Shown one piece after another: positions 1 to 64,000 of a stretch of 64,000 nucleotides of DNA. The translations under genes and the position numbers were made by a program. The DNA is taken from NCBI RefSeq assembly GCF_003312875.1, contig NZ_CP015163.1:7564001-7628000 (forward strand), in the 5' to 3' direction. The DNA comes from Amycolatopsis albispora (GTDB taxonomy: Bacteria; Actinomycetota; Actinomycetes; Mycobacteriales; Pseudonocardiaceae). Numbering within the stretch: the first letter of the stretch is position 1; every line of letters starts with the position of its first letter. The notes under the pieces are model-generated. The model saw only the letters and a program-made list of their open reading frames with translations. It was not told the DNA's origin and made no database searches.

Positions 1-272
1 TCCTGGCCGACCAGGAGGATGTCCACCGCGCCGTCGAGCGGCTTCTTCTGGAAGCCGCCGCCGATCACGTCGGTGGTGGTCAGGCCGCTGTTCAGCTCCC
101 CGAGCACCTGCGAGCCGTACCAGGTCAGCGTCAGCACCACGGCGGAGAGCAGCGCCACCAGCGTTCGTCCGCTCCAGAGCGCGAACGCGGCGGGCGCGCT
201 GCGACGGCGCGACGGAACCCTGTCGGATCCAACGGATACGGTGTCTGGCCGCGGCGGCCCCTCGGTCACCAC
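1..272 (-). CDS. LCP (LytR-CpsA-Psr) family protein, N-terminal part only
   Basis: The reading frame runs off the left edge, so about 90 N-terminal residues are visible. They show a charged cytoplasmic tail (RRRSAPAAFAL), one membrane anchor around residues 33-50, and then DGAVDILLVGQ, the strand that opens the LCP catalytic domain. Family members transfer wall polymers such as arabinogalactan from their lipid carrier to peptidoglycan, outside the membrane. Two in-frame GTG codons (272 and 269) follow a GGGAGGAG ribosome site at 278-285; 272 is chosen. Divergent transcription from the rhamnose genes fits a wall-assembly role and matches M. tuberculosis, where an LCP gene faces rmlD. The catalytic residues lie outside the window. 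Confidence 0.75.
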   Translation of the reverse strand, partial: MVTEGPPRPDTVSVGSDRVPSRRRSAPAAFALWSGRTLVALLSAVVLTLTWYGSQVLGELNSGLTTTDVIGGGFQKKPLDGAVDILLVGQ

Positions 273-502
273 GCGCGCTCCTCCCAGCCGGTCAGCAATC
301 CCGGTTTTTGCCTTCGATCATCGCCGAAACCTCGTGCGAATTCGCGCGTGAACCCCCGGTGCCGGCACAGCCCGCCGGACACCCGCGCTACCCGCTCACC
401 CTACTGTGTCCGGTGTGTGACGTCCGTGGGGTCACGAAAGGTTGCCTCGCGGCGATGAGACCGACCGTACGGGCGGCGGGAGAACACGAGAAGGTGGAGT
501 CT

Positions 503-1495
503 ATGCGGGTTCTGGTCACCGGTGGCGCTGGATTCATCGGTTCGCACTATGTGAGACAGGCGCTGACCGGCGCTTATCCGGCACTGGCCGAGGCCGAGGT
601 GGTGGTGCTCGACAAGCTGACCTACGCCGGGACGGAGGCCAACCTGGCCCCGGTGGCGGCCGAGCTGCGGCTGCGGTTCGTGCGCGGCGACATCTGCGAC
701 GCCGAACTGGTGGCCGGCCTGATGAAGGGCATCGACCTGGTGGTGCACTTCGCTGCGGAATCGCATGTGGACCGGTCGATCCACGGTTCCGCCGACTTCG
801 TGTTGACCAATGTTCTCGGCACGCAGACCCTGCTCCAGGCGGCGCTGAACGCCGAGGTCGGGAAGTTCGTGCACGTCTCGACCGACGAGGTCTACGGCTC
901 GATCGACGAGGGTTCGTGGACCGAAGATCACGTTTTGGAACCGAATTCCCCGTATTCGGCTTCGAAGGCGTCCTCGGACCTGATGGCACGGGCCTTCCAC
1001 CGCACCCACGGAATGCCGGTGTGCATTACCCGGTGTTCGAACAACTACGGTCCGTACCAGTTTCCCGAGAAGGTCATCCCGCTTTTTGTCACCAATCTGC
1101 TCGACGGCCGGAACGTGCCGCTCTACGGCGACGGGCTGAACGTCCGTGACTGGCTGCACGTGGACGATCACTGCCGCGGCATCCAGCTGGTCGCCGACGG
1201 CGGGCGGCCGGGCGAGATCTACAACATCGGCGGCGGCACCGAGCTGACCAACCGCGAGCTGACCGAACGGCTGCTGGCTGCGGTCGGCGCGGGCTGGGAC
1301 CGGGTGGAGCGGGTGACCGACCGCAAGGGCCACGACCGCCGGTATTCGGTGGACATCACCAAGATCTCCGAGGAACTGGGCTACCGGCCGCGGGTGTCGT
1401 TCGACGAGGGCCTGGCCGCCACCGTGCGCTGGTACCAGGAGAACCGCGCCTGGTGGGAGCAGCTCAAGGAGCGGGCCGCGCTGGGGGCGCGATGA
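503..1495 (+). CDS. rmlB: dTDP-glucose 4,6-dehydratase
   Basis: 330 residues, the usual RmlB length. It performs the second step of dTDP-L-rhamnose synthesis in the cytoplasm, dehydrating dTDP-glucose to the 4-keto-6-deoxy sugar. Visible are the NAD-binding GGAGFIGSHYV at the N-terminus, the STDEVYGS motif with the catalytic Asp-Glu pair, and the YSASK Tyr/Lys pair of extended short-chain dehydrogenases. The frame is open back to 308, but homology begins at ATG 503 and a GGTGGAG precedes it closely. The last bases overlap rmlD (ATGA), so the two are translationally coupled. No confident promoter was found in the 230 bases shared with the divergent LCP gene. Confidence 0.95.
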   Translation: MRVLVTGGAGFIGSHYVRQALTGAYPALAEAEVVVLDKLTYAGTEANLAPVAAELRLRFVRGDICDAELVAGLMKGIDLVVHFAAESHVDRSIHGSADFVLTNVLGTQTLLQAALNAEVGKFVHVSTDEVYGSIDEGSWTEDHVLEPNSPYSASKASSDLMARAFHRTHGMPVCITRCSNNYGPYQFPEKVIPLFVTNLLDGRNVPLYGDGLNVRDWLHVDDHCRGIQLVADGGRPGEIYNIGGGTELTNRELTERLLAAVGAGWDRVERVTDRKGHDRRYSVDITKISEELGYRPRVSFDEGLAATVRWYQENRAWWEQLKERAALGAR

Positions 1496-2379
1496 GCGCG
1501 CTGGAACTGCTGGTGCCCGGCGGAACGGGGCAGCTGGGACGCGACCTGGCGGCGCTGGCCGGGCCGGGCCTCGGCGTGACCGCGCCCGGTTCGGCGGAGC
1601 TGGACGTGACCAAGCCGGGCGCGGTGATCGAGGCGGTGACCGCGCTGGCCGAGCGCGCGGCGGCGGCCGGGGCGCGGCCGGTGGTGGTCAACGCGGCCGC
1701 GTACACCGCGGTCGACCAGGCCGAGACCGAGGAGGAGCGCGCCTTCGCGATCAACGCCGACGGCCCGCGGGTGCTCGCGGCGGCCTGCTCGTCGCGGCGG
1801 GTGCCGCTGGTGCACGTGTCCACCGACTACGTCTTCGCCGGGGACGCCACCCAGCCGTACGAGCCGGGCGACCCGCTGGGCCCGCGCACCGCGTACGGCC
1901 GGACGAAGGCGGCCGGGGAGGACGCGGTGCTCGGTTCCGGCGCTTCGGCGTGGGTGGTCCGCACCGCCTGGGTCTACGGCAAGCACGGCAGCAACTTCGT
2001 GAAAACCATGGTGTCGCTGGAATCCTCGCGCGACACACTGTCCGTTGTGGACGATCAGCGCGGGTCGCCGACGTGGTCGGCCGATCTCGCGGCGGGGCTG
2101 GTCGAACTGGCCGAGCGGATCGCCGACGGCACGGGACCGGCCGCGCGCGTGCTGCACTGCACGGGCGGCGGGGACACCACGTGGTTCGGCTTCGCGCAGG
2201 CGATCTTCCGGTACCTCGGCGCGGATCCCGCGCGGATTTCGCCGTGCACCACCGAAGACTTCCCGCGCCCGGCGCCGCGTCCTGCGTACTCGGTGCTCTC
2301 GGGCAAGGCGTGGCAGGAGGCCGGCCTCACCCCGCTGCGCCCCTGGGAAGACGCACTGGCCGCCTACTTCGCCACCTGA
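1492..2379 (+). CDS. rmlD: dTDP-4-dehydrorhamnose reductase
   Basis: 295 residues. RmlD reduces dTDP-4-keto-L-rhamnose with NADPH to give dTDP-L-rhamnose, donor for the linker rhamnose of arabinogalactan and for other rhamnosylated glycans. The N-terminal GGTGQLGRDL is the nucleotide-binding loop; HVSTDYVF and AYGRTK carry the Thr/Tyr/Lys catalytic set; NAAAYTAVDQAE is the typical family stretch. It starts inside the rmlB stop codon, so the pair forms one operon. No epimerase (rmlC) or thymidylyltransferase (rmlA) is adjacent; they must be elsewhere. The gene ends four bases before a perfect hairpin. Confidence 0.94.
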   Translation: MSALELLVPGGTGQLGRDLAALAGPGLGVTAPGSAELDVTKPGAVIEAVTALAERAAAAGARPVVVNAAAYTAVDQAETEEERAFAINADGPRVLAAACSSRRVPLVHVSTDYVFAGDATQPYEPGDPLGPRTAYGRTKAAGEDAVLGSGASAWVVRTAWVYGKHGSNFVKTMVSLESSRDTLSVVDDQRGSPTWSADLAAGLVELAERIADGTGPAARVLHCTGGGDTTWFGFAQAIFRYLGADPARISPCTTEDFPRPAPRPAYSVLSGKAWQEAGLTPLRPWEDALAAYFAT

Positions 2380-2383
2380 GCGA

Positions 2384-2438
2384 TGTCACGAATGTGGCTT
2401 TCGAGACGCGAAACGTCTCGAAAGCCACATTCGTGACA
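2384..2438. repeat. Dispersed hairpin element, copy 1
   Basis: Perfect 25-base inverted repeat (arms 2384-2408 and 2414-2438) around the five-base loop CGAAA. The inner arm reads TGGCTTTCGAGACG. It fills the gap between the convergent stops of rmlD (2379) and the glycosyltransferase (2444). Four more copies are at 12763, 38608, 39682 and 49032. The loop is the reverse complement of that in copy 2, so the two lie in opposite orientation. A bidirectional terminator role is inferred; there is no T-run. Confidence 0.9.
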
Positions 2439-2443
2439 GTGGG

Positions 2444-3529
2444 CTAGCGGCCCGCGGCTTGGCGGTAGGCCTCGACGGTTTTCTCCGCGCACAGGCGCCA
2501 CGTGTAGCTGGCCGCATGCGCACGCCGCGCCACCGAAGTCGACGCGGCGTGCGGGTCCGAGACGGCCGATCGCAGCGCCTCGGCCAGCGCGTCCACCTCG
2601 CGGTACGGCACCAGCAGCGAGTACCCGCCGGACACCTCCGCCAGCGCCGGGATGTCGGTGCAGACCACCGGGACGTCGCAGGCCATCGCCTCCAGCACCG
2701 GCAGCCCGAACCCCTCGTCACGCGAGGGCAGCACCAGCGCCGCCGCGCCCGCGACCACCGCCCGCAGATCGACCGGCGGCAGGTAGCCCAGGTGCATCGA
2801 CCGGTCCGACAGCTCGAACGAACCCGGCCCGGTGAACACCAGCGGCGGCAGGTCCGGCGCGGCCGCGTGCGCCTCCCGCAGCCACGGCAGCCCCTTGCGC
2901 GGCCCGGCCGCGCCGACGAAGAGCAGGTACTCGGCGGGAAGGCCCAGCCGCTCGCGCTGCTCCTTCGACAGCGGCCGCGCGGTGAACCACGCCGGGTCCA
3001 CGCCCAGCGGCGTCACCACGATCTTCTCGCGCGGCACCTCGAAGCGCGAAGCCACCGCGTCGGCGACCGCCGCGGTCGGCGTGCAGATCACGTCCGCGCG
3101 CGCGGCACCCCGGCGGACCAGTACCGGCAGATCCGCGTCGGACGGCGAAAGCTCGGACGGCTCGTCGATGAACGCCAGGTCGTGAATGGTCAGCACGCCG
3201 GCCGCGCGCGCGATGCCCGGCAGCACGAAGTTGGTCCCGTGCACCACGTCGGTCGATCCGGCGAACAGCTCGACCGGCGGGAAGTTCCCGCGCAGCCACG
3301 ATTTCCGCAGCAGTCGCGCGGCCACCGGCATGCCCCGCGCGCGCACCCCGTGCGGCAGCACGTGCCGCAGCTTGCGCCAGCCGCGCAGGGTGAACGCCAC
3401 CGCGCGTGTGTCCACAGAGGACAGAGAGGCGAGTTCTTCGGACAGCGAAGCCGTGTACTGGCCGATCCCGGTGCGGACCCCGAGCAGGGGGGTGCCGTCG
3501 AGCAGTACGCGCAGGGGCCGCTCAGCCAT
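2444..3529 (-). CDS. Glycosyltransferase family 4
   Basis: 361 residues with the GT-B layout. The N-terminal half begins LRVLLDGTPLLGVRTGIGQY, where the glycine-rich acceptor-side loop is visible. The C-terminal half carries SRDEGFGLPVLEAMA, the EX7E donor-sugar motif that marks retaining GT4 enzymes. It starts within the last 8 bases of the upstream glycosyltransferase fusion gene, so the two are co-translated. It probably adds a hexose or mannose from a nucleotide donor to a surface glycan; acceptor and sugar cannot be read from sequence. It resembles the GT4 proteins at 7000 and 8141, suggesting local duplication. Confidence 0.88.
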   Translation of the reverse strand: MAERPLRVLLDGTPLLGVRTGIGQYTASLSEELASLSSVDTRAVAFTLRGWRKLRHVLPHGVRARGMPVAARLLRKSWLRGNFPPVELFAGSTDVVHGTNFVLPGIARAAGVLTIHDLAFIDEPSELSPSDADLPVLVRRGAARADVICTPTAAVADAVASRFEVPREKIVVTPLGVDPAWFTARPLSKEQRERLGLPAEYLLFVGAAGPRKGLPWLREAHAAAPDLPPLVFTGPGSFELSDRSMHLGYLPPVDLRAVVAGAAALVLPSRDEGFGLPVLEAMACDVPVVCTDIPALAEVSGGYSLLVPYREVDALAEALRSAVSDPHAASTSVARRAHAASYTWRLCAEKTVEAYRQAAGR

Positions 3530-6023
3530 TTCGGCGAGCCACTTTCCGCACCCGGCCGCCGACCCGCTTGGCCAGCTCGCGCACGCCGCCGTCGGCGAGG
3601 TACTCCTTGACCAGCGCCAGGTCGCGCCGGACGATTTCGGCGCCGCGCAACGGATCCGACGGCGTCAGATCACTCGCGCCGGGCAGCCGGTCCGCGGCGG
3701 GCCGCGGATCGCGACAGAACTCCACCAGCGGTTCCAGCGCTCGCGGCCAGGCGAACCGCTGCGCCACCTCGGCGATGCGGTCACGCGCCGCCGCGGCGAA
3801 TTCCGCGTCGTAGAGCGCCTTTTCCAGTGCGTCCGCCAGCGCCTCGGAATCCTCCGCCGGCACCACCACACCGAGCTGTTCCGCGCGCACCAGATCGGCG
3901 AAGGCGTCGCCGTCGGTGGTCACGATCGGCAGCCCGGACCAGAGGTAGTCCAGCACGCGGGTGCGGAAGGCGAAGGTGGTCTCCACGTGCTCGTAGTGCG
4001 TGGTCACCCCGCAGTCGGCATCGAGCAGCCAGTTCTGCCGCTCGCCGTAGGGCACCCACTGCTCGTTGAAGAACACGTGCTTCCCGGTCAGCCCGAGGGA
4101 GTCGGCGAGCCGGATGGTCCGCGCGCCGATGTCCATCTCGGCGACCTCGGGATTCGGGTGCTTCATGCCGAGGAACACCAGCCGCACGTCACCGCGGCGC
4201 TCCCGCAGCCGGTCGATCGCGCGCACCAGAGTCAGCGGGTCGAACCAGCTGTACACCCCGCCGGCCCACAGCACCACGTGATCGGTCTCGGCGATGCCGG
4301 GCACGTTCGCGCGCAGCCCGGGACCGGTGCGGCGCGGGGCTTCCGGCGACAGTCCGAACGGGACCACCGACAGCAGCGACTGCGTGGTGGGGTCGGCGTC
4401 GTAGAGACGCGGGGAGAGCCGTCCCATCGCGGCCAGGTGGCCCAGCCAGAACAACCGCTGCCGCTCGGACGCGCACAGGAAGAAGTCACCGCGTTCGAGC
4501 TGCGCTTCGAGCACCTTGGTCACGCCGACCAGATCGGCGGCCCGCTGGTCGTCGGGTACACCGCGACCCTGCTCCAGCAGTTCCAGGTGCATCGGGTCGT
4601 ACAGATCGCAGACGACGATCTTGGTCGAATCCGGCTTCTTCAGCTGCGGCGCCATTTCCAGCACGTGGCCCTGCAGGATGACGATGTCGGCCCACTCGAC
4701 CGGCTCGGCGAGGTCGCGCCGCTTGGCCGCGCTCACCGCGAACGGCGCGGGCGGCGGATCGGCCAGCGGGTTCACCGTGACCAGCCGGACCTCGTGCTCC
4801 CCGGCCAGCGAGGCGGCGATGTTCCAGGCGCGGATCGCCGGGCCCGCCATGCGCTCGGTGATCGCGTCGCCGGTGATCACCAGCACCCGCCGCCGCTGCC
4901 CGAACACGCTCTCGATGCCGAACGCCTTGACCAGGATCTCGTGTGCGTCGAGATACCGCGGCAGCGGATAGGCGGGCTCCAAAGCCTTGCGCAGCAAGGG
5001 AATAAGGTCGGCGTCGGTCCGCACGCGCGCGGCCTGCTCGACCGCGCGGGACTCGGCGAGCGACGGCATCAGCTCGACGAACTGGTCGATCGCGAGCACC
5101 CCGGCCAGTGCGGTGCGGGGCACCGCCACCGGCTCGGTCTCCACCGGGCCGACCCCGCGCTGGAGGTCCAGCTGCGTCGCGTCGATCTCACCGCGGGCGG
5201 TGGCGCGGCGGACGGTCAGCGCGAGCGCGGCGGGCAGCACCTTCGCCAGCGTCTCGTCGGAAAGGTTCTTGTACAGCGCGGCGAGCGCGTTGCGCTCCAG
5301 CAGGAAGGTCTCGCGGCCGGTGTCCGGCGCGTCGACCGCGGCCATCGTGCCGTGGTGGCGGTGGAAGGCGACCGACTCGGGCACGTACCGCACCCGCCAG
5401 CCACGCAGGTTCATCCGCCAGCCGAGGTCGACGTCCTCGTAGAACATGAAAAAGCGTTCGTCGAAGCCACCCAGTTCGGTGAACACCCCGGTGCGCACGA
5501 ACATCGCTGAGCCGGTGCCGAACAGCACGTCCTTGGCGACCTCGTGCTCGGCGGACGGCACGTCGGCCAGCGGGCCGCCCGCGTGCCGCTTGTAGCCCAT
5601 GCCGAACCAGGTCAGCCCGCCGTCGACGAAGTCCGCGCCGGTGCCGTCCCAGTCGAGCACCTTGCTGGCCACCGCGCCGACCCGCGGATCGGCCGCCAGC
5701 TCGGCCACCGCCGCGTGCACCCAGTCGCGGCCGGGGCGGGCGTCGTTGTTGAGGAAGGCGAGCACGGTGCCGGTCGCGTGCTTCGCGCCCAGGTTGCAGC
5801 CGCCCGCGAAACCGAGGTTGTCCGCCGATTCGACCAGCTTCACTCCGGGCACCGCGGCCCTGATCCGCGCGGCGTCACCGGTGCCGGACGCGTTGTCGAC
5901 GCAGATGATCTCCAGGCGCGCGTAGTCCAGCTCGGCGAGGGAGCGCAGGCAGGTGATGGTGTCGTCCGCGCCCCGGAAGTTGACCACGATCACCGAGACC
6001 ACGGGCAGCGCGCCTTGGGTCAA
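3522..6023 (-). CDS. Two-domain glycosyltransferase, GT2 fused to GT4
   Basis: 833 residues, long because two catalytic modules are joined. Residues about 1-300 form a GT2 (GT-A) domain: VVSVIVVNFRGADDTITCL, the NNDARPG metal-site region, and FMFYEDVDLGWRM, typical of rhamnosyltransferase-like enzymes. Residues about 380-800 look like a GT4 domain, with YGERQNWLLDADCG and FAFRTRVLDYLWSGLPIVTT. The start is the rare TTG at 6023, chosen because AAGGAG lies seven bases upstream and homology begins there. One polypeptide could add two sugars in succession. It heads a minus-strand pair with the GT4 gene at 2444. The exact glycan is unknown. Confidence 0.85.
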   Translation of the reverse strand: MTQGALPVVSVIVVNFRGADDTITCLRSLAELDYARLEIICVDNASGTGDAARIRAAVPGVKLVESADNLGFAGGCNLGAKHATGTVLAFLNNDARPGRDWVHAAVAELAADPRVGAVASKVLDWDGTGADFVDGGLTWFGMGYKRHAGGPLADVPSAEHEVAKDVLFGTGSAMFVRTGVFTELGGFDERFFMFYEDVDLGWRMNLRGWRVRYVPESVAFHRHHGTMAAVDAPDTGRETFLLERNALAALYKNLSDETLAKVLPAALALTVRRATARGEIDATQLDLQRGVGPVETEPVAVPRTALAGVLAIDQFVELMPSLAESRAVEQAARVRTDADLIPLLRKALEPAYPLPRYLDAHEILVKAFGIESVFGQRRRVLVITGDAITERMAGPAIRAWNIAASLAGEHEVRLVTVNPLADPPPAPFAVSAAKRRDLAEPVEWADIVILQGHVLEMAPQLKKPDSTKIVVCDLYDPMHLELLEQGRGVPDDQRAADLVGVTKVLEAQLERGDFFLCASERQRLFWLGHLAAMGRLSPRLYDADPTTQSLLSVVPFGLSPEAPRRTGPGLRANVPGIAETDHVVLWAGGVYSWFDPLTLVRAIDRLRERRGDVRLVFLGMKHPNPEVAEMDIGARTIRLADSLGLTGKHVFFNEQWVPYGERQNWLLDADCGVTTHYEHVETTFAFRTRVLDYLWSGLPIVTTDGDAFADLVRAEQLGVVVPAEDSEALADALEKALYDAEFAAAARDRIAEVAQRFAWPRALEPLVEFCRDPRPAADRLPGASDLTPSDPLRGAEIVRRDLALVKEYLADGGVRELAKRVGGRVRKVARRNG

Positions 6024-6057
6024 CGACTGACTCCTTCGCTGTGGGGTTTCTCAGAGC

Positions 6058-6981
6058 CTAACCGGCCGCCCACCTGCGCCAGACCGCGCCTCGGCCGATC
6101 GTGGCACGCGTGCCGATCCGCCGGCGGGCGCCGATCGTGCCCGGCAGGCGCAGCACCACCTCGCCGAGCACGCGCAGCCGGAGGCCCATGCGGAAGTTGG
6201 CCGCGTCCGGAACGTCCCGTTTGACCGGTAGCAGCGCGGTGATCGCGGTGAACCGCGCCAGCTCGCGCAGCGCCACCGCGGCCGGCGCGCAGCGCAGCAG
6301 CGTGAGCAGGCGGTTGCGCTCGTTCCAGCGGTGGAACCGCGCGGAACCGGGCCGCGTGCTGGCGCCGTGCAGGTGCCGCACGGTGGCCGCCGAGCCGAGC
6401 ACCCGCCAGCCCGCCAGCCGCAGGCGCCAGGCGGTGTCGGTGTCCTCGTAGTAGCAGAAGAAGCTCGACGGCACGCCGCCCGAAGCACGCAGCGCGGCGG
6501 TCCGCAGCAGCACCGCGCCACCGCAGAAGCCGAACACCTCGGCGGCCGGTTCGGTGTGGTCGGCGCCGTGGCCGTCGGCGGTGAGGCGGACGCCGGTGGA
6601 CTGCGTGGTGCCGTCGGGCAGCGTCAGCGTCGAGCTGACGGCGGCCGCGTCAGGAGCCTCGTCGAGTGCGTCCTCCAGCGCGGCGAGCCAGCCGGGGGAG
6701 GGCGCCGCGTCGTCGTTCAGCCAGGCCACGAAGGGCGTGCTGACCTGCGGTAATGCCGCCTCGATGCCGCCCGCGTAGCCGGTGTTGCGCGGCAGGCGCA
6801 GCACCTCGGGCTTCGACGGGTGGGCGGCCAGCAGCCCGGCGGTGCCGTCGTCCGACGCGTTGTCCACCACGAGGGTCCGATGTGGACGGTCCTGGGCCGC
6901 CAGCGCGTCCAGGCAGGCCACCAGGTGCGGGGCACCACGCCAGGTGACCACCACGACCGTGCTGCGGGGCGGGGATGACAC
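6058..6981 (-). CDS. Glycosyltransferase family 2
   Basis: About 307 residues. STVVVVTWRGAPHLVACL opens a GT-A fold, VVDNASDDGT and LNDDAAPSPGW hold the nucleotide and metal contacts, and FFCYYEDTDTAWRLRLAGW is the region after the active site shared with rhamnosyltransferase-like enzymes. GTG 6981 is preferred; GTG 6990 would add three residues. The divergent GT4 gene starts at 7000, leaving 18 bases or fewer between the two starts, with no clear ribosome site for either. They are probably leaderless, with each promoter lying partly inside the other gene. The product acts at the inner membrane face on a lipid-linked glycan (inference). Confidence 0.85.
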   Translation of the reverse strand: MSSPPRSTVVVVTWRGAPHLVACLDALAAQDRPHRTLVVDNASDDGTAGLLAAHPSKPEVLRLPRNTGYAGGIEAALPQVSTPFVAWLNDDAAPSPGWLAALEDALDEAPDAAAVSSTLTLPDGTTQSTGVRLTADGHGADHTEPAAEVFGFCGGAVLLRTAALRASGGVPSSFFCYYEDTDTAWRLRLAGWRVLGSAATVRHLHGASTRPGSARFHRWNERNRLLTLLRCAPAAVALRELARFTAITALLPVKRDVPDAANFRMGLRLRVLGEVVLRLPGTIGARRRIGTRATIGRGAVWRRWAAG

Positions 6982-6999
6982 GCTGAGCACAATAGGCGG

Positions 7000-8121
7000 G
7001 TGCCCGAGCTGGTGGTCATCGCGGAGCAGTTGCTCGCGCCCGTTCCCGGGGGAACCGGGCGGTACACGGCCGAGCTGCTGCGTGCGCTTGCCCGGACCGT
7101 GCCGGACGGCTGGACCCTGTCGAGCGCGGTGGCGCGGCACGCCGACGTCGAAGCGGCCAGGGTGCCGGGCGTCGAGGGCCCGCGCCGGCTCGCGCTGCCG
7201 CCGAAGGCGCTGACCGCCGCGTGGCAGTTCGGCCTGCCGTGGTGGCCGGGCGGCGACGCGGTGCACGCGACCACGCCGCTGGCCCCGCCGCGCGCGCCGC
7301 GCGGCCGCCGGTTGAGCGTGACCGTGCACGACACCGTGCCGTGGACGCACCCCGAAACGCTCACTCCGCGTGGCGTTTCCTGGCACCAGTCGGTGATCGC
7401 GCGGGCCGCGCGCACCGCGGACGCGCTGGTGGTGCCCACCCAGGCGGTGGCCGACGACCTGGCCGCGCGGGTGGCGGGCCGGGCGCCGGTGCACGTCATC
7501 GGCCACGGGGTGACCGACCTGCCCAGCGAGCCCGCCGACCTGCTTCTGCCCGCGGAATACGTGCTGGCGATCGGCACGGTCGAGCCGCGCAAGGGCATCG
7601 GGCTGCTGATCGAGGCGATGGCCACCTTCGACGGCCCGCCGCTGCTGCTGGTCGGCCAGGCGGGCTGGGGCGATCTCGACCCGGCCGGGCTGGCGCGGCA
7701 GCACGGCCTGCCCGCCGACCGGCTGCGGGTGCTGGGCAAGCTGTCCGACGCCGAGCTGGCGACCGCGTTGCGTGGTGCCTCCGTGCTCGCCATGCCGAGC
7801 CTGGCCGAGGGGTTCGGGCTGCCCGTGCTGGAGGCGATGGCGGCCGGGGTGCCGGTGGTGCACTCCGACGTGCCCGCGCTGGTCGAGGTCTCCGGTGGCG
7901 CGGCTCGCGTGGTGCCGAGCGGGGACGTCACCGCGCTGGCCGCGGCCCTGCGGGAGGTGCTGGGCTCGGAGTCGCTCTCCGCAACCATGCGTACCCAGGG
8001 TCTAGCGCGATCGAGTGAATTTTCGTGGCGGTCCGCGGCGCGGCGGCTCTGGTCAGTGCATACGGCGGCGGCCACCGTCTCCGGCCCCGAGTTTGGTGGT
8101 TCCCCACCCCGCGCCAGTTGA
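7000..8121 (+). CDS. Glycosyltransferase family 4
   Basis: 373 residues. The glycine loop PVPGGTGRYTAELL is near the N-terminus; EYVLAIGTVEPRKG starts the donor-binding half; MPSLAEGFGLPVLEAMAAG is the EX7E motif. The start is GTG 7000, six bases after a CACAAT box (6988-6993). It belongs with the GT4 at 8141 and wbbL at 9332 in a plus-strand run between the rml genes and manB. The donor is plausibly GDP-mannose, because manB follows, but this is inference. The last 25 residues are poorly conserved and the true C-terminus could be functionally shorter. Confidence 0.85.
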   Translation: MPELVVIAEQLLAPVPGGTGRYTAELLRALARTVPDGWTLSSAVARHADVEAARVPGVEGPRRLALPPKALTAAWQFGLPWWPGGDAVHATTPLAPPRAPRGRRLSVTVHDTVPWTHPETLTPRGVSWHQSVIARAARTADALVVPTQAVADDLAARVAGRAPVHVIGHGVTDLPSEPADLLLPAEYVLAIGTVEPRKGIGLLIEAMATFDGPPLLLVGQAGWGDLDPAGLARQHGLPADRLRVLGKLSDAELATALRGASVLAMPSLAEGFGLPVLEAMAAGVPVVHSDVPALVEVSGGAARVVPSGDVTALAAALREVLGSESLSATMRTQGLARSSEFSWRSAARRLWSVHTAAATVSGPEFGGSPPRAS

Positions 8122-8128
8122 ACGGCCG

Positions 8129-8134
8129 TACGCT
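8129..8134 (+). promoter_or_regulatory. Probable -10 box (TACGCT) for a leaderless gene
   Basis: TACGCT lies exactly six bases before the GTG at 8141. No ribosome site lies in between, so transcription probably starts at the start codon. Confidence 0.45.
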
Positions 8135-8140
8135 GCATGC

Positions 8141-9301
8141 GTGGTACCTGGTGAACCTCGTGTGCTGATCGATGCCACCGCCGTGCCCGCGGACCGCGGC
8201 GGCGTTGGCCGGTACGTGGACTCGCTCGTCGCCGCGCTCGACGCCGACGGCGCCCCGGTCACCGTGGTCTGCCAGCCCCGCGACTTCCGGCTGTACTCCC
8301 AGCTCGCGCCGGGCACCAGGGTGCTCCCGGCCACCGAATCCACCTCCACCCGCACGGCCAGGCTGACCTGGGAGCAGACCACGCTGCCGACGCTGGCCAG
8401 GCGGCTGGGCGTGGACGTGGTGCACTCGCCGCACTACACGATGCCGCTCGCGCTGAACAAGGCGTCGGTGGTGACGCTGCACGACGCCACCTTCTTCACC
8501 GACGCGGTGCTTCACTCGTCCGTGAAGGCGCGCTTCTTCCGGGCGTGGACGGTGGCCGCGCTGCGGCGGGCGTCGCTGTGCGTGGTGCCGAGCGAGGCGA
8601 CGGCCACCGAACTGGCGAAGGTGACCCGCGTGCGCGCGTCCGAGCTGGAGGTCATCCAGCACGGCGTGGACGTCGAGCGGTTCCACCCGCCGTCACCGGA
8701 CGAGGTGCGCGCGGCCCGCGAGGCGATCGGCCTGGGCAGCACGCCGTACATCGCCTTCCTCGGCGCGCTGGAACCACGCAAGAACGTGCCCGCGCTGATC
8801 CGCGGTTACGCGAAGGCGATGGCCGGGCGGACCGACCCGCCCGCGCTGGTGCTCGCCGGGCAGCCGGGCTGGGACACCCAGGTGGAGAAGGCGCTCGAAG
8901 GCGTGCCGCACCGGCTGCGCGTGATCCGGGCCGGCTACCTGCCGTTCGGCACGCTGGCCGGCTTCCTCGGCGGCTCCGAGATGGTCGCCTACCCGAGCCT
9001 CGGCGAGGGGTTCGGGCTGCCGGTGCTGGAGGCGATGGCCTGCGGCGCGTGCGTGCTCACCACCAGGCGCCTGTCGCTGCCCGAGGTCGGCGGGGACGCG
9101 GTGGCCTACTGCGGCGTCGGCGCCGGTGACGTGGCGGCGGCGATCGGGGAGCTGCTCGACGACCCGGCCCGGCGGTCCACCCTGGCGGCCGCGGCGCAGC
9201 GCCGGGCGAAGGAGTTCTCCTGGGCGGCCACCGCCGAACGGCACCGCGAGGCGTACGGCCGGGCGTGGCTGGCCTGGCGGTCCGGTGGGGGCCACCGGTA
9301 G
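8141..9301 (+). CDS. Glycosyltransferase family 4
   Basis: 386 residues. VLIDATAVPADRGGVGRYVD is the N-terminal nucleotide-sugar region; IAFLGALEPRKNVPALI begins the C-terminal Rossmann half; YPSLGEGFGLPVLEAMACG is the EX7E motif. The frame is open upstream to 8015, but that stretch overlaps the previous gene and is not conserved; GTG 8141 fits homology and the TACGCT box. It is most like mannosyltransferase-type GT4 proteins next to wbbL and manB in other actinobacteria. The specific linkage cannot be assigned. Confidence 0.86.
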   Translation: MVPGEPRVLIDATAVPADRGGVGRYVDSLVAALDADGAPVTVVCQPRDFRLYSQLAPGTRVLPATESTSTRTARLTWEQTTLPTLARRLGVDVVHSPHYTMPLALNKASVVTLHDATFFTDAVLHSSVKARFFRAWTVAALRRASLCVVPSEATATELAKVTRVRASELEVIQHGVDVERFHPPSPDEVRAAREAIGLGSTPYIAFLGALEPRKNVPALIRGYAKAMAGRTDPPALVLAGQPGWDTQVEKALEGVPHRLRVIRAGYLPFGTLAGFLGGSEMVAYPSLGEGFGLPVLEAMACGACVLTTRRLSLPEVGGDAVAYCGVGAGDVAAAIGELLDDPARRSTLAAAAQRRAKEFSWAATAERHREAYGRAWLAWRSGGGHR

Positions 9302-9331
9302 CACTGGGTGACCAGGGCACAATGTGCTGTC

Positions 9332-10198
9332 GTGCACCCCAAGTATGGCGATGAGCTCGCCGTCGTGGTCGTGACCTACTTCCCCGGCGAGACACTGGAA
9401 CCGTTCCTCGACACGCTCGAAAAGGCCACCGCGCGCGACGTGCGGGTGGTGCTGGCCGACAACGACACGGCCCCTTCGGACGAGTCGCTCGACCGGGCCG
9501 CCCAGCGGGACAACGTGCACCTGCTGCGCATCGGGGAGAACCTGGGCTACGGCAGCGCGGCCAACCGCGGGGTCGCCGAGCTGGACGAGCGGTACGGCTG
9601 GATCGTGATCGCCAATCCCGACCTGGAGTGGCACCCCGGCTCGCTCGACGAACTGCTCGCGGTGGCCGAGCGCTGGCCGCGTGGCGGCGCGTTCGGCCCA
9701 CTGATCCAGGAACCGGACGGCACGGTCTACCCGTCGGCGCGGCTGCTGCCCTCGCTCGGCCGCGGCATCGGGCACGCCGCGCTGGGCAAGATCTGGTCCG
9801 GCAACCCGTGGACCAGGCAGTACCGGCAGGAGACCGCAAAGCCGGCCGAGCGGACGTCGGGCTGGCTCTCGGGTTCGTGCCAGCTGATCCGGCGTGAGGC
9901 GTGGGACTCCGTCGACGGCTTCGATTCGCGGTACTTCATGTACTTCGAGGACGTCGACCTCGGCGACCGGCTGGCGCGCGCGGGCTGGCTGAACGTGTAC
10001 GCGCCCTCGGCCACCGTGATGCACATCGGCGGGCAGGCGACCAAGCGCGCTTCGGCGAAGATGCTCGCCGCGCACCACGAAAGCGCCTACCGCTACCTGG
10101 CGGACCGGCACCGCGGGCTGCTGTGGAAGCCCGTGCTGGCCGCGGTCAAGCTGGGCCTGGCGGCACGGCTGAAGCTGGCCACCCTGCGCGAGCGCTGA
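9332..10198 (+). CDS. wbbL: Decaprenyl-diphospho-GlcNAc alpha-3-L-rhamnosyltransferase
   Basis: 288 residues, GT2 family, close in length and motif to mycobacterial WbbL. It adds L-rhamnose from dTDP-rhamnose to decaprenyl-PP-GlcNAc, starting the linker that joins arabinogalactan to peptidoglycan. Diagnostic segments are VVVVTYFPGETLEPFLDTL, VLADNDTAPSDE, GENLGYGSAANRG, ANPDLEW and YFMYFEDVDLGDRLARAGW. GTG 9332 is preferred over an in-frame GTG at 9308 because homology starts there; CACAAT at 9318-9323 could be its -10 box. Its donor comes from rmlB and rmlD in the same locus. Confidence 0.9.
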   Translation: MHPKYGDELAVVVVTYFPGETLEPFLDTLEKATARDVRVVLADNDTAPSDESLDRAAQRDNVHLLRIGENLGYGSAANRGVAELDERYGWIVIANPDLEWHPGSLDELLAVAERWPRGGAFGPLIQEPDGTVYPSARLLPSLGRGIGHAALGKIWSGNPWTRQYRQETAKPAERTSGWLSGSCQLIRREAWDSVDGFDSRYFMYFEDVDLGDRLARAGWLNVYAPSATVMHIGGQATKRASAKMLAAHHESAYRYLADRHRGLLWKPVLAAVKLGLAARLKLATLRER

Positions 10199-10207
10199 CC
10201 TCTGCCG

Positions 10208-10251
10208 CGCCTCGGCGGAATTGAGGGAATTCCCTAGATTCCGTCGAGGCG
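10208..10251. terminator. Bidirectional terminator-like hairpin
   Basis: Arms 10208-10221 and 10238-10251 pair over 14 positions with one G-T pair, and the loop itself contains the palindrome GGGAATTCCC. It sits between the wbbL stop and the convergent gene's 3' end, and its right arm lies inside the last codons of that gene. There is no T-run. Confidence 0.5.
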
Positions 10252-10635
10252 GCGCGAAAGGTTCGAGCGCTTGGTCTGGGTGGTGGTCGGGATCAGCCCG
10301 CCCACGTCCTGCTCCTCGATCACCGGCTCGGCTGGCTGCTCTTCGAACAGCGACGGCACCGGCATCGGCCGCGTCGGGCGGTGCCCGCGCGGGGGCTCCA
10401 GCCGCGAGGTCGGCTCGGCGCTGGCCAGGTGGTGGTCGTTGGCTTCGATGGTCGCCGCGGAGACCTTGGTGGTGCTGTCCGGGTCCTGCGCGTCGATGTC
10501 GTTGACCACGGCTCTGGGGATCTGCTGGGTGTTCGCCGCGTCCATCGGCGAGGTGGCGTCATCCGGTGTGACCACGAAAGCCCCGCGGGCCCGTGCCCGA
10601 GAAAGCAAGGCGTCCGCGCGATCGCGGGGGTCCAT
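10234..10635 (-). CDS. Conserved hypothetical protein, hydrophilic
   Basis: 133 residues, no membrane segment and no motif I recognise. It starts MDPRDRADALLSRARARGAF and has an acidic, proline-containing middle and a basic end (KRSNLSRRLDGI). A GGGAGG lies eight bases before ATG 10635. Composition suggests a largely disordered protein. It sits convergent to wbbL and divergent from manB, an arrangement I associate with related actinomycetes, so it may be a regulatory partner of the wall genes; that is speculation. The frame stays open upstream, but only this part has coding character and a ribosome site. Confidence 0.7.
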   Translation of the reverse strand: MDPRDRADALLSRARARGAFVVTPDDATSPMDAANTQQIPRAVVNDIDAQDPDSTTKVSAATIEANDHHLASAEPTSRLEPPRGHRPTRPMPVPSLFEEQPAEPVIEEQDVGGLIPTTTQTKRSNLSRRLDGI

Positions 10636-10782
10636 CCCCTCGGCCTCCCGACTAACCCGAGGCCCTCTCCAACCGGGGCCGCCTGTGTGCTGTCTAGGGT
10701 AGGCCCTCCGGGCCGCTCGCGTCAGCGTTTCCGGCGGTTTGTCACCAGGTGTTCCGCGAATGTGGGAGGAAGGGATGCGCGC

Positions 10783-11862
10783 ATGACTGCCGCACCGGGG
10801 GTCGATGCCGTCGTGCTCGTCGGCGGCAAGGGCACGAGACTGCGGCCGCTGACCCTGTCCGCGCCGAAGCCGATGCTGCCCACCGCGGGCGTGCCCTACC
10901 TTTCCCACCTGTTCTCCCGCATCCGCGCGGCCGGGATAACGCATGTCGTGCTCGGCACCTCCTACCGGGCCGAAGTGTTCGAAGAGCACTTCGGCGACGG
11001 TTCCGCGGTGGGCCTGGAACTGGAGTACGTGGTGGAGGAAACGCCGCTGGACACCGGGGGCGCGATCCGCAACGTGCACGACCGCCTGCGCGCGGACAAC
11101 GCGGTCATCTTCAACGGCGACATCCTTTCCGGCGCGGATCTCGGCGCGCTGATCGAGCGGCACACGTCGACCGCGGCCGATGTCACCTTGCATTTGCAAC
11201 GAGTTGACGATCCGAGCCGGTTCGGTTCGGTGCCGACGGACGCGGACGGCCGGGTCACCGCGTTCCTGGAGAAAACGCCCAATCCGCCGACGGACCAGAT
11301 CAATGCCGGTTGCTACGTGTTCCGGCGATCGGTGATCGAGTCCATTCCGGCCGGGCGCCCGGTTTCGGTCGAACGCGAGACCTTTCCCGGACTGCTCGAA
11401 GCGGGCGCGCACGTGCAGGGCTTTGTGGACGCGTCGTACTGGCTCGACGTGGGTACGCCGGAGGCGTTCGTGCGCGGGTCCGCCGATCTGGTGCGCGGGG
11501 TCGCGCCCACGTCGGCGCTGCCCGGGCCGACCGGTGACGCGCTGATCCTCGAGGGCGCGAAAGTCGCCGGCGACGCCGTCGTGACCGACGGTTCGACGGT
11601 CGGTGCCGGTGCCGAAATCGGGGCGGGCGCCCGGATTTCGGGCTCGGTGCTGTTCGACGGCGCGGTGGTCGGCGCCGGTGCGGTGGTCGAGCGCTCGGTG
11701 CTCGGCAAGGGCGCGCGGGTCGGCGACGGCACCGTGTTGCGCGGGGTCGTGCTCGGCGACGGCGCGGTGGTCGGCGCGGGGTGCGAGCTGATCGACGGCG
11801 CCAGGGTGTGGCCCGGGATGACCTTGGCGGACGGGTCCGTGCGATTCTCGAGTGATGCCTGA
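10783..11862 (+). CDS. manB: Mannose-1-phosphate guanylyltransferase
   Basis: 359 residues, the length of the M. tuberculosis enzyme (Rv3264c). It makes GDP-mannose from mannose-1-phosphate and GTP. The N-terminal VLVGGKGTRLRPLT is the nucleotidyltransferase signature, PKPML supplies the conserved lysine, and the C-terminal third is a left-handed beta helix of hexapeptides (GAGAEIGAGARISGSV). GGGAGGAAGGG ends eight bases before ATG 10783. Its place after wbbL is conserved in mycobacteria. Overlap with the DNA glycosylase gene suggests co-translation. By sequence alone it could be called a glucose-1-phosphate thymidylyl- or guanylyltransferase; synteny favours mannose. Confidence 0.88.
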   Translation: MTAAPGVDAVVLVGGKGTRLRPLTLSAPKPMLPTAGVPYLSHLFSRIRAAGITHVVLGTSYRAEVFEEHFGDGSAVGLELEYVVEETPLDTGGAIRNVHDRLRADNAVIFNGDILSGADLGALIERHTSTAADVTLHLQRVDDPSRFGSVPTDADGRVTAFLEKTPNPPTDQINAGCYVFRRSVIESIPAGRPVSVERETFPGLLEAGAHVQGFVDASYWLDVGTPEAFVRGSADLVRGVAPTSALPGPTGDALILEGAKVAGDAVVTDGSTVGAGAEIGAGARISGSVLFDGAVVGAGAVVERSVLGKGARVGDGTVLRGVVLGDGAVVGAGCELIDGARVWPGMTLADGSVRFSSDA

Positions 11863-12763
11863 TTCACGCCGGTGGCGCCCGTCGTATGCGCTGGACTTCC
11901 GGCGGGTGCTGGCGCCGCTGCGGCGTGGGCCCGGGGATCCGGCGGTGCACTGGGACGCGCCGGGCCGGGTGTGGCTGACCGCGAACACCGCGGACGGCCC
12001 CGGCACGCTCGGCCTGCGGCGGCTGGCGGACGGTGAGTTCGAGGCGGTGGCGTGGGGTGCGGGCGCGGCGATCCTGCTCGACGGCGTGCCCTCCTTGCTC
12101 GGCGCGTCCGACGACGATTCGGGTTTTGTCGCGCACCACGACGTGATCGCGGACGCGCGGCACCGGCGGCCGGGCCTGCGGTTGCCGTCGACCGGGCGGG
12201 TGTGGGACGCGCTGGTGCCCGCGGTGCTGGAGCAGAAGGTGACCGGGATCGAGGCGCACCGGTCGTGGCGCGAGCTGTGCCGGTGGTTCGGCGAACCGGC
12301 GCCGGGCCCGGCGCCCGCGCAGCTGCGGGTGCCGCCGACGCCGACCGCGATTCGGTCCATTCCGGACTGGAAGTGGCATCAGGCGGGCGTGGACCTCAAG
12401 CGCCGCACGGCTTTGGTCGCCGCGGCCGGGGTAGCCCACCAGCTGGAGCGGGCGGCTTCGCTGCGGGGCGCGGAGGGCCGCGCGCTGCTGCGGAAGGTGC
12501 CCGGCATCGGCGTGTGGACGGCCGCCGAAATCGCCCAGCGCGCCTGGGGCGATCCGGACGCGGTCAGCTTCGGAGACTTCCACATCCCGTCGATCGTGGG
12601 CTACGCCCTGGTCGGCCGGGCACTGGACGACCAGGGCATGGCGGAGGTGCTGGCGCCGTACGCGCCGCAACGCCAGCGGGCCGTGCGCTACCTGGAAGCC
12701 GCGGGCGTGACGCGACCGCGATTCGGCCCGCGGATGCCCATCCGGGACTACCGCGCGCTCTAG
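11852..12763 (+). CDS. DNA-3-methyladenine glycosylase II-type (HhH-GPD) protein
   Basis: 303 residues. It belongs to the AlkA-like helix-hairpin-helix glycosylases that excise alkylated bases. LLRKVPGIGVWTAAEIAQ is the hairpin-helix element, and the following VSFGDFHI holds the aspartate at the place of the catalytic Asp of AlkA. The N-terminal third (SYALDFRRVL) resembles the AlkA N-terminal fold. GTG 11852 or ATG 11855 may start the protein; both lie inside the end of manB. The gene ends exactly where hairpin copy 2 begins. A second, unrelated glycosylase (tag) lies at 38048. Confidence 0.83.
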   Translation: MMPDSRRWRPSYALDFRRVLAPLRRGPGDPAVHWDAPGRVWLTANTADGPGTLGLRRLADGEFEAVAWGAGAAILLDGVPSLLGASDDDSGFVAHHDVIADARHRRPGLRLPSTGRVWDALVPAVLEQKVTGIEAHRSWRELCRWFGEPAPGPAPAQLRVPPTPTAIRSIPDWKWHQAGVDLKRRTALVAAAGVAHQLERAASLRGAEGRALLRKVPGIGVWTAAEIAQRAWGDPDAVSFGDFHIPSIVGYALVGRALDDQGMAEVLAPYAPQRQRAVRYLEAAGVTRPRFGPRMPIRDYRAL

Positions 12764-12827
12764 CCAGTGTCACGAATGTGGCTTTCGAGACGTTTCGCGT
12801 CTCGAAAGCCACATTCGTGACACTGGC
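12763..12827. repeat. Dispersed hairpin element, copy 2
   Basis: The longest copy: perfect 30-base arms (12763-12792 and 12798-12827) around the loop TTTCG. The first arm begins in the stop codon of the glycosylase gene; the convergent small gene ends at 12835. The core arm is identical to copy 1 and the extra outer pairs are private to this copy. Confidence 0.9.
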
Positions 12828-12834
12828 GCGAGGG

Positions 12835-13047
12835 TTACTGGCCGTACGGCGGGCCCGGCGGGTTCTGGCCGGGCGGGTACTGACCCGGCGGGTACTGGCC
12901 GGGTGGGTACTGGCCCGGCGGCGGGTACTGGGGCGGGTACTGCTGCATCTGCGTTTTCTTCTGGTTGTTCAGCACCAGCACGATCGCCAGCACCACCCCG
13001 CCGATCGCGAGCAACGCGATCACGATCACCAGCACCAGGGAAATCAT
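12835..13047 (-). CDS. Small single-pass membrane protein with PPGQY repeats
   Basis: 70 residues. An N-terminal hydrophobic helix (MISLVLVIVIALLAIGGVVL) is followed by a short basic stretch and a proline-rich tail of repeated PPGQYPPGQ units. ATG 13047 has a good ribosome site (GGAGGGG). The tail is presumably cytoplasmic and flexible; no enzymatic function is suggested. It lies 40 bases downstream of the gntR-type gene on the same strand, so it may belong to that operon. Proline-glutamine-tyrosine tails are common in actinobacterial membrane proteins, so the repeat does not define a family. Confidence 0.72.
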   Translation of the reverse strand: MISLVLVIVIALLAIGGVVLAIVLVLNNQKKTQMQQYPPQYPPPGQYPPGQYPPGQYPPGQNPPGPPYGQ

Positions 13048-13087
13048 CGGCACCCCTCCGGTCGACTCCACGCCGAGCCTAGGCGAT

Positions 13088-13492
13088 CTACTGCGCCGGG
13101 CGCGGGGTGAACCGCGCGGCCGGGGCGGTGGCGTTGCCGCCGTCCAGCGCCGCGGACACGATCGACAGCGCTTCTCCCTGGCTGAGGCCGAGCTTGCGCA
13201 CCACGGCCGCGTAGTTCGCCGCCGCTTCCTGGGCGCGCCGCCGGTTTTGGTCACCGGAGGCGCCGACGAAGCTTCCCGCCCGGCCGCGGGTTTCGATCAG
13301 GCCCGCCTCCTCCAGCTCCCGGTACGCGCGCGCGATGGTGTTGGGCGCGACCCCGAGATCGGCGGCGAGCTTGCGCACGGTGGGCAGCTTCGTGCCGACC
13401 GGCAGCGTCCGGTCGTTGATCTGCCGGGCGAGCGAGGACCGAACCTGCTCGTACGGCGGCACGGGGGAGTTGGCGTCCACGCTGAGCATCAT
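13088..13492 (-). CDS. GntR family (YtrA subfamily) transcriptional regulator
   Basis: 134 residues. The N-terminal winged helix shows PPYEQVRSSLARQI, LPTVRKLAADLGVAPNTIARAYRELEEAGLI and a glycine-containing wing; the short C-terminal part of about 50 residues is the YtrA type, too small for a large ligand domain. Such regulators usually control a neighbouring ABC transporter; here the neighbours are two membrane proteins without an ATPase. It starts eight bases after the stop of the membrane gene at 13500, in one operon. The symmetrical TGTGTCA/TGACACA array at 15083-15126 is the likely binding site. Start is ATG 13492 or 13489. Confidence 0.9.
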   Translation of the reverse strand: MMLSVDANSPVPPYEQVRSSLARQINDRTLPVGTKLPTVRKLAADLGVAPNTIARAYRELEEAGLIETRGRAGSFVGASGDQNRRRAQEAAANYAAVVRKLGLSQGEALSIVSAALDGGNATAPAARFTPRPAQ

Positions 13493-13499
13493 GGTGTGC

Positions 13500-14285
13500 T
13501 CACCCTACGCTTCCCCGGTGCTTGGCCCCACGGCCGCTGACGACCCAGCACACGAGCGAAGCGACGCACAGCCCGAACAGGGTGACCCGGACGGAGACCA
13601 GATCGGTGAGGAGCATCGGCGCGAGAAAGGCGTAGGCCGCCACCGGAAGTGCCGCGCCGCGCACTTCTTCCGCGCGCAGCCGGTCGTCGACGAGCAGGGT
13701 CAGCGCGTCCACGGCCAGTGCCGGGCGGTTGAGCGCCCGGCGGGTTTGCCAGGTCATCACGCCCCCGCCGAGCAACACCACCGCGGCCAGCACCCCGCCC
13801 GCCGGTACCTCGCCCAGCGCGATCAGGCCCGCGGCCAGCCCGAGCCCGCCGAGGTAGGTCAGCACCAGCGCGCAGACCAGCCAGCCGTTGAGGAAGTCGG
13901 TCCACTTCGGCGCGACCACACGGGCGACGCGGCGGGGCAGGGTCGCCGCGACGCGCCGCTCACCGACCACCCGTAGGTGGTTGAACCAGGCGGTGACCGC
14001 GAAGGGGAGGACGCAGCACAGCAGGACGTACCCGGCGTCCGGCAGCCGAACCCCCACCATGGCCAGCGTGGCGGGCACCCCCAGCATCATCGCGGCGTAC
14101 AGGATGAGCACGGCCGGGTACCGCCTGGCGAACTCGTGGCTCCTGGCGTGCTCCCGCCCGGCCAGGCGCATCGCGATGAACCAGCTCGGCTCGGCGTGGA
14201 TGCCCTGCTTGAACAGCCAGGCCCTGGCGAACGCGAACTGGAACTGGCCCACCACGGGCGGGGCCGGGTGCGTGCTGACCATCAT
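13500..14285 (-). CDS. Multi-pass membrane protein, paralogue of the 14329 gene
   Basis: 261 residues with about six hydrophobic segments. It shares clear blocks with the protein at 14329: FARAWLFKQGIHAEPSWF, LGGLGLAAGLIALGEV and ALTLLVDDRLRAEEV. I do not recognise a named family. GGGGGAG directly precedes ATG 14285, so ATG 14282 is equally possible. The gene lies between the gntR scar (14292-14321) and the intact gntR gene. It may be an integral membrane target or a sensor partner of that regulator. Function is unknown; transporter-type annotations would be guesses. Confidence 0.82.
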   Translation of the reverse strand: MMVSTHPAPPVVGQFQFAFARAWLFKQGIHAEPSWFIAMRLAGREHARSHEFARRYPAVLILYAAMMLGVPATLAMVGVRLPDAGYVLLCCVLPFAVTAWFNHLRVVGERRVAATLPRRVARVVAPKWTDFLNGWLVCALVLTYLGGLGLAAGLIALGEVPAGGVLAAVVLLGGGVMTWQTRRALNRPALAVDALTLLVDDRLRAEEVRGAALPVAAYAFLAPMLLTDLVSVRVTLFGLCVASLVCWVVSGRGAKHRGSVG

Positions 14286-14291
14286 CTCCCC

Positions 14292-14321
14292 CGAGGACCG
14301 GACCTGCTCGTGTGGCGGCAC
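14292..14321 (-). pseudogene. Scar of a second gntR gene, 10 codons
   Basis: Thirty bases match the N-terminal coding region of the intact gntR gene (13433-13462) at 27 of 30 positions and still read VPPHEQVRSS against VPPYEQVRSS. It lies between the two paralogous membrane genes, exactly where a second regulator would be expected if the membrane-gntR pair had been duplicated and one regulator later deleted. Confidence 0.6.
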
Positions 14322-14328
14322 CTCAACC

Positions 14329-15072
14329 TCACCGCACTGACCGCAGGCCGATCGCCCAGCACACGAAGGCGGCGATCGCCAGCCCGCTGAGCACGGGCTG
14401 GAAGGTGAACGGATCGACAAAATGGGCCATCAGCCCCAGACCGGCCGCCGCCAGCGGAAAGGCCGCCCCGTGCACCGCTCCGGCGCGCAACCGGTCGTCG
14501 ACCAGCAGCGAGAGCTCGTCTTCGGCCAGCGTCGGGCGGCCGAGCGCCTGTGTCACCTGCCACGCGGTGAGGAGCAGGCAGCACAGCACCACACCGGCCA
14601 GCACGCTCCCGGTCACCACTTCGCCCACCGCGATCAGGCCCGCGGCGAGGCCGAGACCGCCGAGATCGGCGAGCACGTGCGCGCAGACGAGCCAGCCGGT
14701 GGTGAAGTCGAGCAGTTTGGGGGCGACCGGGCGGGCGGCGCGGCGCAACAGGACCGCGGTGATGCGCCGTTCCGCGGTTACCCGCGTGCGGTGGAACCAG
14801 ATGCTGCCCACCACCGCCTGGACCACGAAGGGCAGCGCGAAGGCCGCGCTGAAATCCAGCGCCTGGAGGGTCAACGTGGCCACCATCAGCGCCCCGATCA
14901 GCAGCGCCACGGTGACCCGGTGCCGGTTGAGGAAGTCCTCCCACGACGCCGGTGCCTGGCTCCACAGGCGGGTAGCGACGAACCAGGTCGGCTCGGCGTT
15001 GATGCCGCGCTTGTGCAGCCATTGCCGGGCCACGGCCACCTGGAGTTCGTACGGCGCGGGCGGTGCGAGCAT
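14329..15072 (-). CDS. Multi-pass membrane protein, first gene of the GntR module
   Basis: 247 residues with about six membrane helices, paralogous to the product at 13500 (shared blocks: KRGINAEPTWFVATRLW, DLGGLGLAAGLIAVGEV, ELSLLVDDRLRAGAV). The cytoplasmic N-terminus is short; the last helix ends near IGLRSVR. ATG 15072 follows GGGGGA; an upstream in-frame start at 15102 would be read out of the operator and is rejected. The four-half-site palindrome immediately upstream implies tight regulation of the whole minus-strand operon (two membrane genes, gntR and perhaps the small protein). Function unknown. Confidence 0.82.
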   Translation of the reverse strand: MLAPPAPYELQVAVARQWLHKRGINAEPTWFVATRLWSQAPASWEDFLNRHRVTVALLIGALMVATLTLQALDFSAAFALPFVVQAVVGSIWFHRTRVTAERRITAVLLRRAARPVAPKLLDFTTGWLVCAHVLADLGGLGLAAGLIAVGEVVTGSVLAGVVLCCLLLTAWQVTQALGRPTLAEDELSLLVDDRLRAGAVHGAAFPLAAAGLGLMAHFVDPFTFQPVLSGLAIAAFVCWAIGLRSVR

Positions 15073-15082
15073 GAATCCCCCT

Positions 15083-15126
15083 TGTGTCAGGCTCTGTGTC
15101 ACTACAATGACACAGGGTTTGACACA
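15083..15126. promoter_or_regulatory. Four-half-site palindromic operator
   Basis: TGTGTCA occurs at 15083-15089 and 15095-15101, and its reverse complement TGACACA at 15108-15114 and 15120-15126. All four are symmetrical about position 15104.5 and the like-oriented pairs are 12 bases apart. The central pair extends to CTGTGTCA-N6-TGACACAG. It lies just upstream of the membrane-protein/GntR operon and is best explained as two stacked sites for the GntR dimer. Confidence 0.72.
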
Positions 15127-15139
15127 AAAGCAACGGGGT

Positions 15140-15676
15140 TCAAGCGTGGTCGACCGCCGCGGCGATGAGTTCGGTGAGGTCTTCCGAGCCGGCCGGCAGT
15201 GCGCCGATCGGCCACCACCGGAGATCGTCGGATTCGCTGCTGCGCACGGGTTCCGCGCCTGCCGGGGCGTGCACCGCGAAACGCACGTCGAAGTGCCGTG
15301 TCGGCACGCCGAGTGAGCAGGTGATCGGGTGCACGTCGAGGTGGATCGGGTCGGTGTCGATGGTCAGGCCGCTCATGCCCGACTCCTCGGCCGCCTCGCG
15401 CAGGGCGGCTTCGGCCAGTGCGGTGTCGCCGGGCTCGCAGTGGCCGCCGAGTTGCAGCCACCGGCCCACGCGCGGGTGCAGGGTGAGCAGCACGTGCTCC
15501 CCGGTGTGGTCGAGCACCACGGCGGAGGCGGTGACGTGCCCGGCTTCGCAGGACCGCGCGCACGAATCCGCCCTGGCCGCGACAAAGCCGATGAACGCCT
15601 GCCGCAGCGATTCCTGTGCCGCGGTCGGCGCCTTCCAGCTGTCCAAAGTGGACATCGTGTCGGCGTGCAGGCTCAC
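15140..15676 (-). CDS. Nudix hydrolase
   Basis: 178 residues. The Nudix box is [20 protein letters not shown] followed by EESGM, a common variant with Asp for the first Glu and the REXXEE metal-binding core intact. The enzyme should hydrolyse a nucleoside diphosphate linked to another group; the substrate is unknown. GTG 15676 overlaps the stop of fbiB (GTGA); ATG 15655 is an alternative seven codons in. Being last in the fbiA-fbiB run it may act on an F420-related or nucleotide intermediate, but only its position supports that. Confidence 0.85.
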
Positions 15677-17013
15677 AGTTCCACCAGTCCTTCGCCGAGG
15701 TCGCGCGGCGGGCGCGGGCCGGACGGGCCGTCGAGCGGGTGGCCGATGGCGACCGCGCCCAGCGGGTGCCAGTCCTCGCCGAGCCCCAGCTGCGAGCGCA
15801 CCACGTCGGCGGAGAAGATCGTCGAGCCGACCCACAGCGAGCCGAGTCCTTCGGCCGCCAGCGAAACCAGCAGCCCCTGCACCGCGGCACCACCCGCGAC
15901 CGTGAACATGGTGCGCTCACAGGCGTTGCGGCGGTCGTCGGGATAGGTGTGCGCGCCTTCCGGCACCAGGAACGGCAGGATCAGCTCGGGCGCGGTGAAC
16001 AGCAGGTTCCCGCGTGCCAGCCGCTTTTCCACCTGCGCCGGGGTGAACCCGTCACCTTCGAGATCGGCCCGCCAGTACTCGCGCATGGCCTCCAGCAGCG
16101 CCCGCCGCCTGGCCTGGTCGCGCACCCAGATGAACCGGACCGGCCGGGTGTGGTGCGGCGCGGGCGCGGTCAGCGCGGCGCCGACCGAGCGGCGGATCAC
16201 CTCCGGCTCCACCGGCTCCTCGGTGAACGCCCGCACGGACCGGCGCACCAGCACCGCTTCGCGACGGCCCTGCGCGATGGATTCGTTGGTGCCCAGGCGG
16301 AACAGGTCGTACTCCGACGGGCGGACCAGGTCGCGCGCGGTGGACCCGTCGTCGGAGATGGCCAGCCCGCGCACCACCGCCACCGGCGTGCCGCCCAGCT
16401 TGCCCTTGACCAGGTCGGCCGCGGCGGCCAGCTCGTCGGCCACCGCGATCTCGGTGACCGCCAGCTCGTTGCCGTGCTCGTCGACCTCACCGGCGTAGGA
16501 ATGCAGCACCCGCAGCCCGGACGAGCCGATGGCGGCGTCGGTCTGCCCGACCCGCCAGGCCCGGCCCATGGTGTCGGTGATGACCACCGCGACCTCCACG
16601 CCGAGCCGCTCCCGCAGGCCGGCACGCAGCGCGAACGCCGACGCGTCCGGGTCGGCGGGCAGCAGCGCCACCTCACCCTGGTCCACATTGGACGCGTCCA
16701 CCCCGGCGGCGGCCTGCACCAGCCCGTTGCGGTTCTCGGTGATCACCGTGCGGGCGATGCGGGCGACCACGCGCACCGACTCGTCCTCGATCAGCTTGCG
16801 GCGCGCGGCGTCCCTGGCCTCGGGGTCGCGGGGCACGGAGATCAGCCGCCCCTCGATCTTCGAGACCACCTTGCTGGTCACCACCACCACGTCACCCGAG
16901 CGCAGCCAGCGCGCGGCGGCGGCGATGGCCCCGGTCAGGTCGTCACCCGGCCGGAACTCCGGCAACCCGGTGACCGGCAGTACCTCGAGCTTGGGCGAGG
17001 CGTGATCAGTCAA
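15673..17013 (-). CDS. fbiB: Bifunctional F420 biosynthesis protein FbiB
   Basis: 446 residues (M. tuberculosis FbiB has 448). The N-terminal half is an F420-0:gamma-glutamyl ligase ([38 protein letters not shown]) that adds glutamates to the coenzyme tail. The C-terminal half is an FMN-binding nitroreductase-like domain ([18 protein letters not shown]) that reduces dehydro-F420-0. The proposed start is TTG 17013, inside the end of fbiA; no ATG or GTG fits the homology better. It is coupled to fbiA upstream and to the Nudix gene downstream. Cytoplasmic. Confidence 0.94.
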
Positions 17014-18004
17014 CGTCCACTCCGGACAGATCCAGGGCCGCCAGCGCCATCTTCGCGGTGGCGTCCACATCGGACATCAGCAGCGGCACCGGGCGCACCG
17101 CCACGCCCGGCACGTCGGCGGTCTCACCGCGCTGGATCAGCCAGCCGTCGAGCAGGCCCTCCGAGGTCTGCCGCGAACCGTAGTGCCTGCCGACGGCCTG
17201 CGCGGAGGTCTCCACGCCGATCGCGGTCAGGCAGGCGTCGGCCATGCCGCGCAACGGTTTCCCGCCGATGATCGGCGAGATGCCGACCACGCCGGCGCTG
17301 GTCTTGCGCAGCGCGTCGCGAATGCCGGGCACGGACAGCACGGTGCCCACCGACACCACCGGGTTCGACGGCGCCAGCAGCACCGCGTCGGTCTCGGCGA
17401 TCGCGTCCAGCACACCCGGCGCGGGCGAGGACTCCTCGGCACCGACCGCGACGATCGAGTGCGCGGGGAGTTCGGCGTGGTAACGCACCCACCACTCCTG
17501 GAAGTGCAGCGCCTTGCGGCCGCCCTCCTCGTCCGGGTCGTCGACCACCACATGGGTCTCGACGCGGTCGTCGGTCATCGGCAGCAGCCGCACGCCCGGC
17601 TTCCAGCGGTCGCACAACGCCTCGGTGACCGCCGACAGCGGATACCCGGCCCGCAGCATGCGCGAGCGGATGAGGTGGGTGGCGATGTCCTTGTCGCCGA
17701 GGCCGAACCAGTCCGGCTCGGCACCGTAGGCGGCCAGTTCCGCCTTGACCGTCCAGGTCTCACCGGCGTGCCCCCAGCCGCGCGCGGTGTCGATCCCGCC
17801 GCCCAGGGTGTACATGCAGGTGTCCAGGTCCGGGCAGATGCGCAGGCCGTGCATCCACACGTCGTCCCCGGTGTTCACCAGCGCGGTGATCTCGTGCGGG
17901 GAACCGTCCGGGGCGGGACCGATCGGGGGCAGGCCGAGCGCGGCCTTCACGCCGAGCAGGAAGCGGGCGCCGCCCACCCCGCCGGCTACAACGACAACCT
18001 TCAC
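17006..18004 (-). CDS. fbiA: 2-phospho-L-lactate (phosphoenolpyruvate) transferase FbiA
   Basis: 332 residues, the expected length. FbiA joins the activated three-carbon unit to the deazaflavin Fo, giving F420-0 or its dehydro form. [18 protein letters not shown] at the N-terminus, [20 protein letters not shown] and [13 protein letters not shown] are family hallmarks. GTG 18004 overlaps the stop of the GNAT gene by four bases. With fbiB it supplies the cofactor for F420-dependent reductases; fbiC and fbiD are not in this window. Confidence 0.95.
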
Positions 18005-18750
18005 GGTGAGCGATCCTCGCACGCCGGGGTGGCGGGTACCCAGTAGCGGTACCGGTGGTGCTCGGTGAAACCCAGCCGGTGGTACAGCGCGAGCGCCGGC
18101 GCGTTGGCCACCGACACCTGCAGTGCGCACCGGGTCGCTCCGCGTGCACCGGCCCACGCGCCCGCCGCGGCCATCAGGTCCGCGGCGAGCCCCTTGCGCC
18201 GGTACGCGGGTGCCACCGCCAGCCGTGACACGTGCAGGACGTCGTCCACCACCGCGGCCCGCACCGCGCCGACGGTCTCGGTGCCGGCTTCGACGACGCC
18301 GTAGCCGAGCGCGGGTGCCGTGGTGAGCACGTGCCGCTGCGCTTCGGACGGCTCGGTGGTGCCCGCGCACAACTCCCACCAACCGGGCGTGGGTTCGCCG
18401 AGGATGCGCGCGGTTTCGGCGGGGCCGCCCAGTGGTCCGACCAGCACCGACACCTCGTGCCCGGCTTCGTGTGCCACGTTCGGCACCCAGCCCCGGGCCG
18501 CGAGCGCGCGTTCGACGGGGCCGTGCTGGACCGCCTGCACCGCCGGTTCGAGGCCGTGCGAGTGGGCGAACTCACAAACCCGTTCCAGCGCCTCGGTGAC
18601 CGGCACCCCGGGGTCGCCGATGGCCAGCGCGGTGTTCGCGCGGCCGGTGAACCCGCCGGCCGCCCGGAACCACCAGGTCCCGAGCCACCGCCCGGTCACC
18701 GGCGGCCAGGCCAGTGCACACTGGAGTTCGAGTGTTTCCGCTGGTTCCAC
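18001..18750 (-). CDS. GNAT family N-acetyltransferase
   Basis: 249 residues. The conserved acetyl-CoA site is in the C-terminal half: LHVSRLAVAPAYRRKGLAADLMAAA carries the Q/RxxGxA-like loop, and NAPALALYHRLGF the final strand and helix. The N-terminal 120 residues look like a degenerate second GNAT fold. The acceptor is unknown. It is first in a minus-strand run with fbiA and fbiB and overlaps fbiA by four bases. The start is GTG 18750; a CACAAT box on the same strand (18763-18758) lies seven bases before it and may drive the run. Confidence 0.85.
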   Translation of the reverse strand: MEPAETLELQCALAWPPVTGRWLGTWWFRAAGGFTGRANTALAIGDPGVPVTEALERVCEFAHSHGLEPAVQAVQHGPVERALAARGWVPNVAHEAGHEVSVLVGPLGGPAETARILGEPTPGWWELCAGTTEPSEAQRHVLTTAPALGYGVVEAGTETVGAVRAAVVDDVLHVSRLAVAPAYRRKGLAADLMAAAGAWAGARGATRCALQVSVANAPALALYHRLGFTEHHRYRYWVPATPACEDRSP

Positions 18751-18754
18751 GGGC

Positions 18755-18763
18755 TAGATTGTG
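18755..18763. promoter_or_regulatory. Overlapping divergent -10 boxes
   Basis: On the plus strand TAGATT (18755-18760) would start transcription near 18767, 27 bases before the small gene at 18794. On the minus strand CACAAT (18763-18758) lies seven bases before the GNAT start. The boxes share three bases, so the two promoters may compete. Confidence 0.4.
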
Positions 18764-18793
18764 CACGTGGGCGCCGACTGGCTGGAGGAGTAG

Positions 18794-18970
18794 ATGAGCG
18801 TCTCCCGCAAGGACGACCGGCACAACGAGGACCTGGTCAACGAGATCGCGGACAGCTTCACCAAGGCCGTGCGCGCCAAGCAGGCGGAATCCGGCGGTGA
18901 CGAGCCGAAGCCCGCCTTCGTGATCACCGGCGACCAGCGCGACCGCGATCGGAAACGGCGCTCCCGCTGA
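18794..18970 (+). CDS. Small conserved hydrophilic protein, 58 residues
   Basis: Reads MSVSRKDDRHNEDLVNEIAD and then a short helix, an acidic glycine-containing linker, FVITGDQ and a strongly basic end (RDRDRKRRSR). GGAGGAG at 18784-18790 marks ATG 18794. It has no membrane segment, cysteine or recognisable domain; the charged ends suggest a nucleic-acid or protein-binding peptide. It lies between the GNAT gene and the ferredoxin gene, on the ferredoxin strand. The only support is the ribosome site, promoter box and codon pattern. Confidence 0.6.
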   Translation: MSVSRKDDRHNEDLVNEIADSFTKAVRAKQAESGGDEPKPAFVITGDQRDRDRKRRSR

Positions 18971-19061
18971 TTCGCATACTCCGGGTATGGTGACCCGGAA
19001 TGGGGTGTTCCAGGGGTCGGAATAAGGGTTGCCTCACCACCACGGACACCTCGTGACCGCG

Positions 19062-19067
19062 TAATGT
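19062..19067 (+). promoter_or_regulatory. Possible -10 box (TAATGT) for ferredoxin-dapC
   Basis: TAATGT lies 44-49 bases before the ferredoxin GTG, within a 140-base gap. No convincing -35 element is visible, so this is a weak call. Confidence 0.3.
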
Positions 19068-19110
19068 CGGCCGTGCGGCCAGACCGAACAGACACCTGCA
19101 GGAGAGCACT

Positions 19111-19431
19111 GTGACCTACGTGATCGCCGAGCCCTGCGTCGACGTGCTCGACAAGGCGTGCATCGACGAGTGCCCCGTCGATTGCATCTACGAGGGTGAT
19201 CGGATGCTCTACATCCACCCCGACGAGTGCGTGGACTGCGGCGCCTGCGAGCCGGTTTGCCCGGTCGAAGCCATCTACTACGAGGACGACGTGCCCGACG
19301 AGTGGGCTGCCTACACCAAGGCGAACGTGGACTTCTTCGACGAGCTGGGCTCGCCGGGCGGGGCGTCGAAGGTCGGCAAGACCAGCCACGACCCGCAGTT
19401 CATCAAAGACCTGCCCCCGCAGGGCGAATGA
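19111..19431 (+). CDS. fdxA: Seven-iron ferredoxin
   Basis: 106 residues. Two cluster motifs are visible: [17 protein letters not shown] at the N-terminus, giving a 3Fe-4S site, and [12 protein letters not shown] at residues about 40-51, giving a 4Fe-4S site. It is a soluble low-potential electron carrier; partners in actinobacteria are cytochromes P450 and ferredoxin reductases. GTG 19111 follows AGGAGA. Its stop overlaps the dapC start (ATGA), the pairing seen in M. tuberculosis (Rv1177-Rv1178), so it may be named fdxC by analogy. Confidence 0.95.
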
Positions 19432-20513
19432 GCGTCGCCCTACCCGATTTTCCCTGGGACTCGCTGGCCGCCGCGAAGGCGAAGGCGCAGGCCCACCCGG
19501 ACGGTGTGGTGGACCTGTCCGTCGGTACGCCGGTGGACCCGGTCCCGGCCGGTATCCGCGACGCGCTCGCGTCGGTCTCGGATGTGCCGGGATACCCGAC
19601 CACGCACGGAACCCCGGCGCTGCGCGCGGCGGCGATCGACGCGCTGCGCCGGCGGCACGGGGTCGAAGGCATCGAGCCGGACGCGGTGCTGCCCACGATC
19701 GGCTCCAAGGAGCTGGTCGCCTGGCTGCCGCGGCTGCTCGGCGCCGGTCCCGGTGACTTGGTGGTCATTCCCGAGGTGGCCTACCCGACCTACGAGGTCG
19801 GCGCGCTGCTCGCCGGGGCGACGGTGGCGCGTGCCGACGGGCTGACCCAGCTCGGCCCGCAGCGGCCCAAGCTGCTGTGGCTGAACTCGCCGTCCAACCC
19901 GACCGGGCGCGTGCTCGGCGTCGAGCACCTGCGCAAGGTGGTCGACTGGGCGCGCGAGCGCGGCACGATCGTGGTTTCCGACGAGTGCTACCTGGCGCTG
20001 GGCTGGGACGCCGAGCCGGTGTCGATCCTGCACCCGTCCGTCCACGGTGGACGGCTCGACGGGCTGCTCGCGGTGCACTCGCTGTCGAAGTCGGCGAACC
20101 TGGCCAGCTACCGCGCCGGGTTCGTCACCGGGGACCCGAAGCTGGTCGCCGAGCTGCTGGCGATCCGCAAGCACGCGGGCATGATCGTGCCGCGGCCGGT
20201 GCAGGAGGCGATGGTCGCCGCGCTGACCGACGACGAGGCGCTCGCCGCTCAGCGCGAGCGGTACGCCCGGCGGCGTGAGCCGCTGCGGAAGGCGCTCAAG
20301 GACAGCGGGTTCCGGATCGACCACTCCGAGGCCGGGCTGTACCTGTGGTCCACCCGCGACGAGGACGCCTGGCAGACCGTGGACTGGCTGGCCGAGCGCG
20401 GCATCCTGGCCGCGCCCGGCACCTTCTACGGCCCCGGCGGCGGCCGTCACGTGCGGATCGCGCTCACCGCCACCGACGAGCGCATCGAAACCGCCGTGCG
20501 GCGCCTTAAGTGA
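19428..20513 (+). CDS. dapC: N-succinyldiaminopimelate aminotransferase
   Basis: 361 residues, fold-type I PLP aminotransferase. [15 protein letters not shown] contains the PLP-binding lysine; [12 protein letters not shown] and VSDECYLAL are cofactor-binding loops. It converts N-succinyl-2-amino-6-ketopimelate to N-succinyl-LL-diaminopimelate with glutamate, between DapD and DapE, both also in this window. ATG 19428 sits in the ferredoxin stop. Its last eight bases overlap the convergent TetR gene. Assignment rests on similarity and synteny with Rv1178. Confidence 0.9.
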
Positions 20514-21111
20514 CTTTTCCCGCCACGGCGCGGTGGACGAAGTCGGTGAGCAGGTCGATGGCTTCGTCGTCGGACAGGTCGCGGCCGTCGCCCCCGGCGA
20601 CCAGCCAGGTGTAGGCGAACTGGTCCATCAGCGAGACCATCGCCGAGGTGACCAGGTCGGGTTCGCCCGGCAGATCGGTCAGGTTCGCGAAGTGCCCGAC
20701 GAGGTGCTTCTTGTCCTCGGCGGTCAGCTGCTGCAGGCGTTTGCCGAGTTCCGTGTTGACCATCGCGGCCTGGCGCAGCGCCACCATTTCCGGCAGGTGC
20801 GCGCGGTAGAACCGCCAGAAGTGCGCCACGTGCCAGCGCACCGCTGACCGCTTCGAGAAGTCCGGGTCGTGCCCCGGCGCCGTCACGTCCGCGTCCGCCT
20901 CGGCGAACATGTCCGTCAGCAGCGCTTCGAGCAGTTCTTCCTTGCTCGCGAAGTGGTTGTAGAACGAGCCCGCGGCCCGGCCGGCCTCGGCCGTGATGTC
21001 GGTGATCTTGGTGTTCAGATAGCCCTGCCTGGCGAACACGCGCCGCGCCGCGGCCTTGAGCGCCGCCTCGGTTTCGGCCGCCTTCTGCTTGCGGCTCGTC
21101 GCACTGGTCAC
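20506..21111 (-). CDS. TetR family transcriptional regulator
   Basis: 201 residues from GTG 21111, chosen because GGAGG lies five to six bases upstream; an in-frame GTG at 21117 overlaps that site. Residues about 15-60 form the helix-turn-helix (ARRVFARQGYLNTKITDITAEA, then SFYNHFASKEELLEALL). The C-terminal part is a helical ligand domain of unknown specificity. It is divergent from the flavin monooxygenase, with tandem palindromes between them, so it most likely represses that gene and itself. Tail-to-tail overlap with dapC. Confidence 0.9.
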   Translation of the reverse strand: MTSATSRKQKAAETEAALKAAARRVFARQGYLNTKITDITAEAGRAAGSFYNHFASKEELLEALLTDMFAEADADVTAPGHDPDFSKRSAVRWHVAHFWRFYRAHLPEMVALRQAAMVNTELGKRLQQLTAEDKKHLVGHFANLTDLPGEPDLVTSAMVSLMDQFAYTWLVAGGDGRDLSDDEAIDLLTDFVHRAVAGKVT

Positions 21112-21121
21112 CGCCACCTCC

Positions 21122-21179
21122 TTGACACCGCACGCTAGCAGTGGTCATAGTGAATCTAAATTCAGTGAATGGAGATTCA
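21122..21179 (+). promoter_or_regulatory. Promoter with tandem palindromic TetR operator
   Basis: TTGACA (21122-21127) and CATAGT (21146-21151) are 18 bases apart. Right after them come two similar dyads, TGAAT-N4-ATTCA, at 21151-21164 and 21166-21179, centred 15 bases apart. The second covers the GGAG ribosome site of the monooxygenase (ATG 21183). A repressor here would block both transcription and translation start. Confidence 0.7.
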
Positions 21180-21182
21180 GTT

Positions 21183-22529
21183 ATGCGGGTGCTGATCGCG
21201 GGGGCCGGGCCGACCGGGCTGACACTGGCCATCGAGCTGGCGCGGCGGGAGGTCGACGTGCGGGTGGTGGACAAGGCGGCGGAGTTCTTCGCCGGTTCAC
21301 GAGGGGACGGGCTGCAACCGCGCACGCTGGAGGTCTTCGACGACCTCGGCGTCGTGGAGGCGGTGCTCGAAGCCGGGATCACGCCACCGCCGATGCGCGC
21401 GTACGTGGCCGGTGAGTTCGTCGGCGAGCACATCATGTTCGAGCTGAGCGAGCCGACACCGGACGTGCCGTACCCCAACGGCTGCATGCTCGGCCAGTCG
21501 CGGACCGAGCAGATCCTGCGCGAGCGGCTGGCCGGGTTCGGGGTGCGTGTGGAACTCGGCACCGAGCTGACCGGGTTCACGCAGGACGACACCGGCGTCG
21601 ACGTGGTGCTGAACGGCACCGAGCGGACGCGCGTGGACTACCTGGTCGGGGCCGACGGCGGCAAGAGCTTCGTGCGGAAGTCGCTCGGGATCCCGTTCGA
21701 GGGCACCACGGACGAGTCGATCCGGCTGCTGGTCGGCGACGTCGCGGCCGACGGGCTGGACCACGACCGCGGCCACTGGTTCGGGCTGGGCCCCGATCCG
21801 CGGGAGGGGATCGTGCTCATGCCGCTGTCCGGTGGCGCGCAGTTCCAGTTCGCCGCGCCGCTGGAGGGCGAGCCGACGCTGGCCGGGTTGCAGGCGCTGC
21901 TCGACCGGTACTCCGGCGGCATGGGCATCCGGTTGCACGAGCTGACCTGGTCGACGGTGTGGCGGCCGAACACCCGGCTCGCCGCGCGGTACCGGGAGGG
22001 CCGGGTCTTCCTGGCGGGCGACGCCGCGCACACGCACCCGCCGACCGGCGGGCAGGGGCTCAACACCGGCGTGCAGGACGCGGCCAACCTGGGCTGGAAG
22101 CTCGCCGCCGAGGAGCACCTGGACACCTACGAGGCGGAACGCCTGCCGGTCGCGGCTTCGGTGCTGGGGCTGAGCACGGAGTCGCTGCGGAAGTACCTCG
22201 ACGGCGACGCCGACGCGCACCGGCGAGGGGCGGAGTACCACCAGCTCGGCATCAGCTACGCGGGCGGCCCGCTGGCCCGCGACGAACGCGCGGTGCCGGG
22301 CCGGGTGGTGGCCGGTGACCGCGCCCCGGACGCGCCGGTGGACGAGAAAACCCGGCTGTTCGACCTGTTCCGGGGTCCACATTGGACAACGCTGGCGTTC
22401 GGCTGCCCGGCGCCGGCGGAGGAGCACGCGCACTCGGTCGACGGGATCGCGCTGGAGATCTACGACGTGAAGCCCGGCACCATCGTCCGGGTGCGGCCGG
22501 ACGGCTACATCGGCTCGATCACGGCGTGA
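21183..22529 (+). CDS. FAD-dependent monooxygenase, aromatic hydroxylase type
   Basis: 448 residues. RVLIAGAGPTGLTLAIELAR binds the FAD adenosine, DYLVGADGGKSFVRK is the DG region contacting FAD and NADPH, and GDAAHTHPPTGGQGLN the second FAD ribose motif of class A flavoprotein hydroxylases. The C-terminal thioredoxin-like tail seen in phenol-hydroxylase relatives is short. Likely role: hydroxylation of an aromatic compound, for detoxification or secondary metabolism. Expression appears inducible through the divergent TetR protein and the tandem operator. Start ATG 21183 with GGAG at 21171-21174. Substrate unknown. Confidence 0.88.
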   Translation: MRVLIAGAGPTGLTLAIELARREVDVRVVDKAAEFFAGSRGDGLQPRTLEVFDDLGVVEAVLEAGITPPPMRAYVAGEFVGEHIMFELSEPTPDVPYPNGCMLGQSRTEQILRERLAGFGVRVELGTELTGFTQDDTGVDVVLNGTERTRVDYLVGADGGKSFVRKSLGIPFEGTTDESIRLLVGDVAADGLDHDRGHWFGLGPDPREGIVLMPLSGGAQFQFAAPLEGEPTLAGLQALLDRYSGGMGIRLHELTWSTVWRPNTRLAARYREGRVFLAGDAAHTHPPTGGQGLNTGVQDAANLGWKLAAEEHLDTYEAERLPVAASVLGLSTESLRKYLDGDADAHRRGAEYHQLGISYAGGPLARDERAVPGRVVAGDRAPDAPVDEKTRLFDLFRGPHWTTLAFGCPAPAEEHAHSVDGIALEIYDVKPGTIVRVRPDGYIGSITA

Positions 22530-22547
22530 CGCGCCGGGTCGCCGCCG

Positions 22548-23531
22548 TCAGCGCTTCAGGAGGACGGCGGCGGCCTCGTCGATTTCGGCGACCACGTCCG
22601 GCCACACCGAGCGCGCCACCGCGCATCGCAGGTGCTCGCGTTCCACGATGCGCCCCGCGATGAAGGCGACCGCCGGGTCCACGTCGGCGGCCATGGCGCG
22701 GACGCGCTCCGCGGCGACCACCGCGTCCTGGTGGTCACCGAGCACGGTCTGCAGGCGCTCGGCGGCCTTCACCAGCACCTTGATCGCCCGCTTCGCGGTC
22801 TTGTCCGGCGCGGCGGGCTTGGCCAGCTCACCGGCGTACCGCAGGCGCTTGCCGTGGATGCGCAACGCGTGCAGGTCGTCGTCCGGCGGGTTCTCCGGCA
22901 GGGCCGCCACCGCCTTGGCCAGCTTCCGGTACGGCTTCTTCAACGCCGAGACCAGATCCACCTCGCGCCGCTCGGGAACGTCCACTTCGGAGGATTCGAC
23001 CTCGACCTCGACCTCGGCTGGCCGCGCGAGCTGCGCGGTCATGGTCAGCGTGGTGGCGTAGCGGCTGCTGTTGAGGACCCTGGTCAGCCGCCGCTTCGCC
23101 TGGCCGCGCTGCGCGACGAACCGCGCGACCAGCTGCCTGGCCGCGAGCTGGTCGGTGGTTTCGAACTCCGCGACCACCTCACGCAGGTGCTCGATCAGCA
23201 CGTCGAAATCCCGCACCTCGCCGAGCGCGTTGCCGAGCCAGCCCAGCTCGGCGCGTGCCTCTTCGGCGGTCGGCCCGAGCGGGCCGCCCGACAGCTTCAG
23301 CACGCTGCGCATGCGCCGGATCGCCACCCGCAGCTGGTGCAGGTGCTCGGGATCGGTGCCCGCGCGGGTGCCCGGCTCGTGCTCGAGCACCGCGCGCAGC
23401 TGCCGGTCCAGCTTGGCGCGGACGTGCGCCACCGGCGGATCGTCCGGACCGGCCTTCGGCGATTGCGGCGGCAGACCGAGGTCCGCCGCGGTCCTGACCT
23501 GGGGCCGGGGTGGTGTCGTCACGGTGGTCAC
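22548..23531 (-). CDS. CHAD domain protein
   Basis: 327 residues, alpha-helical. The two CHAD hallmark helices are visible: LHQLRVAIRRMRSVLK in the first half and LHALRIHGKRLRYAGEL in the second, giving the conserved His/Arg/Lys surface that binds inorganic polyphosphate. No triphosphatase (CYTH) domain is attached. An acidic insertion (EVEVEVESSEVDVPE) sits in the middle. The start is GTG 23531, seven bases after TACCAT on the minus strand, so it is probably leaderless. It may bring polyphosphate-binding activity to granules or phosphate metabolism. Confidence 0.88.
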   Translation of the reverse strand: MTTVTTPPRPQVRTAADLGLPPQSPKAGPDDPPVAHVRAKLDRQLRAVLEHEPGTRAGTDPEHLHQLRVAIRRMRSVLKLSGGPLGPTAEEARAELGWLGNALGEVRDFDVLIEHLREVVAEFETTDQLAARQLVARFVAQRGQAKRRLTRVLNSSRYATTLTMTAQLARPAEVEVEVESSEVDVPERREVDLVSALKKPYRKLAKAVAALPENPPDDDLHALRIHGKRLRYAGELAKPAAPDKTAKRAIKVLVKAAERLQTVLGDHQDAVVAAERVRAMAADVDPAVAFIAGRIVEREHLRCAVARSVWPDVVAEIDEAAAVLLKR

Positions 23532-23538
23532 CCGGTTA

Positions 23539-23544
23539 ATGGTA
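23539..23544 (-). promoter_or_regulatory. -10 box (TACCAT) for the leaderless CHAD gene
   Basis: Minus-strand TACCAT ends seven bases before GTG 23531; no ribosome site lies between. Confidence 0.45.
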
Positions 23545-23570
23545 GGTGAACCGGATTGAGCCGATCGGGC

Positions 23571-24551
23571 TCAGTTGGCGTGCAGGGCCGCGTTCAGCTC
23601 GATGCCGGAGCCGGTGCGCGGCACCACTTCCACCGCGCCGTTGGCCGAGTTCCGGCGGAACAACGCGCCGGAGATGCCGGACAGCTCCCGCGCCTTGACC
23701 GTCTTGCCGTCGAAGCTCACCTTGGTGCCCGCGGTGACGTACAGCCCGGCTTCGACCACCGAATCGTCGCCGAGCGAGATGCCGATCCCGCCGTTCGCGC
23801 CGATCAGGCAGCGCTCGCCGATGGAGATGACCTCCTTGCCACCACCGGAAAGCGTGCCCATGATCGACGCGCCGCCGCCGACGTCACTGCCGTCGCCGAC
23901 CACCACACCGGCGGAGATCCGGCCTTCGACCATGGAGGCGCCGAGCGTGCCGGCGTTGTAGTTCACGAAGCCCTCGTGCATCACGGTGGTGCCGGTGGCC
24001 AGGTGCGCGCCGAGGCGGGCGCGGTCGGCGTCGGCGATCCGCACCCCGGACGGGGTGACGTAGTCGACCATGCGCGGGAACTTGTCCACGCCGTAGACGG
24101 TCACCGCGCCACGCGCGCGCAGCCGCAGCCGGGTCGCCTCGAAGCCCTCGACCGGGCACGGCCCGTGGTTGGTCCACACCACGTTGGCGAGCAGGCCGAA
24201 GATGCCGTCCAGGTTCTGCCCGTGCGGCCGGACCAGGCGGTGGGAGAGCAGGTGCAGGCGGAGGTAGACGTCGTGCGCGTCGGCCGGGGCGTCGGCGAGC
24301 CTGCCGATCCGGGTGCGCACGGCGACCACCTCGACGCCGCGGTCGGTGTCCTCGCCGAGCAGCGCGGCCGCGGCCTCACCGAGCGCCTCGACGGCTTCTT
24401 CCCGCGAAAGCCGCTCGGTGCCGTTGCCGGTGCCCGCGTCCGCCAGCTTCGGCTGGGGGTACCAGGTGTCCAGCACCACACCGTCGGTGCTGATGGTGGC
24501 CAGCCCGACGCCGCTGGCCCCGGTGGTCTCGGGTGAAGGGTTCTCGGTCAC
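23571..24551 (-). CDS. dapD: Tetrahydrodipicolinate N-succinyltransferase
   Basis: 326 residues, the long actinobacterial type. It transfers succinyl from succinyl-CoA to tetrahydrodipicolinate, committing it to the succinylase route to meso-diaminopimelate and lysine. The central part is a left-handed beta helix of hexapeptides ([20 protein letters not shown], then [16 protein letters not shown]). The N-terminal 130 residues are the actinobacterial trimer domain. The start is GTG 24551, seven bases after TACCGT on the same strand. dapE lies nearby on the other strand, as in M. tuberculosis. Confidence 0.93.
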
Positions 24552-24558
24552 GGCTGAG

Positions 24559-24564
24559 ACGGTA
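24559..24564 (-). promoter_or_regulatory. -10 box (TACCGT) for leaderless dapD
   Basis: Minus-strand TACCGT ends seven bases before GTG 24551. Confidence 0.45.
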
Positions 24565-24576
24565 ACCGAGCCGTGG

Positions 24577-25017
24577 TCACCCTGTCGCCGTGGGCGCCTC
24601 GCGCAACCGTGTGCGGACAGTGTCCAAACCGGCCTTCAACTCGTCCAGTTGGCGCAGGCAAGCGGCGGCGTCCGGGCCGGTTTCCGCCTCGCAACCTGCG
24701 CGGCGGTAACCGTCGATGCCCGCTTGGAGTTGCTGCCCGGGTTCACGGAGAGCGACGAAGCTCTCGGCGAGCTTGTTCACCGTTCCGGTGAAGCTGCCGA
24801 GTTGCGTGACGTACTTCTCGCACAGCCAGAACCGCTGCTTCTCGGGTGCGGTGAAGCACGGGTCGGCGGTGAGCGCGTTGGCCTTGGTGAGCAGGACCTC
24901 CGGGGTCACCTCGTCCGGTTTCGGCCGGGTGGACCCGGAATCGTCACCACCGCAGCCGGCCAGCGCCAGCAGGGGGACCGCGAGCAGAGCGAGGAGGGAG
25001 GAACGGCGGGTACGCAC
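24577..25017 (-). CDS. Secreted lipoprotein, function unknown
   Basis: 146 residues. A basic start (VRTRRSS), a hydrophobic core and the lipobox LALAGC define a lipid-anchored exported protein. The mature part is helical and has four further cysteines (DPCF, LCEK, GCEAE, AACL) that could form two disulfides. GTG 25017 sits six bases after TACGGT on the minus strand. It is divergent from dapE with only 30 bases between the starts. No domain was recognised. Confidence 0.8.
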
Positions 25018-25023
25018 CAGGTC

Positions 25024-25041
25024 ACCGTACTTCGGTAGGTT
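25024..25041. promoter_or_regulatory. Back-to-back leaderless promoters for the lipoprotein and dapE
   Basis: Minus-strand TACGGT (25029-25024) lies six bases before GTG 25017, and plus-strand TAGGTT (25036-25041) lies six bases before ATG 25048. The whole divergent control region is 30 bases. Confidence 0.6.
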
Positions 25042-25047
25042 GCGGCC

Positions 25048-26109
25048 ATGGCTTTGGACCTGCGTGCCGACCCGATCGACCTGACCGCCGCACTGGTGGA
25101 CGTGCCCAGCGAGTCCGGGCAGGAGGCGGCGCTGGCCGACATGGTGGAGGCGGCGCTGCGCGCGGACGCCCCGCACCTCGAGGTGGTCCGCAACGGCGAC
25201 GCGGTGCTCGCGCGCACGAACCTGGGCAGGCCGAGCCGGGTGATCCTCGCCGGGCACCTGGACACCGTGCCGGTCAACGGCAACCTGCCGGTCCGCCGCG
25301 AGGGCGGCCACCTGCACGGACTGGGCACAGTGGACATGAAGGGCGGTGACGCGGTCTTCCTGCACCTGGCCGCCGCGATCACCGAGCCGAAGCACGACGT
25401 CACCTTCATCTTCTACGACTGCGAGGAGGTCGACGCCGCGCGCAACGGGCTCGGCCGCATCGAGCGCGAACTGCCGGACTGGCTGCGTGCCGACCTGGCC
25501 ATCGTCGGCGAGCCGTCGAACGCGGTGATCGAGGCCGGTTGCCAGGGCACCATGCGTGTCCAGTTGAAGGTGCGCGGGCAGCGTGCGCACACCGCGCGCG
25601 CCTGGCGCGGGTCGAACGCGATCCACGGCCTGGTCGAGCCACTGCGGCGGCTGGCCGAGTACCACCCGCGGACACCGAAGATCGACGGCCTGACCTATCG
25701 CGAGGGCCTGCAGGCGGTGCGTGTGCACGGCGGGGTGGCCGGGAACGTGGTGCCGGACGAGGCGGTGCTGGAGATCAACCACCGGTTCGCCCCCGACCGC
25801 TCGCCCGCGCAGGCCGAGCAGCACCTGCGCCAGGTGTTCGAGGGCTTCGAACTGTCCGTTGTGGACATTTCGCCGGGGGCGCTGCCCGGGCTGGACGCGC
25901 CCGCCGCGCGTGAGCTGATCGAGGCCGCGGGCGGGCAGCCGGTGGCGAAGCTGGGCTGGACCGACGTGGCCCGGTTCTCCGCGCTGGGCATGGCGGCGGT
26001 CAACTTCGGCCCCGGCGACCCGGCGCTGGCGCACACCCAGCAGGAGAACGTCGCGGTTTCCGACATCACGCAGGTGGCCAAGGTCCTGCGGAGCTTCCTC
26101 GGCGGCTGA
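25048..26109 (+). CDS. dapE: Succinyl-diaminopimelate desuccinylase
   Basis: 353 residues, M20 metallopeptidase family. It releases succinate from N-succinyl-LL-diaminopimelate. Metal ligands are visible in order: [11 protein letters not shown] (His), TVDMKGGD (bridging Asp), YDCEEVD (catalytic Glu pair), VGEPSN (Glu) and, near the end, LAHTQQENV (His). The lid domain lies between about residues 170 and 285. ATG 25048 follows TAGGTT by six bases, so the transcript is probably leaderless. It completes the set with dapC and dapD. Confidence 0.94.
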
Positions 26110-26150
26110 CTCGGCTGGGTGGGCTGAGCCGGTTTCAGCTTCGCGAGGCG

Positions 26151-26215
26151 TTGACGATCGGCGCTGGTGGGCGCTACCTTCGGTGTGCCCACCAACTGTT
26201 AAGAAAGTTTCCTAT
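26151..26215 (+). promoter_or_regulatory. Promoter and palindrome upstream of the GH9 gene
   Basis: TTGACG (26151-26156) and TACCTT (26175-26180) are 18 bases apart, a good sigma-70 pair. Downstream of the expected start point is the imperfect palindrome TTAAGAAAGTTTCCTAT (26199-26215, two mismatched pairs), unusually AT-rich for this window. It is placed where a repressor would block transcription. GTG 26245 follows AAAAGGGGA. Confidence 0.5.
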
Positions 26216-26244
26216 CTATTTCCGCCGCCGGAAAAGGGGAAACC

Positions 26245-28059
26245 GTGAGACGACCCGCGCTCGCGCTGCTCGCCGCCCTGCTGCTCGCGCCCGCCGTCCC
26301 GGCCACCGCCGCGCCTGCCACCGGCGAGCTGCGCGTGGACCAGGTCGGCTACGGCACCACCGAAACCAAGGTCGCCTACCTGCTCGGGAAGACCCCTGCC
26401 GAAGGCGTGCCGTTCCGCGTGGTCGACGCACGCGGCAAGACCGTGCACACCGGCCGGACCCCGGCCGCGACCGGCTCGTGGAACCCCGGCCACCCCGCCG
26501 TGCACCCGCTCGACTTCAGCGGGGTGAAGCAGCCGGGGACGTACCGGCTGAAGCTCGGTTCGGCGACCTCACCCGAGTTCCGGATCGGCACCGGGCTGTT
26601 CACCCCGCTCGCCCGCGCCAACAACGAGTTCTTCCAGGCCCAGCGCGACGGCGCCGAGGTCATCCCGGGACGACTCGGCCGCAAGCCCGCGCACCTGGCC
26701 GACCGGCGGGCGACCGTCTACGCGCCACCCGAGTTCGGCGGTGACTTCGGTGACGAGATCCTGGCGCCGCTGAAGCCGATCGGCGGCCCGATCGACGTCG
26801 AAGGCGGCTGGGCCGACGCCGGCGACTACGTCAAGTTCACCTCCAACTCGGCGTATTCGCTGGCGGAGATGGGCTACGCGCTGCGCGGGCGGTACGACCG
26901 CGCGCTCGCCGACGAGGTCCGGTTCGGCCTGCGCTGGCTGGACAAGATGTGGGACGCGCGGACCGGCGTGCTGTACGCGCAGGTCGGCATCGGGACCGGC
27001 AGCGAGAAGTTCGGCTTCCTCGGTGATCACGACGTCTGGCGCCTGCCGGAAGCCGACGACGCGCGGCAGGTCGAGCCGGGGCATCCCGAGTACTTCGTCA
27101 AGCACCGCCCGGTGTTCCCGGCGAACGCGCCGGGTGAGGCGGTCAGCCCGAACCTCGCGGGCCGCGTCGCCGCCGCGTTCGCCTTGGGCGCGCAGGTCGA
27201 ACGCGACAAGAACCTCGCACGCCAGTACCTCGACGAGGCCGCGTCGATCTTCGCCAAGGCCAAGACCACCGGCGTCGGCGAGCTGGTCACCGCCTTCCCG
27301 CATTCCTACTACCCGGAGTCGTCCTGGCGCGACGACCTCGAACTGGGTGCCACTCAGCTCGCGCTCGCGGGGCAGCGCCTCGGCGACCGGCGCGCGAAGG
27401 GCTGGACCGAGCAGGCCGTGCACTGGGCACGCGAGTACATCGCCGGGGACGACCGGAGCACGCTGAACCTCTACGACACGAGCGCGCTCGCACACGCCGA
27501 CCTGGCCAGGTTGGCCCCGCAGGTGCGCGGTGAACTGGTCGCGGACCTGCGCCGCCAGCTCGACGAGGGCGTGGCCGGGGCGCAGGCGAGCCCGTTCCGC
27601 ACGGCGGTGGACCTCACCCAGTTCGACGCCGCCACCAAGAGCTTCGGCTTCGCGGCCACCGCCCGGCTCTACCGCGGGGTCACCGGCGACGGCACCTACG
27701 ACGCGTTCGGCACGCAGCAGCGCAACTTCGCGCTCGGCGCCAACGCGTGGGGTGTGTCGCTGGTGGTCGGCGCGGGCAGCCGGTATCCGAACTGCCCGCA
27801 CCACCAGGTGGCAAATCTGAGCGGGAGTACCGAGCCGGGTGCGCGAATCCTCCACGGCGCGGTGGTCAACGGGCCGAACGGCACAGCCAACTTCGAGGGC
27901 CTCACCCCGCCGGACGGGGCCACGCCGTGCACCAAGCCACTGGCCGCCTTCGACACCCCCGACACCCGCTTCTTCGACGACGTCAGTTCATGGCCGAGTT
28001 CCGAACCGGCCATCGACTTCACTTCCACCGCGCTGCTGGCCTTCACGTTGAGTCCGTAA
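26245..28059 (+). CDS. Secreted glycoside hydrolase family 9 (endoglucanase-type)
   Basis: 604 residues. A Sec signal peptide (RRPALALLAALLLAPAVPAT, cleaved after about residue 27) leads to an Ig-like CelD_N domain (about 30-120) and the GH9 barrel. GGWADAGDYVKF supplies the water-activating aspartates (D191, D194), and SSEPAIDF the catalytic acid E587. GH9 enzymes invert beta-1,4-glucan links, so cellulose or related glucan is the expected substrate. There is no carbohydrate-binding module or dockerin. It is an outlier among housekeeping neighbours and has its own promoter with a palindrome, fitting substrate-controlled expression. Confidence 0.9.
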   Translation: MRRPALALLAALLLAPAVPATAAPATGELRVDQVGYGTTETKVAYLLGKTPAEGVPFRVVDARGKTVHTGRTPAATGSWNPGHPAVHPLDFSGVKQPGTYRLKLGSATSPEFRIGTGLFTPLARANNEFFQAQRDGAEVIPGRLGRKPAHLADRRATVYAPPEFGGDFGDEILAPLKPIGGPIDVEGGWADAGDYVKFTSNSAYSLAEMGYALRGRYDRALADEVRFGLRWLDKMWDARTGVLYAQVGIGTGSEKFGFLGDHDVWRLPEADDARQVEPGHPEYFVKHRPVFPANAPGEAVSPNLAGRVAAAFALGAQVERDKNLARQYLDEAASIFAKAKTTGVGELVTAFPHSYYPESSWRDDLELGATQLALAGQRLGDRRAKGWTEQAVHWAREYIAGDDRSTLNLYDTSALAHADLARLAPQVRGELVADLRRQLDEGVAGAQASPFRTAVDLTQFDAATKSFGFAATARLYRGVTGDGTYDAFGTQQRNFALGANAWGVSLVVGAGSRYPNCPHHQVANLSGSTEPGARILHGAVVNGPNGTANFEGLTPPDGATPCTKPLAAFDTPDTRFFDDVSSWPSSEPAIDFTSTALLAFTLSP

Positions 28060-28062
28060 GCT
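28057..28062 (+). promoter_or_regulatory. -10 box (TAAGCT) overlapping the GH9 stop
   Basis: TAAGCT begins with the TAA stop of the GH9 gene and ends seven bases before GTG 28070; it could give the LOG gene its own leaderless transcript. Confidence 0.35.
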
Positions 28063-28069
28063 CGGTTCG

Positions 28070-28858
28070 GTGACTGAGGAAAACGCAGCGGTGCCCGGCG
28101 AGCAGTACCCGGAGCACCCTCCGGAGAAGCACCGTGGCCCGGTTGTCCTGCGGCGTGAGCGGCGGTCCGAGGCCACCACCACCGACCAGCGGCTGCTGGA
28201 TTCGCGCGGCCCGTCCGACTGGGTGCACACCGACCCGTGGCGGGTGCTGCGCATCCAGGCCGAGTTCGTCGAGGGCTTCGGGGCGCTGGCCGAGGTGCCG
28301 CGCGCGGTGACCGTGTTCGGCTCGGCACGCACCCCGCGTGAGCACCCGGAATACGAGCTGGGTCGCAAGATCGGCGGTGCGCTGGCCAGCGCCGGGTTCG
28401 CCACCATCACCGGTGGCGGGCCCGGTTCGATGGAGGCGGTCAACCGCGGCGCGTCCGAGGCGGGCGGGTTCTCCATCGGGCTCGGCATCGAGCTGCCGTT
28501 CGAGCAGGGCCTGAACCCGTGGGTCGATCTCGGCGTGAACTTCCGGTACTTCTTCACCCGCAAGACCATGTTCATCAAGTACTCGCAGGCCTTCATCTGC
28601 CTGCCCGGCGGGTTCGGCACGCTCGACGAGCTGTTCGAGGCGCTGACCCTGGTGCAGACCAAGAAGGTGACCAAGTTCCCGGTGGTGCTCTTCGGCACCG
28701 AGTACTGGGGCGGCCTGTACGACTGGATCGCGAAAACCCTGTTGCGCGAGGGCAAGATCGGGCAGAAGGATCTGGACCTGCTGTACCTCACCGACGACGT
28801 GGACGACGCGGTGGCCGTGGTGCAGGAGGCGTACAAGGCATGGGAGGAAGCCCACTAG
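28070..28858 (+). CDS. LOG family protein (TIGR00730), long form
   Basis: 262 residues. [30 protein letters not shown] and [13 protein letters not shown] are the nucleotide-binding and phosphoribohydrolase motifs of the LOG family, once mislabelled lysine decarboxylase. These enzymes release adenine-type bases from nucleoside 5'-monophosphates, including cytokinin precursors. The first 60 residues are a charged extension absent from short LOG proteins. Its TAG stop shares a base with the next gene's GTG. Two adjacent LOG paralogues suggest duplication. Confidence 0.9.
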
Positions 28859-29439
28859 TGAAGCGGGTCTGCGTGTTCTGCGGTTCCTCGCCCGGCAAGG
28901 GCACGGTCTACACCGAGCAGGCGGCCGCACTGGGGAAGCTGCTGGCCGAGCGCGGGATCGGGCTGGTCTACGGCGGCGCGAGCGTGGGCACCATGGGCGT
29001 GGTCGCCGACGCCGCGCTGGCCGCGGGCGGCGAGGTGATCGGCGTGATCCCCGGGCACCTGATGGACGCCGAGGTCGGGCACCACGGGCTGACCGAGCTG
29101 CACGTGGTCGCCACGATGCACGAGCGCAAGGCGAAGATGGCCGAGCTGTCCGACGGTTTCCTGGCGCTGCCGGGTGGCGCTGGCACGCTCGAGGAGCTGT
29201 TCGAGGTGTGGACCTGGGCGCAGCTGGGCCTGCACGCGAAACCGCTGGGCCTGGTGGACGTCGCGGGGTACTTCCAGCCGCTGCGGCAGTTCGTCGACCA
29301 CATGGTGGACGAGGGCTTCCTGCGGCCGCAGCACCGCGAAATGGTGTCGGTGGACCCGGATCCGCGGGTGCTGCTGGAGATCTTCGAGTCCCACAACGGC
29401 GTGGCCGTGAACAAGTGGACCGGTCAGACGCCGAACTGA
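28858..29439 (+). CDS. LOG family protein, short form
   Basis: 193 residues. [34 protein letters not shown] and [17 protein letters not shown] are the complete LOG motif set, with the catalytic arginine in MHERKAKM. It matches Rv1205 of M. tuberculosis, for which cytokinin-forming activity is reported. GTG 28858 overlaps the previous stop by one base, and GGGAGGAAG lies at 28842-28850. The last 16 bases overlap the convergent lipoprotein gene. Confidence 0.92.
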
Positions 29440-30053
29440 TAGATGCTCGGCAGCCCGGCCACCGGCAGGCAGGCGGTCTCCGCGCCGAAGCAGACTTCGG
29501 TGCGGCTGAGGTCGATCTGCGCCGGCACGTCGGCGAAGGCGGGCACGTAGTACGCGACGCCCTCGCGCAACAGGGTGTCCGCCGCCGAGGCCAGGCCTTC
29601 GCGTAGCACGCCGGAATCCGCGCGTGCCTTGGGTTCCGGGGCGAAGGTGCCGAACGCGATGAACCGCGCGGCGCAGTCGTTCGCCGAGACCGGGGCGCAG
29701 GCGCCGTTGCTCGGGAAGCGCACCGAGGTGGGGAGCACGGCGTCGCCGGTCACCGCCGCGGGGAGTTCGGAGATGCGCAGGACCACCCCGAGCGTGGTGC
29801 GGCCGGTGGTCTCCGGCCTGCCGCGGAAGCGGGTGCTGGTGCCCTGCGCGACGCCCTGCGCCACAAAACCGGGGGCGCGGTAGGCGGGTCCGCTCGCCGC
29901 GGGCAGCGTCCGGACCGGCATCGGTTCGGGTGGCCGGGTCGTGGTGGTCGCGGGCGCGCTGGGCGCACCGGGCGCCGCCGGGCCGGATCCGCAGCCGGCC
30001 AGCAGGGCGGCCGTGCAGAAACCGGCCAGCCGTCTTCGGTGTCGATGCTCCAT
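29424..30053 (-). CDS. Secreted lipoprotein, function unknown
   Basis: 209 residues. [21 protein letters not shown] is a lipoprotein signal with lipobox LLAGC. A low-complexity Pro/Thr linker ([12 protein letters not shown]) precedes a globular part of about 150 residues with two Cys pairs ([11 protein letters not shown] and VCFGAETAC). No known domain was recognised. ATG 30053 is used. It faces gpgS across 69 bases and overlaps the LOG gene by 16 bases at its 3' end. Confidence 0.8.
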
Positions 30054-30110
30054 GCCGGTGCAGACGGTACCGCCGGAAGGCCCCTGACCGGGGTAACGTT
30101 TCGGGCGCCA

Positions 30111-30116
30111 TAGGGT
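30111..30116 (+). promoter_or_regulatory. -10 box (TAGGGT) for leaderless gpgS
   Basis: TAGGGT ends exactly six bases before ATG 30123 (spacer GTACTC), so the transcript should start at the start codon. Confidence 0.55.
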
Positions 30117-30122
30117 GTACTC

Positions 30123-31070
30123 ATGAGTAGTCTCCAGACCTGGCAGGACCCCCGGTGGTCGGCCGGGGAGCTGGCCGAGGCCAAGGGCGAGCGCACGGTT
30201 TCGGTGGTGCTGCCCGCGCTGGACGAGGCCGAGACGGTCGGCGGGGTGGTCGCTTCGGTGCTGCCGCACGTCGGTCCGCTGGTGGACGAACTCGTCGTGG
30301 TCGACTCCGGTTCGACCGACAACACCGCCGAGGTCGCCGCCCGCGCCGGGGCGCGCGTGGTGCGGCGCGAGGACGTGCTGCCGGAGCTGCCGCCGTGGCC
30401 CGGCAAGGGTGAGGTGCTCTGGCGCGCGCTCGCCGCCACCACCGGTGATCTGGTGGTCTACCTCGACTCCGACCTGGTCGATCCCGATCCGGCGTTTGTG
30501 CCCGCGTTGCTCGGGCCACTGCTCACCACGTCGGGTGTGCACCTGGTCAAGGGCTTCTACCGCCGTCCGCTGCGCCTGGAGACCACCGAGCTGGGCACCG
30601 GCGGCGGCCGGGTCACCGAGCTGCTCGCGCGCCCGCTGCTGTCCGCGTTGCGCCCGCAGCTGTCCGGCCTGGTCCAGCCGCTCGGCGGCGAGTACGCGGC
30701 CACCCGTGAATTCCTCGAGTCGGTGCCGTTCGCCGCCGGGTACGGGGTGGAGATCGGTCTGCTGCTCGACGCCGAGTCGCGGTACGGCGTGGAGGCGCTC
30801 GCGCAGGTCAATCTCGGGGTGCGCAAGCATCGCAACCGGTCACTGCTGCAGCTGGGCGTGATGGCGCGGCAGATCCTCGGCACCGCGCTCGCCCGCTGCG
30901 GCATCGAGCAGGCCGGCGGGGAGCTGACCCAGTTCGTCCAGGTCTCCGGGGAGTGGCTGCCCGACGTCACCGACGTGCTGGTCGCGGACCGGCCGCCGAT
31001 GCTCGAAGCCGCTCGTGCCGGCGAGGTCGTGCGTGGCCAGCACCACGGTGGCCCCGGGACACGCCCGTAG
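30123..31070 (+). CDS. gpgS: Glucosyl-3-phosphoglycerate synthase
   Basis: 315 residues, GT81 family. It transfers glucose from UDP-glucose to 3-phosphoglycerate, the first step of methylglucose lipopolysaccharide and glucosylglycerate synthesis. VSVVLPALDEAETVGGVV opens the GT-A fold, VYLDSDLVDP is the DXD metal site, and LGGEYAATREFLESVPFAAG the acceptor region. Homology ends near VADRPPM; the remaining 20 or so residues are read from sequence that also encodes the end of cydC on the other strand. It matches Rv1208 in synteny. Confidence 0.93.
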   Translation: MSSLQTWQDPRWSAGELAEAKGERTVSVVLPALDEAETVGGVVASVLPHVGPLVDELVVVDSGSTDNTAEVAARAGARVVRREDVLPELPPWPGKGEVLWRALAATTGDLVVYLDSDLVDPDPAFVPALLGPLLTTSGVHLVKGFYRRPLRLETTELGTGGGRVTELLARPLLSALRPQLSGLVQPLGGEYAATREFLESVPFAAGYGVEIGLLLDAESRYGVEALAQVNLGVRKHRNRSLLQLGVMARQILGTALARCGIEQAGGELTQFVQVSGEWLPDVTDVLVADRPPMLEAARAGEVVRGQHHGGPGTRP

Positions 31071-32483
31071 CACCCCGTCGAGCACACGCCGGGCGTGTGC
31101 CGGATCGAGCCCTTCGGTCGGTTCGTCGAGGATCAGCACGCGTGGCTGGGCCAGTACCGCGCGCGCCAGCGCCAGGCGACGTCGTTGCCCGCCGGAGAGC
31201 GTGGTCGCGTCGAGTTCCCAGTCGCAGTCCAGATCGGCGGCCTCGCAGGCGCGGCGCAGTTCGCCGTCACTGGCTTCGGGTGCGGCCAGCAGCAGGTTTT
31301 CCTTGACGCTGAACCGGAAGATGTGTGCGTGCGCGGTGGCGCCGCTGACGATCCGGGGGAGCTGCCCCGGGTCGAATTCGCTGAGCGGACGCCCGTTCGC
31401 GGTGACTTCGCCCGCCTGCGGTTCGAGCAGGCCGAGCAGGACGTGCAGCACGGTGGTTTTGCCCGAACCGCTCGGCCCGACCAACGCGACCCGGCTGCCC
31501 GGCGGCAGGTCCAGGTCCACCAGCGGCAGGTCGCGCGCGGTCGCCCCGGTCAGCCGCAGGTGCACCGGGCCGTCGGTCGCGTCGGCGGTACCGGGTTCGG
31601 GAGCCGGTTCGGCCAGCAGCACGCGCAACCGCCTGATCGACGCGCGTGCCTCGACCCAGCGCTGGGCGGCCGCGGGCAGCGGCAGCACCACCTCGAACGC
31701 GGCCAGCGCGCCGAGCGCGAGCGCGGCGGTCATCGGCGTGGACACCCCCGCGACCAGGCAGATGACCAGCGTGGTGCCGAGTTGCAGGGCCACCCCGGCG
31801 GCCGCGAGCGCGGGCACCCAGCGGGAGCGCTCGGTGGCGGCGAGTTCGCCGACGGCCGTCGAAGCCTTGTCCAGCGCGCGTTCTTCGGCACCGTAGGCAA
31901 GCAGTTCTTCCGCGCCCCGGACCAGGACAACGGCGTGCTCACCGACAGCCGCCCGCGCCGGGGCGCTCCGATCCGCGGCCTTCGTGGTCAGCCGGGCACA
32001 GCACCACGGCAGCAGGACACCGCCGAGGACCAGCCCGGTGGCCAGCGCGACCGCGGCTGGTGGTGAGAAGAACGCGCTGACCAGCACCGCGATCGACCCG
32101 GTCAAGGCGGCCACCCCGGCGGGCAGCAGGCAGCGCAGCACGGCGTCCTGCGCGGCGTCCACATCGGACACCACCCGCGCGAGCAGGTCGGCGTCGGAGG
32201 CGCGCTGGTCGCGGTGGGGCAGCAGCGCGCGGTACACCCGCGCCCGCACCTCGCCGATCGCCGACAGCACCACCTCGTGCCCGGCAAGGCGTTCGGCGTA
32301 ACGCAGCGAACCACGCAGGAGCGCCAGCGTGCGCACGGCGACGATGGCCACGGTCAGCGCGGTGATCGGCGGGTGCTCGGCCGCGCGCAGCAGCAACCAC
32401 GCCGCGATGCCCATCAACGCGAGCCCGGCGAGTTCGGCGGCCGTGGCGAGCAGGGCCGCCCAGAACAGTTTGCTCAGACGCAT
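30840..32483 (-). CDS. cydC: Thiol reductant ABC exporter subunit CydC
   Basis: 547 residues. Membrane helices fill residues about 1-300; the ATPase follows with GPSGSGKTT (Walker A), LSGGQRRRLALARA (signature), VLILDEPTEGLD (Walker B) and the H-loop histidine in LATHD. With CydD it exports cysteine or glutathione, needed to assemble cytochrome bd. After LATHD the usual beta strand and final helix are missing: the last 60 residues are antisense to gpgS and look non-native. Overlap with gpgS is 231 bases tail to tail. It starts ten bases inside cydD. Confidence 0.88.
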   Translation of the reverse strand: MRLSKLFWAALLATAAELAGLALMGIAAWLLLRAAEHPPITALTVAIVAVRTLALLRGSLRYAERLAGHEVVLSAIGEVRARVYRALLPHRDQRASDADLLARVVSDVDAAQDAVLRCLLPAGVAALTGSIAVLVSAFFSPPAAVALATGLVLGGVLLPWCCARLTTKAADRSAPARAAVGEHAVVLVRGAEELLAYGAEERALDKASTAVGELAATERSRWVPALAAAGVALQLGTTLVICLVAGVSTPMTAALALGALAAFEVVLPLPAAAQRWVEARASIRRLRVLLAEPAPEPGTADATDGPVHLRLTGATARDLPLVDLDLPPGSRVALVGPSGSGKTTVLHVLLGLLEPQAGEVTANGRPLSEFDPGQLPRIVSGATAHAHIFRFSVKENLLLAAPEASDGELRRACEAADLDCDWELDATTLSGGQRRRLALARAVLAQPRVLILDEPTEGLDPAHARRVLDGVLRACPGATVVLATHDLAGTSGFEHRRPVRDQHVGDVGQPLPGDLDELGQLPAGLLDAAAGERGAEDLPRHHAQLQQ

Positions 32484-34024
32484 GTTTTCTCCCGCAGAAG
32501 ACCGTGTCGTAGTTCGACCACACGCGTGGCCAGCCGGGTCATCGCGGGCCGGTGTGCGACCAGGACCGCGGTCCGCCCGTCGAGCAGTTTCGCCGCGGTG
32601 CGCAGGATCGCGGCTTCCGTGGCGGTGTCCAGGTGGGCGGTCGGCTCGTCGAACAGCAGCAGGTCGGCGTGTGGGCGCATGAGTGCGCGGGCCAGGCCGA
32701 CGCGCTGGCGTTGCCCGGAGGACAGCCCGGTCGCGCGGTCGAAGTCGATCTCCGCGGCCTTCGCGGCGGCCGCCACGTCACCTTCGGCGCCCAGGCTGAT
32801 GTTCTCGTGCAGGCTGCCGGGAAAGATCGTCGGCTGCTGCGGCACCCACGCCAGCTGCGCGCGCCACGCGGTCAGGTCGAGGTCACGCAGGTCGACGCCG
32901 TCGACCAGGACGCGGCCCGCGGTCGGCTGGACAAAGCCGAGCAACACCGCGAGCAGGGTGCTCTTGCCCGAGCCGCTCGGCCCGACCAGCGCCAGTCGCT
33001 CGCCGGGCCTGATCGTCAGATCCACATCGGACAGTGCATTGTGGTCGCGGTCCGGGTAGCGCACGGTGACGCCTTCGAGCCGGATCTCGCCGGTGCTCGG
33101 GATTCTGGTGCCGCTCGGGTGTGCTTGCGGGAGGGTGCGCACCTCCTCCAGGATCGCCAGTCCTTCCGCGCTCGCGTGGAACTTGGCGCCCGCCGCGCGC
33201 AACGGCAGGTACGCCTCGGGCGCCAGGAGCAGGATCACCAGCGCGGTCTGCGCGCCGATTCCGCCGCCGAGCAACCGCAACCCGACCGGTACGGCGACCA
33301 GCGCCACGGACAGCGTCGCCACCAGCTCCAGCACCAGCGCGGACAGGAAGGCGACCCGCAGCGTGCGCATGGTCGCGTTCGCGTGGGCGTCAGCCATCCG
33401 CCGCACGGTCTCCACCTGCGCCTTGGCCCGGCCGAACACCTTCAACGTCGGCAATCCGGTGACCACGTCCAGGAAGTGACCGCCCAAAGTGGACAGCAGC
33501 CGCCACTGGCGATCGGTGCGGTCGCGGGTGTGCGCGCCGACCAGCGCGGCGAACACCGGGATCAGCGGCAGCGTGACGGCCACCGTCAACCCCGCCACCA
33601 AGTCCGCGCTGACCAGCCGCACCAGCACGGCGAGCGGGATGACCACCGAGCCGATGAGTTTCGGCAGGTACTCGGCGAAGTAGCCGTGCACGCCGTCGAT
33701 GCCGCGGGTGACCAGCGTGGCCGTGCGCCCGGCGTCGCGCGTGCCCAGCGAGCGGGCGAGCACGCGGTTGCGCAGCGTGGTCTTGGCCGTGGTGGTGTAC
33801 CGGTCGGCGACCGCGCCGCCGAGCCAGGTCAGCGCGGCCCGGCCGAGCACGGCGCCGCCGAGTGCCGCTGCCGTGCCCGCCGCCGGGGCGGTGAGCAGGG
33901 TGGCCAGCAGCTCGGCCTGCACCAGGATCGCGGCGGCGGTCACCGCGCCCAGCACCCCCAGTGCGGCCAGGTAACGCGAGAAGCCGGGCAGTTCCTCGCG
34001 CAGGCGCGGATCGATCGGGCGCAT
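32474..34024 (-). CDS. cydD: Thiol reductant ABC exporter subunit CydD
   Basis: 516 residues. Six membrane helices in the first 300 residues, then GPSGSGKSTLL (Walker A), the Q-loop in AWVPQQPTIFPGS, LSSGQRQRVGLARAL (signature with Ser for the first Gly), DLLLFDEPTAHLD (Walker B) and VAHRPAM (H-loop). It pairs with CydC as a heterodimeric exporter of reduced thiols to the outside of the membrane. A GAGAGG lies before ATG 34024. It follows cydB by 12 bases; the order cydA-cydB-cydD-cydC is the common actinobacterial operon. Confidence 0.92.
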   Translation of the reverse strand: MRPIDPRLREELPGFSRYLAALGVLGAVTAAAILVQAELLATLLTAPAAGTAAALGGAVLGRAALTWLGGAVADRYTTTAKTTLRNRVLARSLGTRDAGRTATLVTRGIDGVHGYFAEYLPKLIGSVVIPLAVLVRLVSADLVAGLTVAVTLPLIPVFAALVGAHTRDRTDRQWRLLSTLGGHFLDVVTGLPTLKVFGRAKAQVETVRRMADAHANATMRTLRVAFLSALVLELVATLSVALVAVPVGLRLLGGGIGAQTALVILLLAPEAYLPLRAAGAKFHASAEGLAILEEVRTLPQAHPSGTRIPSTGEIRLEGVTVRYPDRDHNALSDVDLTIRPGERLALVGPSGSGKSTLLAVLLGFVQPTAGRVLVDGVDLRDLDLTAWRAQLAWVPQQPTIFPGSLHENISLGAEGDVAAAAKAAEIDFDRATGLSSGQRQRVGLARALMRPHADLLLFDEPTAHLDTATEAAILRTAAKLLDGRTAVLVAHRPAMTRLATRVVELRHGLLREKTCV

Positions 34025-34036
34025 CAGTGACCTCTC

Positions 34037-34990
34037 TCAGAAGTGCAGCAGCGTGCGGTCGCCGACCGGCCGCCGGTTCGCCCGCCAGGTCAGCCACTGC
34101 ACCAGCACCACCACGGCGACGGCGGGTACCGCGACGAAGGTGAGCAGCCGCAGCGTGCCGGGTGACGCGGCGGACTGGCTGATGTCCAGCGACAGCAACA
34201 GGTACGGGAAGCGCAGCGTTCCGGCGAGCACCACGGGCAGCACCGCCAGCACCATCGACCCGGCGAGCGCGACCCTCGGCGACCCCAGCCAGGTCACGGC
34301 CAGTGCCGCGACCGCCGCGGCCAGCACCAGCAGCGCGGGCCATGCGCGGTCCACAGTGGACATGATCGGCGACAGGGCCGTCCACCCGGCCACCACCGCG
34401 ACCCACACCGCCACCAGCGGAACCAGCCGCCGTGCCAGGGACCGCCCCTTCGCCGCCAACGCCGCGTCACCGCGAACGGCCAGGAAGTTCGCGCCGTGCA
34501 AGGCGAACAACGCGACGAACCCGAGTCCCCACAGCAACGAGAACGGATCGGCCACCGGCACCGGCCCGGTGGCGGGCAGGCCGCGCACCAGGTTCCCGAA
34601 GAACACGCCCCAGGCCGCGGTGGTGACCAGCGCACCGCCGGTGACCAGCAGGTCCCAGCTCCCGCGGCCTGCCCCCGGCCGCCTGCTCCGCAACTGCACG
34701 GCGGCGGTGAAGGTGATCAACCCCAGCAACATGGCCACCACGACCAGGTAGTTCTGCTTGAACACCTTGCCCTCCAGCAACGGGAACGCGCCGAAGAGCA
34801 GGCCGACCGCGGCCACCAGCCACACCTCGTTGCCCAGGAAGAACGGGCCGACCGAGCCGAGCGCGCGGCGGCGCTCCGGTTCGTCGCGGCCCACCGCACG
34901 CAGCAGCAGGCCGACGCCGTAGTCGTACCCGGCGAGCGCGAAGTACCCGCAGAGCAGCAGGCCGAGCAGGCACCAGAAGAAGATTTCCAC
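34037..34990 (-). CDS. cydB: Cytochrome bd oxidase subunit II
   Basis: 317 residues, about eight to nine membrane helices. EIFFWCLLGLLLCGYFALAGYDYGVGLL is the characteristic first helix (residues 2-29), and GPFFLGNEVWLV the conserved second-helix region. It forms the quinol oxidase with CydA, reducing oxygen to water without pumping protons. GTG 34990 starts two bases after the cydA stop; the frame upstream is open but not homologous. It is slightly shorter than the M. tuberculosis protein. Confidence 0.92.
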   Translation of the reverse strand: MEIFFWCLLGLLLCGYFALAGYDYGVGLLLRAVGRDEPERRRALGSVGPFFLGNEVWLVAAVGLLFGAFPLLEGKVFKQNYLVVVAMLLGLITFTAAVQLRSRRPGAGRGSWDLLVTGGALVTTAAWGVFFGNLVRGLPATGPVPVADPFSLLWGLGFVALFALHGANFLAVRGDAALAAKGRSLARRLVPLVAVWVAVVAGWTALSPIMSTVDRAWPALLVLAAAVAALAVTWLGSPRVALAGSMVLAVLPVVLAGTLRFPYLLLSLDISQSAASPGTLRLLTFVAVPAVAVVVLVQWLTWRANRRPVGDRTLLHF

Positions 34991-34992
34991 GA

Positions 34993-36159
34993 TCAGACTC
35001 CGGAAAGAACGGGCGCGGCGGGCGCGTGCTGGGGGACTTCCGGCTCCGGCCCGCGCCGGGCCAGCCGGGACATCAGCACCCAGTCCGCGACGGCGAGCGC
35101 GGCGAAGAGCGCGGTGAACGCGATGAACGAGGCGAGCACCTGGCCCGCGCCGAGGTCGGACATGGCGTCGGCGGTGGTCAGCTTGCCGTACACCAGCCAC
35201 GGCTGCCTGCCGATCTCCCGCACCAGCCAGCCGCAGATCGCCGCGACGAACGGCAGCGGAATGCCCCAGACCATCAGGCGCAGCAACGGCCGCGCCCGCG
35301 CGATCCGGTTCCTCGCCAGGAACGGCAGCGCGATCAGGCTGGCGAACACGAAGAACTGCCCGATCATCACCATCAACCCGAGCGGCAACCCGACGCCGCC
35401 GCCTTCGAGCTTGTCCGGTTGCAGCTCACCGATCGCCGGGAACTGGGCGGCGCCGAAGCCGAAGACCACCGGCGCCGAAATCAGGGTGACCACCACGCCG
35501 AGGCGCATCGAGCGCGTGAAGAACTCGACCTCCTCGCTGCGCCGGAGGAAGTGGTACGCGCTGACGCCGACGAGGAACACCCCGCCGGTGAGCAGCGCCG
35601 CGCTGAGCACGTGCGGCAACGCGGAGACGAAGGTTGGATTGGTCAGCAGCGCGCTGAAGTCGGTCAGCCGCAGCACGCCGTTCTCCTCGACGGCGCCGAC
35701 CGGGTTCTGCAGGAACGAGTTGGCCGCCATGATCCAGAACGCCGAGGCGTAGGCGGTCAGCGCGACCAGCCAGATCAGTGCCAGGTGCAGTCCGCGGCCC
35801 ATCCGGTCCCAGCCGAAGATCCACAGCCCCAGGAAGGTGGATTCGAGGAAAAAGGCGACCAGCGTCTCGATGGCCAGCGGCGCGCCGAAGATGTCGCCCG
35901 CATAGGTGGACAAACCGCTCCAGTTCAGCCCGAACTGGAATTCCATCACGATTCCGGTGGCGATTCCGAGTGCGTAGTTGACCACGTAGAGCCTGCCCCA
36001 GAACCGGGTCATCCGGCGGTGCACGTCGCGCCCGGTGACCGCGTAGCGCGTCTGCATCACCGCGACCATCGTGACCAGACCCAGCGTGAGCAGCACGAAG
36101 AGGAAGTGGAACGAGGTGGTGGTCGCGAACTGGAGTCTCGCGATCGGTAGTGCTTCCAT
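34993..36159 (-). CDS. cydA: Cytochrome bd oxidase subunit I, short form
   Basis: 388 residues, much shorter than typical CydA (E. coli 522). All heme-related features remain: RLQFATTTSFHFLFV (b595 His), APLAIE and FFLEST (proton-channel Glu pair), LPHVLSA (b558 His), LMVMIG (b558 Met) and GWLVREIGRQPW (Glu near heme). The missing length is in the periplasmic Q-loop: only GELQPDKLEGGG remains between the flanking helices. ATG 36159 is chosen at the homology start; TAGTCT lies eight bases upstream, inside one of the CTACATGTAG palindromes, so repression is likely. Confidence 0.92.
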   Translation of the reverse strand: MEALPIARLQFATTTSFHFLFVLLTLGLVTMVAVMQTRYAVTGRDVHRRMTRFWGRLYVVNYALGIATGIVMEFQFGLNWSGLSTYAGDIFGAPLAIETLVAFFLESTFLGLWIFGWDRMGRGLHLALIWLVALTAYASAFWIMAANSFLQNPVGAVEENGVLRLTDFSALLTNPTFVSALPHVLSAALLTGGVFLVGVSAYHFLRRSEEVEFFTRSMRLGVVVTLISAPVVFGFGAAQFPAIGELQPDKLEGGGVGLPLGLMVMIGQFFVFASLIALPFLARNRIARARPLLRLMVWGIPLPFVAAICGWLVREIGRQPWLVYGKLTTADAMSDLGAGQVLASFIAFTALFAALAVADWVLMSRLARRGPEPEVPQHAPAAPVLSGV

Positions 36160-36170
36160 GGCGGTGCAGA

Positions 36171-36195
36171 CTACATGTAGCGTGCCTACATGTAG
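36171..36195. promoter_or_regulatory. Tandem CTACATGTAG palindromes upstream of cydA
   Basis: The perfect 10-base palindrome CTACATGTAG occurs at 36171-36180 and 36186-36195, centres 15 bases apart, within 40 bases of the cydA start and 83 bases from the divergent padR gene. The proximal copy overlaps the likely -10 box of cydA. TACA-TGTA dyads suit PadR-type winged-helix repressors; BlaI-type repressors use similar dyads. Confidence 0.75.
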
Positions 36196-36277
36196 CGGCA
36201 AAATTCATGGAATCAGGGAGAACTCAGGGTCTTCACCGGGTACCTCCCCGAGGCGGGCATCAGTAGAGTGCCTATGC

Positions 36278-36616
36278 ATGAAGGCGGACGCGTTGCGCGG
36301 ACATCTGGACGCCCTGCTGCTGGCCGTGCTCGACGGCCGCAAGCTGCACGGCTACGCGATCATCGAGGCGCTGCAGGCCCGCAGCGGCGGGGCGCTCGAC
36401 CTGCCCACGGGCACGGTGTACCCGGCGCTGCGGCGGCTCGAGCGCGCCGGGTTCCTGGCCAGCGAGTGGGACGTGGTGTCCGGCCGCAAGCGGCGCACCT
36501 ACCGGCTGACCAGGGCCGGGCAGAAGGCGCTGGCGGCGGAACGCGCGGAGTGGCAGCAGTTCACCTCGGTGATCGGCGCGGTACTGGGAGGGCAGGCATG
36601 GCCGGCGCAGGCGTGA
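36278..36616 (+). CDS. PadR family transcriptional regulator
   Basis: 112 residues. LLLAVLDGRKLHGYAIIEAL and LPTGTVYPALRRLERAGFLAS form the PadR winged helix; RKRRTYRLTRAGQKAL is the wing and dimer helix. ATG 36278 is used; an ATG four bases earlier is out of frame. TAGAGT at 36264-36269 may be the -10 box. Its last 19 bases overlap the HAAS-domain membrane gene, the usual PadR partner arrangement. The tandem palindromes near cydA are the nearest operator candidates, so it could co-regulate both directions. Confidence 0.9.
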   Translation: MKADALRGHLDALLLAVLDGRKLHGYAIIEALQARSGGALDLPTGTVYPALRRLERAGFLASEWDVVSGRKRRTYRLTRAGQKALAAERAEWQQFTSVIGAVLGGQAWPAQA

Positions 36617-37281
36617 TCGACCGCTACCTGGAGGACCTGGCCGGCTCGCTGTACGGCGCCCCGGCCCGCAAGTCGGACCTGCTCGCCGAGGCCCGCGACA
36701 GCCTCGACGACGCCACCGAGAGCTACCGGTCGGCGGGGTTGTCGGAGGAGGAGGCGCAGCGGCGCGCGGTCGCCGAGTTCGGCGCGGTGTCCGAGGTCAG
36801 GGCCGACTACCAGTCGGAGCTGGGCCTGGCGACCGGGGTGCAGGCGCTGCGGTCGCTCGCGCTGGCGCTGCCGCTGATGCACGTGCTGTGGGAGCTGACC
36901 CGGATGACCACGTTCGGGTCGTGGAGCAACACCGGTGTGGTGATGCCCGAGTGGTACGGGTCGCTGGCGCTCACGGCCGACTACACGGGGTACGCGGTGG
37001 CCGGGCTCGGCCTGGTCGCGCTGCTGGTGGCGCGGGTGCTCTGCCGGTACGCGCGCTCGGCGCGGGCCGGGCGGTGGATCTCGCTGGTCGCGGCCACGTC
37101 GGTGGGCGCGGACCTGCTGGTGCGGATGGCGCTGGTCGGGGTGAGCGGGTTCATCGACACCAGCCTGCTGGTGCTGTCGTGGCCGTGCGCGGCGGTCGGG
37201 CTGCTGTCGATGATGATCAGCGCGCGACTGGTCGTGCTGGCGCGACGGTCGTGGCGGGCCTGTGTCACGATCGTGGCGTGA
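36598..37281 (+). CDS. HAAS/permease-prefix-domain membrane protein
   Basis: 227 residues. Residues about 1-75 form the helical HAAS-like region (IDRYLEDLAGSLYGAPARKS, then LSEEEAQRRAVAEFG), common next to PadR regulators. Four to five membrane helices follow. It probably works with the PadR protein, with which it overlaps by 19 bases. No enzymatic motif was seen. ATG 36598. Confidence 0.85.
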   Translation: MAGAGVIDRYLEDLAGSLYGAPARKSDLLAEARDSLDDATESYRSAGLSEEEAQRRAVAEFGAVSEVRADYQSELGLATGVQALRSLALALPLMHVLWELTRMTTFGSWSNTGVVMPEWYGSLALTADYTGYAVAGLGLVALLVARVLCRYARSARAGRWISLVAATSVGADLLVRMALVGVSGFIDTSLLVLSWPCAAVGLLSMMISARLVVLARRSWRACVTIVA

Positions 37282-37595
37282 CCACCGCGCTGATCTACCT
37301 AGTCGTCATGCTGCTGGTCGCGGCCGTGGTGTTCCTGCTGGCCGCGGTTGTCTTCGGCCGGGGTGAGGAGCTGGCCCCGCTGGCGCCGGGCGCGTCGCCG
37401 ACCCGGCTGCCCGCCGAGGACCTGAGCGGCGACGACCTGCGTGCCGTGCGGTTCCAGCTGGTGCTGCGCGGGTACAAGATGTCCGAAGTGGACTGGGTGC
37501 TGCGGCGGGCTGGCAACGAGCTGGACGAGCTGCGGGCCAGGGTGGCGCGGCTGGAGGCGGAGCTGGAGGGGCGCCGCCGGGAGGACGCGATCTGA
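37278..37595 (+). CDS. DivIVA-domain membrane protein
   Basis: 105 residues. One N-terminal membrane helix (LIYLVVMLLVAAVVFLLAAV), a proline-rich linker, then VRFQLVLRGYKMSEVDWVLR, the DivIVA-type motif, and a coiled coil of about 35 residues. It probably associates with the membrane at poles or septa. GTG 37278 overlaps the previous stop (GTGA). Synteny with Rv1209, next to tag, supports the call. Confidence 0.85.
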   Translation: MTTALIYLVVMLLVAAVVFLLAAVVFGRGEELAPLAPGASPTRLPAEDLSGDDLRAVRFQLVLRGYKMSEVDWVLRRAGNELDELRARVARLEAELEGRRREDAI

Positions 37596-38047
37596 TGCCG
37601 GAGCTGGTGCTGTCGGTGGCGGTGGCCGCGCCGGCCGGGACGACCTGGCTGGCGCTGACCGACTGGGCGCGGCAGGGGGAGTGGATGCTCGGGACCCGGG
37701 TCGAGGTGACCGAGGGCAACGGCCGCAGCGTCGGGTCGAAACTGGCGGCGTTCACCGGGGTGGCCGGCGTCGGGTTCACCGACACGATGGAGATCACCGG
37801 GTGGGAGCCGCCGGTGCGGTGCTCGGTGCGGCACACCGGTCGGCTGGTGCGGGGGACGGGCTCGTTCCACGTGCACGCGCAGGGCGCGGCGAAGTCGACG
37901 CTGGTGTGGTCGGAGCAGCTGAAGCTGCCGCTGGGGCCGCTGGGTCAGCTGGGCTGGCCGGTGGCGAAGCCGGTGTTCGCGCTGGGCGTGCGGTATTCAC
38001 TGGACCGGTTCGCGCGGTTCGCGGAGTCCTATTCGGTGGGTGGGTAA
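37595..38047 (+). CDS. SRPBCC (START-like) family protein
   Basis: 150 residues, start shared with the last base of the preceding stop. ELVLSVAVAAPAGTTWLALTDWARQGEWM is the typical first strand and helices; a long C-terminal helix ends the fold. Such proteins bind hydrophobic ligands or act as cyclase/aromatase-like enzymes; ligand unknown. It is translationally coupled to the DivIVA gene and its TAA stop is immediately followed by the tag ATG. Confidence 0.83.
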   Translation: MPELVLSVAVAAPAGTTWLALTDWARQGEWMLGTRVEVTEGNGRSVGSKLAAFTGVAGVGFTDTMEITGWEPPVRCSVRHTGRLVRGTGSFHVHAQGAAKSTLVWSEQLKLPLGPLGQLGWPVAKPVFALGVRYSLDRFARFAESYSVGG

Positions 38048-38608
38048 ATGGATTTGGTGGGTTCGGACGGGGTTTCGCGGTGTGCCTGGGGCAATTCCGC
38101 ACCCGATTACGCGGTTTACCATGACACGGAATGGGGCGTGCCGTTGCACGGTGCGCAGGCCCTTTTCGAGCGGTTGTCGCTGGAGGCTTTCCAGTCGGGT
38201 TTGTCGTGGATAGTTATTCTTCGGAAACGGGAGGCCTTCCGCCGCGCTTTCGCGGACTTCGATTTCTCGGTGGTCGCCTCCTTCGATGATGACGACGTTT
38301 CGAGGCTGCTCGCGGACCCCGGCATCGTCCGCAACCGGGCGAAGATCCTGGCCACCATCCGCAACGCCCGCGCCGTCGCCGACCTGGACCAGCCCCTGGA
38401 CGAACTGCTGTGGTCCTTCGCGCCCGAGTCTTCCCCCCGCCCGGCGACCATGGCGGACGTCCCCGCCACCACCCCGGAATCCCACGCCATGGCGCGAACG
38501 CTGAAAAAGCGCGGCTTCGCCTTCGTGGGGCCGACTACTTGCTACGCCCTCATGCAAGCCACCGGCATGGTCGACGACCACGTCACCTCCTGCTTCCGCG
38601 CCCAGTGA
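38048..38608 (+). CDS. tag: DNA-3-methyladenine glycosylase I
   Basis: 186 residues. It removes 3-methyladenine from DNA. RCAW and YHDTEWGVPLHG supply the first Cys and His of the zinc snap, SLEAFQSGLSW holds the base-binding Glu, and SHAMARTLKKRGFAFVGPTTCYA and DHVTSCF supply the rest of the site. It begins directly after the SRPBCC stop. It ends in TGA 38606-38608, where hairpin copy 3 begins. Synteny matches Rv1210. Confidence 0.94.
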   Translation: MDLVGSDGVSRCAWGNSAPDYAVYHDTEWGVPLHGAQALFERLSLEAFQSGLSWIVILRKREAFRRAFADFDFSVVASFDDDDVSRLLADPGIVRNRAKILATIRNARAVADLDQPLDELLWSFAPESSPRPATMADVPATTPESHAMARTLKKRGFAFVGPTTCYALMQATGMVDDHVTSCFRAQ

Positions 38609-38664
38609 TGTCACGAATGTGGCTTTCGAGACGTTTGGCGTCTCGAAAGCCACATTCGTGACAT
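38608..38664. repeat. Dispersed hairpin element, copy 3
   Basis: Perfect 26-base arms (38608-38633 and 38639-38664) around the loop TTTGG. The first base is the last base of the tag stop codon. The convergent DUF559-type gene ends at 38680. Confidence 0.9.
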
Positions 38665-38679
38665 GCGGAGGAGTGCTGC

Positions 38680-39639
38680 TCAGCTGACGTTGGAGTGCTG
38701 GATGGTGACGGCCGGTCTCGGTCTCGCTCTGGCTGCTTCGTAGGCGGCGCGGAGTTCGGCCGCGACGGCGGCCGGTGCGCTCTTGAGCCTGCTGGGCAGC
38801 GTCTGCACCAGGACGATCCCCGCACCGGCGTAGCGGGTGTTCCGGTCGAGAGTGTCCCCGTAGTCGGCGTGCCGGTAGTGGTGTTCGTAGGAGTCGATTT
38901 CCCAGGCCAGCGCGACTTCATCACACCAGAGATCGGGTCTGGCCAGGTACTTGCCGTCTGGTCCGTGGAGTGCGGGGTTGTGCACGGGCGGCGGAAGCCC
39001 CGCGCTGCGCCAGATGCCGGTGGCGCGGGCCTCGGGGACCGAGCGGAGATCGGTGAGCAGCCTCTTCAGCACGGCACGCGGCAGGGCGCTACCGCGCTGG
39101 CTGCCCGACTCGAGTTCGGCGGAGAGCGCGGCGATCGTGCACAGCCCGCTCTGCCTCGCTTCGATCAGCAAGCCCATCACGGGATCGAGTTCACGGATGC
39201 GTCGTGCCCCGTCCAGGATCGCGCGGGCCGGTGGTGCGGTGGGCACGCCGGACACCATCCGCCTGCCCGGCAGCAGCGTGGTGCGTTCGATCACCACGAA
39301 GCCAGGGCTGCGCAATTGGCTGTCCGACGGGACCAACAGGTGGACTTCGCTGCTGAGCGGGACGTTCCGCAGGCCGTAGCGCCGCGCGGCTTCGAAGCCG
39401 GTGAGCAGGCCCGCACCGCGACAGTGCAACAGTCCCGCTTCCACGCGTTGGCGTGCGGTGGGCCTGGTATTCGCCAGCAGCACGATGCCCGGGAGCAGAT
39501 AGGTCCACGGACCCCCGGGCTGGCAACGTCGATAGGCCGTCCTGGGCGGGATGCCGAGGCGCTCGAGCGTGGTTGTGCGGATGACCCCGTAGCGGCAATG
39601 ACGGCGCAAGCTGGGGTCGATGATGAGATTTGGGTTCAT
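38680..39639 (-). CDS. DUF559 / AbiEi-like antitoxin-domain protein
   Basis: 319 residues. The N-terminal part is a winged helix-like region (GVIRTTTLERLGIPPRTAYRR, then a short strand ending LLPGIVLL) as in AbiEi-type proteins. The C-terminal 90 residues resemble the Vsr/DUF559 nuclease fold: ARPDLWCDEVALAWEIDSYE has acidic residues in PD-(D/E)XK positions, followed by RNTRYAGAGIVLVQ. Members are numerous in actinobacteria and their role is uncertain. ATG 39639 is chosen; an open frame reaching 39726 reads through hairpin copy 4 and is rejected. The gene is bracketed by two copies of the hairpin element. Confidence 0.78.
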   Translation of the reverse strand: MNPNLIIDPSLRRHCRYGVIRTTTLERLGIPPRTAYRRCQPGGPWTYLLPGIVLLANTRPTARQRVEAGLLHCRGAGLLTGFEAARRYGLRNVPLSSEVHLLVPSDSQLRSPGFVVIERTTLLPGRRMVSGVPTAPPARAILDGARRIRELDPVMGLLIEARQSGLCTIAALSAELESGSQRGSALPRAVLKRLLTDLRSVPEARATGIWRSAGLPPPVHNPALHGPDGKYLARPDLWCDEVALAWEIDSYEHHYRHADYGDTLDRNTRYAGAGIVLVQTLPSRLKSAPAAVAAELRAAYEAARARPRPAVTIQHSNVS

Positions 39640-39681
39640 GGCGCCGAACGCTGCCCCGGCACCCCGACATCTCGGCGCGAG

Positions 39682-39736
39682 TGTCACGAATGTGGCTTTC
39701 GAGACGCAGAACGTCTCGAAAGCCACATTCGTGACA
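39682..39736. repeat. Dispersed hairpin element, copy 4
   Basis: Perfect 25-base arms (39682-39706 and 39712-39736) with the loop CAGAA. It lies 30 bases past the 3' end of the crotonase gene (39767) and upstream of the DUF559-type gene, the only copy not between convergent genes. Confidence 0.9.
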
Positions 39737-39766
39737 GGGACTGGGCGCCGGCCCCGCGTAGGAGGG

Positions 39767-40570
39767 TTATTTTCCTTGGAAGGTGGGGCGGCGCTTGGTT
39801 ACGAAGGCGTCCACGGCTTCCGCGTGGTCGGCTGTGCCGCCCAGCGCGGTTTGGGCGGCGTCTTCGGCGGCCAGTGCCTCCCGCAGGGTGCTTTCGGCGG
39901 CGACCGAGAGCACCTCCTTGATCTTCGCGTAGGCGACGGTCGGGCCCGCGGCGAGTTGCGCGGCGACGGCCTGGGCGCGCGCGGCCAGTTCCTCGTCCGG
40001 CACGACTTCGCTCACCAGGCCCAGCGACAGCGCCTCCTCCGCCTGCACCTTCCGCGCCAGCAACATCAGCTCAGTCGCCCGGCCGAGGCCGATGAGCCGC
40101 TGCAGGGTCCACGAAGCGCCCGAGTCCGGCCCCAGCCCGACGTTCGCGAAAGCCATCAGGAAGTTCGCCGACGACGCCGCGATGCGCAGGTCGCTGGCGT
40201 AGGCGAAGGCCGCGCCCGCCCCCGCGGCCGCGCCGTTGACCGCGGCGATCACCGGCTTCGGCATGCCGGTGATCAGCTCGACGATCGGGTTGTAGTGCTC
40301 GGCCACCGTGTGCAGCGGCGCCGGGTCGTTCGCCTGCAGCAACCCCACGTGCTCCTTGAGGTCCTGCCCGGCGCAGAACGCCTTCCCCGCCCCGGTCAGC
40401 ACCACCGCGCGCACGCCCTCGTCGGCCGCCGCGTCGCGCAGGGCGGCCAGCAGCCGCTCCTTCAGCTCGACGGTCAGCGAGTTGTACGCCTGAGGCCGGT
40501 TCAGCGTGAGCGTCCGGACACCGGGCGTGTCCGTGCCGTCGCTGACCAGAAGAACGTCCTCTGTGGTCAC
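39767..40570 (-). CDS. Enoyl-CoA hydratase/isomerase, PaaG-like
   Basis: 267 residues, crotonase fold. LTGAGKAFCAGQDLKEHV and VNGAAAGAGAAFAYASDLRI form the oxyanion hole. The usual two catalytic glutamates are not at their places; instead AFANVGLGPDSGASW has an aspartate in the position used by PaaG-type isomerases, so ring-opening or isomerase chemistry is more likely than simple hydration. GTG 40570 follows AGGAG. The frame is open further upstream to 40966, but that stretch is not homologous. Confidence 0.87.
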   Translation of the reverse strand: MTTEDVLLVSDGTDTPGVRTLTLNRPQAYNSLTVELKERLLAALRDAAADEGVRAVVLTGAGKAFCAGQDLKEHVGLLQANDPAPLHTVAEHYNPIVELITGMPKPVIAAVNGAAAGAGAAFAYASDLRIAASSANFLMAFANVGLGPDSGASWTLQRLIGLGRATELMLLARKVQAEEALSLGLVSEVVPDEELAARAQAVAAQLAAGPTVAYAKIKEVLSVAAESTLREALAAEDAAQTALGGTADHAEAVDAFVTKRRPTFQGK

Positions 40571-40763
40571 TGGTGCTCCTGTCGTCCCTCGGTGGTTCGA
40601 CTGGCGAGTCTGACACCCCGGCGAGCCGCATACCAGCACCGATGATGTGTGAAAAGATCGGTCCGCGCGCGCGGCCGCTCGCTGATGAGGGAGAATGGTT
40701 ACTACCCGGTTGGCTTTGGCGAGCGCGACCCGGGCGCGCCGGTTGATACGGAGGGAGCACGCT

Positions 40764-40931
40764 ATGGCGGCCATGAAGCCCCGGACCGGAGATGGTCCCC
40801 TCGAAGTGACTAAGGAGGGGCGGGGCCTCGTGATGCGCGTACCGGTCGAGGGCGGTGGGCGTCTCGTCGTCGAGCTCTCGGCTGAGGAAGCGAAGGATCT
40901 CGGGGCCGCGCTCCAGGAAGCCACCGGCTGA
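40764..40931 (+). CDS. DUF3117 family protein
   Basis: 55 residues, the normal length. The whole protein follows the family pattern: MAAMKPRTGDGPLEVTKEGR, then VMRVPVEGGGRLVVELS and a C-terminal helix. It is highly conserved in actinobacteria and equals Rv1211 in synteny; the function is unknown. GGAGGGAGC lies before ATG 40764. An in-frame start at 40695 would add 23 residues that are not conserved. Confidence 0.93.
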   Translation: MAAMKPRTGDGPLEVTKEGRGLVMRVPVEGGGRLVVELSAEEAKDLGAALQEATG

Positions 40932-40950
40932 ACGAGCCTTAGGTCGCACA

Positions 40951-40977
40951 CCCCGGTCCCCGGCACGGTGACCGGGG
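40951..40977. terminator. Hairpin between DUF3117 and the aminopeptidase
   Basis: CCCCGGTC (40951-40958) pairs with GACCGGGG (40970-40977) over an 11-base loop. There is no T-run, so it is only a weak terminator candidate. Confidence 0.35.
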
Positions 40978-41008
40978 TTAACTCTTGCCCGGATTCTGGA
41001 GGTCGCAG

Positions 41009-42460
41009 ATGGCACGCGTTCCGTTACCGCCCGTACCCAGCCGGCTGGTCGAGGTCGAGGTGCTGGACGCGGTCCGGCGTGGCGCGCTGGAAGCCGTCCT
41101 CGTGCCGCAGCCGGAGGACGACGCCGAACTCGAGCTGATCGCCGGCGTGCGCCCGTCCGGGAAGGCCGGGGACGTCAAGCAGGTACCCGGCGACTCGCCG
41201 GTCCGCTGGCTGGTCGGCGTCGGCAAGGGCAAGCCGGAGAACTACCGCGCCGCCGGTGCCGCGCTGGCCAGGGCCGCCGACTCCTACTTCGAGCACGAGC
41301 CGGTCAAGGCACTGCAGATCGCGCTCGGCGAGGACGCCACTGCCGAGACCGCCCGCGAGCTGGCGATGGGCGTGATGCTCGGCGGTTACCGCTACAAGGT
41401 CAGCGGCGAGGAGCCGAAACCCCGGCTCAAGACGCTCCGCCTGATCCCGCGGTCCGAAGACGTGCCGGCGTTCGCCGAGGCGGTGAGCCGCACGCGTGAA
41501 CTGGCCGCGGCGGCCGCGCTCGCCCGCGACCTCGCGAACACCCCGTCCAACGTGAAGGACCCGGCGTGGCTGGCGGACACGGCCGCGCGGCTCGCCGACG
41601 GCCTGCCGGGGCTGACCGCCACCATCCGCGACGAGCGGTGGCTCGCCGAGCAGGGCTTCGGCGGTGTGCTCGCGGTCGGCGGCGGCTCGGCAAGCCCGCC
41701 GCGGCTGATCGAGCTGGACTACAAGCCGCGCGGCGCGGCGGGGCACCTGCTCTACGTCGGCAAGGGCATCACCTTCGACACCGGCGGCCTGTCCGTCAAG
41801 CCGGCCGACGGCATGCACCTGATGCGCACCGACATGGCCGGTGGCGGCGCGGTGATCGCCGCTGTGCGCGCGGTCGCCGCGTTGGGCCTGAAGGTGCGGG
41901 TGACCGCGCTGGTCCCGGCCGCGGAGAACCACGTGTCCGGTTCGGCCTACCGCCCCGGTGACGTCGTACGGCACTACGGCGGCAAGACCACCGAGGTCGC
42001 CAACACCGACGCCGAGGGCCGCATGGTGCTCGCCGACGCGCTCGCCTACGGCATCAAGCGGTTCAAGCCGGACGCGGTGGTCGACGTGGCCACCCTGACC
42101 GGGGCCATGAAGGTCGCGCTCGGCCTGCGCACCGGCGGCCTGTTCGCCAGCGACGACGACCTCGCCGCCCGGATCGCCGCCGCGGGTGAAGCGGCAGGCG
42201 AGGCGTGGTGGCGGATGCCGCTGCTGGACGCGCACGCGGAAGCGGTCAAGGGCGACCTCGGTGACGTCAAGCAGGTGCCCACCGGGCCCGGCGGCATCAC
42301 CGCGGCTTTGTTCCTGCGCGAGTTCACCGGCGAAACGCCGTGGGCGCACCTCGACATCGCCGGTCCGGCCAGGGCGGACCGCACCTACGCCGACGTGGTG
42401 CCCGGCGGTACGGGTTTTGCCGCGCGCACGTTGGTTGAGCTGGCTGCCGCCTACGTGTGA
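41009..42460 (+). CDS. Leucyl aminopeptidase (M17)
   Basis: 483 residues. The N-terminal 170 residues are the M17 regulatory domain. In the catalytic part, YVGKGITFDTGGLSVKPADG, MRTDMAGGGAVI and NTDAEGRMVLADAL contain the two-metal ligands and the catalytic lysine and arginine. It removes N-terminal residues from peptides in the cytoplasm, probably as a hexamer. ATG 41009 has a nearby GGAGG; an ATG 24 bases earlier is less conserved. The 3' end is the source of the degenerate tandem copies that follow. Confidence 0.93.
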   Translation: MARVPLPPVPSRLVEVEVLDAVRRGALEAVLVPQPEDDAELELIAGVRPSGKAGDVKQVPGDSPVRWLVGVGKGKPENYRAAGAALARAADSYFEHEPVKALQIALGEDATAETARELAMGVMLGGYRYKVSGEEPKPRLKTLRLIPRSEDVPAFAEAVSRTRELAAAAALARDLANTPSNVKDPAWLADTAARLADGLPGLTATIRDERWLAEQGFGGVLAVGGGSASPPRLIELDYKPRGAAGHLLYVGKGITFDTGGLSVKPADGMHLMRTDMAGGGAVIAAVRAVAALGLKVRVTALVPAAENHVSGSAYRPGDVVRHYGGKTTEVANTDAEGRMVLADALAYGIKRFKPDAVVDVATLTGAMKVALGLRTGGLFASDDDLAARIAAAGEAAGEAWWRMPLLDAHAEAVKGDLGDVKQVPTGPGGITAALFLREFTGETPWAHLDIAGPARADRTYADVVPGGTGFAARTLVELAAAYV

Positions 42461-42712
42461 TCGAGTTCGGGCAGCGGCGCGGCACCGAGCCCGGCGGTGC
42501 ACGTTTGGTTGAGCTGCCTACGCGTGATCGAGTACGCATGCTGGCTGCTGGCTACGCGTGGCCCAGAGGTGCGCGGGGAGGTTGCGTATGGCGGGGAGCA
42601 GTGCGGCACCGAGCCGGGTGGCGCGCCTTGGCTGCCGCCTACGCGTGATCGAGTACGCGTGCTGGTGCTGGTTACGCGTGATCCAGGACGTGGGTGCGGA
42701 AGTTGCGTACGG
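42401..42712. repeat. Degenerate tandem copies of the aminopeptidase tail
   Basis: Three related units begin at 42401 (inside the gene), 42490 and 42613. Each has a GCC(C/G)GGYGG stretch, a TTGG(TTGAG)CTG core and TAC(G)YGTGATCGAGT. The second and third also share GCGGCACCGAGCC with the space after the gene. The third runs into the 3' end of the convergent LysR gene, whose last codons resemble bases near 42577. It looks like imperfect tandem duplication of the convergent gene boundary. Confidence 0.6.
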
Positions 42713-43577
42713 CGGGGGTGAGGTCGGCGCCCGCCGGCCAGACCAGGCCGATGGTGCGGGTGACCGGCGGTTCGAGCGGGACTTCGGCGACGCCCGCCGG
42801 TGGGCCCGGCTCGAAACGGGGGAGCAGCGCGACGCCCAATCCGGCGGCCACCAGGCCTCGCACGGTGTCCGACTCCTGCCCTTCGAAGGCGATCGACGGG
42901 GTGAAACCGGCGGCCAGGCACAGTTCGTCGGTTATCTGGCGTAGGCCGTAGCCCGGTTCGAGGGTGACAAAAGCTTCCTCGGCGAGTTCACCCGCGTGCA
43001 CGCGGTCGCGCGAGGCGAGTGGGTGGGCGGCGGGCACGCTCAGGCGCAGCTCCTCGTGGGTGAGCGTGGCCGAGCCGAACACCGGGTCGGCGGGCAGCGG
43101 GGCGACGAGCGCCAGATCGATGTCCCCGGTGCGCAGCCGGTCCAGCACATCCTGGCGCGAACCCTGCACCAGGCTGAACCGCACATTCGGGTGCGCCCGC
43201 CGGAACCCCGCCAGCAGCCGCGGCACCAGTGACCGCCCGAGCAGGTGAAGGAAACCGAGCACCACGTGCCCGCGGTCCGGGCGGACCTCCTCTCTGGCCA
43301 AGCGAGCGCCGCTCTCTAATGAGAGCAGTGCTCTCTCGGCAGCGTCGGCCAGCAGCTGGCCAGCCCGCGTGAGCCGAATTCCCCGCCCATCGGGCGCCGT
43401 CAGCGAGGCGCCGAGCCGCTGGCCGAGCGCGGCGAGCCGGCGGCTGGCCGTCGGCTGCGGCAGGCCGACCAGTTCCGCCGCCCGGGTGATGTTGTTGGTC
43501 ACGCGCAGCGCCGCCAGCAACGCCAGGTCGGGCGCCAGCTCCTGGACAAAGCGCTGGTCGGTGGATTCATTCAGCAC
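42672..43577 (-). CDS. LysR family transcriptional regulator
   Basis: 301 residues. LALLAALRVTNNITRAAELVG and QPTASRRLAALGQRLGASL form the N-terminal helix-turn-helix; GHVVLGFLHLLGRSLVPRLL begins the periplasmic-binding-like effector domain. The start is GTG 43577 with GACAAT seven bases upstream. It is divergent from an MFS exporter 62 bases away, the usual arrangement for an activator of that transporter. GACGTATT occurs twice in direct repeat within the gap and may be part of its site. Confidence 0.9.
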   Translation of the reverse strand: MLNESTDQRFVQELAPDLALLAALRVTNNITRAAELVGLPQPTASRRLAALGQRLGASLTAPDGRGIRLTRAGQLLADAAERALLSLESGARLAREEVRPDRGHVVLGFLHLLGRSLVPRLLAGFRRAHPNVRFSLVQGSRQDVLDRLRTGDIDLALVAPLPADPVFGSATLTHEELRLSVPAAHPLASRDRVHAGELAEEAFVTLEPGYGLRQITDELCLAAGFTPSIAFEGQESDTVRGLVAAGLGVALLPRFEPGPPAGVAEVPLEPPVTRTIGLVWPAGADLTPAVRNFRTHVLDHA

Positions 43578-43627
43578 GGTATCGATTGTCGCTGATGGAC
43601 GTATTAGACGTATTGGTTAGCGCGGCT

Positions 43628-43633
43628 TAGCTT
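43628..43633 (+). promoter_or_regulatory. -10 box (TAGCTT) for the leaderless MFS gene
   Basis: TAGCTT ends exactly six bases before GTG 43640; upstream lies a repeated GACGTATT (LysR region). Confidence 0.5.
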
Positions 43634-43639
43634 CGACGG

Positions 43640-44833
43640 GTGACCACCACCGCGCCCGCGCCCGCCACCGAGGCCGCCCCCACGCGGCGGGTCACGCTGG
43701 CCGTCGCGGCGGCCGGCATCTCCTCGTTCGCCCTGCTCTACGCGCCCCAGCCGGTGCTGCCGCAGCTCGCCGAGCGGTTCCACCTCGACCCCGGCGGCGC
43801 GTCGCTCGCGGTCAGCGTGGCGACCGGTTCGCTCGCGATCTCCGTGCTGCCGATCGCGACGCTGTCCGAGGTGATCGGCAGGCGCCGCGTGATCCTGGCG
43901 TCGGTGCTCTCGTCGGTACTGCTCGGCCTGGCGCTGCCGTTCGCCCCGGACTTCACGACGTTGCTGGTGCTGCGCGCCCTCCAGGGCATCGCGATCGCAG
44001 GCTTCGCCGGGGTCGCCGCCGCGTACCTCGCCGAGCGGCTCGGCAAGGCAGGCGTGGCCGCGGCGGTGGGCGCGATGATCGCCGGGAACACCGTCGGCGG
44101 CATGCTCGGGCGGTTGTCGAGCGGGTTCGCCGCGGACTGGCTCGGCTGGCCAGGCGCGCTCGGCCTGACCGCCGGATTGGCACTGGTCTGCGCCCTGCTG
44201 ACGGTCTTTTCCCTGCCAAAGTCGGAGGCGCCCCCGGCGGGCAGGCGGGCCAAGGTGCTCAGCGGTTTCCGCGCGGCGCTGTCCAGCCGGGTGCTGCTCG
44301 CCCAGTACGCGGTGGCGCTGCTCGCGATGGGTTCGTTCGTCGCGCTGTACAACGCGGCCGGGTTCCGGCTCACCGGCGAACCGCTGGACCTCTCGCCCGC
44401 GATCGCGTCGCTGGTCTTCCTCGCCTACGCGATGGGCACGTTCACCTCCGGTTACGCCGGACGGCTGGTCGCGCGGTTCGGCAGGCTCCGCACGCAGGCG
44501 GGCGCGCTGGTGCTCACCGTGCTCGGGGCGTCACTGACCATTGTGGACTCGCTGATCTGCGTCGCCGCCGGGTTCGTGGTGCTGACCGGGGGCTTCTTCG
44601 CCGCGCACGCGGTGGCCAACGGCTGGGCCGCCGCCGAGGCGCCACCGGGCGCGCGCGGGCAGGCGGGCGGGCTCTACACGCTGGCGTACTACCTGGGCAG
44701 CAGCGTCGGCGGCACGGTCGGCGCCACCGTCTACGGGCACGCGGGCTGGGCGTGGCTCATCGCGCTCGCGGCGGCCTGGCTGCTGCTCGCGCTGCTCGTT
44801 TCGGTGCTGGCCGCGAAAGCCTCACGCCATTGA
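43640..44833 (+). CDS. MFS transporter, YnfM-like
   Basis: 397 residues, twelve predicted membrane helices. LSEVIGRRRVILASVLSSVL is the loop 2-3 motif of the major facilitator family; the linker after helix six is short and charged (LPKSEAPPAGRRAK). It is most like YnfM/CynX-type exporters. Control by the divergent LysR protein fits efflux of a small acid or drug; the substrate is unknown. The last 12 bases overlap the convergent O-methyltransferase gene. Confidence 0.88.
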   Translation: MTTTAPAPATEAAPTRRVTLAVAAAGISSFALLYAPQPVLPQLAERFHLDPGGASLAVSVATGSLAISVLPIATLSEVIGRRRVILASVLSSVLLGLALPFAPDFTTLLVLRALQGIAIAGFAGVAAAYLAERLGKAGVAAAVGAMIAGNTVGGMLGRLSSGFAADWLGWPGALGLTAGLALVCALLTVFSLPKSEAPPAGRRAKVLSGFRAALSSRVLLAQYAVALLAMGSFVALYNAAGFRLTGEPLDLSPAIASLVFLAYAMGTFTSGYAGRLVARFGRLRTQAGALVLTVLGASLTIVDSLICVAAGFVVLTGGFFAAHAVANGWAAAEAPPGARGQAGGLYTLAYYLGSSVGGTVGATVYGHAGWAWLIALAAAWLLLALLVSVLAAKASRH

Positions 44834-45448
44834 CGCGACCAGCAGGCCACCGCCGACCGGCAGCACCGCGGGCACCAGGCGCTCGTCGTCGCGCACCGCG
44901 CGGGCCACGTCCCGCATGGCCAGCGTCTCCGGGTCACGGCCGTTGCGCACCCCGGACAGCAGGTTGTGGAACGCGATCACCCCGCCGGGGCGCAGCAGCT
45001 GCACGCCCTCGTCGAAGTAGTTCGGGTACTCGGCACGCGCGGCGTCGACAAAAACCAGGTCGTACCCGCCCGTGGTGAGCCGGGGCAGCACGTCCAGCGC
45101 CCGGCCCATGATCAGCCGCGTGCGCCCCGGCGGCAGTCCGGCCTCGAGAAAGGTCTTGCGGGCCGCGCGGTGGAACTCGGGCTCGATGTCGATCGAGGTG
45201 AGCACCCCGTCCTCGGCCATGCCGCGCAGCAGGTAGAGCCCGCTGACCCCGACGCCGGTGCCGACTTCCACCACCGCCCTGGCCTGCAGCGTCGCGGCGA
45301 GAAAGCTCAGCGTGGCCCCGCAGGCCGCGCCGACCGGGGCGCACCCCAGCTCGGCCGACCTGGCGCGCGACGCGACCAGTACCTCATCGTCGGGCAGGTA
45401 GCCCTCGACGAAGACGCCCAGGTCGTCCAGGTGTGTGTCGGAGTGCAC
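44822..45448 (-). CDS. SAM-dependent O-methyltransferase
   Basis: 208 residues, class I methyltransferase of the catechol-type family. VVEVGTGVGVSGLYLLRGM is the SAM-binding loop, LTSIDIEPEF binds the ribose, and YDLVFVDAARAEYPNYFDE holds the metal-site Asp. Metal-dependent methylation of a catechol-like substrate is expected. GTG 45448 is preferred because TAACCT lies seven bases upstream; ATG 45478 would add ten residues. It matches Rv1220c, also next to sigE. Confidence 0.88.
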   Translation of the reverse strand: MHSDTHLDDLGVFVEGYLPDDEVLVASRARSAELGCAPVGAACGATLSFLAATLQARAVVEVGTGVGVSGLYLLRGMAEDGVLTSIDIEPEFHRAARKTFLEAGLPPGRTRLIMGRALDVLPRLTTGGYDLVFVDAARAEYPNYFDEGVQLLRPGGVIAFHNLLSGVRNGRDPETLAMRDVARAVRDDERLVPAVLPVGGGLLVASMA

Positions 45449-45455
45449 GCCAGTG

Positions 45456-45461
45456 AGGTTA
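45456..45461 (-). promoter_or_regulatory. -10 box (TAACCT) for the leaderless O-methyltransferase
   Basis: Minus-strand TAACCT ends seven bases before GTG 45448. Confidence 0.4.
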
Positions 45462-45573
45462 GCGGGGCCTGTCGACATATCAGCGCAGGCCGCGCCTGCG
45501 GACTTCTCAGGCTCCTCTCAGCGCCGTCTCACTACAACCATAAGGAAGCCGGACAGACTCTTGCCAAGGAACC

Positions 45574-45602
45574 GGGAACACCCTGCGCGGGGACAGCGTT
45601 AG
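45574..45602 (+). promoter_or_regulatory. ECF-sigma promoter upstream of sigE
   Basis: GGGAAC (45574-45579), a 17-base spacer and CGTTAG (45597-45602) match the consensus of SigE/SigR-type ECF sigma factors. The start point should fall near 45609, about 20 bases before sigE. It implies autoregulation. Confidence 0.75.
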
Positions 45603-45627
45603 GGGAAGTAGTTGGGAGATCAGCCTG

Positions 45628-46257
45628 ATGGAGGTGCCTTCCCCCACGATGCAGAAGAGCACGCAGGTCGAGCCGGTGGCCGTCGACGAGACCGTCGAAG
45701 CCGCCTGGACGCCGCCGTCCTGGGACGAGGTGGTGCGCGAGCACGCCGACCGGGTCTACCGCCTGGCCTACCGCCTCACCGGTAACACCCACGACGCGGA
45801 GGACCTCACCCAGGAGACCTTCATCCGGGTGTTCCGTTCGCTCGCCAACTACAAGCCCGGCACCTTCGAGGGCTGGCTGCACCGCATCACCACGAATCTC
45901 TTCCTCGACATGGCCCGGCGCCGCTCCCGCGTGCGCATGGAGGGCCTGCCGGAGGACACCGACCGCATCGTGGGCGACGACCCGAGCCCCGAGCAGGTCT
46001 ACTCGGACACCCATCTCGACCCCGACCTGCAGGCCGCGCTGGACGAGCTCCCGCCGGAGTTCCGCGCCGCGGTGGTGCTGTGCGACGTCGAGGGGCTGTC
46101 CTACGAGGAGATCGGCGCGACGCTCGGGGTCAAGCTCGGCACCGTGCGCAGCCGCATCCACCGCGGCCGCCAGGCCCTGCGTGCCTCGCTGGAGCGCGCG
46201 CGGGCGATGAAGCGCGAGGCGATCCCGGTGCCCGCCACAGCGGGGGCGCCGGCATGA
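45628..46257 (+). CDS. sigE: ECF RNA polymerase sigma factor SigE
   Basis: 209 residues. Region 2 is visible at [20 protein letters not shown] and [17 protein letters not shown] (-10 recognition); region 4 at [20 protein letters not shown] and [20 protein letters not shown] (-35 recognition). It directs the response to cell-envelope and surface stress. GGGAG lies nine bases before ATG 45628. The next gene is its zinc-containing anti-sigma factor, with ATGA overlap, followed by htrA: the same order as M. tuberculosis Rv1221-1223. Confidence 0.95.
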
Positions 46258-46910
46258 CGGAAGCTCGCGGTTGGGGCCTGCCCGAGTCGCACCTGCTGCC
46301 CGACGCGGTGGTCGCGTTCGTCGACGGTGAGCTCTCCCTCGGCGCGCGGGACCGCGCGTCGAGCCACATCGCCCGCTGCCCTTCGTGCGCGGGTGAAGTG
46401 GCCGCGCAGCGCCAAGCCCGCGCGGAGGTCAAGCGCGCGGACGCCCCCGCCATGTCGGCGGGGTTCCTGGCCAGCCTCCGCTCCATCCCCCAGCACACCG
46501 AGCTGAGCACCACGCCGGACAACCTGGCGATCACCGAGGACGGCCAGCTGGTCGCCATCCAGCGGCCGGATCGGGTGGCCGGCCTGCGGGACGGCTCGGC
46601 GCCGCTCGGCTCGTCGGCGCCGCTGGGCAACTCGCGCAACGTGCTCGGCGGCGGCCGCTTCGGCGTCTCCGGGCGGCGTGCCGCCCAGGGCGCGGGCGTG
46701 GTCGTCTCCGGGCTGGTGCTCAGCGCGCTCGCGCTGGTGGTCACCTCCGGCACCGACGGTGGTGACGTGGCCACCGATCCCAAGCAGGACCCGCTCTCCG
46801 GCGTGCTGCCCGCGCAGTTCGGCGCGAACCCGCCGGTCGCGACCAGCCTGGTGCCCACGCCGTCCTCCGCTCCGGCGAGCACCACGCCCAGCCTGCCCTC
46901 CGGGCGCTGA
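46254..46910 (+). CDS. rseA: Anti-sigma factor (ZAS family)
   Basis: 218 residues. [14 protein letters not shown] is the HxxxCxxC zinc motif, close to [14 protein letters not shown], which together bind SigE. A probable membrane segment is at about residues 146-166 ([16 protein letters not shown]), followed by a Ser/Thr/Pro-rich extracytoplasmic tail. ATG 46254 overlaps the sigE stop. Release of SigE on oxidation or proteolysis is known for this family. It is tail-anchored in appearance, longer than the M. tuberculosis protein. Confidence 0.9.
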
Positions 46911-47008
46911 GCAGGGGCGAAACGCCTACTTCACCGGGCAGGCGGCAGAATTCCCGGCAAACGTCCGGCGTGGAATCGCGCCGACGCCGGTCACGCGTCG
47001 AGGAATGA

Positions 47009-48547
47009 ATGAGCCAGCAGCCCAACCCGCAGCAGGACCCGTCCGGCGCGCCGCGGCGCGAGGACAGGCTCGCCCCACGGCCCCTGGACCGCCCGCCGGT
47101 GGATCCGGCGCAGGCGTCGGTTTTCGGCCGCCCGCGTGGCGTCGAAGGCGCCTTCGACCGGCTTTACGCCCCGGATTCCCGCAACGGCAAGGCGCAGCAG
47201 GTGACGCTCGCGCCGCCGCCCCCCGAGTCGCTGGCCGAGGCCTTCCGCCGTCCGCCGGACGCCGAGGGCGTGGTGCTGCAGCGCCCGGCCGACGACCAGG
47301 GCGCGAGCGCTCCCGCCGAAACCGAGCCGCCGCTGTGGTCCCGGCCCGCCGACCCGTGGCGCGACCCGAACGCCGGCGCGCTGCTCGGCGGTCCGGCGGT
47401 GGCGACCGAGGAAAAGCCCAAGGAAGACCCGGAGGAGCGCCCGCCCGGCGCGATGCTCAGCCTGCCCGAGGTGCTGTTCGGGCGGCGCGTGAAGCCCACC
47501 GCGCTGGCCCTGCTCGGCGTGATCGCGCTGTTGATCGGCGCGGTCGGCGGCCTGGCGGGCTGGTGGTTGTCCGATCGCGGGGACGCGCTGACCGGTGAGC
47601 TGAACATCGCCGAGGCCGAGGCGGGCAAGGAGCGGCCCCCGGGCTCGGTGGCCGACGTCGCGCAGCGCGTGGCGCCCGCGGTGGTGTCGCTGGAGATCCG
47701 GATCGGCGAGGGCGGCGGCAGCGGCTCGGGCGTGGTGATCGATCCGCAGGGCTACATCCTCACCAACGACCACGTGGTCTCGATGGCGGTCAAGGACCAG
47801 TCCGCCAAGATCACCGCGGTGTTCATCAACGGCGCGCGGACCGAGGCCAAGGTGGTGGGCACCGATCCGAAGACCGATCTCGCGGTGGTCAAGGTGAGCG
47901 TGCCGGACCCGGTGGTGGCGCAGGTCGGCAAGTCGGCCGACCTGGCGGTCGGTGACTCGGTGCTGGCGGTCGGCTCGCCGCTGGGCCTGGAGAACACGGT
48001 GACCAGCGGGATCGTCAGCGCGCTGAACCGGCCGATCGGCATGCCGGGCGAGAACGGCGGCCCGCCGTCGGTCTACGGCGCGATCCAGACCGACGCGCCG
48101 ATCAACCCGGGCAACTCCGGTGGCGCGCTGGTGGATTCGACGGGTGCGCTGGTCGGCATCAACACCTCGATCCTCGGGGGCGGGGAAGGCCAGGGCGGCA
48201 ACATCGGCATCGGCTTCGCCATCCCGATCGACCAGGCGATCCGGATCAGCCGGGCGCTGATCGAGCAGGGCTCGGTCAAGCACGCCGACCTGGGGCTGAA
48301 CGCGGCCTCGGTGGCGGCGAACACCTCCGAGGGCGCGCAGGTGCAGAACGTGGCGCCGGGCGGCCCCGCGGCCGCGGCCGGCATCGCCGAGGGCGACGTG
48401 ATCACCAAGGTCGGCGACCGGATCGTGCGGACCGCGACCGAGCTGACCGTGGTGGTGCGCGAGCACAACATCGGCGACGTGGTGCCGGTGCAGCTGTCGC
48501 GGCAGGGCAGGCAGCTGGTGGTCGACGTCACGCTGGGCTCGGACTGA
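47009..48547 (+). CDS. htrA: HtrA-type serine protease
   Basis: 512 residues. A cytoplasmic Pro-rich region of about 160 residues precedes one membrane helix (about 163-186). The trypsin-like domain outside carries the triad H255 (TNDHVV), D290 (KTDLAV) and S370 (NSGGAL), followed by a PDZ domain (about 425-505). It degrades or refolds damaged exported proteins under SigE control. The 98-base gap after rseA has no clear promoter. The start is ATG 47009; an ATG four bases earlier is out of frame. Confidence 0.94.
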   Translation: MSQQPNPQQDPSGAPRREDRLAPRPLDRPPVDPAQASVFGRPRGVEGAFDRLYAPDSRNGKAQQVTLAPPPPESLAEAFRRPPDAEGVVLQRPADDQGASAPAETEPPLWSRPADPWRDPNAGALLGGPAVATEEKPKEDPEERPPGAMLSLPEVLFGRRVKPTALALLGVIALLIGAVGGLAGWWLSDRGDALTGELNIAEAEAGKERPPGSVADVAQRVAPAVVSLEIRIGEGGGSGSGVVIDPQGYILTNDHVVSMAVKDQSAKITAVFINGARTEAKVVGTDPKTDLAVVKVSVPDPVVAQVGKSADLAVGDSVLAVGSPLGLENTVTSGIVSALNRPIGMPGENGGPPSVYGAIQTDAPINPGNSGGALVDSTGALVGINTSILGGGEGQGGNIGIGFAIPIDQAIRISRALIEQGSVKHADLGLNAASVAANTSEGAQVQNVAPGGPAAAAGIAEGDVITKVGDRIVRTATELTVVVREHNIGDVVPVQLSRQGRQLVVDVTLGSD

Positions 48548-48615
48548 CCCTGGGTTCGTCACCGGATCGGGCGGTACGCTGAGCTTGGCGCAGTGCACAA
48601 GGCGGAGGTCACAGG

Positions 48616-49026
48616 GTGTTCGAGAGCGTTGGCTGGGGCGAAATCCTCGTCCTCATCGTGGCCGGGCTGTTCATTCTGGGCCCGGAGCGGCTGCCCGATG
48701 CGGCGGCCTGGCTGGGCCGGAGCATGCGCAAGGTGCGTGATTTCGCCAGCGGGGCGCGGCAGCAGCTCAAGGACGAGATGGGCCCGGAGTTCGAGGAGTA
48801 CCGCAAGCCGCTGGAGGACCTGCGGCAGCTGCGGAACTTCGACCCGAAGCGCGCGGTCACGCAGCACCTGTTCGACGGTGACGCCGACCCGCTGGGCCTG
48901 AACAGCATCAACGGCAACGGCGGCAGCGAGCCCGCGAAGCCGAACGGCCACCCGGCGGTCGCCTCACCGGCGCCGGAACCGCTGAAGCCGGGCGAAAAGC
49001 CCCCGGTCGACCCGGACGCCACCTGA
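48616..49026 (+). CDS. tatB: Sec-independent protein translocase TatB
   Basis: 136 residues. [20 protein letters not shown] is the N-terminal membrane helix with the TatB glutamate, then [20 protein letters not shown], the amphipathic helix, and a flexible Pro/Gly tail. It acts with TatA and TatC to export folded proteins. GTG 48616 has GGAGG upstream. TACGCT near 48572-48577 could be its own promoter. Order htrA-tatB is conserved in mycobacteria. Confidence 0.9.
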
Positions 49027-49031
49027 CCCCT

Positions 49032-49088
49032 GTGTCACGAATGTGGCTTTCGGGACGCCAAACGTCTCGAAAGCCACATTCGTGACAC
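49032..49088. repeat. Dispersed hairpin element, copy 5
   Basis: 26-base arms (49032-49057 and 49063-49088), loop CCAAA, the reverse complement of the copy 3 loop. One base differs (G for A in TTTCGGGACG), leaving a G-U pair in plus-strand RNA. It lies between tatB (stop 49026) and the convergent mrp gene (stop 49110). Confidence 0.88.
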
Positions 49089-49109
49089 GGGCTGGCTAGC
49101 TCGCGAAGG

Positions 49110-50255
49110 TCAGCGGCCTGCTGGGGTGACGTTCAGCATCATGCCGGCCAGGCCCCGTGCCCGGACCGAAAGCTTCTCGGCGGCCGCCGTCAGGACCTGG
49201 GCCGCGGGTGCCTCCGGCGCCGACAGCACGATCGGCGTCCCGGCGTCGCCCTGTTCGCGCAGGCGCGGGTCCAGCGGCACCTGACCCAGCAGCGGCACCG
49301 TCGAGCCCACCGACTTCGACAGCGAGTCGGCCACGGACTGGCCGCCGCCGGAACCGAAGATCTCCATGCGCGAACCGTCCGGCTGCTCCAGCCACGACAT
49401 GTTCTCGATCACCCCGGCCACCCGCTGCCGCGTCTGCAGCGCGATCGCCCCGGCCCGCTCGGCCACCTCGGCGGCCGCCTGCTGCGGCGTGGTCACCACC
49501 AGGATCTCCGCGTTCGGGATCAGCTGCGCCACCGAGATCGCGATGTCACCGGTGCCCGGCGGCAGGTCCAGCAGCAGGATGTCCAGGTCGCCCCAGAACA
49601 CGTCGGCCAGGAACTGCTGCAGGGCGCGGTGCAGCATCGGCCCGCGCCACACCACCGGCGTGTTGCCCGGGGTGAACATGCCGATCGAGATGACCTTCAC
49701 GCCGTGCGCCTGCGGCGGCATGATCATGGTGTCGACCTTGGTCGGCTTCTCGCCGGCCCCCAGCATCCGCGGCACCGAGTGGCCGTAGATGTCCGCGTCG
49801 ACCACGCCGACGGACAGCCCGCGCTTGGCCATCGCCGCCGCGAGGTTCACCGTCACGCTCGACTTGCCGACCCCGCCCTTGCCGGAGGCCACGCAGTACA
49901 CCCTGGTCAGTGAGCCCGGCTGGGCGAACGGGATCACCGGCTCCTTGGCGTCTCCGCGCAGCGACTTGCGCAGCTCGGTGCGCTGCTCGTCGCTCATCAC
50001 GTCCAGCTCGACGCGCACGCTCCGCACGCCGTCGAGCTTTTCCACCGCGGCGGTGGTGTCCTTGGTGATGGTGTCCTTGAGCGGACAGCCGGCCACGGTC
50101 AGGTAGATGGCGACCGTCACCACGCCGTCCTCGCCGACGGTGACGTCCTTGACCATGCCGAGCTCGGTGATCGGTTTCTTGATCTCCGGGTCGTAGACGG
50201 TCTTCAGCGCCTCGCGGACGTCGTCGGTGGTCGGGAGCTGTCCAGTGCTGGTCAC
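49110..50255 (-). CDS. mrp: Mrp/NBP35 family iron-sulfur carrier ATPase
   Basis: 381 residues. An N-terminal MIP18/DUF59 domain (DDVREALKTVYDPEIKKPIT) precedes the P-loop ATPase with GKGGVGKSSVTVNLA, the deviant Walker A. It carries Fe-S clusters to apoproteins in the cytoplasm. The CxxC cluster-binding pair of classic ApbC was not seen. GTG 50255 lies six bases after TAACAT, so it is probably leaderless. Equals Rv1229c in synteny. Confidence 0.92.
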   Translation of the reverse strand: MTSTGQLPTTDDVREALKTVYDPEIKKPITELGMVKDVTVGEDGVVTVAIYLTVAGCPLKDTITKDTTAAVEKLDGVRSVRVELDVMSDEQRTELRKSLRGDAKEPVIPFAQPGSLTRVYCVASGKGGVGKSSVTVNLAAAMAKRGLSVGVVDADIYGHSVPRMLGAGEKPTKVDTMIMPPQAHGVKVISIGMFTPGNTPVVWRGPMLHRALQQFLADVFWGDLDILLLDLPPGTGDIAISVAQLIPNAEILVVTTPQQAAAEVAERAGAIALQTRQRVAGVIENMSWLEQPDGSRMEIFGSGGGQSVADSLSKSVGSTVPLLGQVPLDPRLREQGDAGTPIVLSAPEAPAAQVLTAAAEKLSVRARGLAGMMLNVTPAGR

Positions 50256-50261
50256 TCTTCC

Positions 50262-50267
50262 ATGTTA
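50262..50267 (-). promoter_or_regulatory. -10 box (TAACAT) for leaderless mrp
   Basis: Minus-strand TAACAT ends six bases before GTG 50255; the spacer GGAAGA could alternatively act as a weak ribosome site. Confidence 0.45.
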
Positions 50268-50777
50268 CGTATCGGTACTACTGCTCCGAGCCCGGCTCTT
50301 GCGCGGCTTGGTGTCGAGGTCCTCTCGCAGCTTGTCCAGCTCACCGCGCAGGTAGTCGCGGGTGGCCACCTCACCGACGGCCAGCCGCAGCGCGGCCAGC
50401 TCCCTGGCCAGGTACTCGGTGTCCGCCTTGGTCTGCGCGGCGCGGGTCCGGTCCTCCTCCAGCGACACCCGGTCGCGGTCGTCCTGCCGGTTCTGCGCGA
50501 GCAGGATCAGCGGCGCGGCGTACGCGGCCTGGGTGGAGAACGCCAGGTTGAGCAGGATGAACGGGTACGGGTCCCACCGCAGCGACACCGCCGCCAGGTT
50601 CAGCGTGATCCACACGATGACGGTCAGCGTCTGCCAGAACAGGTACTTGCCGGTGCCGAGGAAGCGCGCGACCCGTTCGGTGAACCGGCCGAAGGCGTCC
50701 GGATCGAGACGGGCGCCGAACCGCCGCCGTCCGGCGCGCGGCTGGTCGAGCCTCCGTCGGGGATGGAGCTCAGGCAC
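50265..50777 (-). CDS. DUF1003 family membrane protein
   Basis: 170 residues. Two hydrophobic segments (LTVIVWITLNLAAVSL and FILLNLAFSTQAAYAAPLIL) are followed by NRQDDRDR, the family signature, and a charged coiled coil. Function unknown; homologous to Rv1231c. GTG 50777 overlaps the preceding CBS gene by eight bases. In M. tuberculosis the same pair is found, so a joint role in metal or membrane homeostasis is possible. Confidence 0.87.
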   Translation of the reverse strand: MPELHPRRRLDQPRAGRRRFGARLDPDAFGRFTERVARFLGTGKYLFWQTLTVIVWITLNLAAVSLRWDPYPFILLNLAFSTQAAYAAPLILLAQNRQDDRDRVSLEEDRTRAAQTKADTEYLARELAALRLAVGEVATRDYLRGELDKLREDLDTKPRKSRARSSSTDT

Positions 50778-52071
50778 GTTCCCACTCCTCGGACTTCATC
50801 GGATCGGCCGAACGCACGTCGTGCAGGCCGGTCTCGCGCCAGCCCTCCGGCAGCAGGTGGTCGAGCACGTCGTCCACGGTGACCGCGCCGATCAGGTGGT
50901 CGCCGGCGTCCACCACCGGGCCGCACGCCAGGTTGTACGCGGCGAAGTACCGGGTGACCTCGGTCAGCGTGGCGCCGGGGCGCAGCGCGGGCAGGTCGGT
51001 GTCGACGGCGCTGGCGACCAGGTCCGCCGGGGGTTCCCGGAGCAGCCGCTGGAAGTGCACGCAGCCGACGTACCGGCCGGTCGGCGTGGCCTGCGGCGGG
51101 CGGCAGACAAAAACCATGGTGGCCAGCGCGGCGGGCAGTTCCGGGTTGCGGATGCGGGCCAGCGCCTCGGCGACGGTGGCGTCGGGCGAGAGCACCACCG
51201 GCTCCGGCGTCATCAGCCCGCCGGCGGTGTCCGACGAGTACGCCAGCAGCCGCCGCACCGGCTCCGACTCCTCGGGTTCCATCAGCTCCAGCAGCCGGCT
51301 CTGGTCGGCCGGGGTCAGCTCGGCGAGCAGGTCGGCGGCGTCGTCGGGGTTCATCGCCTCGAGAATGTCCGCGGCGCGTTCCTCGGCGAGGTAGCCGAGC
51401 AGGTCCTTCTGGTCGTCCTCCGGCATTTCCTCGATCACGTCGGCCAGCCGCTCGTCGTCCATCGCGTCGGCGACCTCGTGCCGCCGCTTGACCGGCAGGT
51501 CCCGCAGCGTGGCGGCGATGTCCACGGCACGCATGGTGTCGAACAGCATCAGCAGCTGCCCGGCGCCCTGCGGCTGCTCGGTCAGGTCGCCGAGGCTGAG
51601 CCCGGACACCTCGGTCCACGGCACCACCTGCAACGACGACCGCCGCCGCCCCAGCCCGAGCCGTGAGCTGCGCTCCCGGACAGCCAGCTTCGCGAGCACC
51701 CAGTCGCGGGTGCGGGTGGGCTCCATCGCGGCGTCGGCCACGGTGACCCGGACGCCGCCGAGTTCGGCGCGGGCGTCGGCCAGCTGCCCGAGCACCAGTA
51801 CTTCGTTGGGGCGGCGGTGGAACTGGCGCATGTTCACCGAGCCGGTGGCGAGGGTGACCGCGTTCGGCTCGATCGAGGTGACCCGCAGCATCGGCACGAA
51901 GACCCGGCGGCGGGTGGCCAGCTCGACCACCAGCCCGAGCACCCGCGGTGCCTGCTGGTCCAGCCGGAGCCCGGCGACCAGGTCACGCACCTTGCCGATG
52001 GACTCGCCGTCCGGGCCGAACACCGGTAAACCGGCCAGTTGAGCAGCGAAAACGCGGTTCACGGCGGCCAT
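50770..52071 (-). CDS. MgtE_N/CBS-domain protein, no transporter domain
   Basis: 433 residues. A PRC-barrel-like N-terminus (FGPDGESIGKVRDLVAG) is followed by the MgtE N-terminal helical repeat (ERLADVIEEMPEDDQKDLLG) and two CBS domains (SSDTAGGLMTPEPVVLSPDA, then TLTEVTRYFAAYNLACGPVV). It lacks the membrane part of MgtE, so it is a cytoplasmic sensor and not a channel. Homologous to Rv1232c, where it is followed by a DUF1003 protein as here. ATG 52071. Confidence 0.88.
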   Translation of the reverse strand: MAAVNRVFAAQLAGLPVFGPDGESIGKVRDLVAGLRLDQQAPRVLGLVVELATRRRVFVPMLRVTSIEPNAVTLATGSVNMRQFHRRPNEVLVLGQLADARAELGGVRVTVADAAMEPTRTRDWVLAKLAVRERSSRLGLGRRRSSLQVVPWTEVSGLSLGDLTEQPQGAGQLLMLFDTMRAVDIAATLRDLPVKRRHEVADAMDDERLADVIEEMPEDDQKDLLGYLAEERAADILEAMNPDDAADLLAELTPADQSRLLELMEPEESEPVRRLLAYSSDTAGGLMTPEPVVLSPDATVAEALARIRNPELPAALATMVFVCRPPQATPTGRYVGCVHFQRLLREPPADLVASAVDTDLPALRPGATLTEVTRYFAAYNLACGPVVDAGDHLIGAVTVDDVLDHLLPEGWRETGLHDVRSADPMKSEEWERA

Positions 52072-52198
52072 AGCCGAAGACTAACCGAGCGTGGAGCCCT
52101 TCGCCGGGGGCCGCGAGGCGCGGCCGATTCGAGGCAGTGACCGGGGTCACAGCGGGAGTAACATCGAGGCGAGGGGGCCGTGCGTCGCGGGAGGCGCC

Positions 52199-53026
52199 AT
52201 GCTGATGGAAATCCTCACCGCCGCCGTGGTGGTGGCCGGGCTGGGACTGGCCTCGGCGGTCCGGGTGGTCAAGCAGTACGAGCGCGGGCTGGTCTACCGC
52301 TTCGGCCGGGTGCGGCCGAAGGTCCGCGAAGCCGGGCTGGTGCTGCTCGTGCCGCTGGTCGACCGGCTGCAGAAGGTCAACATGCAGATCGTCACCATGC
52401 CGGTGCCCGCGCAGGACGGCATCACCCGGGACAACGTGACGGTCAAGGTGGACGCGGTGGTCTACTTCAAGGTGACCGATCCGGTGCTGGCCGCGGTGAA
52501 CGTGGAGGACTACCGCTCGGCGGTCGGCCAGGTCGCGCAGACCTCGCTGCGCTCGATCATCGGCAAGAGCGAGCTGGACGACCTGCTGTCCAACCGCGAG
52601 CACCTCAACGAGGGGCTGGAACTGCTCATCGACAGCCCGGCGCTGGGCTGGGGCATCCACATCGACCGGGTGGAGATCAAGGACGTCGCACTGCCGGAGG
52701 GCATGAAGCGCTCGATGTCACGGCAGGCCGAAGCCGAGCGGGAACGGCGCGCGCGGGTGATTTCGGCGGACGGCGAGCTGCAGGCTTCGCACAAACTGGC
52801 CGAGGCGGCGGCCGCGATGGCGGACACCCCCTCGGCGCTGCAACTGCGGTTGCTGGAGACGGTGGTGCAGGTGGCCGCGGAGAAGAATTCGACGCTCGTG
52901 CTGCCGTTCCCGGTGGAACTGCTGCGGTTCCTCGACCACGCGACCAAGACGGGCGAAGGGGCCGTCGCGCCGAAACCACGCGAACCCAGCGACGACACCC
53001 CCGCCCCGGTCAACCCGCCCGGCTAG
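52199..53026 (+). CDS. SPFH (stomatin-like) protein
   Basis: 275 residues. One N-terminal hydrophobic segment (EILTAAVVVAGLGLASAV) is followed by QYERGLVYRFGRV and the SPFH domain, then an Ala/Glu-rich coiled coil (EAERERRARVISADGELQAS). It probably forms oligomers at membrane microdomains. GGGAGG lies before ATG 52199. Its TAG stop shares bases with the stop of the convergent gene (CTAG palindrome at 53023-53026). TAACAT (52159-52164) may be the -10 box. Confidence 0.9.
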   Translation: MLMEILTAAVVVAGLGLASAVRVVKQYERGLVYRFGRVRPKVREAGLVLLVPLVDRLQKVNMQIVTMPVPAQDGITRDNVTVKVDAVVYFKVTDPVLAAVNVEDYRSAVGQVAQTSLRSIIGKSELDDLLSNREHLNEGLELLIDSPALGWGIHIDRVEIKDVALPEGMKRSMSRQAEAERERRARVISADGELQASHKLAEAAAAMADTPSALQLRLLETVVQVAAEKNSTLVLPFPVELLRFLDHATKTGEGAVAPKPREPSDDTPAPVNPPG

Positions 53027-53406
53027 TCGAAGTCCCAGTCGGTGGCGATGCCCGCGATCAGCAGGATGACCAGCGCGATCACCAGCAGGCCGACCACCAC
53101 CCAGCCGATGATGATCGCGGCCAGCGCCATGCCCTGCCCGCCCGCCTCGCCGCGCTTGGCCTTGGCGTAGGCGATGTGGCCGAGGATCAGCCCGACGATG
53201 GACAGGATGCCGCCGCACGCGACCAGGCCGACGATCGAGCAGATCATCGCCGCCACGGCCATGCCCTGGTCCTGGTTCTGCATCGGCTGGGGATAGCCGT
53301 AGCCGTACCCCGGCTGGGGATACTGCTGCTGCGGATAACCACCCGACGGGGGGCCGTAGGACTGCGGCTGCTGTTGCTGGCCGTAGGGATCCTGGGGATA
53401 ACTCAT
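53023..53406 (-). CDS. DUF4190 family membrane protein
   Basis: 127 residues. A Gln/Pro/Tyr-rich N-terminus (YPQDPYGQQQQPQSYGPPSG) is followed by two membrane helices (MAVAAMICSIVGLVACGGIL and a second one near the end), the DUF4190 pattern with GHIAYAKAK between them. Function unknown. ATG 53406 is preferred over an open frame to 53451. It matches Rv1233c in synteny. Confidence 0.85.
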   Translation of the reverse strand: MSYPQDPYGQQQQPQSYGPPSGGYPQQQYPQPGYGYGYPQPMQNQDQGMAVAAMICSIVGLVACGGILSIVGLILGHIAYAKAKRGEAGGQGMALAAIIIGWVVVGLLVIALVILLIAGIATDWDFD

Positions 53407-53578
53407 GGGCGAACTCCACCCCTGCCTGTTGAACGCCGAACCGGCGCTCACCGTAGCGTCCCGGTGGTGAGCGCGCTCATAGCAGTCCGGAACGAGTCAG
53501 GTCATACTCACCGGTAACACTCCAATGCTCCACCGCCACGCGGCCGCGCCTCGCCGGAAGAAGATGAAGGAGCCAACG

Positions 53579-54775
53579 ATGGCCCGCCTCGCCCAGACGG
53601 CCGGACTGACCGACGTCCAGTCCGAGATCCTGTCCACGGTCCGCTCGTTCGTCGACAAGGAGGTCATCCCGCACGCCCAGGAACTGGAGCACGCGGACAC
53701 CTATCCGGCGGACATCGTCGAGGGCATGAAGGAGATGGGCCTGTTCGGGCTGACGATCCCGGAGGAGTACGGCGGCCTCGGCGAGTCGCTGCTGACCTAC
53801 GCGCTGGTGGTGGAGGAGATCGCGCGTGGCTGGATGAGCGTGTCCGGCGTGATCAACACGCACTTCATCGTGGCGCACATGATCTCCCGGCACGGCACCG
53901 AGGAGCAGAAGAAGCACTTCCTGCCGCGGATGGCCACCGGTGAGGTGCGGGGCTCGTTCTCCATGTCGGAGCCGGATCTGGGCTCGGACGTGGCCGCGAT
54001 CAAAACGAAGGCCCGCCGCGACGGCGACGACTACGTGATCGACGGCGCGAAGATGTGGCTGACCAACGGCGGCAGCTCGAACCTGATCGCGTTGCTGGTG
54101 CGCACCGACGAGGGCGCCGAGAAGGCGCACCAGAACCTGACCACGTTCCTGGTGGAGAAGCCGGAGGGCTTCGGTGAGGTGGTGCCGGGGCTGACCATTC
54201 CCGGCAAGATCGAGAAGATGGGCTACAAGGGCGTCGACACCACCGAGGCGGTGTTCGACGGCTTCCGCATCGGCGCGGACAAGGTGCTGGGTGCCGCGCC
54301 GGGCAAGGGTTTCGCGTACATGATGGACGGTGTCGAGGTCGGCCGCGTGAACGTGGCCGCGCGCGCCTGCGGCATCGCGATCCGGGCGTTCGAGCTGGCG
54401 GTGGAGTACGCCCAGCAGCGCAGGACCTTCGGCAAGCCCATCGCCGAGCACCAGGCCATCGCGTTCAAGCTGGCCGAGATGGCCACCAAGGTCGAGGCCG
54501 CGCACCTGATGATGGTGAACGCGGCGCGGCTGAAGGACTCCGGCGCGCGCAACGACGTCGAAGCGGGCATGGCGAAGCTGATCGCCAGCGAGTACTGCGC
54601 CGAGGTGACGCAGGAGGCCTTCCGCATCCACGGCGGCTACGGCTACTCGAAGGAGTACGAGATCGAGCGGCTGATGCGCGAGGCCCCGTTCCTGCTGATC
54701 GGCGAGGGCACCAGCGAGATCCAGAAGACGATCATCAGCCGCGGCCTGCTCCGCGAGTACAAATCCCGAGGCTGA
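53579..54775 (+). CDS. Acyl-CoA dehydrogenase
   Basis: 398 residues. FSMSEPDLGSDVAAIKTKA is the FAD/substrate loop, FGKPIAEHQAIAFKLAEM the third-domain signature, and IGEGTSEIQKTIISR holds the catalytic glutamate region near the end. It oxidises acyl-CoA to enoyl-CoA with FAD. The chain-length class is unclear. ATG 53579 follows GAAGGAG. It sits between blocks conserved in mycobacteria and has its own 170-base upstream region, so it may be a separate insertion. Confidence 0.92.
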   Translation: MARLAQTAGLTDVQSEILSTVRSFVDKEVIPHAQELEHADTYPADIVEGMKEMGLFGLTIPEEYGGLGESLLTYALVVEEIARGWMSVSGVINTHFIVAHMISRHGTEEQKKHFLPRMATGEVRGSFSMSEPDLGSDVAAIKTKARRDGDDYVIDGAKMWLTNGGSSNLIALLVRTDEGAEKAHQNLTTFLVEKPEGFGEVVPGLTIPGKIEKMGYKGVDTTEAVFDGFRIGADKVLGAAPGKGFAYMMDGVEVGRVNVAARACGIAIRAFELAVEYAQQRRTFGKPIAEHQAIAFKLAEMATKVEAAHLMMVNAARLKDSGARNDVEAGMAKLIASEYCAEVTQEAFRIHGGYGYSKEYEIERLMREAPFLLIGEGTSEIQKTIISRGLLREYKSRG

Positions 54776-54816
54776 TCGGGGTACCTGGTTAGCCAGGAGC
54801 GCGCCGGGTTGGCAGG

Positions 54817-55380
54817 ATGGAGGCATCCCTCCGCGTAGAGCAACAGGTGATCAACTTGACCGGTCCGTTCTCCTCCGCGCGCCCCGCGCCGGGTCAGCCC
54901 CGCCTGCCCACCCCGCCGACCGGATGGCCGGTGGGCTCGTACGGCACCTACGAGGAGGCGCAGAGCGCGGTCGAACACCTCGCGTCGAACGAGCTGGAAG
55001 TGCGCGACGTGACCATCGTCGGCGTGGACCTGATGCTCGTCGAGCGGGTGGTCGGCAGGCTGTCCTGGGGCAAGGTGCTCGGCACCGGCGCGATTTCCGG
55101 CGCCTGGCTCGGCCTGCTGATCGGGCTGCTGCTGAGCGTGTTCTCCCCGCCGGGTACCAGCCCGGCGCCGCCGATCCTGGTCGGCCTGGCCGCCGGTGTG
55201 CTGTTCGGCCTGATCACCGCGGCGATGAGCTATTCGCTGACCAAGGGGCGTCGTGACTTCTCCTCCACCAGCCAGCTGGTGGCGGGGCGGTACGACGTGC
55301 TGTGCCAGCCGCGCAACGCCGAGCGGGCCCGCGATCTGCTCGCGAAGCACGCGATGCGCTCGCCCGGCGCACTGGGCTAG
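54817..55380 (+). CDS. General stress protein 17M-like membrane protein
   Basis: 187 residues. GSYGTYEEAQSAVEHLA is the N-terminal ferredoxin-like stretch (Pfam general stress protein 17M); two membrane helices (GAISGAWLGLLIGLLLSV, VGLAAGVLFGLITAAM) follow, and the C-terminal part is soluble (ARDLLAKHAMRSP). Homologous to Rv1234. ATG 54817 is the upstream limit; GTG 54847 is an alternative. It precedes lpqY, as in M. tuberculosis. Confidence 0.82.
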   Translation: MEASLRVEQQVINLTGPFSSARPAPGQPRLPTPPTGWPVGSYGTYEEAQSAVEHLASNELEVRDVTIVGVDLMLVERVVGRLSWGKVLGTGAISGAWLGLLIGLLLSVFSPPGTSPAPPILVGLAAGVLFGLITAAMSYSLTKGRRDFSSTSQLVAGRYDVLCQPRNAERARDLLAKHAMRSPGALG

Positions 55381-55653
55381 TACACCCCGTTCGGCTCCCG
55401 TTTTTGTGCCCGCTACGCTGAGCCGTTTTGCGGTATACCGCAGGATTTCCCTAAGTTCAGCCTAAATCGCTGAATCGTTACGGTCATTGCTTGCGGCCGG
55501 TGATCGCCGGGCATAAGTTGCTGTGCACCGGTCGGGCCCGCACGAGGCGGTCATTCGTGCCAGCCCGACGCCATGCACGTCGGGGTGCTGGCGTGGCTCT
55601 TCAATTCACCGCGCCGTGGTTCCTCCGAGCGTGCGCGCTGGGAAGGAGGCCAG
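55381..55653 (+). promoter_or_regulatory. Control region of the lpqY-sugABC operon
   Basis: 273 bases without a gene. TGCGGTATACCGCA (55429-55442) is a perfect 14-base palindrome. TTGCGG (55491-55496) and TAAGTT (55514-55519), 17 bases apart, form a possible promoter with a start near 55526 and a leader of about 128 bases. GGAAGGAGG precedes the lpqY ATG. Confidence 0.5.
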
Positions 55654-56976
55654 ATGGGGAAAGCGAACGCCAGGAACCGGCGAGGACGTTCGCCCGGACG
55701 GGCGATGTCGGTTCTGGGCGCGGGGCTGATGGCCGCCGGATTGCTCACCGGGTGCGGTTCGAGCGGCGGCCTGAAGATCAACATCTACTACGCACCGGAG
55801 GACAACTTCCAGAAGGTTGTCGACCAGTGCAACACCAAGGCGGGCGGTCGCTACGAGATCGTCTACAACAAGCTTCCGCGTGGTGCGGACGGCCAGCGCG
55901 AGCAGATGGTGCGCCGACTGGCCGCTGGGGACGAGGGCCTGGACATCCTTGGCCTGGACGTGAACTGGGTGGCGGAGTTCGCCGAAGCCGGCTGGGCGGA
56001 GGAGTGGACCGGCGAGCACAAGGCGCAGGCGACCGCGGGCGTGCTGCCCGGTCCACTTGAGACGGCGACCTGGAACGGCAAGCTCTACGCCGCGCCGAAG
56101 AACACGAACGTGCAGCTGCTCTGGTACGACGACCGGGTCACCCCGGCCCCGCCGGAGACCTGGGACCAGATGATCGACCAGGCGCTCGCGCTCAAGGCGC
56201 AGGGCAAGCCGAGCGAGATCCTGTTCACCGGGGCGCAGTACGAGGGCCTGGTGGTCATCTACAACACGCTGGTCGAGTCGGCGGGCGGGCGGATCCTGTC
56301 CGAGGACGGCAAGTCCGTGGTGATGGACGAAGGCGCGGTCAAGGCGCTGGAGATCCTCAAGCGGGTGACCTCGTCGGGCATCACGAACCCGTCGCTGACC
56401 AACCAGAAGGAGGACGAGGTCCGCCAGCAGTTCCAGCGCGGCACCGGTGCCTTCGAGCTGAACTGGCCGTTCGTCTACCCCTCCTACAAGAAGGAGAAGC
56501 CGGAGGACCTGGCGCACTTCAAGTGGGCCACCTACCCGTCGGTGGTGCCCGGCCAGCCCGCGCGTACCACGATCGGTGGATACGACCTCGCGGTCAGCAC
56601 GGCCTCGCGGCACAAGCCGGAGGCGTTCGAGGCCGCGTTGTGCCTGCGCAGCCCGGAAAGCCAGAAGTTCTCCGCGCTCAACGACGGGGTGCCGCCGACC
56701 ATCGAGTCGCTCTACACCGACACCACGCCACTGGACCCGAGCAAGCCGGCCGGTGACGACAACCCGAGCATGGAAACGCAGTACCCGATGCGGGCGACGA
56801 TTCTCGAGGCGCTCAAGAACGCCGCGGTCCGCCCGCTCACCCCGGCATACCAGAACGCGTCGACGGTGATGTCGAAGCTGCTGTCGCCGCCGTCGGCGAT
56901 CGATCCGCGGGCCACCGCCGAAGAACTGCGCCAGCAGCTCGCCGACGCACTCGAGTCGAAGGGAGTGATCCCGTGA
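55654..56976 (+). CDS. lpqY: Trehalose ABC transporter substrate-binding lipoprotein LpqY
   Basis: 440 residues, type 1 solute-binding protein. AMSVLGAGLMAAGLLTGCGS is a lipoprotein signal with lipobox LLTGC. The mature protein follows the ABC sugar-binding pattern, with LDVNWVAEFAEAGW and PKNTNVQLLWYDD. It captures trehalose outside the membrane and delivers it to SugAB. GGAAGGAGG lies before ATG 55654. Its stop overlaps sugA. The assignment rests on gene order identical to M. tuberculosis Rv1235-1238. Confidence 0.9.
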   Translation: MGKANARNRRGRSPGRAMSVLGAGLMAAGLLTGCGSSGGLKINIYYAPEDNFQKVVDQCNTKAGGRYEIVYNKLPRGADGQREQMVRRLAAGDEGLDILGLDVNWVAEFAEAGWAEEWTGEHKAQATAGVLPGPLETATWNGKLYAAPKNTNVQLLWYDDRVTPAPPETWDQMIDQALALKAQGKPSEILFTGAQYEGLVVIYNTLVESAGGRILSEDGKSVVMDEGAVKALEILKRVTSSGITNPSLTNQKEDEVRQQFQRGTGAFELNWPFVYPSYKKEKPEDLAHFKWATYPSVVPGQPARTTIGGYDLAVSTASRHKPEAFEAALCLRSPESQKFSALNDGVPPTIESLYTDTTPLDPSKPAGDDNPSMETQYPMRATILEALKNAAVRPLTPAYQNASTVMSKLLSPPSAIDPRATAEELRQQLADALESKGVIP

Positions 56977-57926
56977 CCGTCGCCGAACCAGCGGCGCCCG
57001 CGGCGACCGCCGCCAAGGGCGGCAAGCGGGCGAAACCGCCGCTGAGCGAGGGCAAGAAGGCGGAACGGCGGCTCGGGCTGCTGCTCTGCGCGCCGGCCGC
57101 GATCGTGATGATCGCGGTCACCGGCTGGCCGATCATCTACTCGATCTGGCTTTCCCTGCAGCGGTACGACCTCCGGTTCCCCGGGCAGCAGGAGTTCGTC
57201 GGCCTGGACAACTACGTGGCCGTGCTGACCAACTCCTACTGGTGGACCTCCTTCGGCACCACCATGTTGCTCACCGTGGTGTCGGTGGCGATCGAGCTGG
57301 TGCTCGGCATGGCGCTGGCGCTGATCATGCACCGGACCCTGGTCGGCCGCGGCCTGGTGCGCACGGTTTCGCTGATCCCGTACGGCATCGTCACCGTGGT
57401 CGCGGCGTTCTCGTGGTACTACGCGTGGACGCCGGACACCGGCTACCTGGCCAACCTGATCGCGCCGGAGTCGGCGCTGCTCACCGAGCGGCTGCCGTCG
57501 CTGGCGATCATCGTGCTGGCCGAGGTGTGGAAGACCACGCCGTTCATGGCGCTGCTGCTGATGGCCGGGCTGGCGCTGGTGCCGGACGACCTGCTCAAGG
57601 CGGCGTCGATGGACGGGGCCACCGCGTGGCAGCGGTTCACCAAGGTGATGCTGCCGGTGATGAAGCCGGCCATCCTGGTCGCGCTGCTGTTCCGCACGCT
57701 GGACGCGTTCCGCATCTTCGACAACATCTTCGTGCTCACCAACGGCGCGCAGGACACGTCGTCGGTGTCCATGCAGACCTACAACAACCTGATCAAGGGG
57801 CTGAACCTCGGAATCGGTTCCACGATGGCCGTGCTGATCTTCCTCACCGTGGCCATCATCGCCTTCATCTTCATCAAGGTGTTCGGCACCGCGGCGCCGG
57901 GCAGCGATCCGGGAGGTAAGCGCTGA
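56973..57926 (+). CDS. sugA: Trehalose ABC transporter permease SugA
   Basis: 317 residues, six membrane helices. The cytoplasmic EAA loop is [21 protein letters not shown] long charged N-terminal tail of about 35 residues precedes the first helix. It forms the channel with SugB. GTG 56973 overlaps the lpqY stop and its own stop overlaps the sugB ATG (TGATG). Confidence 0.92.
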
Positions 57927-58768
57927 TGGTCATGGGAGGAGCGGCCACCGGTGGCCGCAAGCTCAAGTGGACCCTGATCGACATCGTGGTGGTGGTCTAC
58001 GCGCTGTTCCCGGTGCTGTGGATCGTGTCGCTGTCGCTCAAGAGCAAGGAGACGCTCAACGACGGGAGCTTCATCCCGACCGAGTGGACCCTGCAGAACT
58101 ACGCCGACATCTTCGCCACCACCGAGTTCATCCGGGCGCTGGTCAACTCGATCGGCATCGCGATCATCGCCACGGTGATCGCGGTGGTGCTCGGCACGAT
58201 GGCGGCCTACGCGATCGCGCGGCTGGACTTCCCCGGCAAGCAGCTGCTGGTCGGCGTCTCGCTGCTGATCGCGATGTTCCCGCAGGTCTCGCTGGTCACC
58301 CCGCTGTTCAACATCGAGCGGGAACTCGGCCTGTTCGACACCTGGCCGGGGCTGATCCTGCCGTACATCACCTTCGCGCTGCCGCTGGCGATCTACACGC
58401 TGTCGGCCTTCTTCCGGGAGATCCCCTGGGAGCTGGAGAAGGCGGCGAAGATGGACGGGGCGACCCCGGCGCAGGCGTTCCGCCGGGTGATCGCGCCGCT
58501 GGCCGCGCCCGGGGTGTTCACCACCGCCATCCTGGTGTTCATCTTCTGCTGGAACGACTTCCTGTTCGCCATTTCGCTGACCTCGACCGAGTCCTCGCGC
58601 ACGGTCCCGGCGGCGCTGTCGTTCTTCACCGGCTCCTCGCAGTTCGAGGACCCCACGGGCACGATCTCCGCGGCGGCCGTGGTGATCACCGTGCCGATCA
58701 TCCTGTTCGTGTTGTTCTTCCAGCGCCGCATCGTCGCGGGGCTGACCTCCGGCGCCGTTAAGGGGTAA
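57926..58768 (+). CDS. sugB: Trehalose ABC transporter permease SugB
   Basis: 280 residues, six membrane helices. The EAA loop is [20 protein letters not shown], followed by the conserved glycine region. It is coupled to sugA by a one-base overlap and followed eight bases later by sugC. Subunit of the trehalose importer. Confidence 0.92.
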
Positions 58769-58776
58769 GTGCGGAA

Positions 58777-59958
58777 ATGGCTGAGATCGTTCTCGAGAAT
58801 GTGAGCAAGCGCTACCCCGACGGGGCGCTCGCGGTGTCCGAGGTCAACCTGGAGATCGCCGACGGCGAGTTCATCATCCTGGTCGGCCCGTCGGGCTGCG
58901 GGAAGTCCACCACGCTGAACATGGTGGCGGGCCTGGAGGACATCTCCTCCGGCGAGCTGCGCATCGACGGCGAGCGGGTGAACGAGAAGGCGCCGAAGGA
59001 CCGCGACATCGCCATGGTGTTCCAGTCCTACGCGCTCTACCCGCACATGAGCGTGCGGGAGAACATGGCCTTCCCGCTCCGGCTGGCCAAAGTGGACGAC
59101 GCCACGGTGAAGTCCAAGGTGGACGAAGCGGCCCGGATCCTGGACCTGACCCAGCACCTGGACCGCAAGCCCGCCAACCTCTCCGGCGGGCAGCGCCAGC
59201 GCGTGGCGATGGGCCGGGCGATCGTGCGCAGCCCGAAGGCGTTCCTGATGGACGAGCCACTGTCCAACCTGGACGCCAAGCTGCGCGGGCAGATGCGGAC
59301 CTCGGTGTCCAAGCTGCAGAAGCAGCTGGGCACCACCACGCTCTACGTCACGCACGACCAGACCGAGGCGATGACCCTCGGCGACCGGGTCGTGGTGCTG
59401 CGGGGCGGGTACGTGCAGCAGATCGGCTCACCGCAGTTCCTCTACGACAACCCGGCGAACCTCTTCGTGGCCGGGTTCATCGGCTCGCCGTCGATGAACT
59501 TCGTACCGGCCTCGCTGGAGGACGGCGCGCTGCAGACGCCGTTCGGCCGGGTCGAGCTGACCGACCGCGTGCGGCGGCTGGTCGAGGAATCGGGTGGCGG
59601 CCGCGAGGTGATCGCCGGGGTCCGGCCGGAGCACTTCGAGGACGCCGCGCTGCTCGATGACGCGCAGAAGAGCGGCGGGGTCACCTTCACCGCGACGGTG
59701 GACGTGCTCGAGTCGATGGGCTCGGAGAAGTACGCCCACTTCTCGGTCGAGGGTTCCGAGGCGACTTCCTCGGACCTGGCCGACCTGGCCGCCGACAGCG
59801 GTTCGGCCGACGTGCCGGACAGCGGCTCGGCGATCGTCACCAGGCTCTCGGCGTCCTCGGGCGCCAAGGAGGGTGAACCGCTCGACATCTGGTTCGACGC
59901 CGACAAGGTGCAGATCTTCGACCCGTCCTCGGGCAAGAACCTGACCTACGCCGGCTGA
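58777..59958 (+). CDS. sugC: Trehalose ABC transporter ATPase SugC
   Basis: 393 residues, exactly the M. tuberculosis length. GPSGCGKST (Walker A), MVFQSYALYPHMSV (Q-loop), LSGGQRQRVAMGRA (signature), AFLMDEPLSNLD (Walker B) and YVTHDQTEAM (H-loop) are complete. The C-terminal regulatory OB-fold (about 240-393) is present. It drives import by LpqY-SugAB. ATG 58777 has no strong ribosome site; translation is probably coupled to sugB. A perfect terminator follows. Confidence 0.94.
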   Translation: MAEIVLENVSKRYPDGALAVSEVNLEIADGEFIILVGPSGCGKSTTLNMVAGLEDISSGELRIDGERVNEKAPKDRDIAMVFQSYALYPHMSVRENMAFPLRLAKVDDATVKSKVDEAARILDLTQHLDRKPANLSGGQRQRVAMGRAIVRSPKAFLMDEPLSNLDAKLRGQMRTSVSKLQKQLGTTTLYVTHDQTEAMTLGDRVVVLRGGYVQQIGSPQFLYDNPANLFVAGFIGSPSMNFVPASLEDGALQTPFGRVELTDRVRRLVEESGGGREVIAGVRPEHFEDAALLDDAQKSGGVTFTATVDVLESMGSEKYAHFSVEGSEATSSDLADLAADSGSADVPDSGSAIVTRLSASSGAKEGEPLDIWFDADKVQIFDPSSGKNLTYAG

Positions 59959-59973
59959 GTACCGGGTTACCGG

Positions 59974-60006
59974 CTGCCCCGGGGGTTCCGCCCCCGGGGC
60001 AGTTTT
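59974..60006 (+). terminator. Rho-independent terminator of the lpqY-sugABC operon
   Basis: CTGCCCCGGGGG (59974-59985), loop TTCCG, CCCCCGGGGCAG (59991-60002), followed by TTTT (60003-60006). A perfect 12-pair stem. Confidence 0.85.
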
Positions 60007-60033
60007 GTGCCCGAGGGATGCCTGCATGCCTGC

Positions 60034-60210
60034 ATGGCGGGGCCCGAGAGGGAGCGGCTCCGCGAGCGGCTGGCGCGGGCCGGCCTGCTCGCCACCGCTG
60101 GTCAGCCGCGCCGCCGGCCGGACGCGGACGCCGTCGCCGCGGCGGGTCGCGAAGCCGTCGCGGGCACGTCGATGGCCGACCTGGTCGGTGAGGGGCGCGG
60201 CCAGCGGTGA
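60034..60210 (+). CDS. VapB-type antitoxin remnant
   Basis: 58 residues (MAGPERERLRERLARAGLLA...). It resembles only the C-terminal half of antitoxins paired with PIN toxins: a helix with RLARAGL and a loose tail ending MADLVGEGRG. The usual N-terminal DNA-binding part is absent, and the bases before ATG 60034 (GCCTGCAT twice in direct repeat) give no homologous extension. GTG 60007 could add nine residues. Its stop overlaps the next gene (GTGA). Confidence 0.5.
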   Translation: MAGPERERLRERLARAGLLATAGQPRRRPDADAVAAAGREAVAGTSMADLVGEGRGQR

Positions 60211-60476
60211 CCGCGTTCGCCGATTCGTCGGCACTGGTCAAGCTCTCCGTGCCGGAGGCGGGGCACGAACTGGTCCGCGAGCGGGACGCGCTGGCGGTCG
60301 CCCAGGTCGCGCGGGTCGAGGTGCCGTCGGCGATCTGGCGCAAGCACCGGCTGGGGGAGCTGAGCGCCCGTGGGGCGCGGGTGCTGGCCTCTTTGTCGCC
60401 GGAGCCGGTGTCTTTCCTCTGTTTTGACAAGCAACTCGCCGACGCGGCGGCGGCCGAGGGCTTCGATCTCGGTTAG
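60207..60476 (+). CDS. PIN-domain (VapC-like) toxin, internally shortened
   Basis: 89 residues against about 130 for the family. FADSSALVKLSVPEAG holds the first Asp, VARVEVPSAIWRKHRLGEL the Glu, and VSFLCFDKQLADAAAAEGF the last strand and helix. About 40 residues are missing after ARVLASL, the part that normally carries the LRAYDAVQLA-type helix with another active-site Asp. The RNase is therefore probably inactive. It overlaps the TetR gene tail to tail (60473-60476). Confidence 0.6.
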   Translation: MTAFADSSALVKLSVPEAGHELVRERDALAVAQVARVEVPSAIWRKHRLGELSARGARVLASLSPEPVSFLCFDKQLADAAAAEGFDLG

Positions 60477-61096
60477 CCGCGCCTGACCGCCAGGTCGAAG
60501 AGATCCGCGAGTTCTCGGGCGTAGGCGGCCACGTCGGTGTCCGGCCGTGCTGTCAGCTCGGCCGGTGCCGCCTCCATCGCGGCCAGCACGGAAACGGCCA
60601 TCACCCGCGGTGAGAACGTTCGCAGCTCGCCGTGTTCCTGGCCCTCGCGGAACATGTCCTCCAACTCGGCCAGCGTGCTCTCGTGCTGGTCGTCGGCCCA
60701 CGCGCGCGCGGCTTCGGCGTCACGTGAGGCGGCGGCGATCTGGCTGATCGCGATCAGCTCGGCCGGGTGCTCGGCGCAGTAGTGCACAAAGCCCTCGATG
60801 ATGGCGCGCAACGCCGCGCGGTAGCTCTCGGCACCCTCCCCGCGTGCGCTCAGCGCCTGGTCCATCGAGGCGTGCACGGTCAGCATGACCTGCTTCATCA
60901 GCGCCTCGCGCTTGGCGAAGTGGTAGCTGATCAGCCCGGGGCTGATGCCCGCCCGCCGCGCGATCTGCACAAACGACGCCTTCGCGTACCCGATCTCGGC
61001 AATGGTCTCGATCGTCGCGGCGACGATCTGCCCGCGCCGCGCTTCCTCGATGAAGGACCGCCTCTCCTGGCCGGACGACTGATTTTCTGGTTGCAT
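60473..61096 (-). CDS. TetR family transcriptional regulator
   Basis: 207 residues. IVAATIETIAEIGYAKASFV and IARRAGISPGLISYHFAKRE form the helix-turn-helix; the rest is a helical ligand domain. ATG 61096 lies seven bases after TAGGAT on the minus strand, so it is probably leaderless. An eight-base inverted repeat flanks the shared promoter with the divergent TIM-barrel gene, its likely target. Confidence 0.9.
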   Translation of the reverse strand: MQPENQSSGQERRSFIEEARRGQIVAATIETIAEIGYAKASFVQIARRAGISPGLISYHFAKREALMKQVMLTVHASMDQALSARGEGAESYRAALRAIIEGFVHYCAEHPAELIAISQIAAASRDAEAARAWADDQHESTLAELEDMFREGQEHGELRTFSPRVMAVSVLAAMEAAPAELTARPDTDVAAYARELADLFDLAVRRG

Positions 61097-61122
61097 GACC
61101 AGTATCCTAGTTGAGCAACCAG
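61087..61122. promoter_or_regulatory. Divergent promoter with an 8-base inverted repeat
   Basis: CTGGTTGC (61087-61094) and GCAACCAG (61115-61122), 20 bases apart, flank overlapping -10 boxes: TATCCT on the plus strand (61103-61108) and TAGGAT on the minus strand (61109-61104). A TetR dimer pair here could block both directions. Confidence 0.6.
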
Positions 61123-61131
61123 GAGCAGATC

Positions 61132-62247
61132 ATGATCAGTCGCAAAACTTTCCTCAAGTCGATGGCGGGTGCGGCGGTGCTGACCGGGCTGAGCGGCGGC
61201 ACGGCAGCCGCGACTCCTCGCCCTGGCAGGCTGCGCGGCGGCGTCTGCTACGACACCGGTGTGCTGCACGCGGCGGGTGATCCGCTGAGCCGGGTGCGGT
61301 GGAGCCGGGGGCAGCTGGAGCGGGAGATCGGCATGGTCGCCGAGCTGCGCTGCCCGTCGATCACCGCGCTCGGCAGCGACATCGGCAGGCTCACCGAGAC
61401 GACGGCCGTGGCGTTGCGGCGCGGGGTGGAGGTCTACGTCCAGCCTCGGCTCTACGACCACCCGCAGGAGGAGATCCTCGAGCACCTGGTCGAGAGCGCG
61501 CGCCAGGCGGAACGGCTACGGCGTGGTGACAACGTCAAGTTCGTCACCGGCTGCGAGCACTTCCTGTTCACGCCGGGCATCGTGCCGGGTGAGAACTTCA
61601 TGGACCGCATCAGGAACATCGGCGAACTCCCGGAAACGGAATGGCCGAACGTCATCGAGCGGTTCCGTCAGTTCATGGCGCGCGCGGTCGAGGTGACCCG
61701 CCGCGAGTTCGGTGGCCGGATCACCTACGGCGCGGCCGACGGCGCCGACGCGGTGTGGAACGACTGGTCGCTGTTCGACATCGTCGGCGTCGACTACTAC
61801 GCCTATTTCGAGAGCACCGGCGAATACCTGAGCGATCTGGACAAGTACCGGCAGTGGCACAAGCCGATCATGATCCTGGAATTCGGCTGCTGCACGTTCA
61901 CCGGCGCGGCGAAGGCCGGGGGCATGGGCTGGGACATCGTCGACTACCCCGACGACCCGGAGAAGCCCGCCACGGTCAAACCCGGTTTTGTGCGCGACGA
62001 ACGTGAGCAGGCCGAGCACATTGCCCGGATGCTGGACGTGTTCGGCCAGGCGAAGGTGCAGGGCGCGCACCTGTACTCGTTTGTTTCGCCGGACTCGCCG
62101 CATCATCCGGAAAATCGGGACTACGACTTCGACATGGCGTCCTACAGCCTGCTCAAGACATTGCGGGCGCGGCACCACGACGACGCCTCGCCGTACCGCA
62201 CCGAGCCGAAGCAGTCCTTCCACGCCGTGCGGCGCCACAATCGTTAG
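61132..62247 (+). CDS. Tat-exported TIM-barrel protein, glycosidase-like
   Basis: 371 residues. ISRKTFLKSMAGAAVLTGLS is a twin-arginine-like signal (R-K pair), cleaved near residue 29. The rest follows a TIM barrel of a family often labelled abortive infection protein in actinobacteria; FVTGCEHFLF and MILEFGCC place two glutamates at positions expected for glycosidase acid/base and nucleophile. It is probably an exported or surface hydrolase, not a phage-defence factor. ATG 61132 follows AGGAG. It is likely controlled by the divergent TetR protein. Confidence 0.72.
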   Translation: MISRKTFLKSMAGAAVLTGLSGGTAAATPRPGRLRGGVCYDTGVLHAAGDPLSRVRWSRGQLEREIGMVAELRCPSITALGSDIGRLTETTAVALRRGVEVYVQPRLYDHPQEEILEHLVESARQAERLRRGDNVKFVTGCEHFLFTPGIVPGENFMDRIRNIGELPETEWPNVIERFRQFMARAVEVTRREFGGRITYGAADGADAVWNDWSLFDIVGVDYYAYFESTGEYLSDLDKYRQWHKPIMILEFGCCTFTGAAKAGGMGWDIVDYPDDPEKPATVKPGFVRDEREQAEHIARMLDVFGQAKVQGAHLYSFVSPDSPHHPENRDYDFDMASYSLLKTLRARHHDDASPYRTEPKQSFHAVRRHNR

Positions 62248-62258
62248 CGCCGGTCCCC

Positions 62259-62264
62259 TATGGT
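62259..62264 (+). promoter_or_regulatory. -10 box (TATGGT) for the leaderless VOC gene
   Basis: TATGGT ends seven bases before ATG 62272. Confidence 0.4.
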
Positions 62265-62271
62265 GACGCCC

Positions 62272-62643
62272 ATGGCGTCGATCAAGCAGGTCCAGGTCAC
62301 CTTCGACTGCGCCGATCCGGGGCGTGTCGCCCGGTTCTGGTGCGAGGTGCTGGGATACGTGCCGTCGCCGGACGGGTTCGCCTGCTCGGATCCCTCGGGG
62401 GGCGGGCCGCGCCTGTACTTCCAGCGTGTGCCGGAAAAGAAGGTCGTGAAGAACCGGGTGCACCTGGACGTGCGCGTCGGCACCGGGCTGGTCGGCGACG
62501 AGCGCCTCGCCGCCCTCCAAACCGAATGCGCACGTTTGATGGATCTCGGCGCGGTGTGCGTGCGCGTCCTGTACGCCGACGAGGAAAACGAGTCGTGCAT
62601 CGTGATGCAAGACGTCGAAGGCAACGAGTTCTGCCTCGACTGA
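62272..62643 (+). CDS. VOC family (glyoxalase-like) protein
   Basis: 123 residues. VQVTFDCADPGRVARFWCEV is the first betaalpha module of the vicinal-oxygen-chelate fold; CIVMQDVEGNEFCLD ends the second with a conserved glutamate. It may bind a metal or a small substrate; activity is unknown. ATG 62272 is preferred over ATG 62260, which overlaps the promoter box. Confidence 0.85.
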   Translation: MASIKQVQVTFDCADPGRVARFWCEVLGYVPSPDGFACSDPSGGGPRLYFQRVPEKKVVKNRVHLDVRVGTGLVGDERLAALQTECARLMDLGAVCVRVLYADEENESCIVMQDVEGNEFCLD

Positions 62644-62760
62644 CCTCCTTTGCCGGGGCCGCTCCCGTCTTCTTCGCCCCATCCACACCCGGCCCGCCCA
62701 CGCGTAACGAACCCCCGGCCGAGCGGCTGGAGCGGGCTACGCCCCGATGCTCGGTGACCC

Positions 62761-62828
62761 GCTAGCGCGGTGCCCCCGCTAGCGCGGTGCCCCCGCTAGC
62801 GCGGTGCCCCCGCTAGCGCGGCGGCGTG
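62761..62828. repeat. Four tandem 17-base repeats
   Basis: GCTAGCGCGGTGCCCCC recurs with period 17 from 62761, 62778, 62795 and 62812; the last copy is incomplete. Each contains the palindrome CGCTAGCG with the preceding C. There are no spacers, so it is not a CRISPR array. Confidence 0.9.
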
Positions 62829-62879
62829 GCGACCCGGTTGCGCTGGGGCGCGGAGGCCCCGGGTGGCCCAGGGGTCTGC

Positions 62880-63288
62880 TGGCTTGCTGGCTCACCGGGC
62901 GAGTGGCTCGGCAGCCTACTGGCTAGGTGGCTAAGTGGCTCAGCCACTTTGCCACTCGACCACTCAGCCATTCGGGTGGCTCAGCCACTCGGCCACAGCT
63001 GCTGGACACCGCCGCTCGACCACGGCCACTTGACCGAGCGACGGGCATTCCCGGCGGAGTTCGATGCGCACGGTAGGTGCGAGGGCTAGGTGGCTAGGTG
63101 CCAGTGGCTAGTTGGTAATGGCTAGGTGGCTGAGCCACTTGGCCACCAAGCCTCTCGACCACCAGGCCTCTTAGCCACTGAGCCTCTCGACCACCAAGCC
63201 ACTTGGCCAGCAAGCTCCCAGCCACCAAGCCACTTGGCCACCAAGCCCCCAGCCACTGAGCCTCTCGGCCACCTGGCCACTCAGGGAC
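62880..63288. repeat. Low-complexity block of AGTGGCT/AGCCACT words
   Basis: About 410 bases with no gene. GTGGCT occurs about seven times, mostly in the left part; AGCCAC and GGCCAC about fourteen times, mostly in the right. The opposed words form palindromes, for example AAGTGGCTCAGCCACTT (62933-62949, perfect) and GTGGCTGAGCCAC (63126-63138). It lies between the VOC gene and the convergent ParB-like gene and could fold strongly. The full gene-free stretch runs from 62644 to 63288. Confidence 0.75.
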
Positions 63289-64000
63289 TCAGCGGCGCGT
63301 GCGCAGGGTTTCGATGACCTCGTCGTCCCAGCGGTGGGTGCGGATGAGCCGGTACCGCTCACCCGCGACCCACATGTACGCCTCGGCCTCGGTGCGGCCC
63401 CGGATCAGGTCGGCCTGGTGCAGCATCCGCACCACCGGCTCGTACTCCTCGGCGTACCACCGCGCGGCGACCGTCGCCCGGTCCAGGAACGTGCCCTCGT
63501 CCTGCATCAGCCGGAAGCCCCAAGCCTCCACGTGCTCGCCGAGTTCCGCGTAGTCCCACGGATCCGAGACGATCACCGAAGCCCGCGCCTGCCCGGTCAG
63601 CGGCACCCGCTCCAGGAACAGGCGCCGGTAGTCCTTGACGATCAGGTCACCGCGGTACCGGATCCCGGCCGGGTCCAGCTTCGTCCGGACCTCGGTCACC
63701 TGAGCGTCTATTGTGGTCAGTCCCATCGCGTGGGCCACCGACACGCGATGGTGCCCGTCGACGATGAAGTGCAGCTCGCCGATCCGGTAGACCTCGATCG
63801 GCGGAATGCTCTCGCCGCGCCGGGCCGCCAGCGCCAGCCGCTCCCAGCGCTCGCGCACCCGCCCCGAGGTCGGGCGGAACCGCCGGTCGAAGTCCCGGCC
63901 GCGGTCCACACTGCCCACAATGGACGAAAGCTGGATCACCCGCAGCCCGAGCCGCCGCTCGCCCGCCCAGCCGAGCGCGTCCACCACCTCGTGGAACGGC
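63289..64000 (-). CDS. ParB N-terminal domain-like protein, cut by the window end
   Basis: About 237 residues visible; the N-terminus lies beyond 64000. IVDGHHRVSVAHAMG is the ParB/sulfiredoxin-type nucleotide-binding motif (GxxRxxA-like), preceded by SIPPIEVYRIGELHF. The C-terminal part is helical, with WYAEEYEPVVRMLHQ. Members are common in actinobacteria and are not the chromosome-partition ParB. A GTG at 63987 is possible, but the frame stays open and conserved-looking (FHEVVDALG) to the window edge, so the gene is treated as partial. Confidence 0.75.
   Translation of the reverse strand, partial: PFHEVVDALGWAGERRLGLRVIQLSSIVGSVDRGRDFDRRFRPTSGRVRERWERLALAARRGESIPPIEVYRIGELHFIVDGHHRVSVAHAMGLTTIDAQVTEVRTKLDPAGIRYRGDLIVKDYRRLFLERVPLTGQARASVIVSDPWDYAELGEHVEAWGFRLMQDEGTFLDRATVAARWYAEEYEPVVRMLHQADLIRGRTEAEAYMWVAGERYRLIRTHRWDDEVIETLRTRR

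Follow-up and report, generated by a model that had tools for sequence, protein, structure and literature searches.

The window, meaning the whole 64,000-nucleotide stretch of Amycolatopsis albispora DNA that was analysed (G000:C1:7564001-7628000), belongs to a genome of 9.12 Mb in a single contig, referred to here as G000, and contains five A-type palindromes, given below without strand. Copy 1 (2384-2438; 25-nt arms, loop CGAAA) is flanked by convergent genes at 1492-2379 on the plus and 2444-3529 on the minus strand, and copy 5 (49032-49088; 26-nt arms, loop CCAAA, one base change) is likewise positioned between a convergent TatA/B-like gene (48616-49026, plus) and Mrp-like gene (49110-50255, minus). 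The first stem base of copy 2 (12763-12827; 30-nt arms, loop TTTCG) is the final base of the stop codon of a plus-strand gene that ends at 12763, and copy 3 (38608-38664; 26-nt arms, loop TTTGG) is located directly 3' of the stop of a methyladenine glycosylase gene (38048-38608, plus), with stop and stem overlapping by one base. Copy 4 (39682-39736; 25-nt arms, loop CAGAA) is found 30 bp beyond the stop of a minus-strand enoyl-CoA hydratase gene and upstream of another minus-strand gene. A preliminary description of this DNA had listed five inverted repeats at these positions and placed four of them between convergent genes; all five are present, with arms of 25, 30, 26, 25 and 26 nt, and copies 1, 2, 3 and 5 do occupy convergent gaps, copy 4 being the other. 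It had also noted that the base change in copy 5 retains a G-U pair in the RNA of one strand, as is indeed the case: GGGAC stands opposite GTCTC, with a G-U pair in plus-strand RNA only, and the predicted energies of this copy are -47.8 and -45.1 kcal/mol. A 23-base unit motif, allowing up to three mismatches, retrieves exactly the ten arms of the five hairpins from the window and nothing from 100 dinucleotide shuffles, and the window has no Rfam match at gathering scores.

Copies 3 and 4 enclose a single gene, which the preliminary description overlooked, and form the left and right boundaries, respectively, of a hairpin-gene-hairpin unit of about 1.13 kb (38608-39736, no strand assigned). 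This gene, P0001 (38680-39639, minus strand; 319 aa from a predicted start codon), is the candidate partner of the palindromes. Its protein is predicted to consist of an AbiEi-like DNA-binding part (residues 5-195, approximately) joined to a Vsr/EDxHD or homing endonuclease-like domain (about 199-305). The fold of the C-terminal domain most resembles that of a homing endonuclease, a match that Foldseek by itself ranks weakly (E 0.046), and the N-terminal AbiEi match has an rmsd of 6.4; an alignment-based sequence search of solved structures gave no significant match. Residues E203, D236, E247, D249 and H254 are invariant in 80 sequences and are candidate catalytic residues. Among the homologues listed, the gene family is annotated only as hypothetical, AbiEi-like or DUF559.

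Copy number and anatomy of the palindrome

The preliminary description would have been refuted by a lack of further copies in the genome, but G000 holds 162 full 55-base hairpins with at most three mismatches, which excludes this. Requiring only that the core GAATGTGGCTTTC faces itself (up to two mismatches) yields 316 hairpins. The anatomy of the element was studied on 864 kb of G000 (464 kb of contiguous sequence and twenty 20 kb stretches elsewhere), which yielded 48 A-type copies. In this sample the arms are perfect in 24 copies and contain at most two mismatches in 43, and the five-base loop occurs in 21 forms. The near-invariant arms and variable loops bear out the earlier suggestion that the arms are conserved far beyond the needs of a terminator; of what had been said about the loops, the five-base length holds in the window, but the fixed loop words do not survive the larger sample. 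Folding predictions give a weak hairpin of 7 bp for a single arm (-6.1 to -6.5 kcal/mol) and a long one for the complete element (-45 to -48 kcal/mol, or about -60 kcal/mol for copy 2), so that the element can be described as two small palindromes in inverted orientation, an arrangement shared with REPINs. Single arms inspected in G000 are mostly hairpins whose second arm is altered, and in some copies the core of one arm is turned round, which produces direct or longer arrays (L007, L013 and L019).

The arrays at L007:8962, L013:6219, L019:12242, L001:9609 and L003:9913 have either the core AGCCACA inverted between CGAA and TTCG or unit repeats with a 30-base period, and in these five A-type arrays the outer and inner arm parts pair while the middle is unpaired. 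By eye, no strand or replication bias of loop orientation is apparent among the copies listed in G000. A separate hairpin family, F, was seen at L159:12739 in G000 and at several sites in three related species (G026, G057 and G053); it is built of ACGGCG, some ten variable bases, TGTCAAGGC and the loop GGGAAAGAT, and is embedded in a more extensive conserved block that contains T-runs. Copies of family F differ in the variable bases of the stem, with perfect pairing in most of the copies listed, which looks like covariation.

Position of the hairpins relative to genes

Genomic context was determined in 664 kb of G000, made up of 264 kb surrounding the window and extending upstream, and of the twenty stretches; as the latter were chosen from listed matches, they are informative on context only and not on density. 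All 33 core hairpins in this sample have midpoints outside called genes, and they are distributed over convergent gaps (20), tandem gaps (8), divergent gaps (2) and stretch ends (3). Convergent gaps account for 73 of the 450 gaps in the same 664 kb, and the enrichment of hairpins there has a p value of 9e-10. When hairpins of any sequence were surveyed in 464-480 kb each of G000, G057, G026 and G053, the intergenic ones again fell in convergent gaps in 19 of 26 cases in G000 (p 4e-10), 17 of 22 in G057 (p 1e-9), 34 of 45 in G026 (p 5e-17) and 6 of 13 in G053 (p 0.018).

This placement bears on the reading that the palindromes form a dispersed regulon of operator sites for the regulator of an AbiE-type toxin-antitoxin system, with which the AbiEi-like N-terminal part of P0001 would agree. 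The sites are at gene ends and not between divergent genes (2 of 30), and at the window locus no AbiEii toxin gene is adjacent, the immediate neighbours being the Adenine_glyco and ECH_1 genes (glycosylase and enoyl-CoA hydratase), all of which makes such a regulon very improbable.

The same gene ends in related species

Forty-five convergent gaps are common to G000, G057, G026 and G053, and 18 of them hold a hairpin in at least one species: in one species at ten gaps, in two at three, in three at four and in all four at one. Among shared gaps of other orientations, hairpins are present in 8 of 193 tandem and 1 of 59 divergent ones. Co-occupancy of convergent gaps has p 0.004 for both G000-G057 and G026-G057, is borderline for the pairs G000-G053 and G053-G057 (p 0.045 each), and is not significant for G000-G026 (p 0.14) or G026-G053 (p 0.40).

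The hairpins turn over between species. The family at a given gap is often not the same in different species: the gap at -111974 from the window start carries the A type in G000 and the TGCCGTGAATGTGGC type in G057, G026 and G053 (the G026 copy is not counted under a stricter hairpin cut). The sites are thus partly shared, and the stem sequence tends to be the species' own. A-type copies common to species also exist, as at window gap 2379 in G000 and G057. At the gap orthologous to that of copy 1, the A-type hairpin of G057 has a different loop, G026 has other hairpins and G053 has a palindrome of another sequence, and at the copy-2 gap the hairpin is of the TGCTGTGAATGTGGC type in G057 and A-like in G026, and none of this kind was seen in G053. 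Elsewhere, a hairpin is present in one species and the stop codons overlap by 4 bp in others. The comparison with relatives that the preliminary description had proposed reveals differences in presence and absence, together with other palindrome families that in some cases occupy the same gene ends. Visual comparison of empty and filled gaps, at gene ends that are very divergent between species, revealed no target-site duplication or excision product. Several convergent gaps of G026, for example those orthologous to window 49026 and to -30237 relative to the window start, contain long degenerate arrays of roughly 20-base CGAACCCCACGTTCAGG units. The 211-bp convergent gap at window 42460-42671 apparently contains repeated pieces of gene ends, and three relatives have adjoining stop codons there.

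These data also bear on the earlier proposal that the repeats act as bidirectional terminators, of which the parts concerning position and stem energy stand. A stable stem just past a stop codon is a feature of intrinsic terminators, 13 of the 19 convergent-gap hairpins of G000 are within 25 bp of both stops, stem energies range from -45 to -61 kcal/mol on both strands, and unrelated hairpin families are found at the same gaps in different species. However, no T-tract follows the hairpin: at least four T in 8 nt were found at 2 of 48 copies on one strand and at 0 of 48 on the other. That the palindromes are simply ordinary bidirectional terminators serving convergent genes, with selection or gene conversion maintaining their likeness and the bracketed gene as a passenger, is improbable in our judgement, as the arm sequence is conserved far beyond pairing, the hairpin is absent from relatives in which the same genes overlap, and the bracketing of one gene family across the genus, described below, would be left unexplained. 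Terminator use of the hairpins is possible as a secondary role.

Palindromes bracket homologues of P0001 across the genus

At the P0001 locus, the gene part is matched at the site only in G026 and G057 among the matches listed, and is inverted there; in G053 the gene is absent and a lone palindrome separates the two flanking genes. The inverted orientation of the gene in G026 and G057 relative to G000 is what recombination between the bracketing palindromes would produce. The five close copies of the gene in these three genomes (G000, G026 and G057) are each bracketed by one palindrome family, namely A in G000, a D-like family in G026 and G057, and E in the second copy of both G026 and G057.

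P0001 has matches in all 80 genomes of the genus, at 1-11 per genome. Bracketing, defined as a shared flanking repeat with a score of at least 20, was assessed at 71 homologue loci, namely a set of 52 (the fetched best matches plus twenty from the list, eight of them from G079 and G070), from which distant paralogues were kept apart, and 19 more. A shared repeat is present on both flanks at 52 of the 71 loci (39 of 52 and 13 of 19). The corresponding counts are 1 among 240 randomly chosen genes of comparable length and none among five distant paralogues. The remaining 19 of 71 loci have no shared flanking repeat that reaches this score, which counts against the gene being the partner of the palindromes, and of the eight loci taken from G079 and G070 just two are positive. 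In 40 of the 52 positive cases the repeat contains a hairpin, and the other 12 are apparently cut or imperfect palindromes or arrays. The hairpin-to-hairpin distance is 1011-1151 bp at the 28 loci with both sides called, one of which (L266) has no shared repeat. For 29 of the 120 homologue proteins listed, the longest contig measures only 1,059-1,194 bases, as would be expected if assemblies break at the flanking repeats.

Palindrome families follow the gene

If the gene and the palindromes are partners, genomes that hold a gene bracketed by a given palindrome family should be rich in that family, and other genomes should not. The E palindrome is present in 170 copies in G026, 69 in G057 and none in the other 78 genomes, and both G026 and G057 hold an E-bracketed gene; this result is one-way, in that no E occurs without the gene, and is not proof that the gene made E. 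The AAAGGTCC palindrome occurs in 93, 77, 31 and 30 copies in G019, G034, G063 and G042, respectively, all of which have a gene bracketed by AAAGGTCC, and has zero copies in 67 of the 80 genomes. Exceptions are G052 (36 copies), G074 (22) and G033 (16), where the orthologue examined is bracketed by variants and further paralogues are only partly covered, and low counts are seen in G013 (7), G014 (3) and four genomes with one copy each. A-type arms are present in G026, yet D and E are the palindromes that flank the two close genes there, and in G000 other core stems and family F are present with no known matching gene; such abundant families without a known gene count against the partner reading.

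Gene and palindrome have co-diversified. Protein similarity and hairpin similarity are correlated (Mantel r 0.80, equalled by none of 2000 permutations) over 37 of 40 loci, three having been dropped for want of a called hairpin; the 40 were picked among bracketed loci and comprise 35 of the 39 positives (L253, L256, L257 and L274 left out) and five from a wider survey. Cross-genome pairs with more than 65% protein identity have a mean hairpin similarity of 0.72 (75 pairs), compared to 0.19 for those below 55% (465 pairs). Of seven within-genome paralogue pairs, six have hairpin similarities of only 0.10-0.17 and one reaches 0.49; a further pair, L263/L291, is labelled as two genomes, though both members are from A. 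azurea. The correlation, taken together with the dissimilar hairpins of paralogues, indicates that the palindrome goes with the gene lineage and not with the genome, with shared ancestry within gene clades contributing to the correlation.

In the main rival reading, the nuclease gene would be a parasite of the homing type, settled in pre-existing palindromes that are spread or homogenised by some other process. The C-terminal fold closest to a homing endonuclease and the palindrome families with no known matching gene are compatible with such a settler, and insertion sequences that target REPs are known (PMC1525189). We nevertheless consider it unlikely, as E-type hairpins are confined to the two genomes with an E-bracketed gene and missing from the remaining 78, the unit has a near-constant length with whole palindromes at both ends, and gene and palindrome have diversified together.

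Homologues beyond Amycolatopsis

The wider survey scored 30 loci with 400-base flanks, of which 11 attain the threshold of 20; outside Amycolatopsis, 9 of 26 do so. The positive loci are from Prauserella endophytica, P. cavernicola, P. halophila, Haloechinothrix alba (two) and Saccharomonospora saliphila and, among more distant homologues, from Pedococcus cremeus, Mycolicibacterium hippocampi and an Actinophytocola bin. No shared repeat was found at the surveyed loci from Streptomyces (three), Labedaea, Actinosynnema, Saccharothrix, Flexivirga and Janibacter. The plasmid collection contains one homologue, on the Rhodococcus ruber plasmid pmega_4 (L318), with a shared inverted repeat of score 27. 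L318, L302 and L304 are distant homologues from outside the Pseudonocardiales with shared inverted repeats on both flanks, and the distant homologues in Rhodococcus, Pedococcus and Mycolicibacterium hint that the system extends beyond this order.

Discussion

The hairpins probably represent a selfish palindrome system resembling REPIN/RAYT pairs, in which a nuclease of the Vsr/EDxHD fold takes the place of an HUH transposase as the single-copy partner and any use as terminators is secondary. According to this model, the hairpins would be dispersed, non-autonomous copies of the palindrome that also ends the palindrome-gene-palindrome unit of ~1.1 kb. The protein most likely recognises the palindrome of its own family and most likely drives its copying or maintenance in a homing-like manner, in which a cut is repaired from an existing copy, so that the nuclease would be the agent that mobilises the palindromes. 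As with REPINs and their RAYTs, each family would keep a single copy of the gene while its palindrome multiplies without it, and copies would survive where they are least harmful, just past stops and mostly between convergent genes. Strong hairpins at convergent ends may also limit read-through. The repeats, their placement, their turnover between species, the bracketing of the gene and its co-diversification with the palindrome are observed; we infer recognition, cutting, copying and any effect on transcription.

Tentatively, and with somewhat less than an even chance of being right, these elements may be an actinobacterial class of selfish palindromes, each family spread by its own single-copy, bracketed, homing-endonuclease-like AbiEi-type protein, in which case REPIN biology was invented twice with an unrelated enzyme. 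How REP-like palindromes that lack a tyrosine transposase spread is stated to be an open question for the CGTC REPs in parts of PMC3733652, and the P0001 family offers a concrete candidate enzyme for the spread of such palindromes. As the palindromes differ among species, specificity is testable by substrate swaps. If correct, our reading would account for some of the DNA that lies between the ends of convergent genes in Amycolatopsis, and would give a role to a gene family now annotated, among the homologues listed, without one more specific than AbiEi-like or DUF559.

Passages in Bertels and Rainey (2011; PMC3116915) describe REPINs as extragenic, high-copy, inverted palindrome doublets that form hairpins, each family being paired with a distinct single-copy gene that has the same palindromes next to it. 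The Amycolatopsis palindromes are similar in being high-copy extragenic inverted doublets with gene-matched families, but differ in their 25 bp arms and five-base loop, in the presence of palindromes at both gene ends at a near-constant distance, and in a partner that is predicted to be AbiEi-like plus Vsr/EDxHD-like and not a Y1 HUH transposase. The REP/MITE-like label of the preliminary description is apt as far as REPs are concerned (high copy number, extragenic location, inverted doublets, convergent gene ends and turnover), whereas the mobility test that it proposed, a REP-associated tyrosine transposase gene, fails: the model of the REP-associated enzyme, PF01797, has matches in 0 of the 80 genus genomes and in 5 of 14 control genomes. 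Classical REPs or REPINs moved by a REP-associated tyrosine (Y1, HUH) transposase would share the architecture and genomic habit seen here, as described in those passages of PMC3116915, yet with PF01797 absent from all 80 genomes, working controls, and no GTAG tetranucleotide tag in the arm sequence TGTCACGAATGTGGCTTTCGAGACG, this origin retains next to no probability. The RAYT/IS200 route is refuted for these genomes at the sensitivity of the PF01797 model (0/80). The architecture is REPIN/RAYT-like but the defining transposase was sought and not found, so we do not assign the palindromes to REPIN/RAYT.

GTAG- and CGTC-tagged REPs are short palindromes near the 3' ends of convergent or co-oriented genes that occur as dimers and clusters, and those with CGTC have an 8-9 bp stem, a 4-5 base loop, an unpaired CGTC tag and no known transposase, according to parts of Di Nocera (2013; PMC3733652). 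Unlike these, the elements described here have a 25 bp stem and no unpaired tag, their CGTC being base-paired. The words Actinobacter-, Streptomyces and Amycolatopsis are absent from the main text of PMC3733652, and among the matches listed in the open PMC literature no report links AbiEi/DUF559-like genes to dispersed palindromes.

As compared to AbiEi antitoxins (PDB 6y8q), the predicted protein has an extra nuclease-like domain and, at the window locus, no toxin neighbour. It differs from Vsr/EDxHD homing endonucleases such as I-Bth0305I in that an AbiEi-like part is joined to the nuclease-like domain and the gene is bracketed by palindromes, its activity being a prediction. DNA uptake sequences that double as inverted-repeat terminators are similar in forming inverted pairs of a conserved word after genes. 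The Amycolatopsis palindromes differ from them in having much longer arms, several families per genome and a bracketed partner gene.
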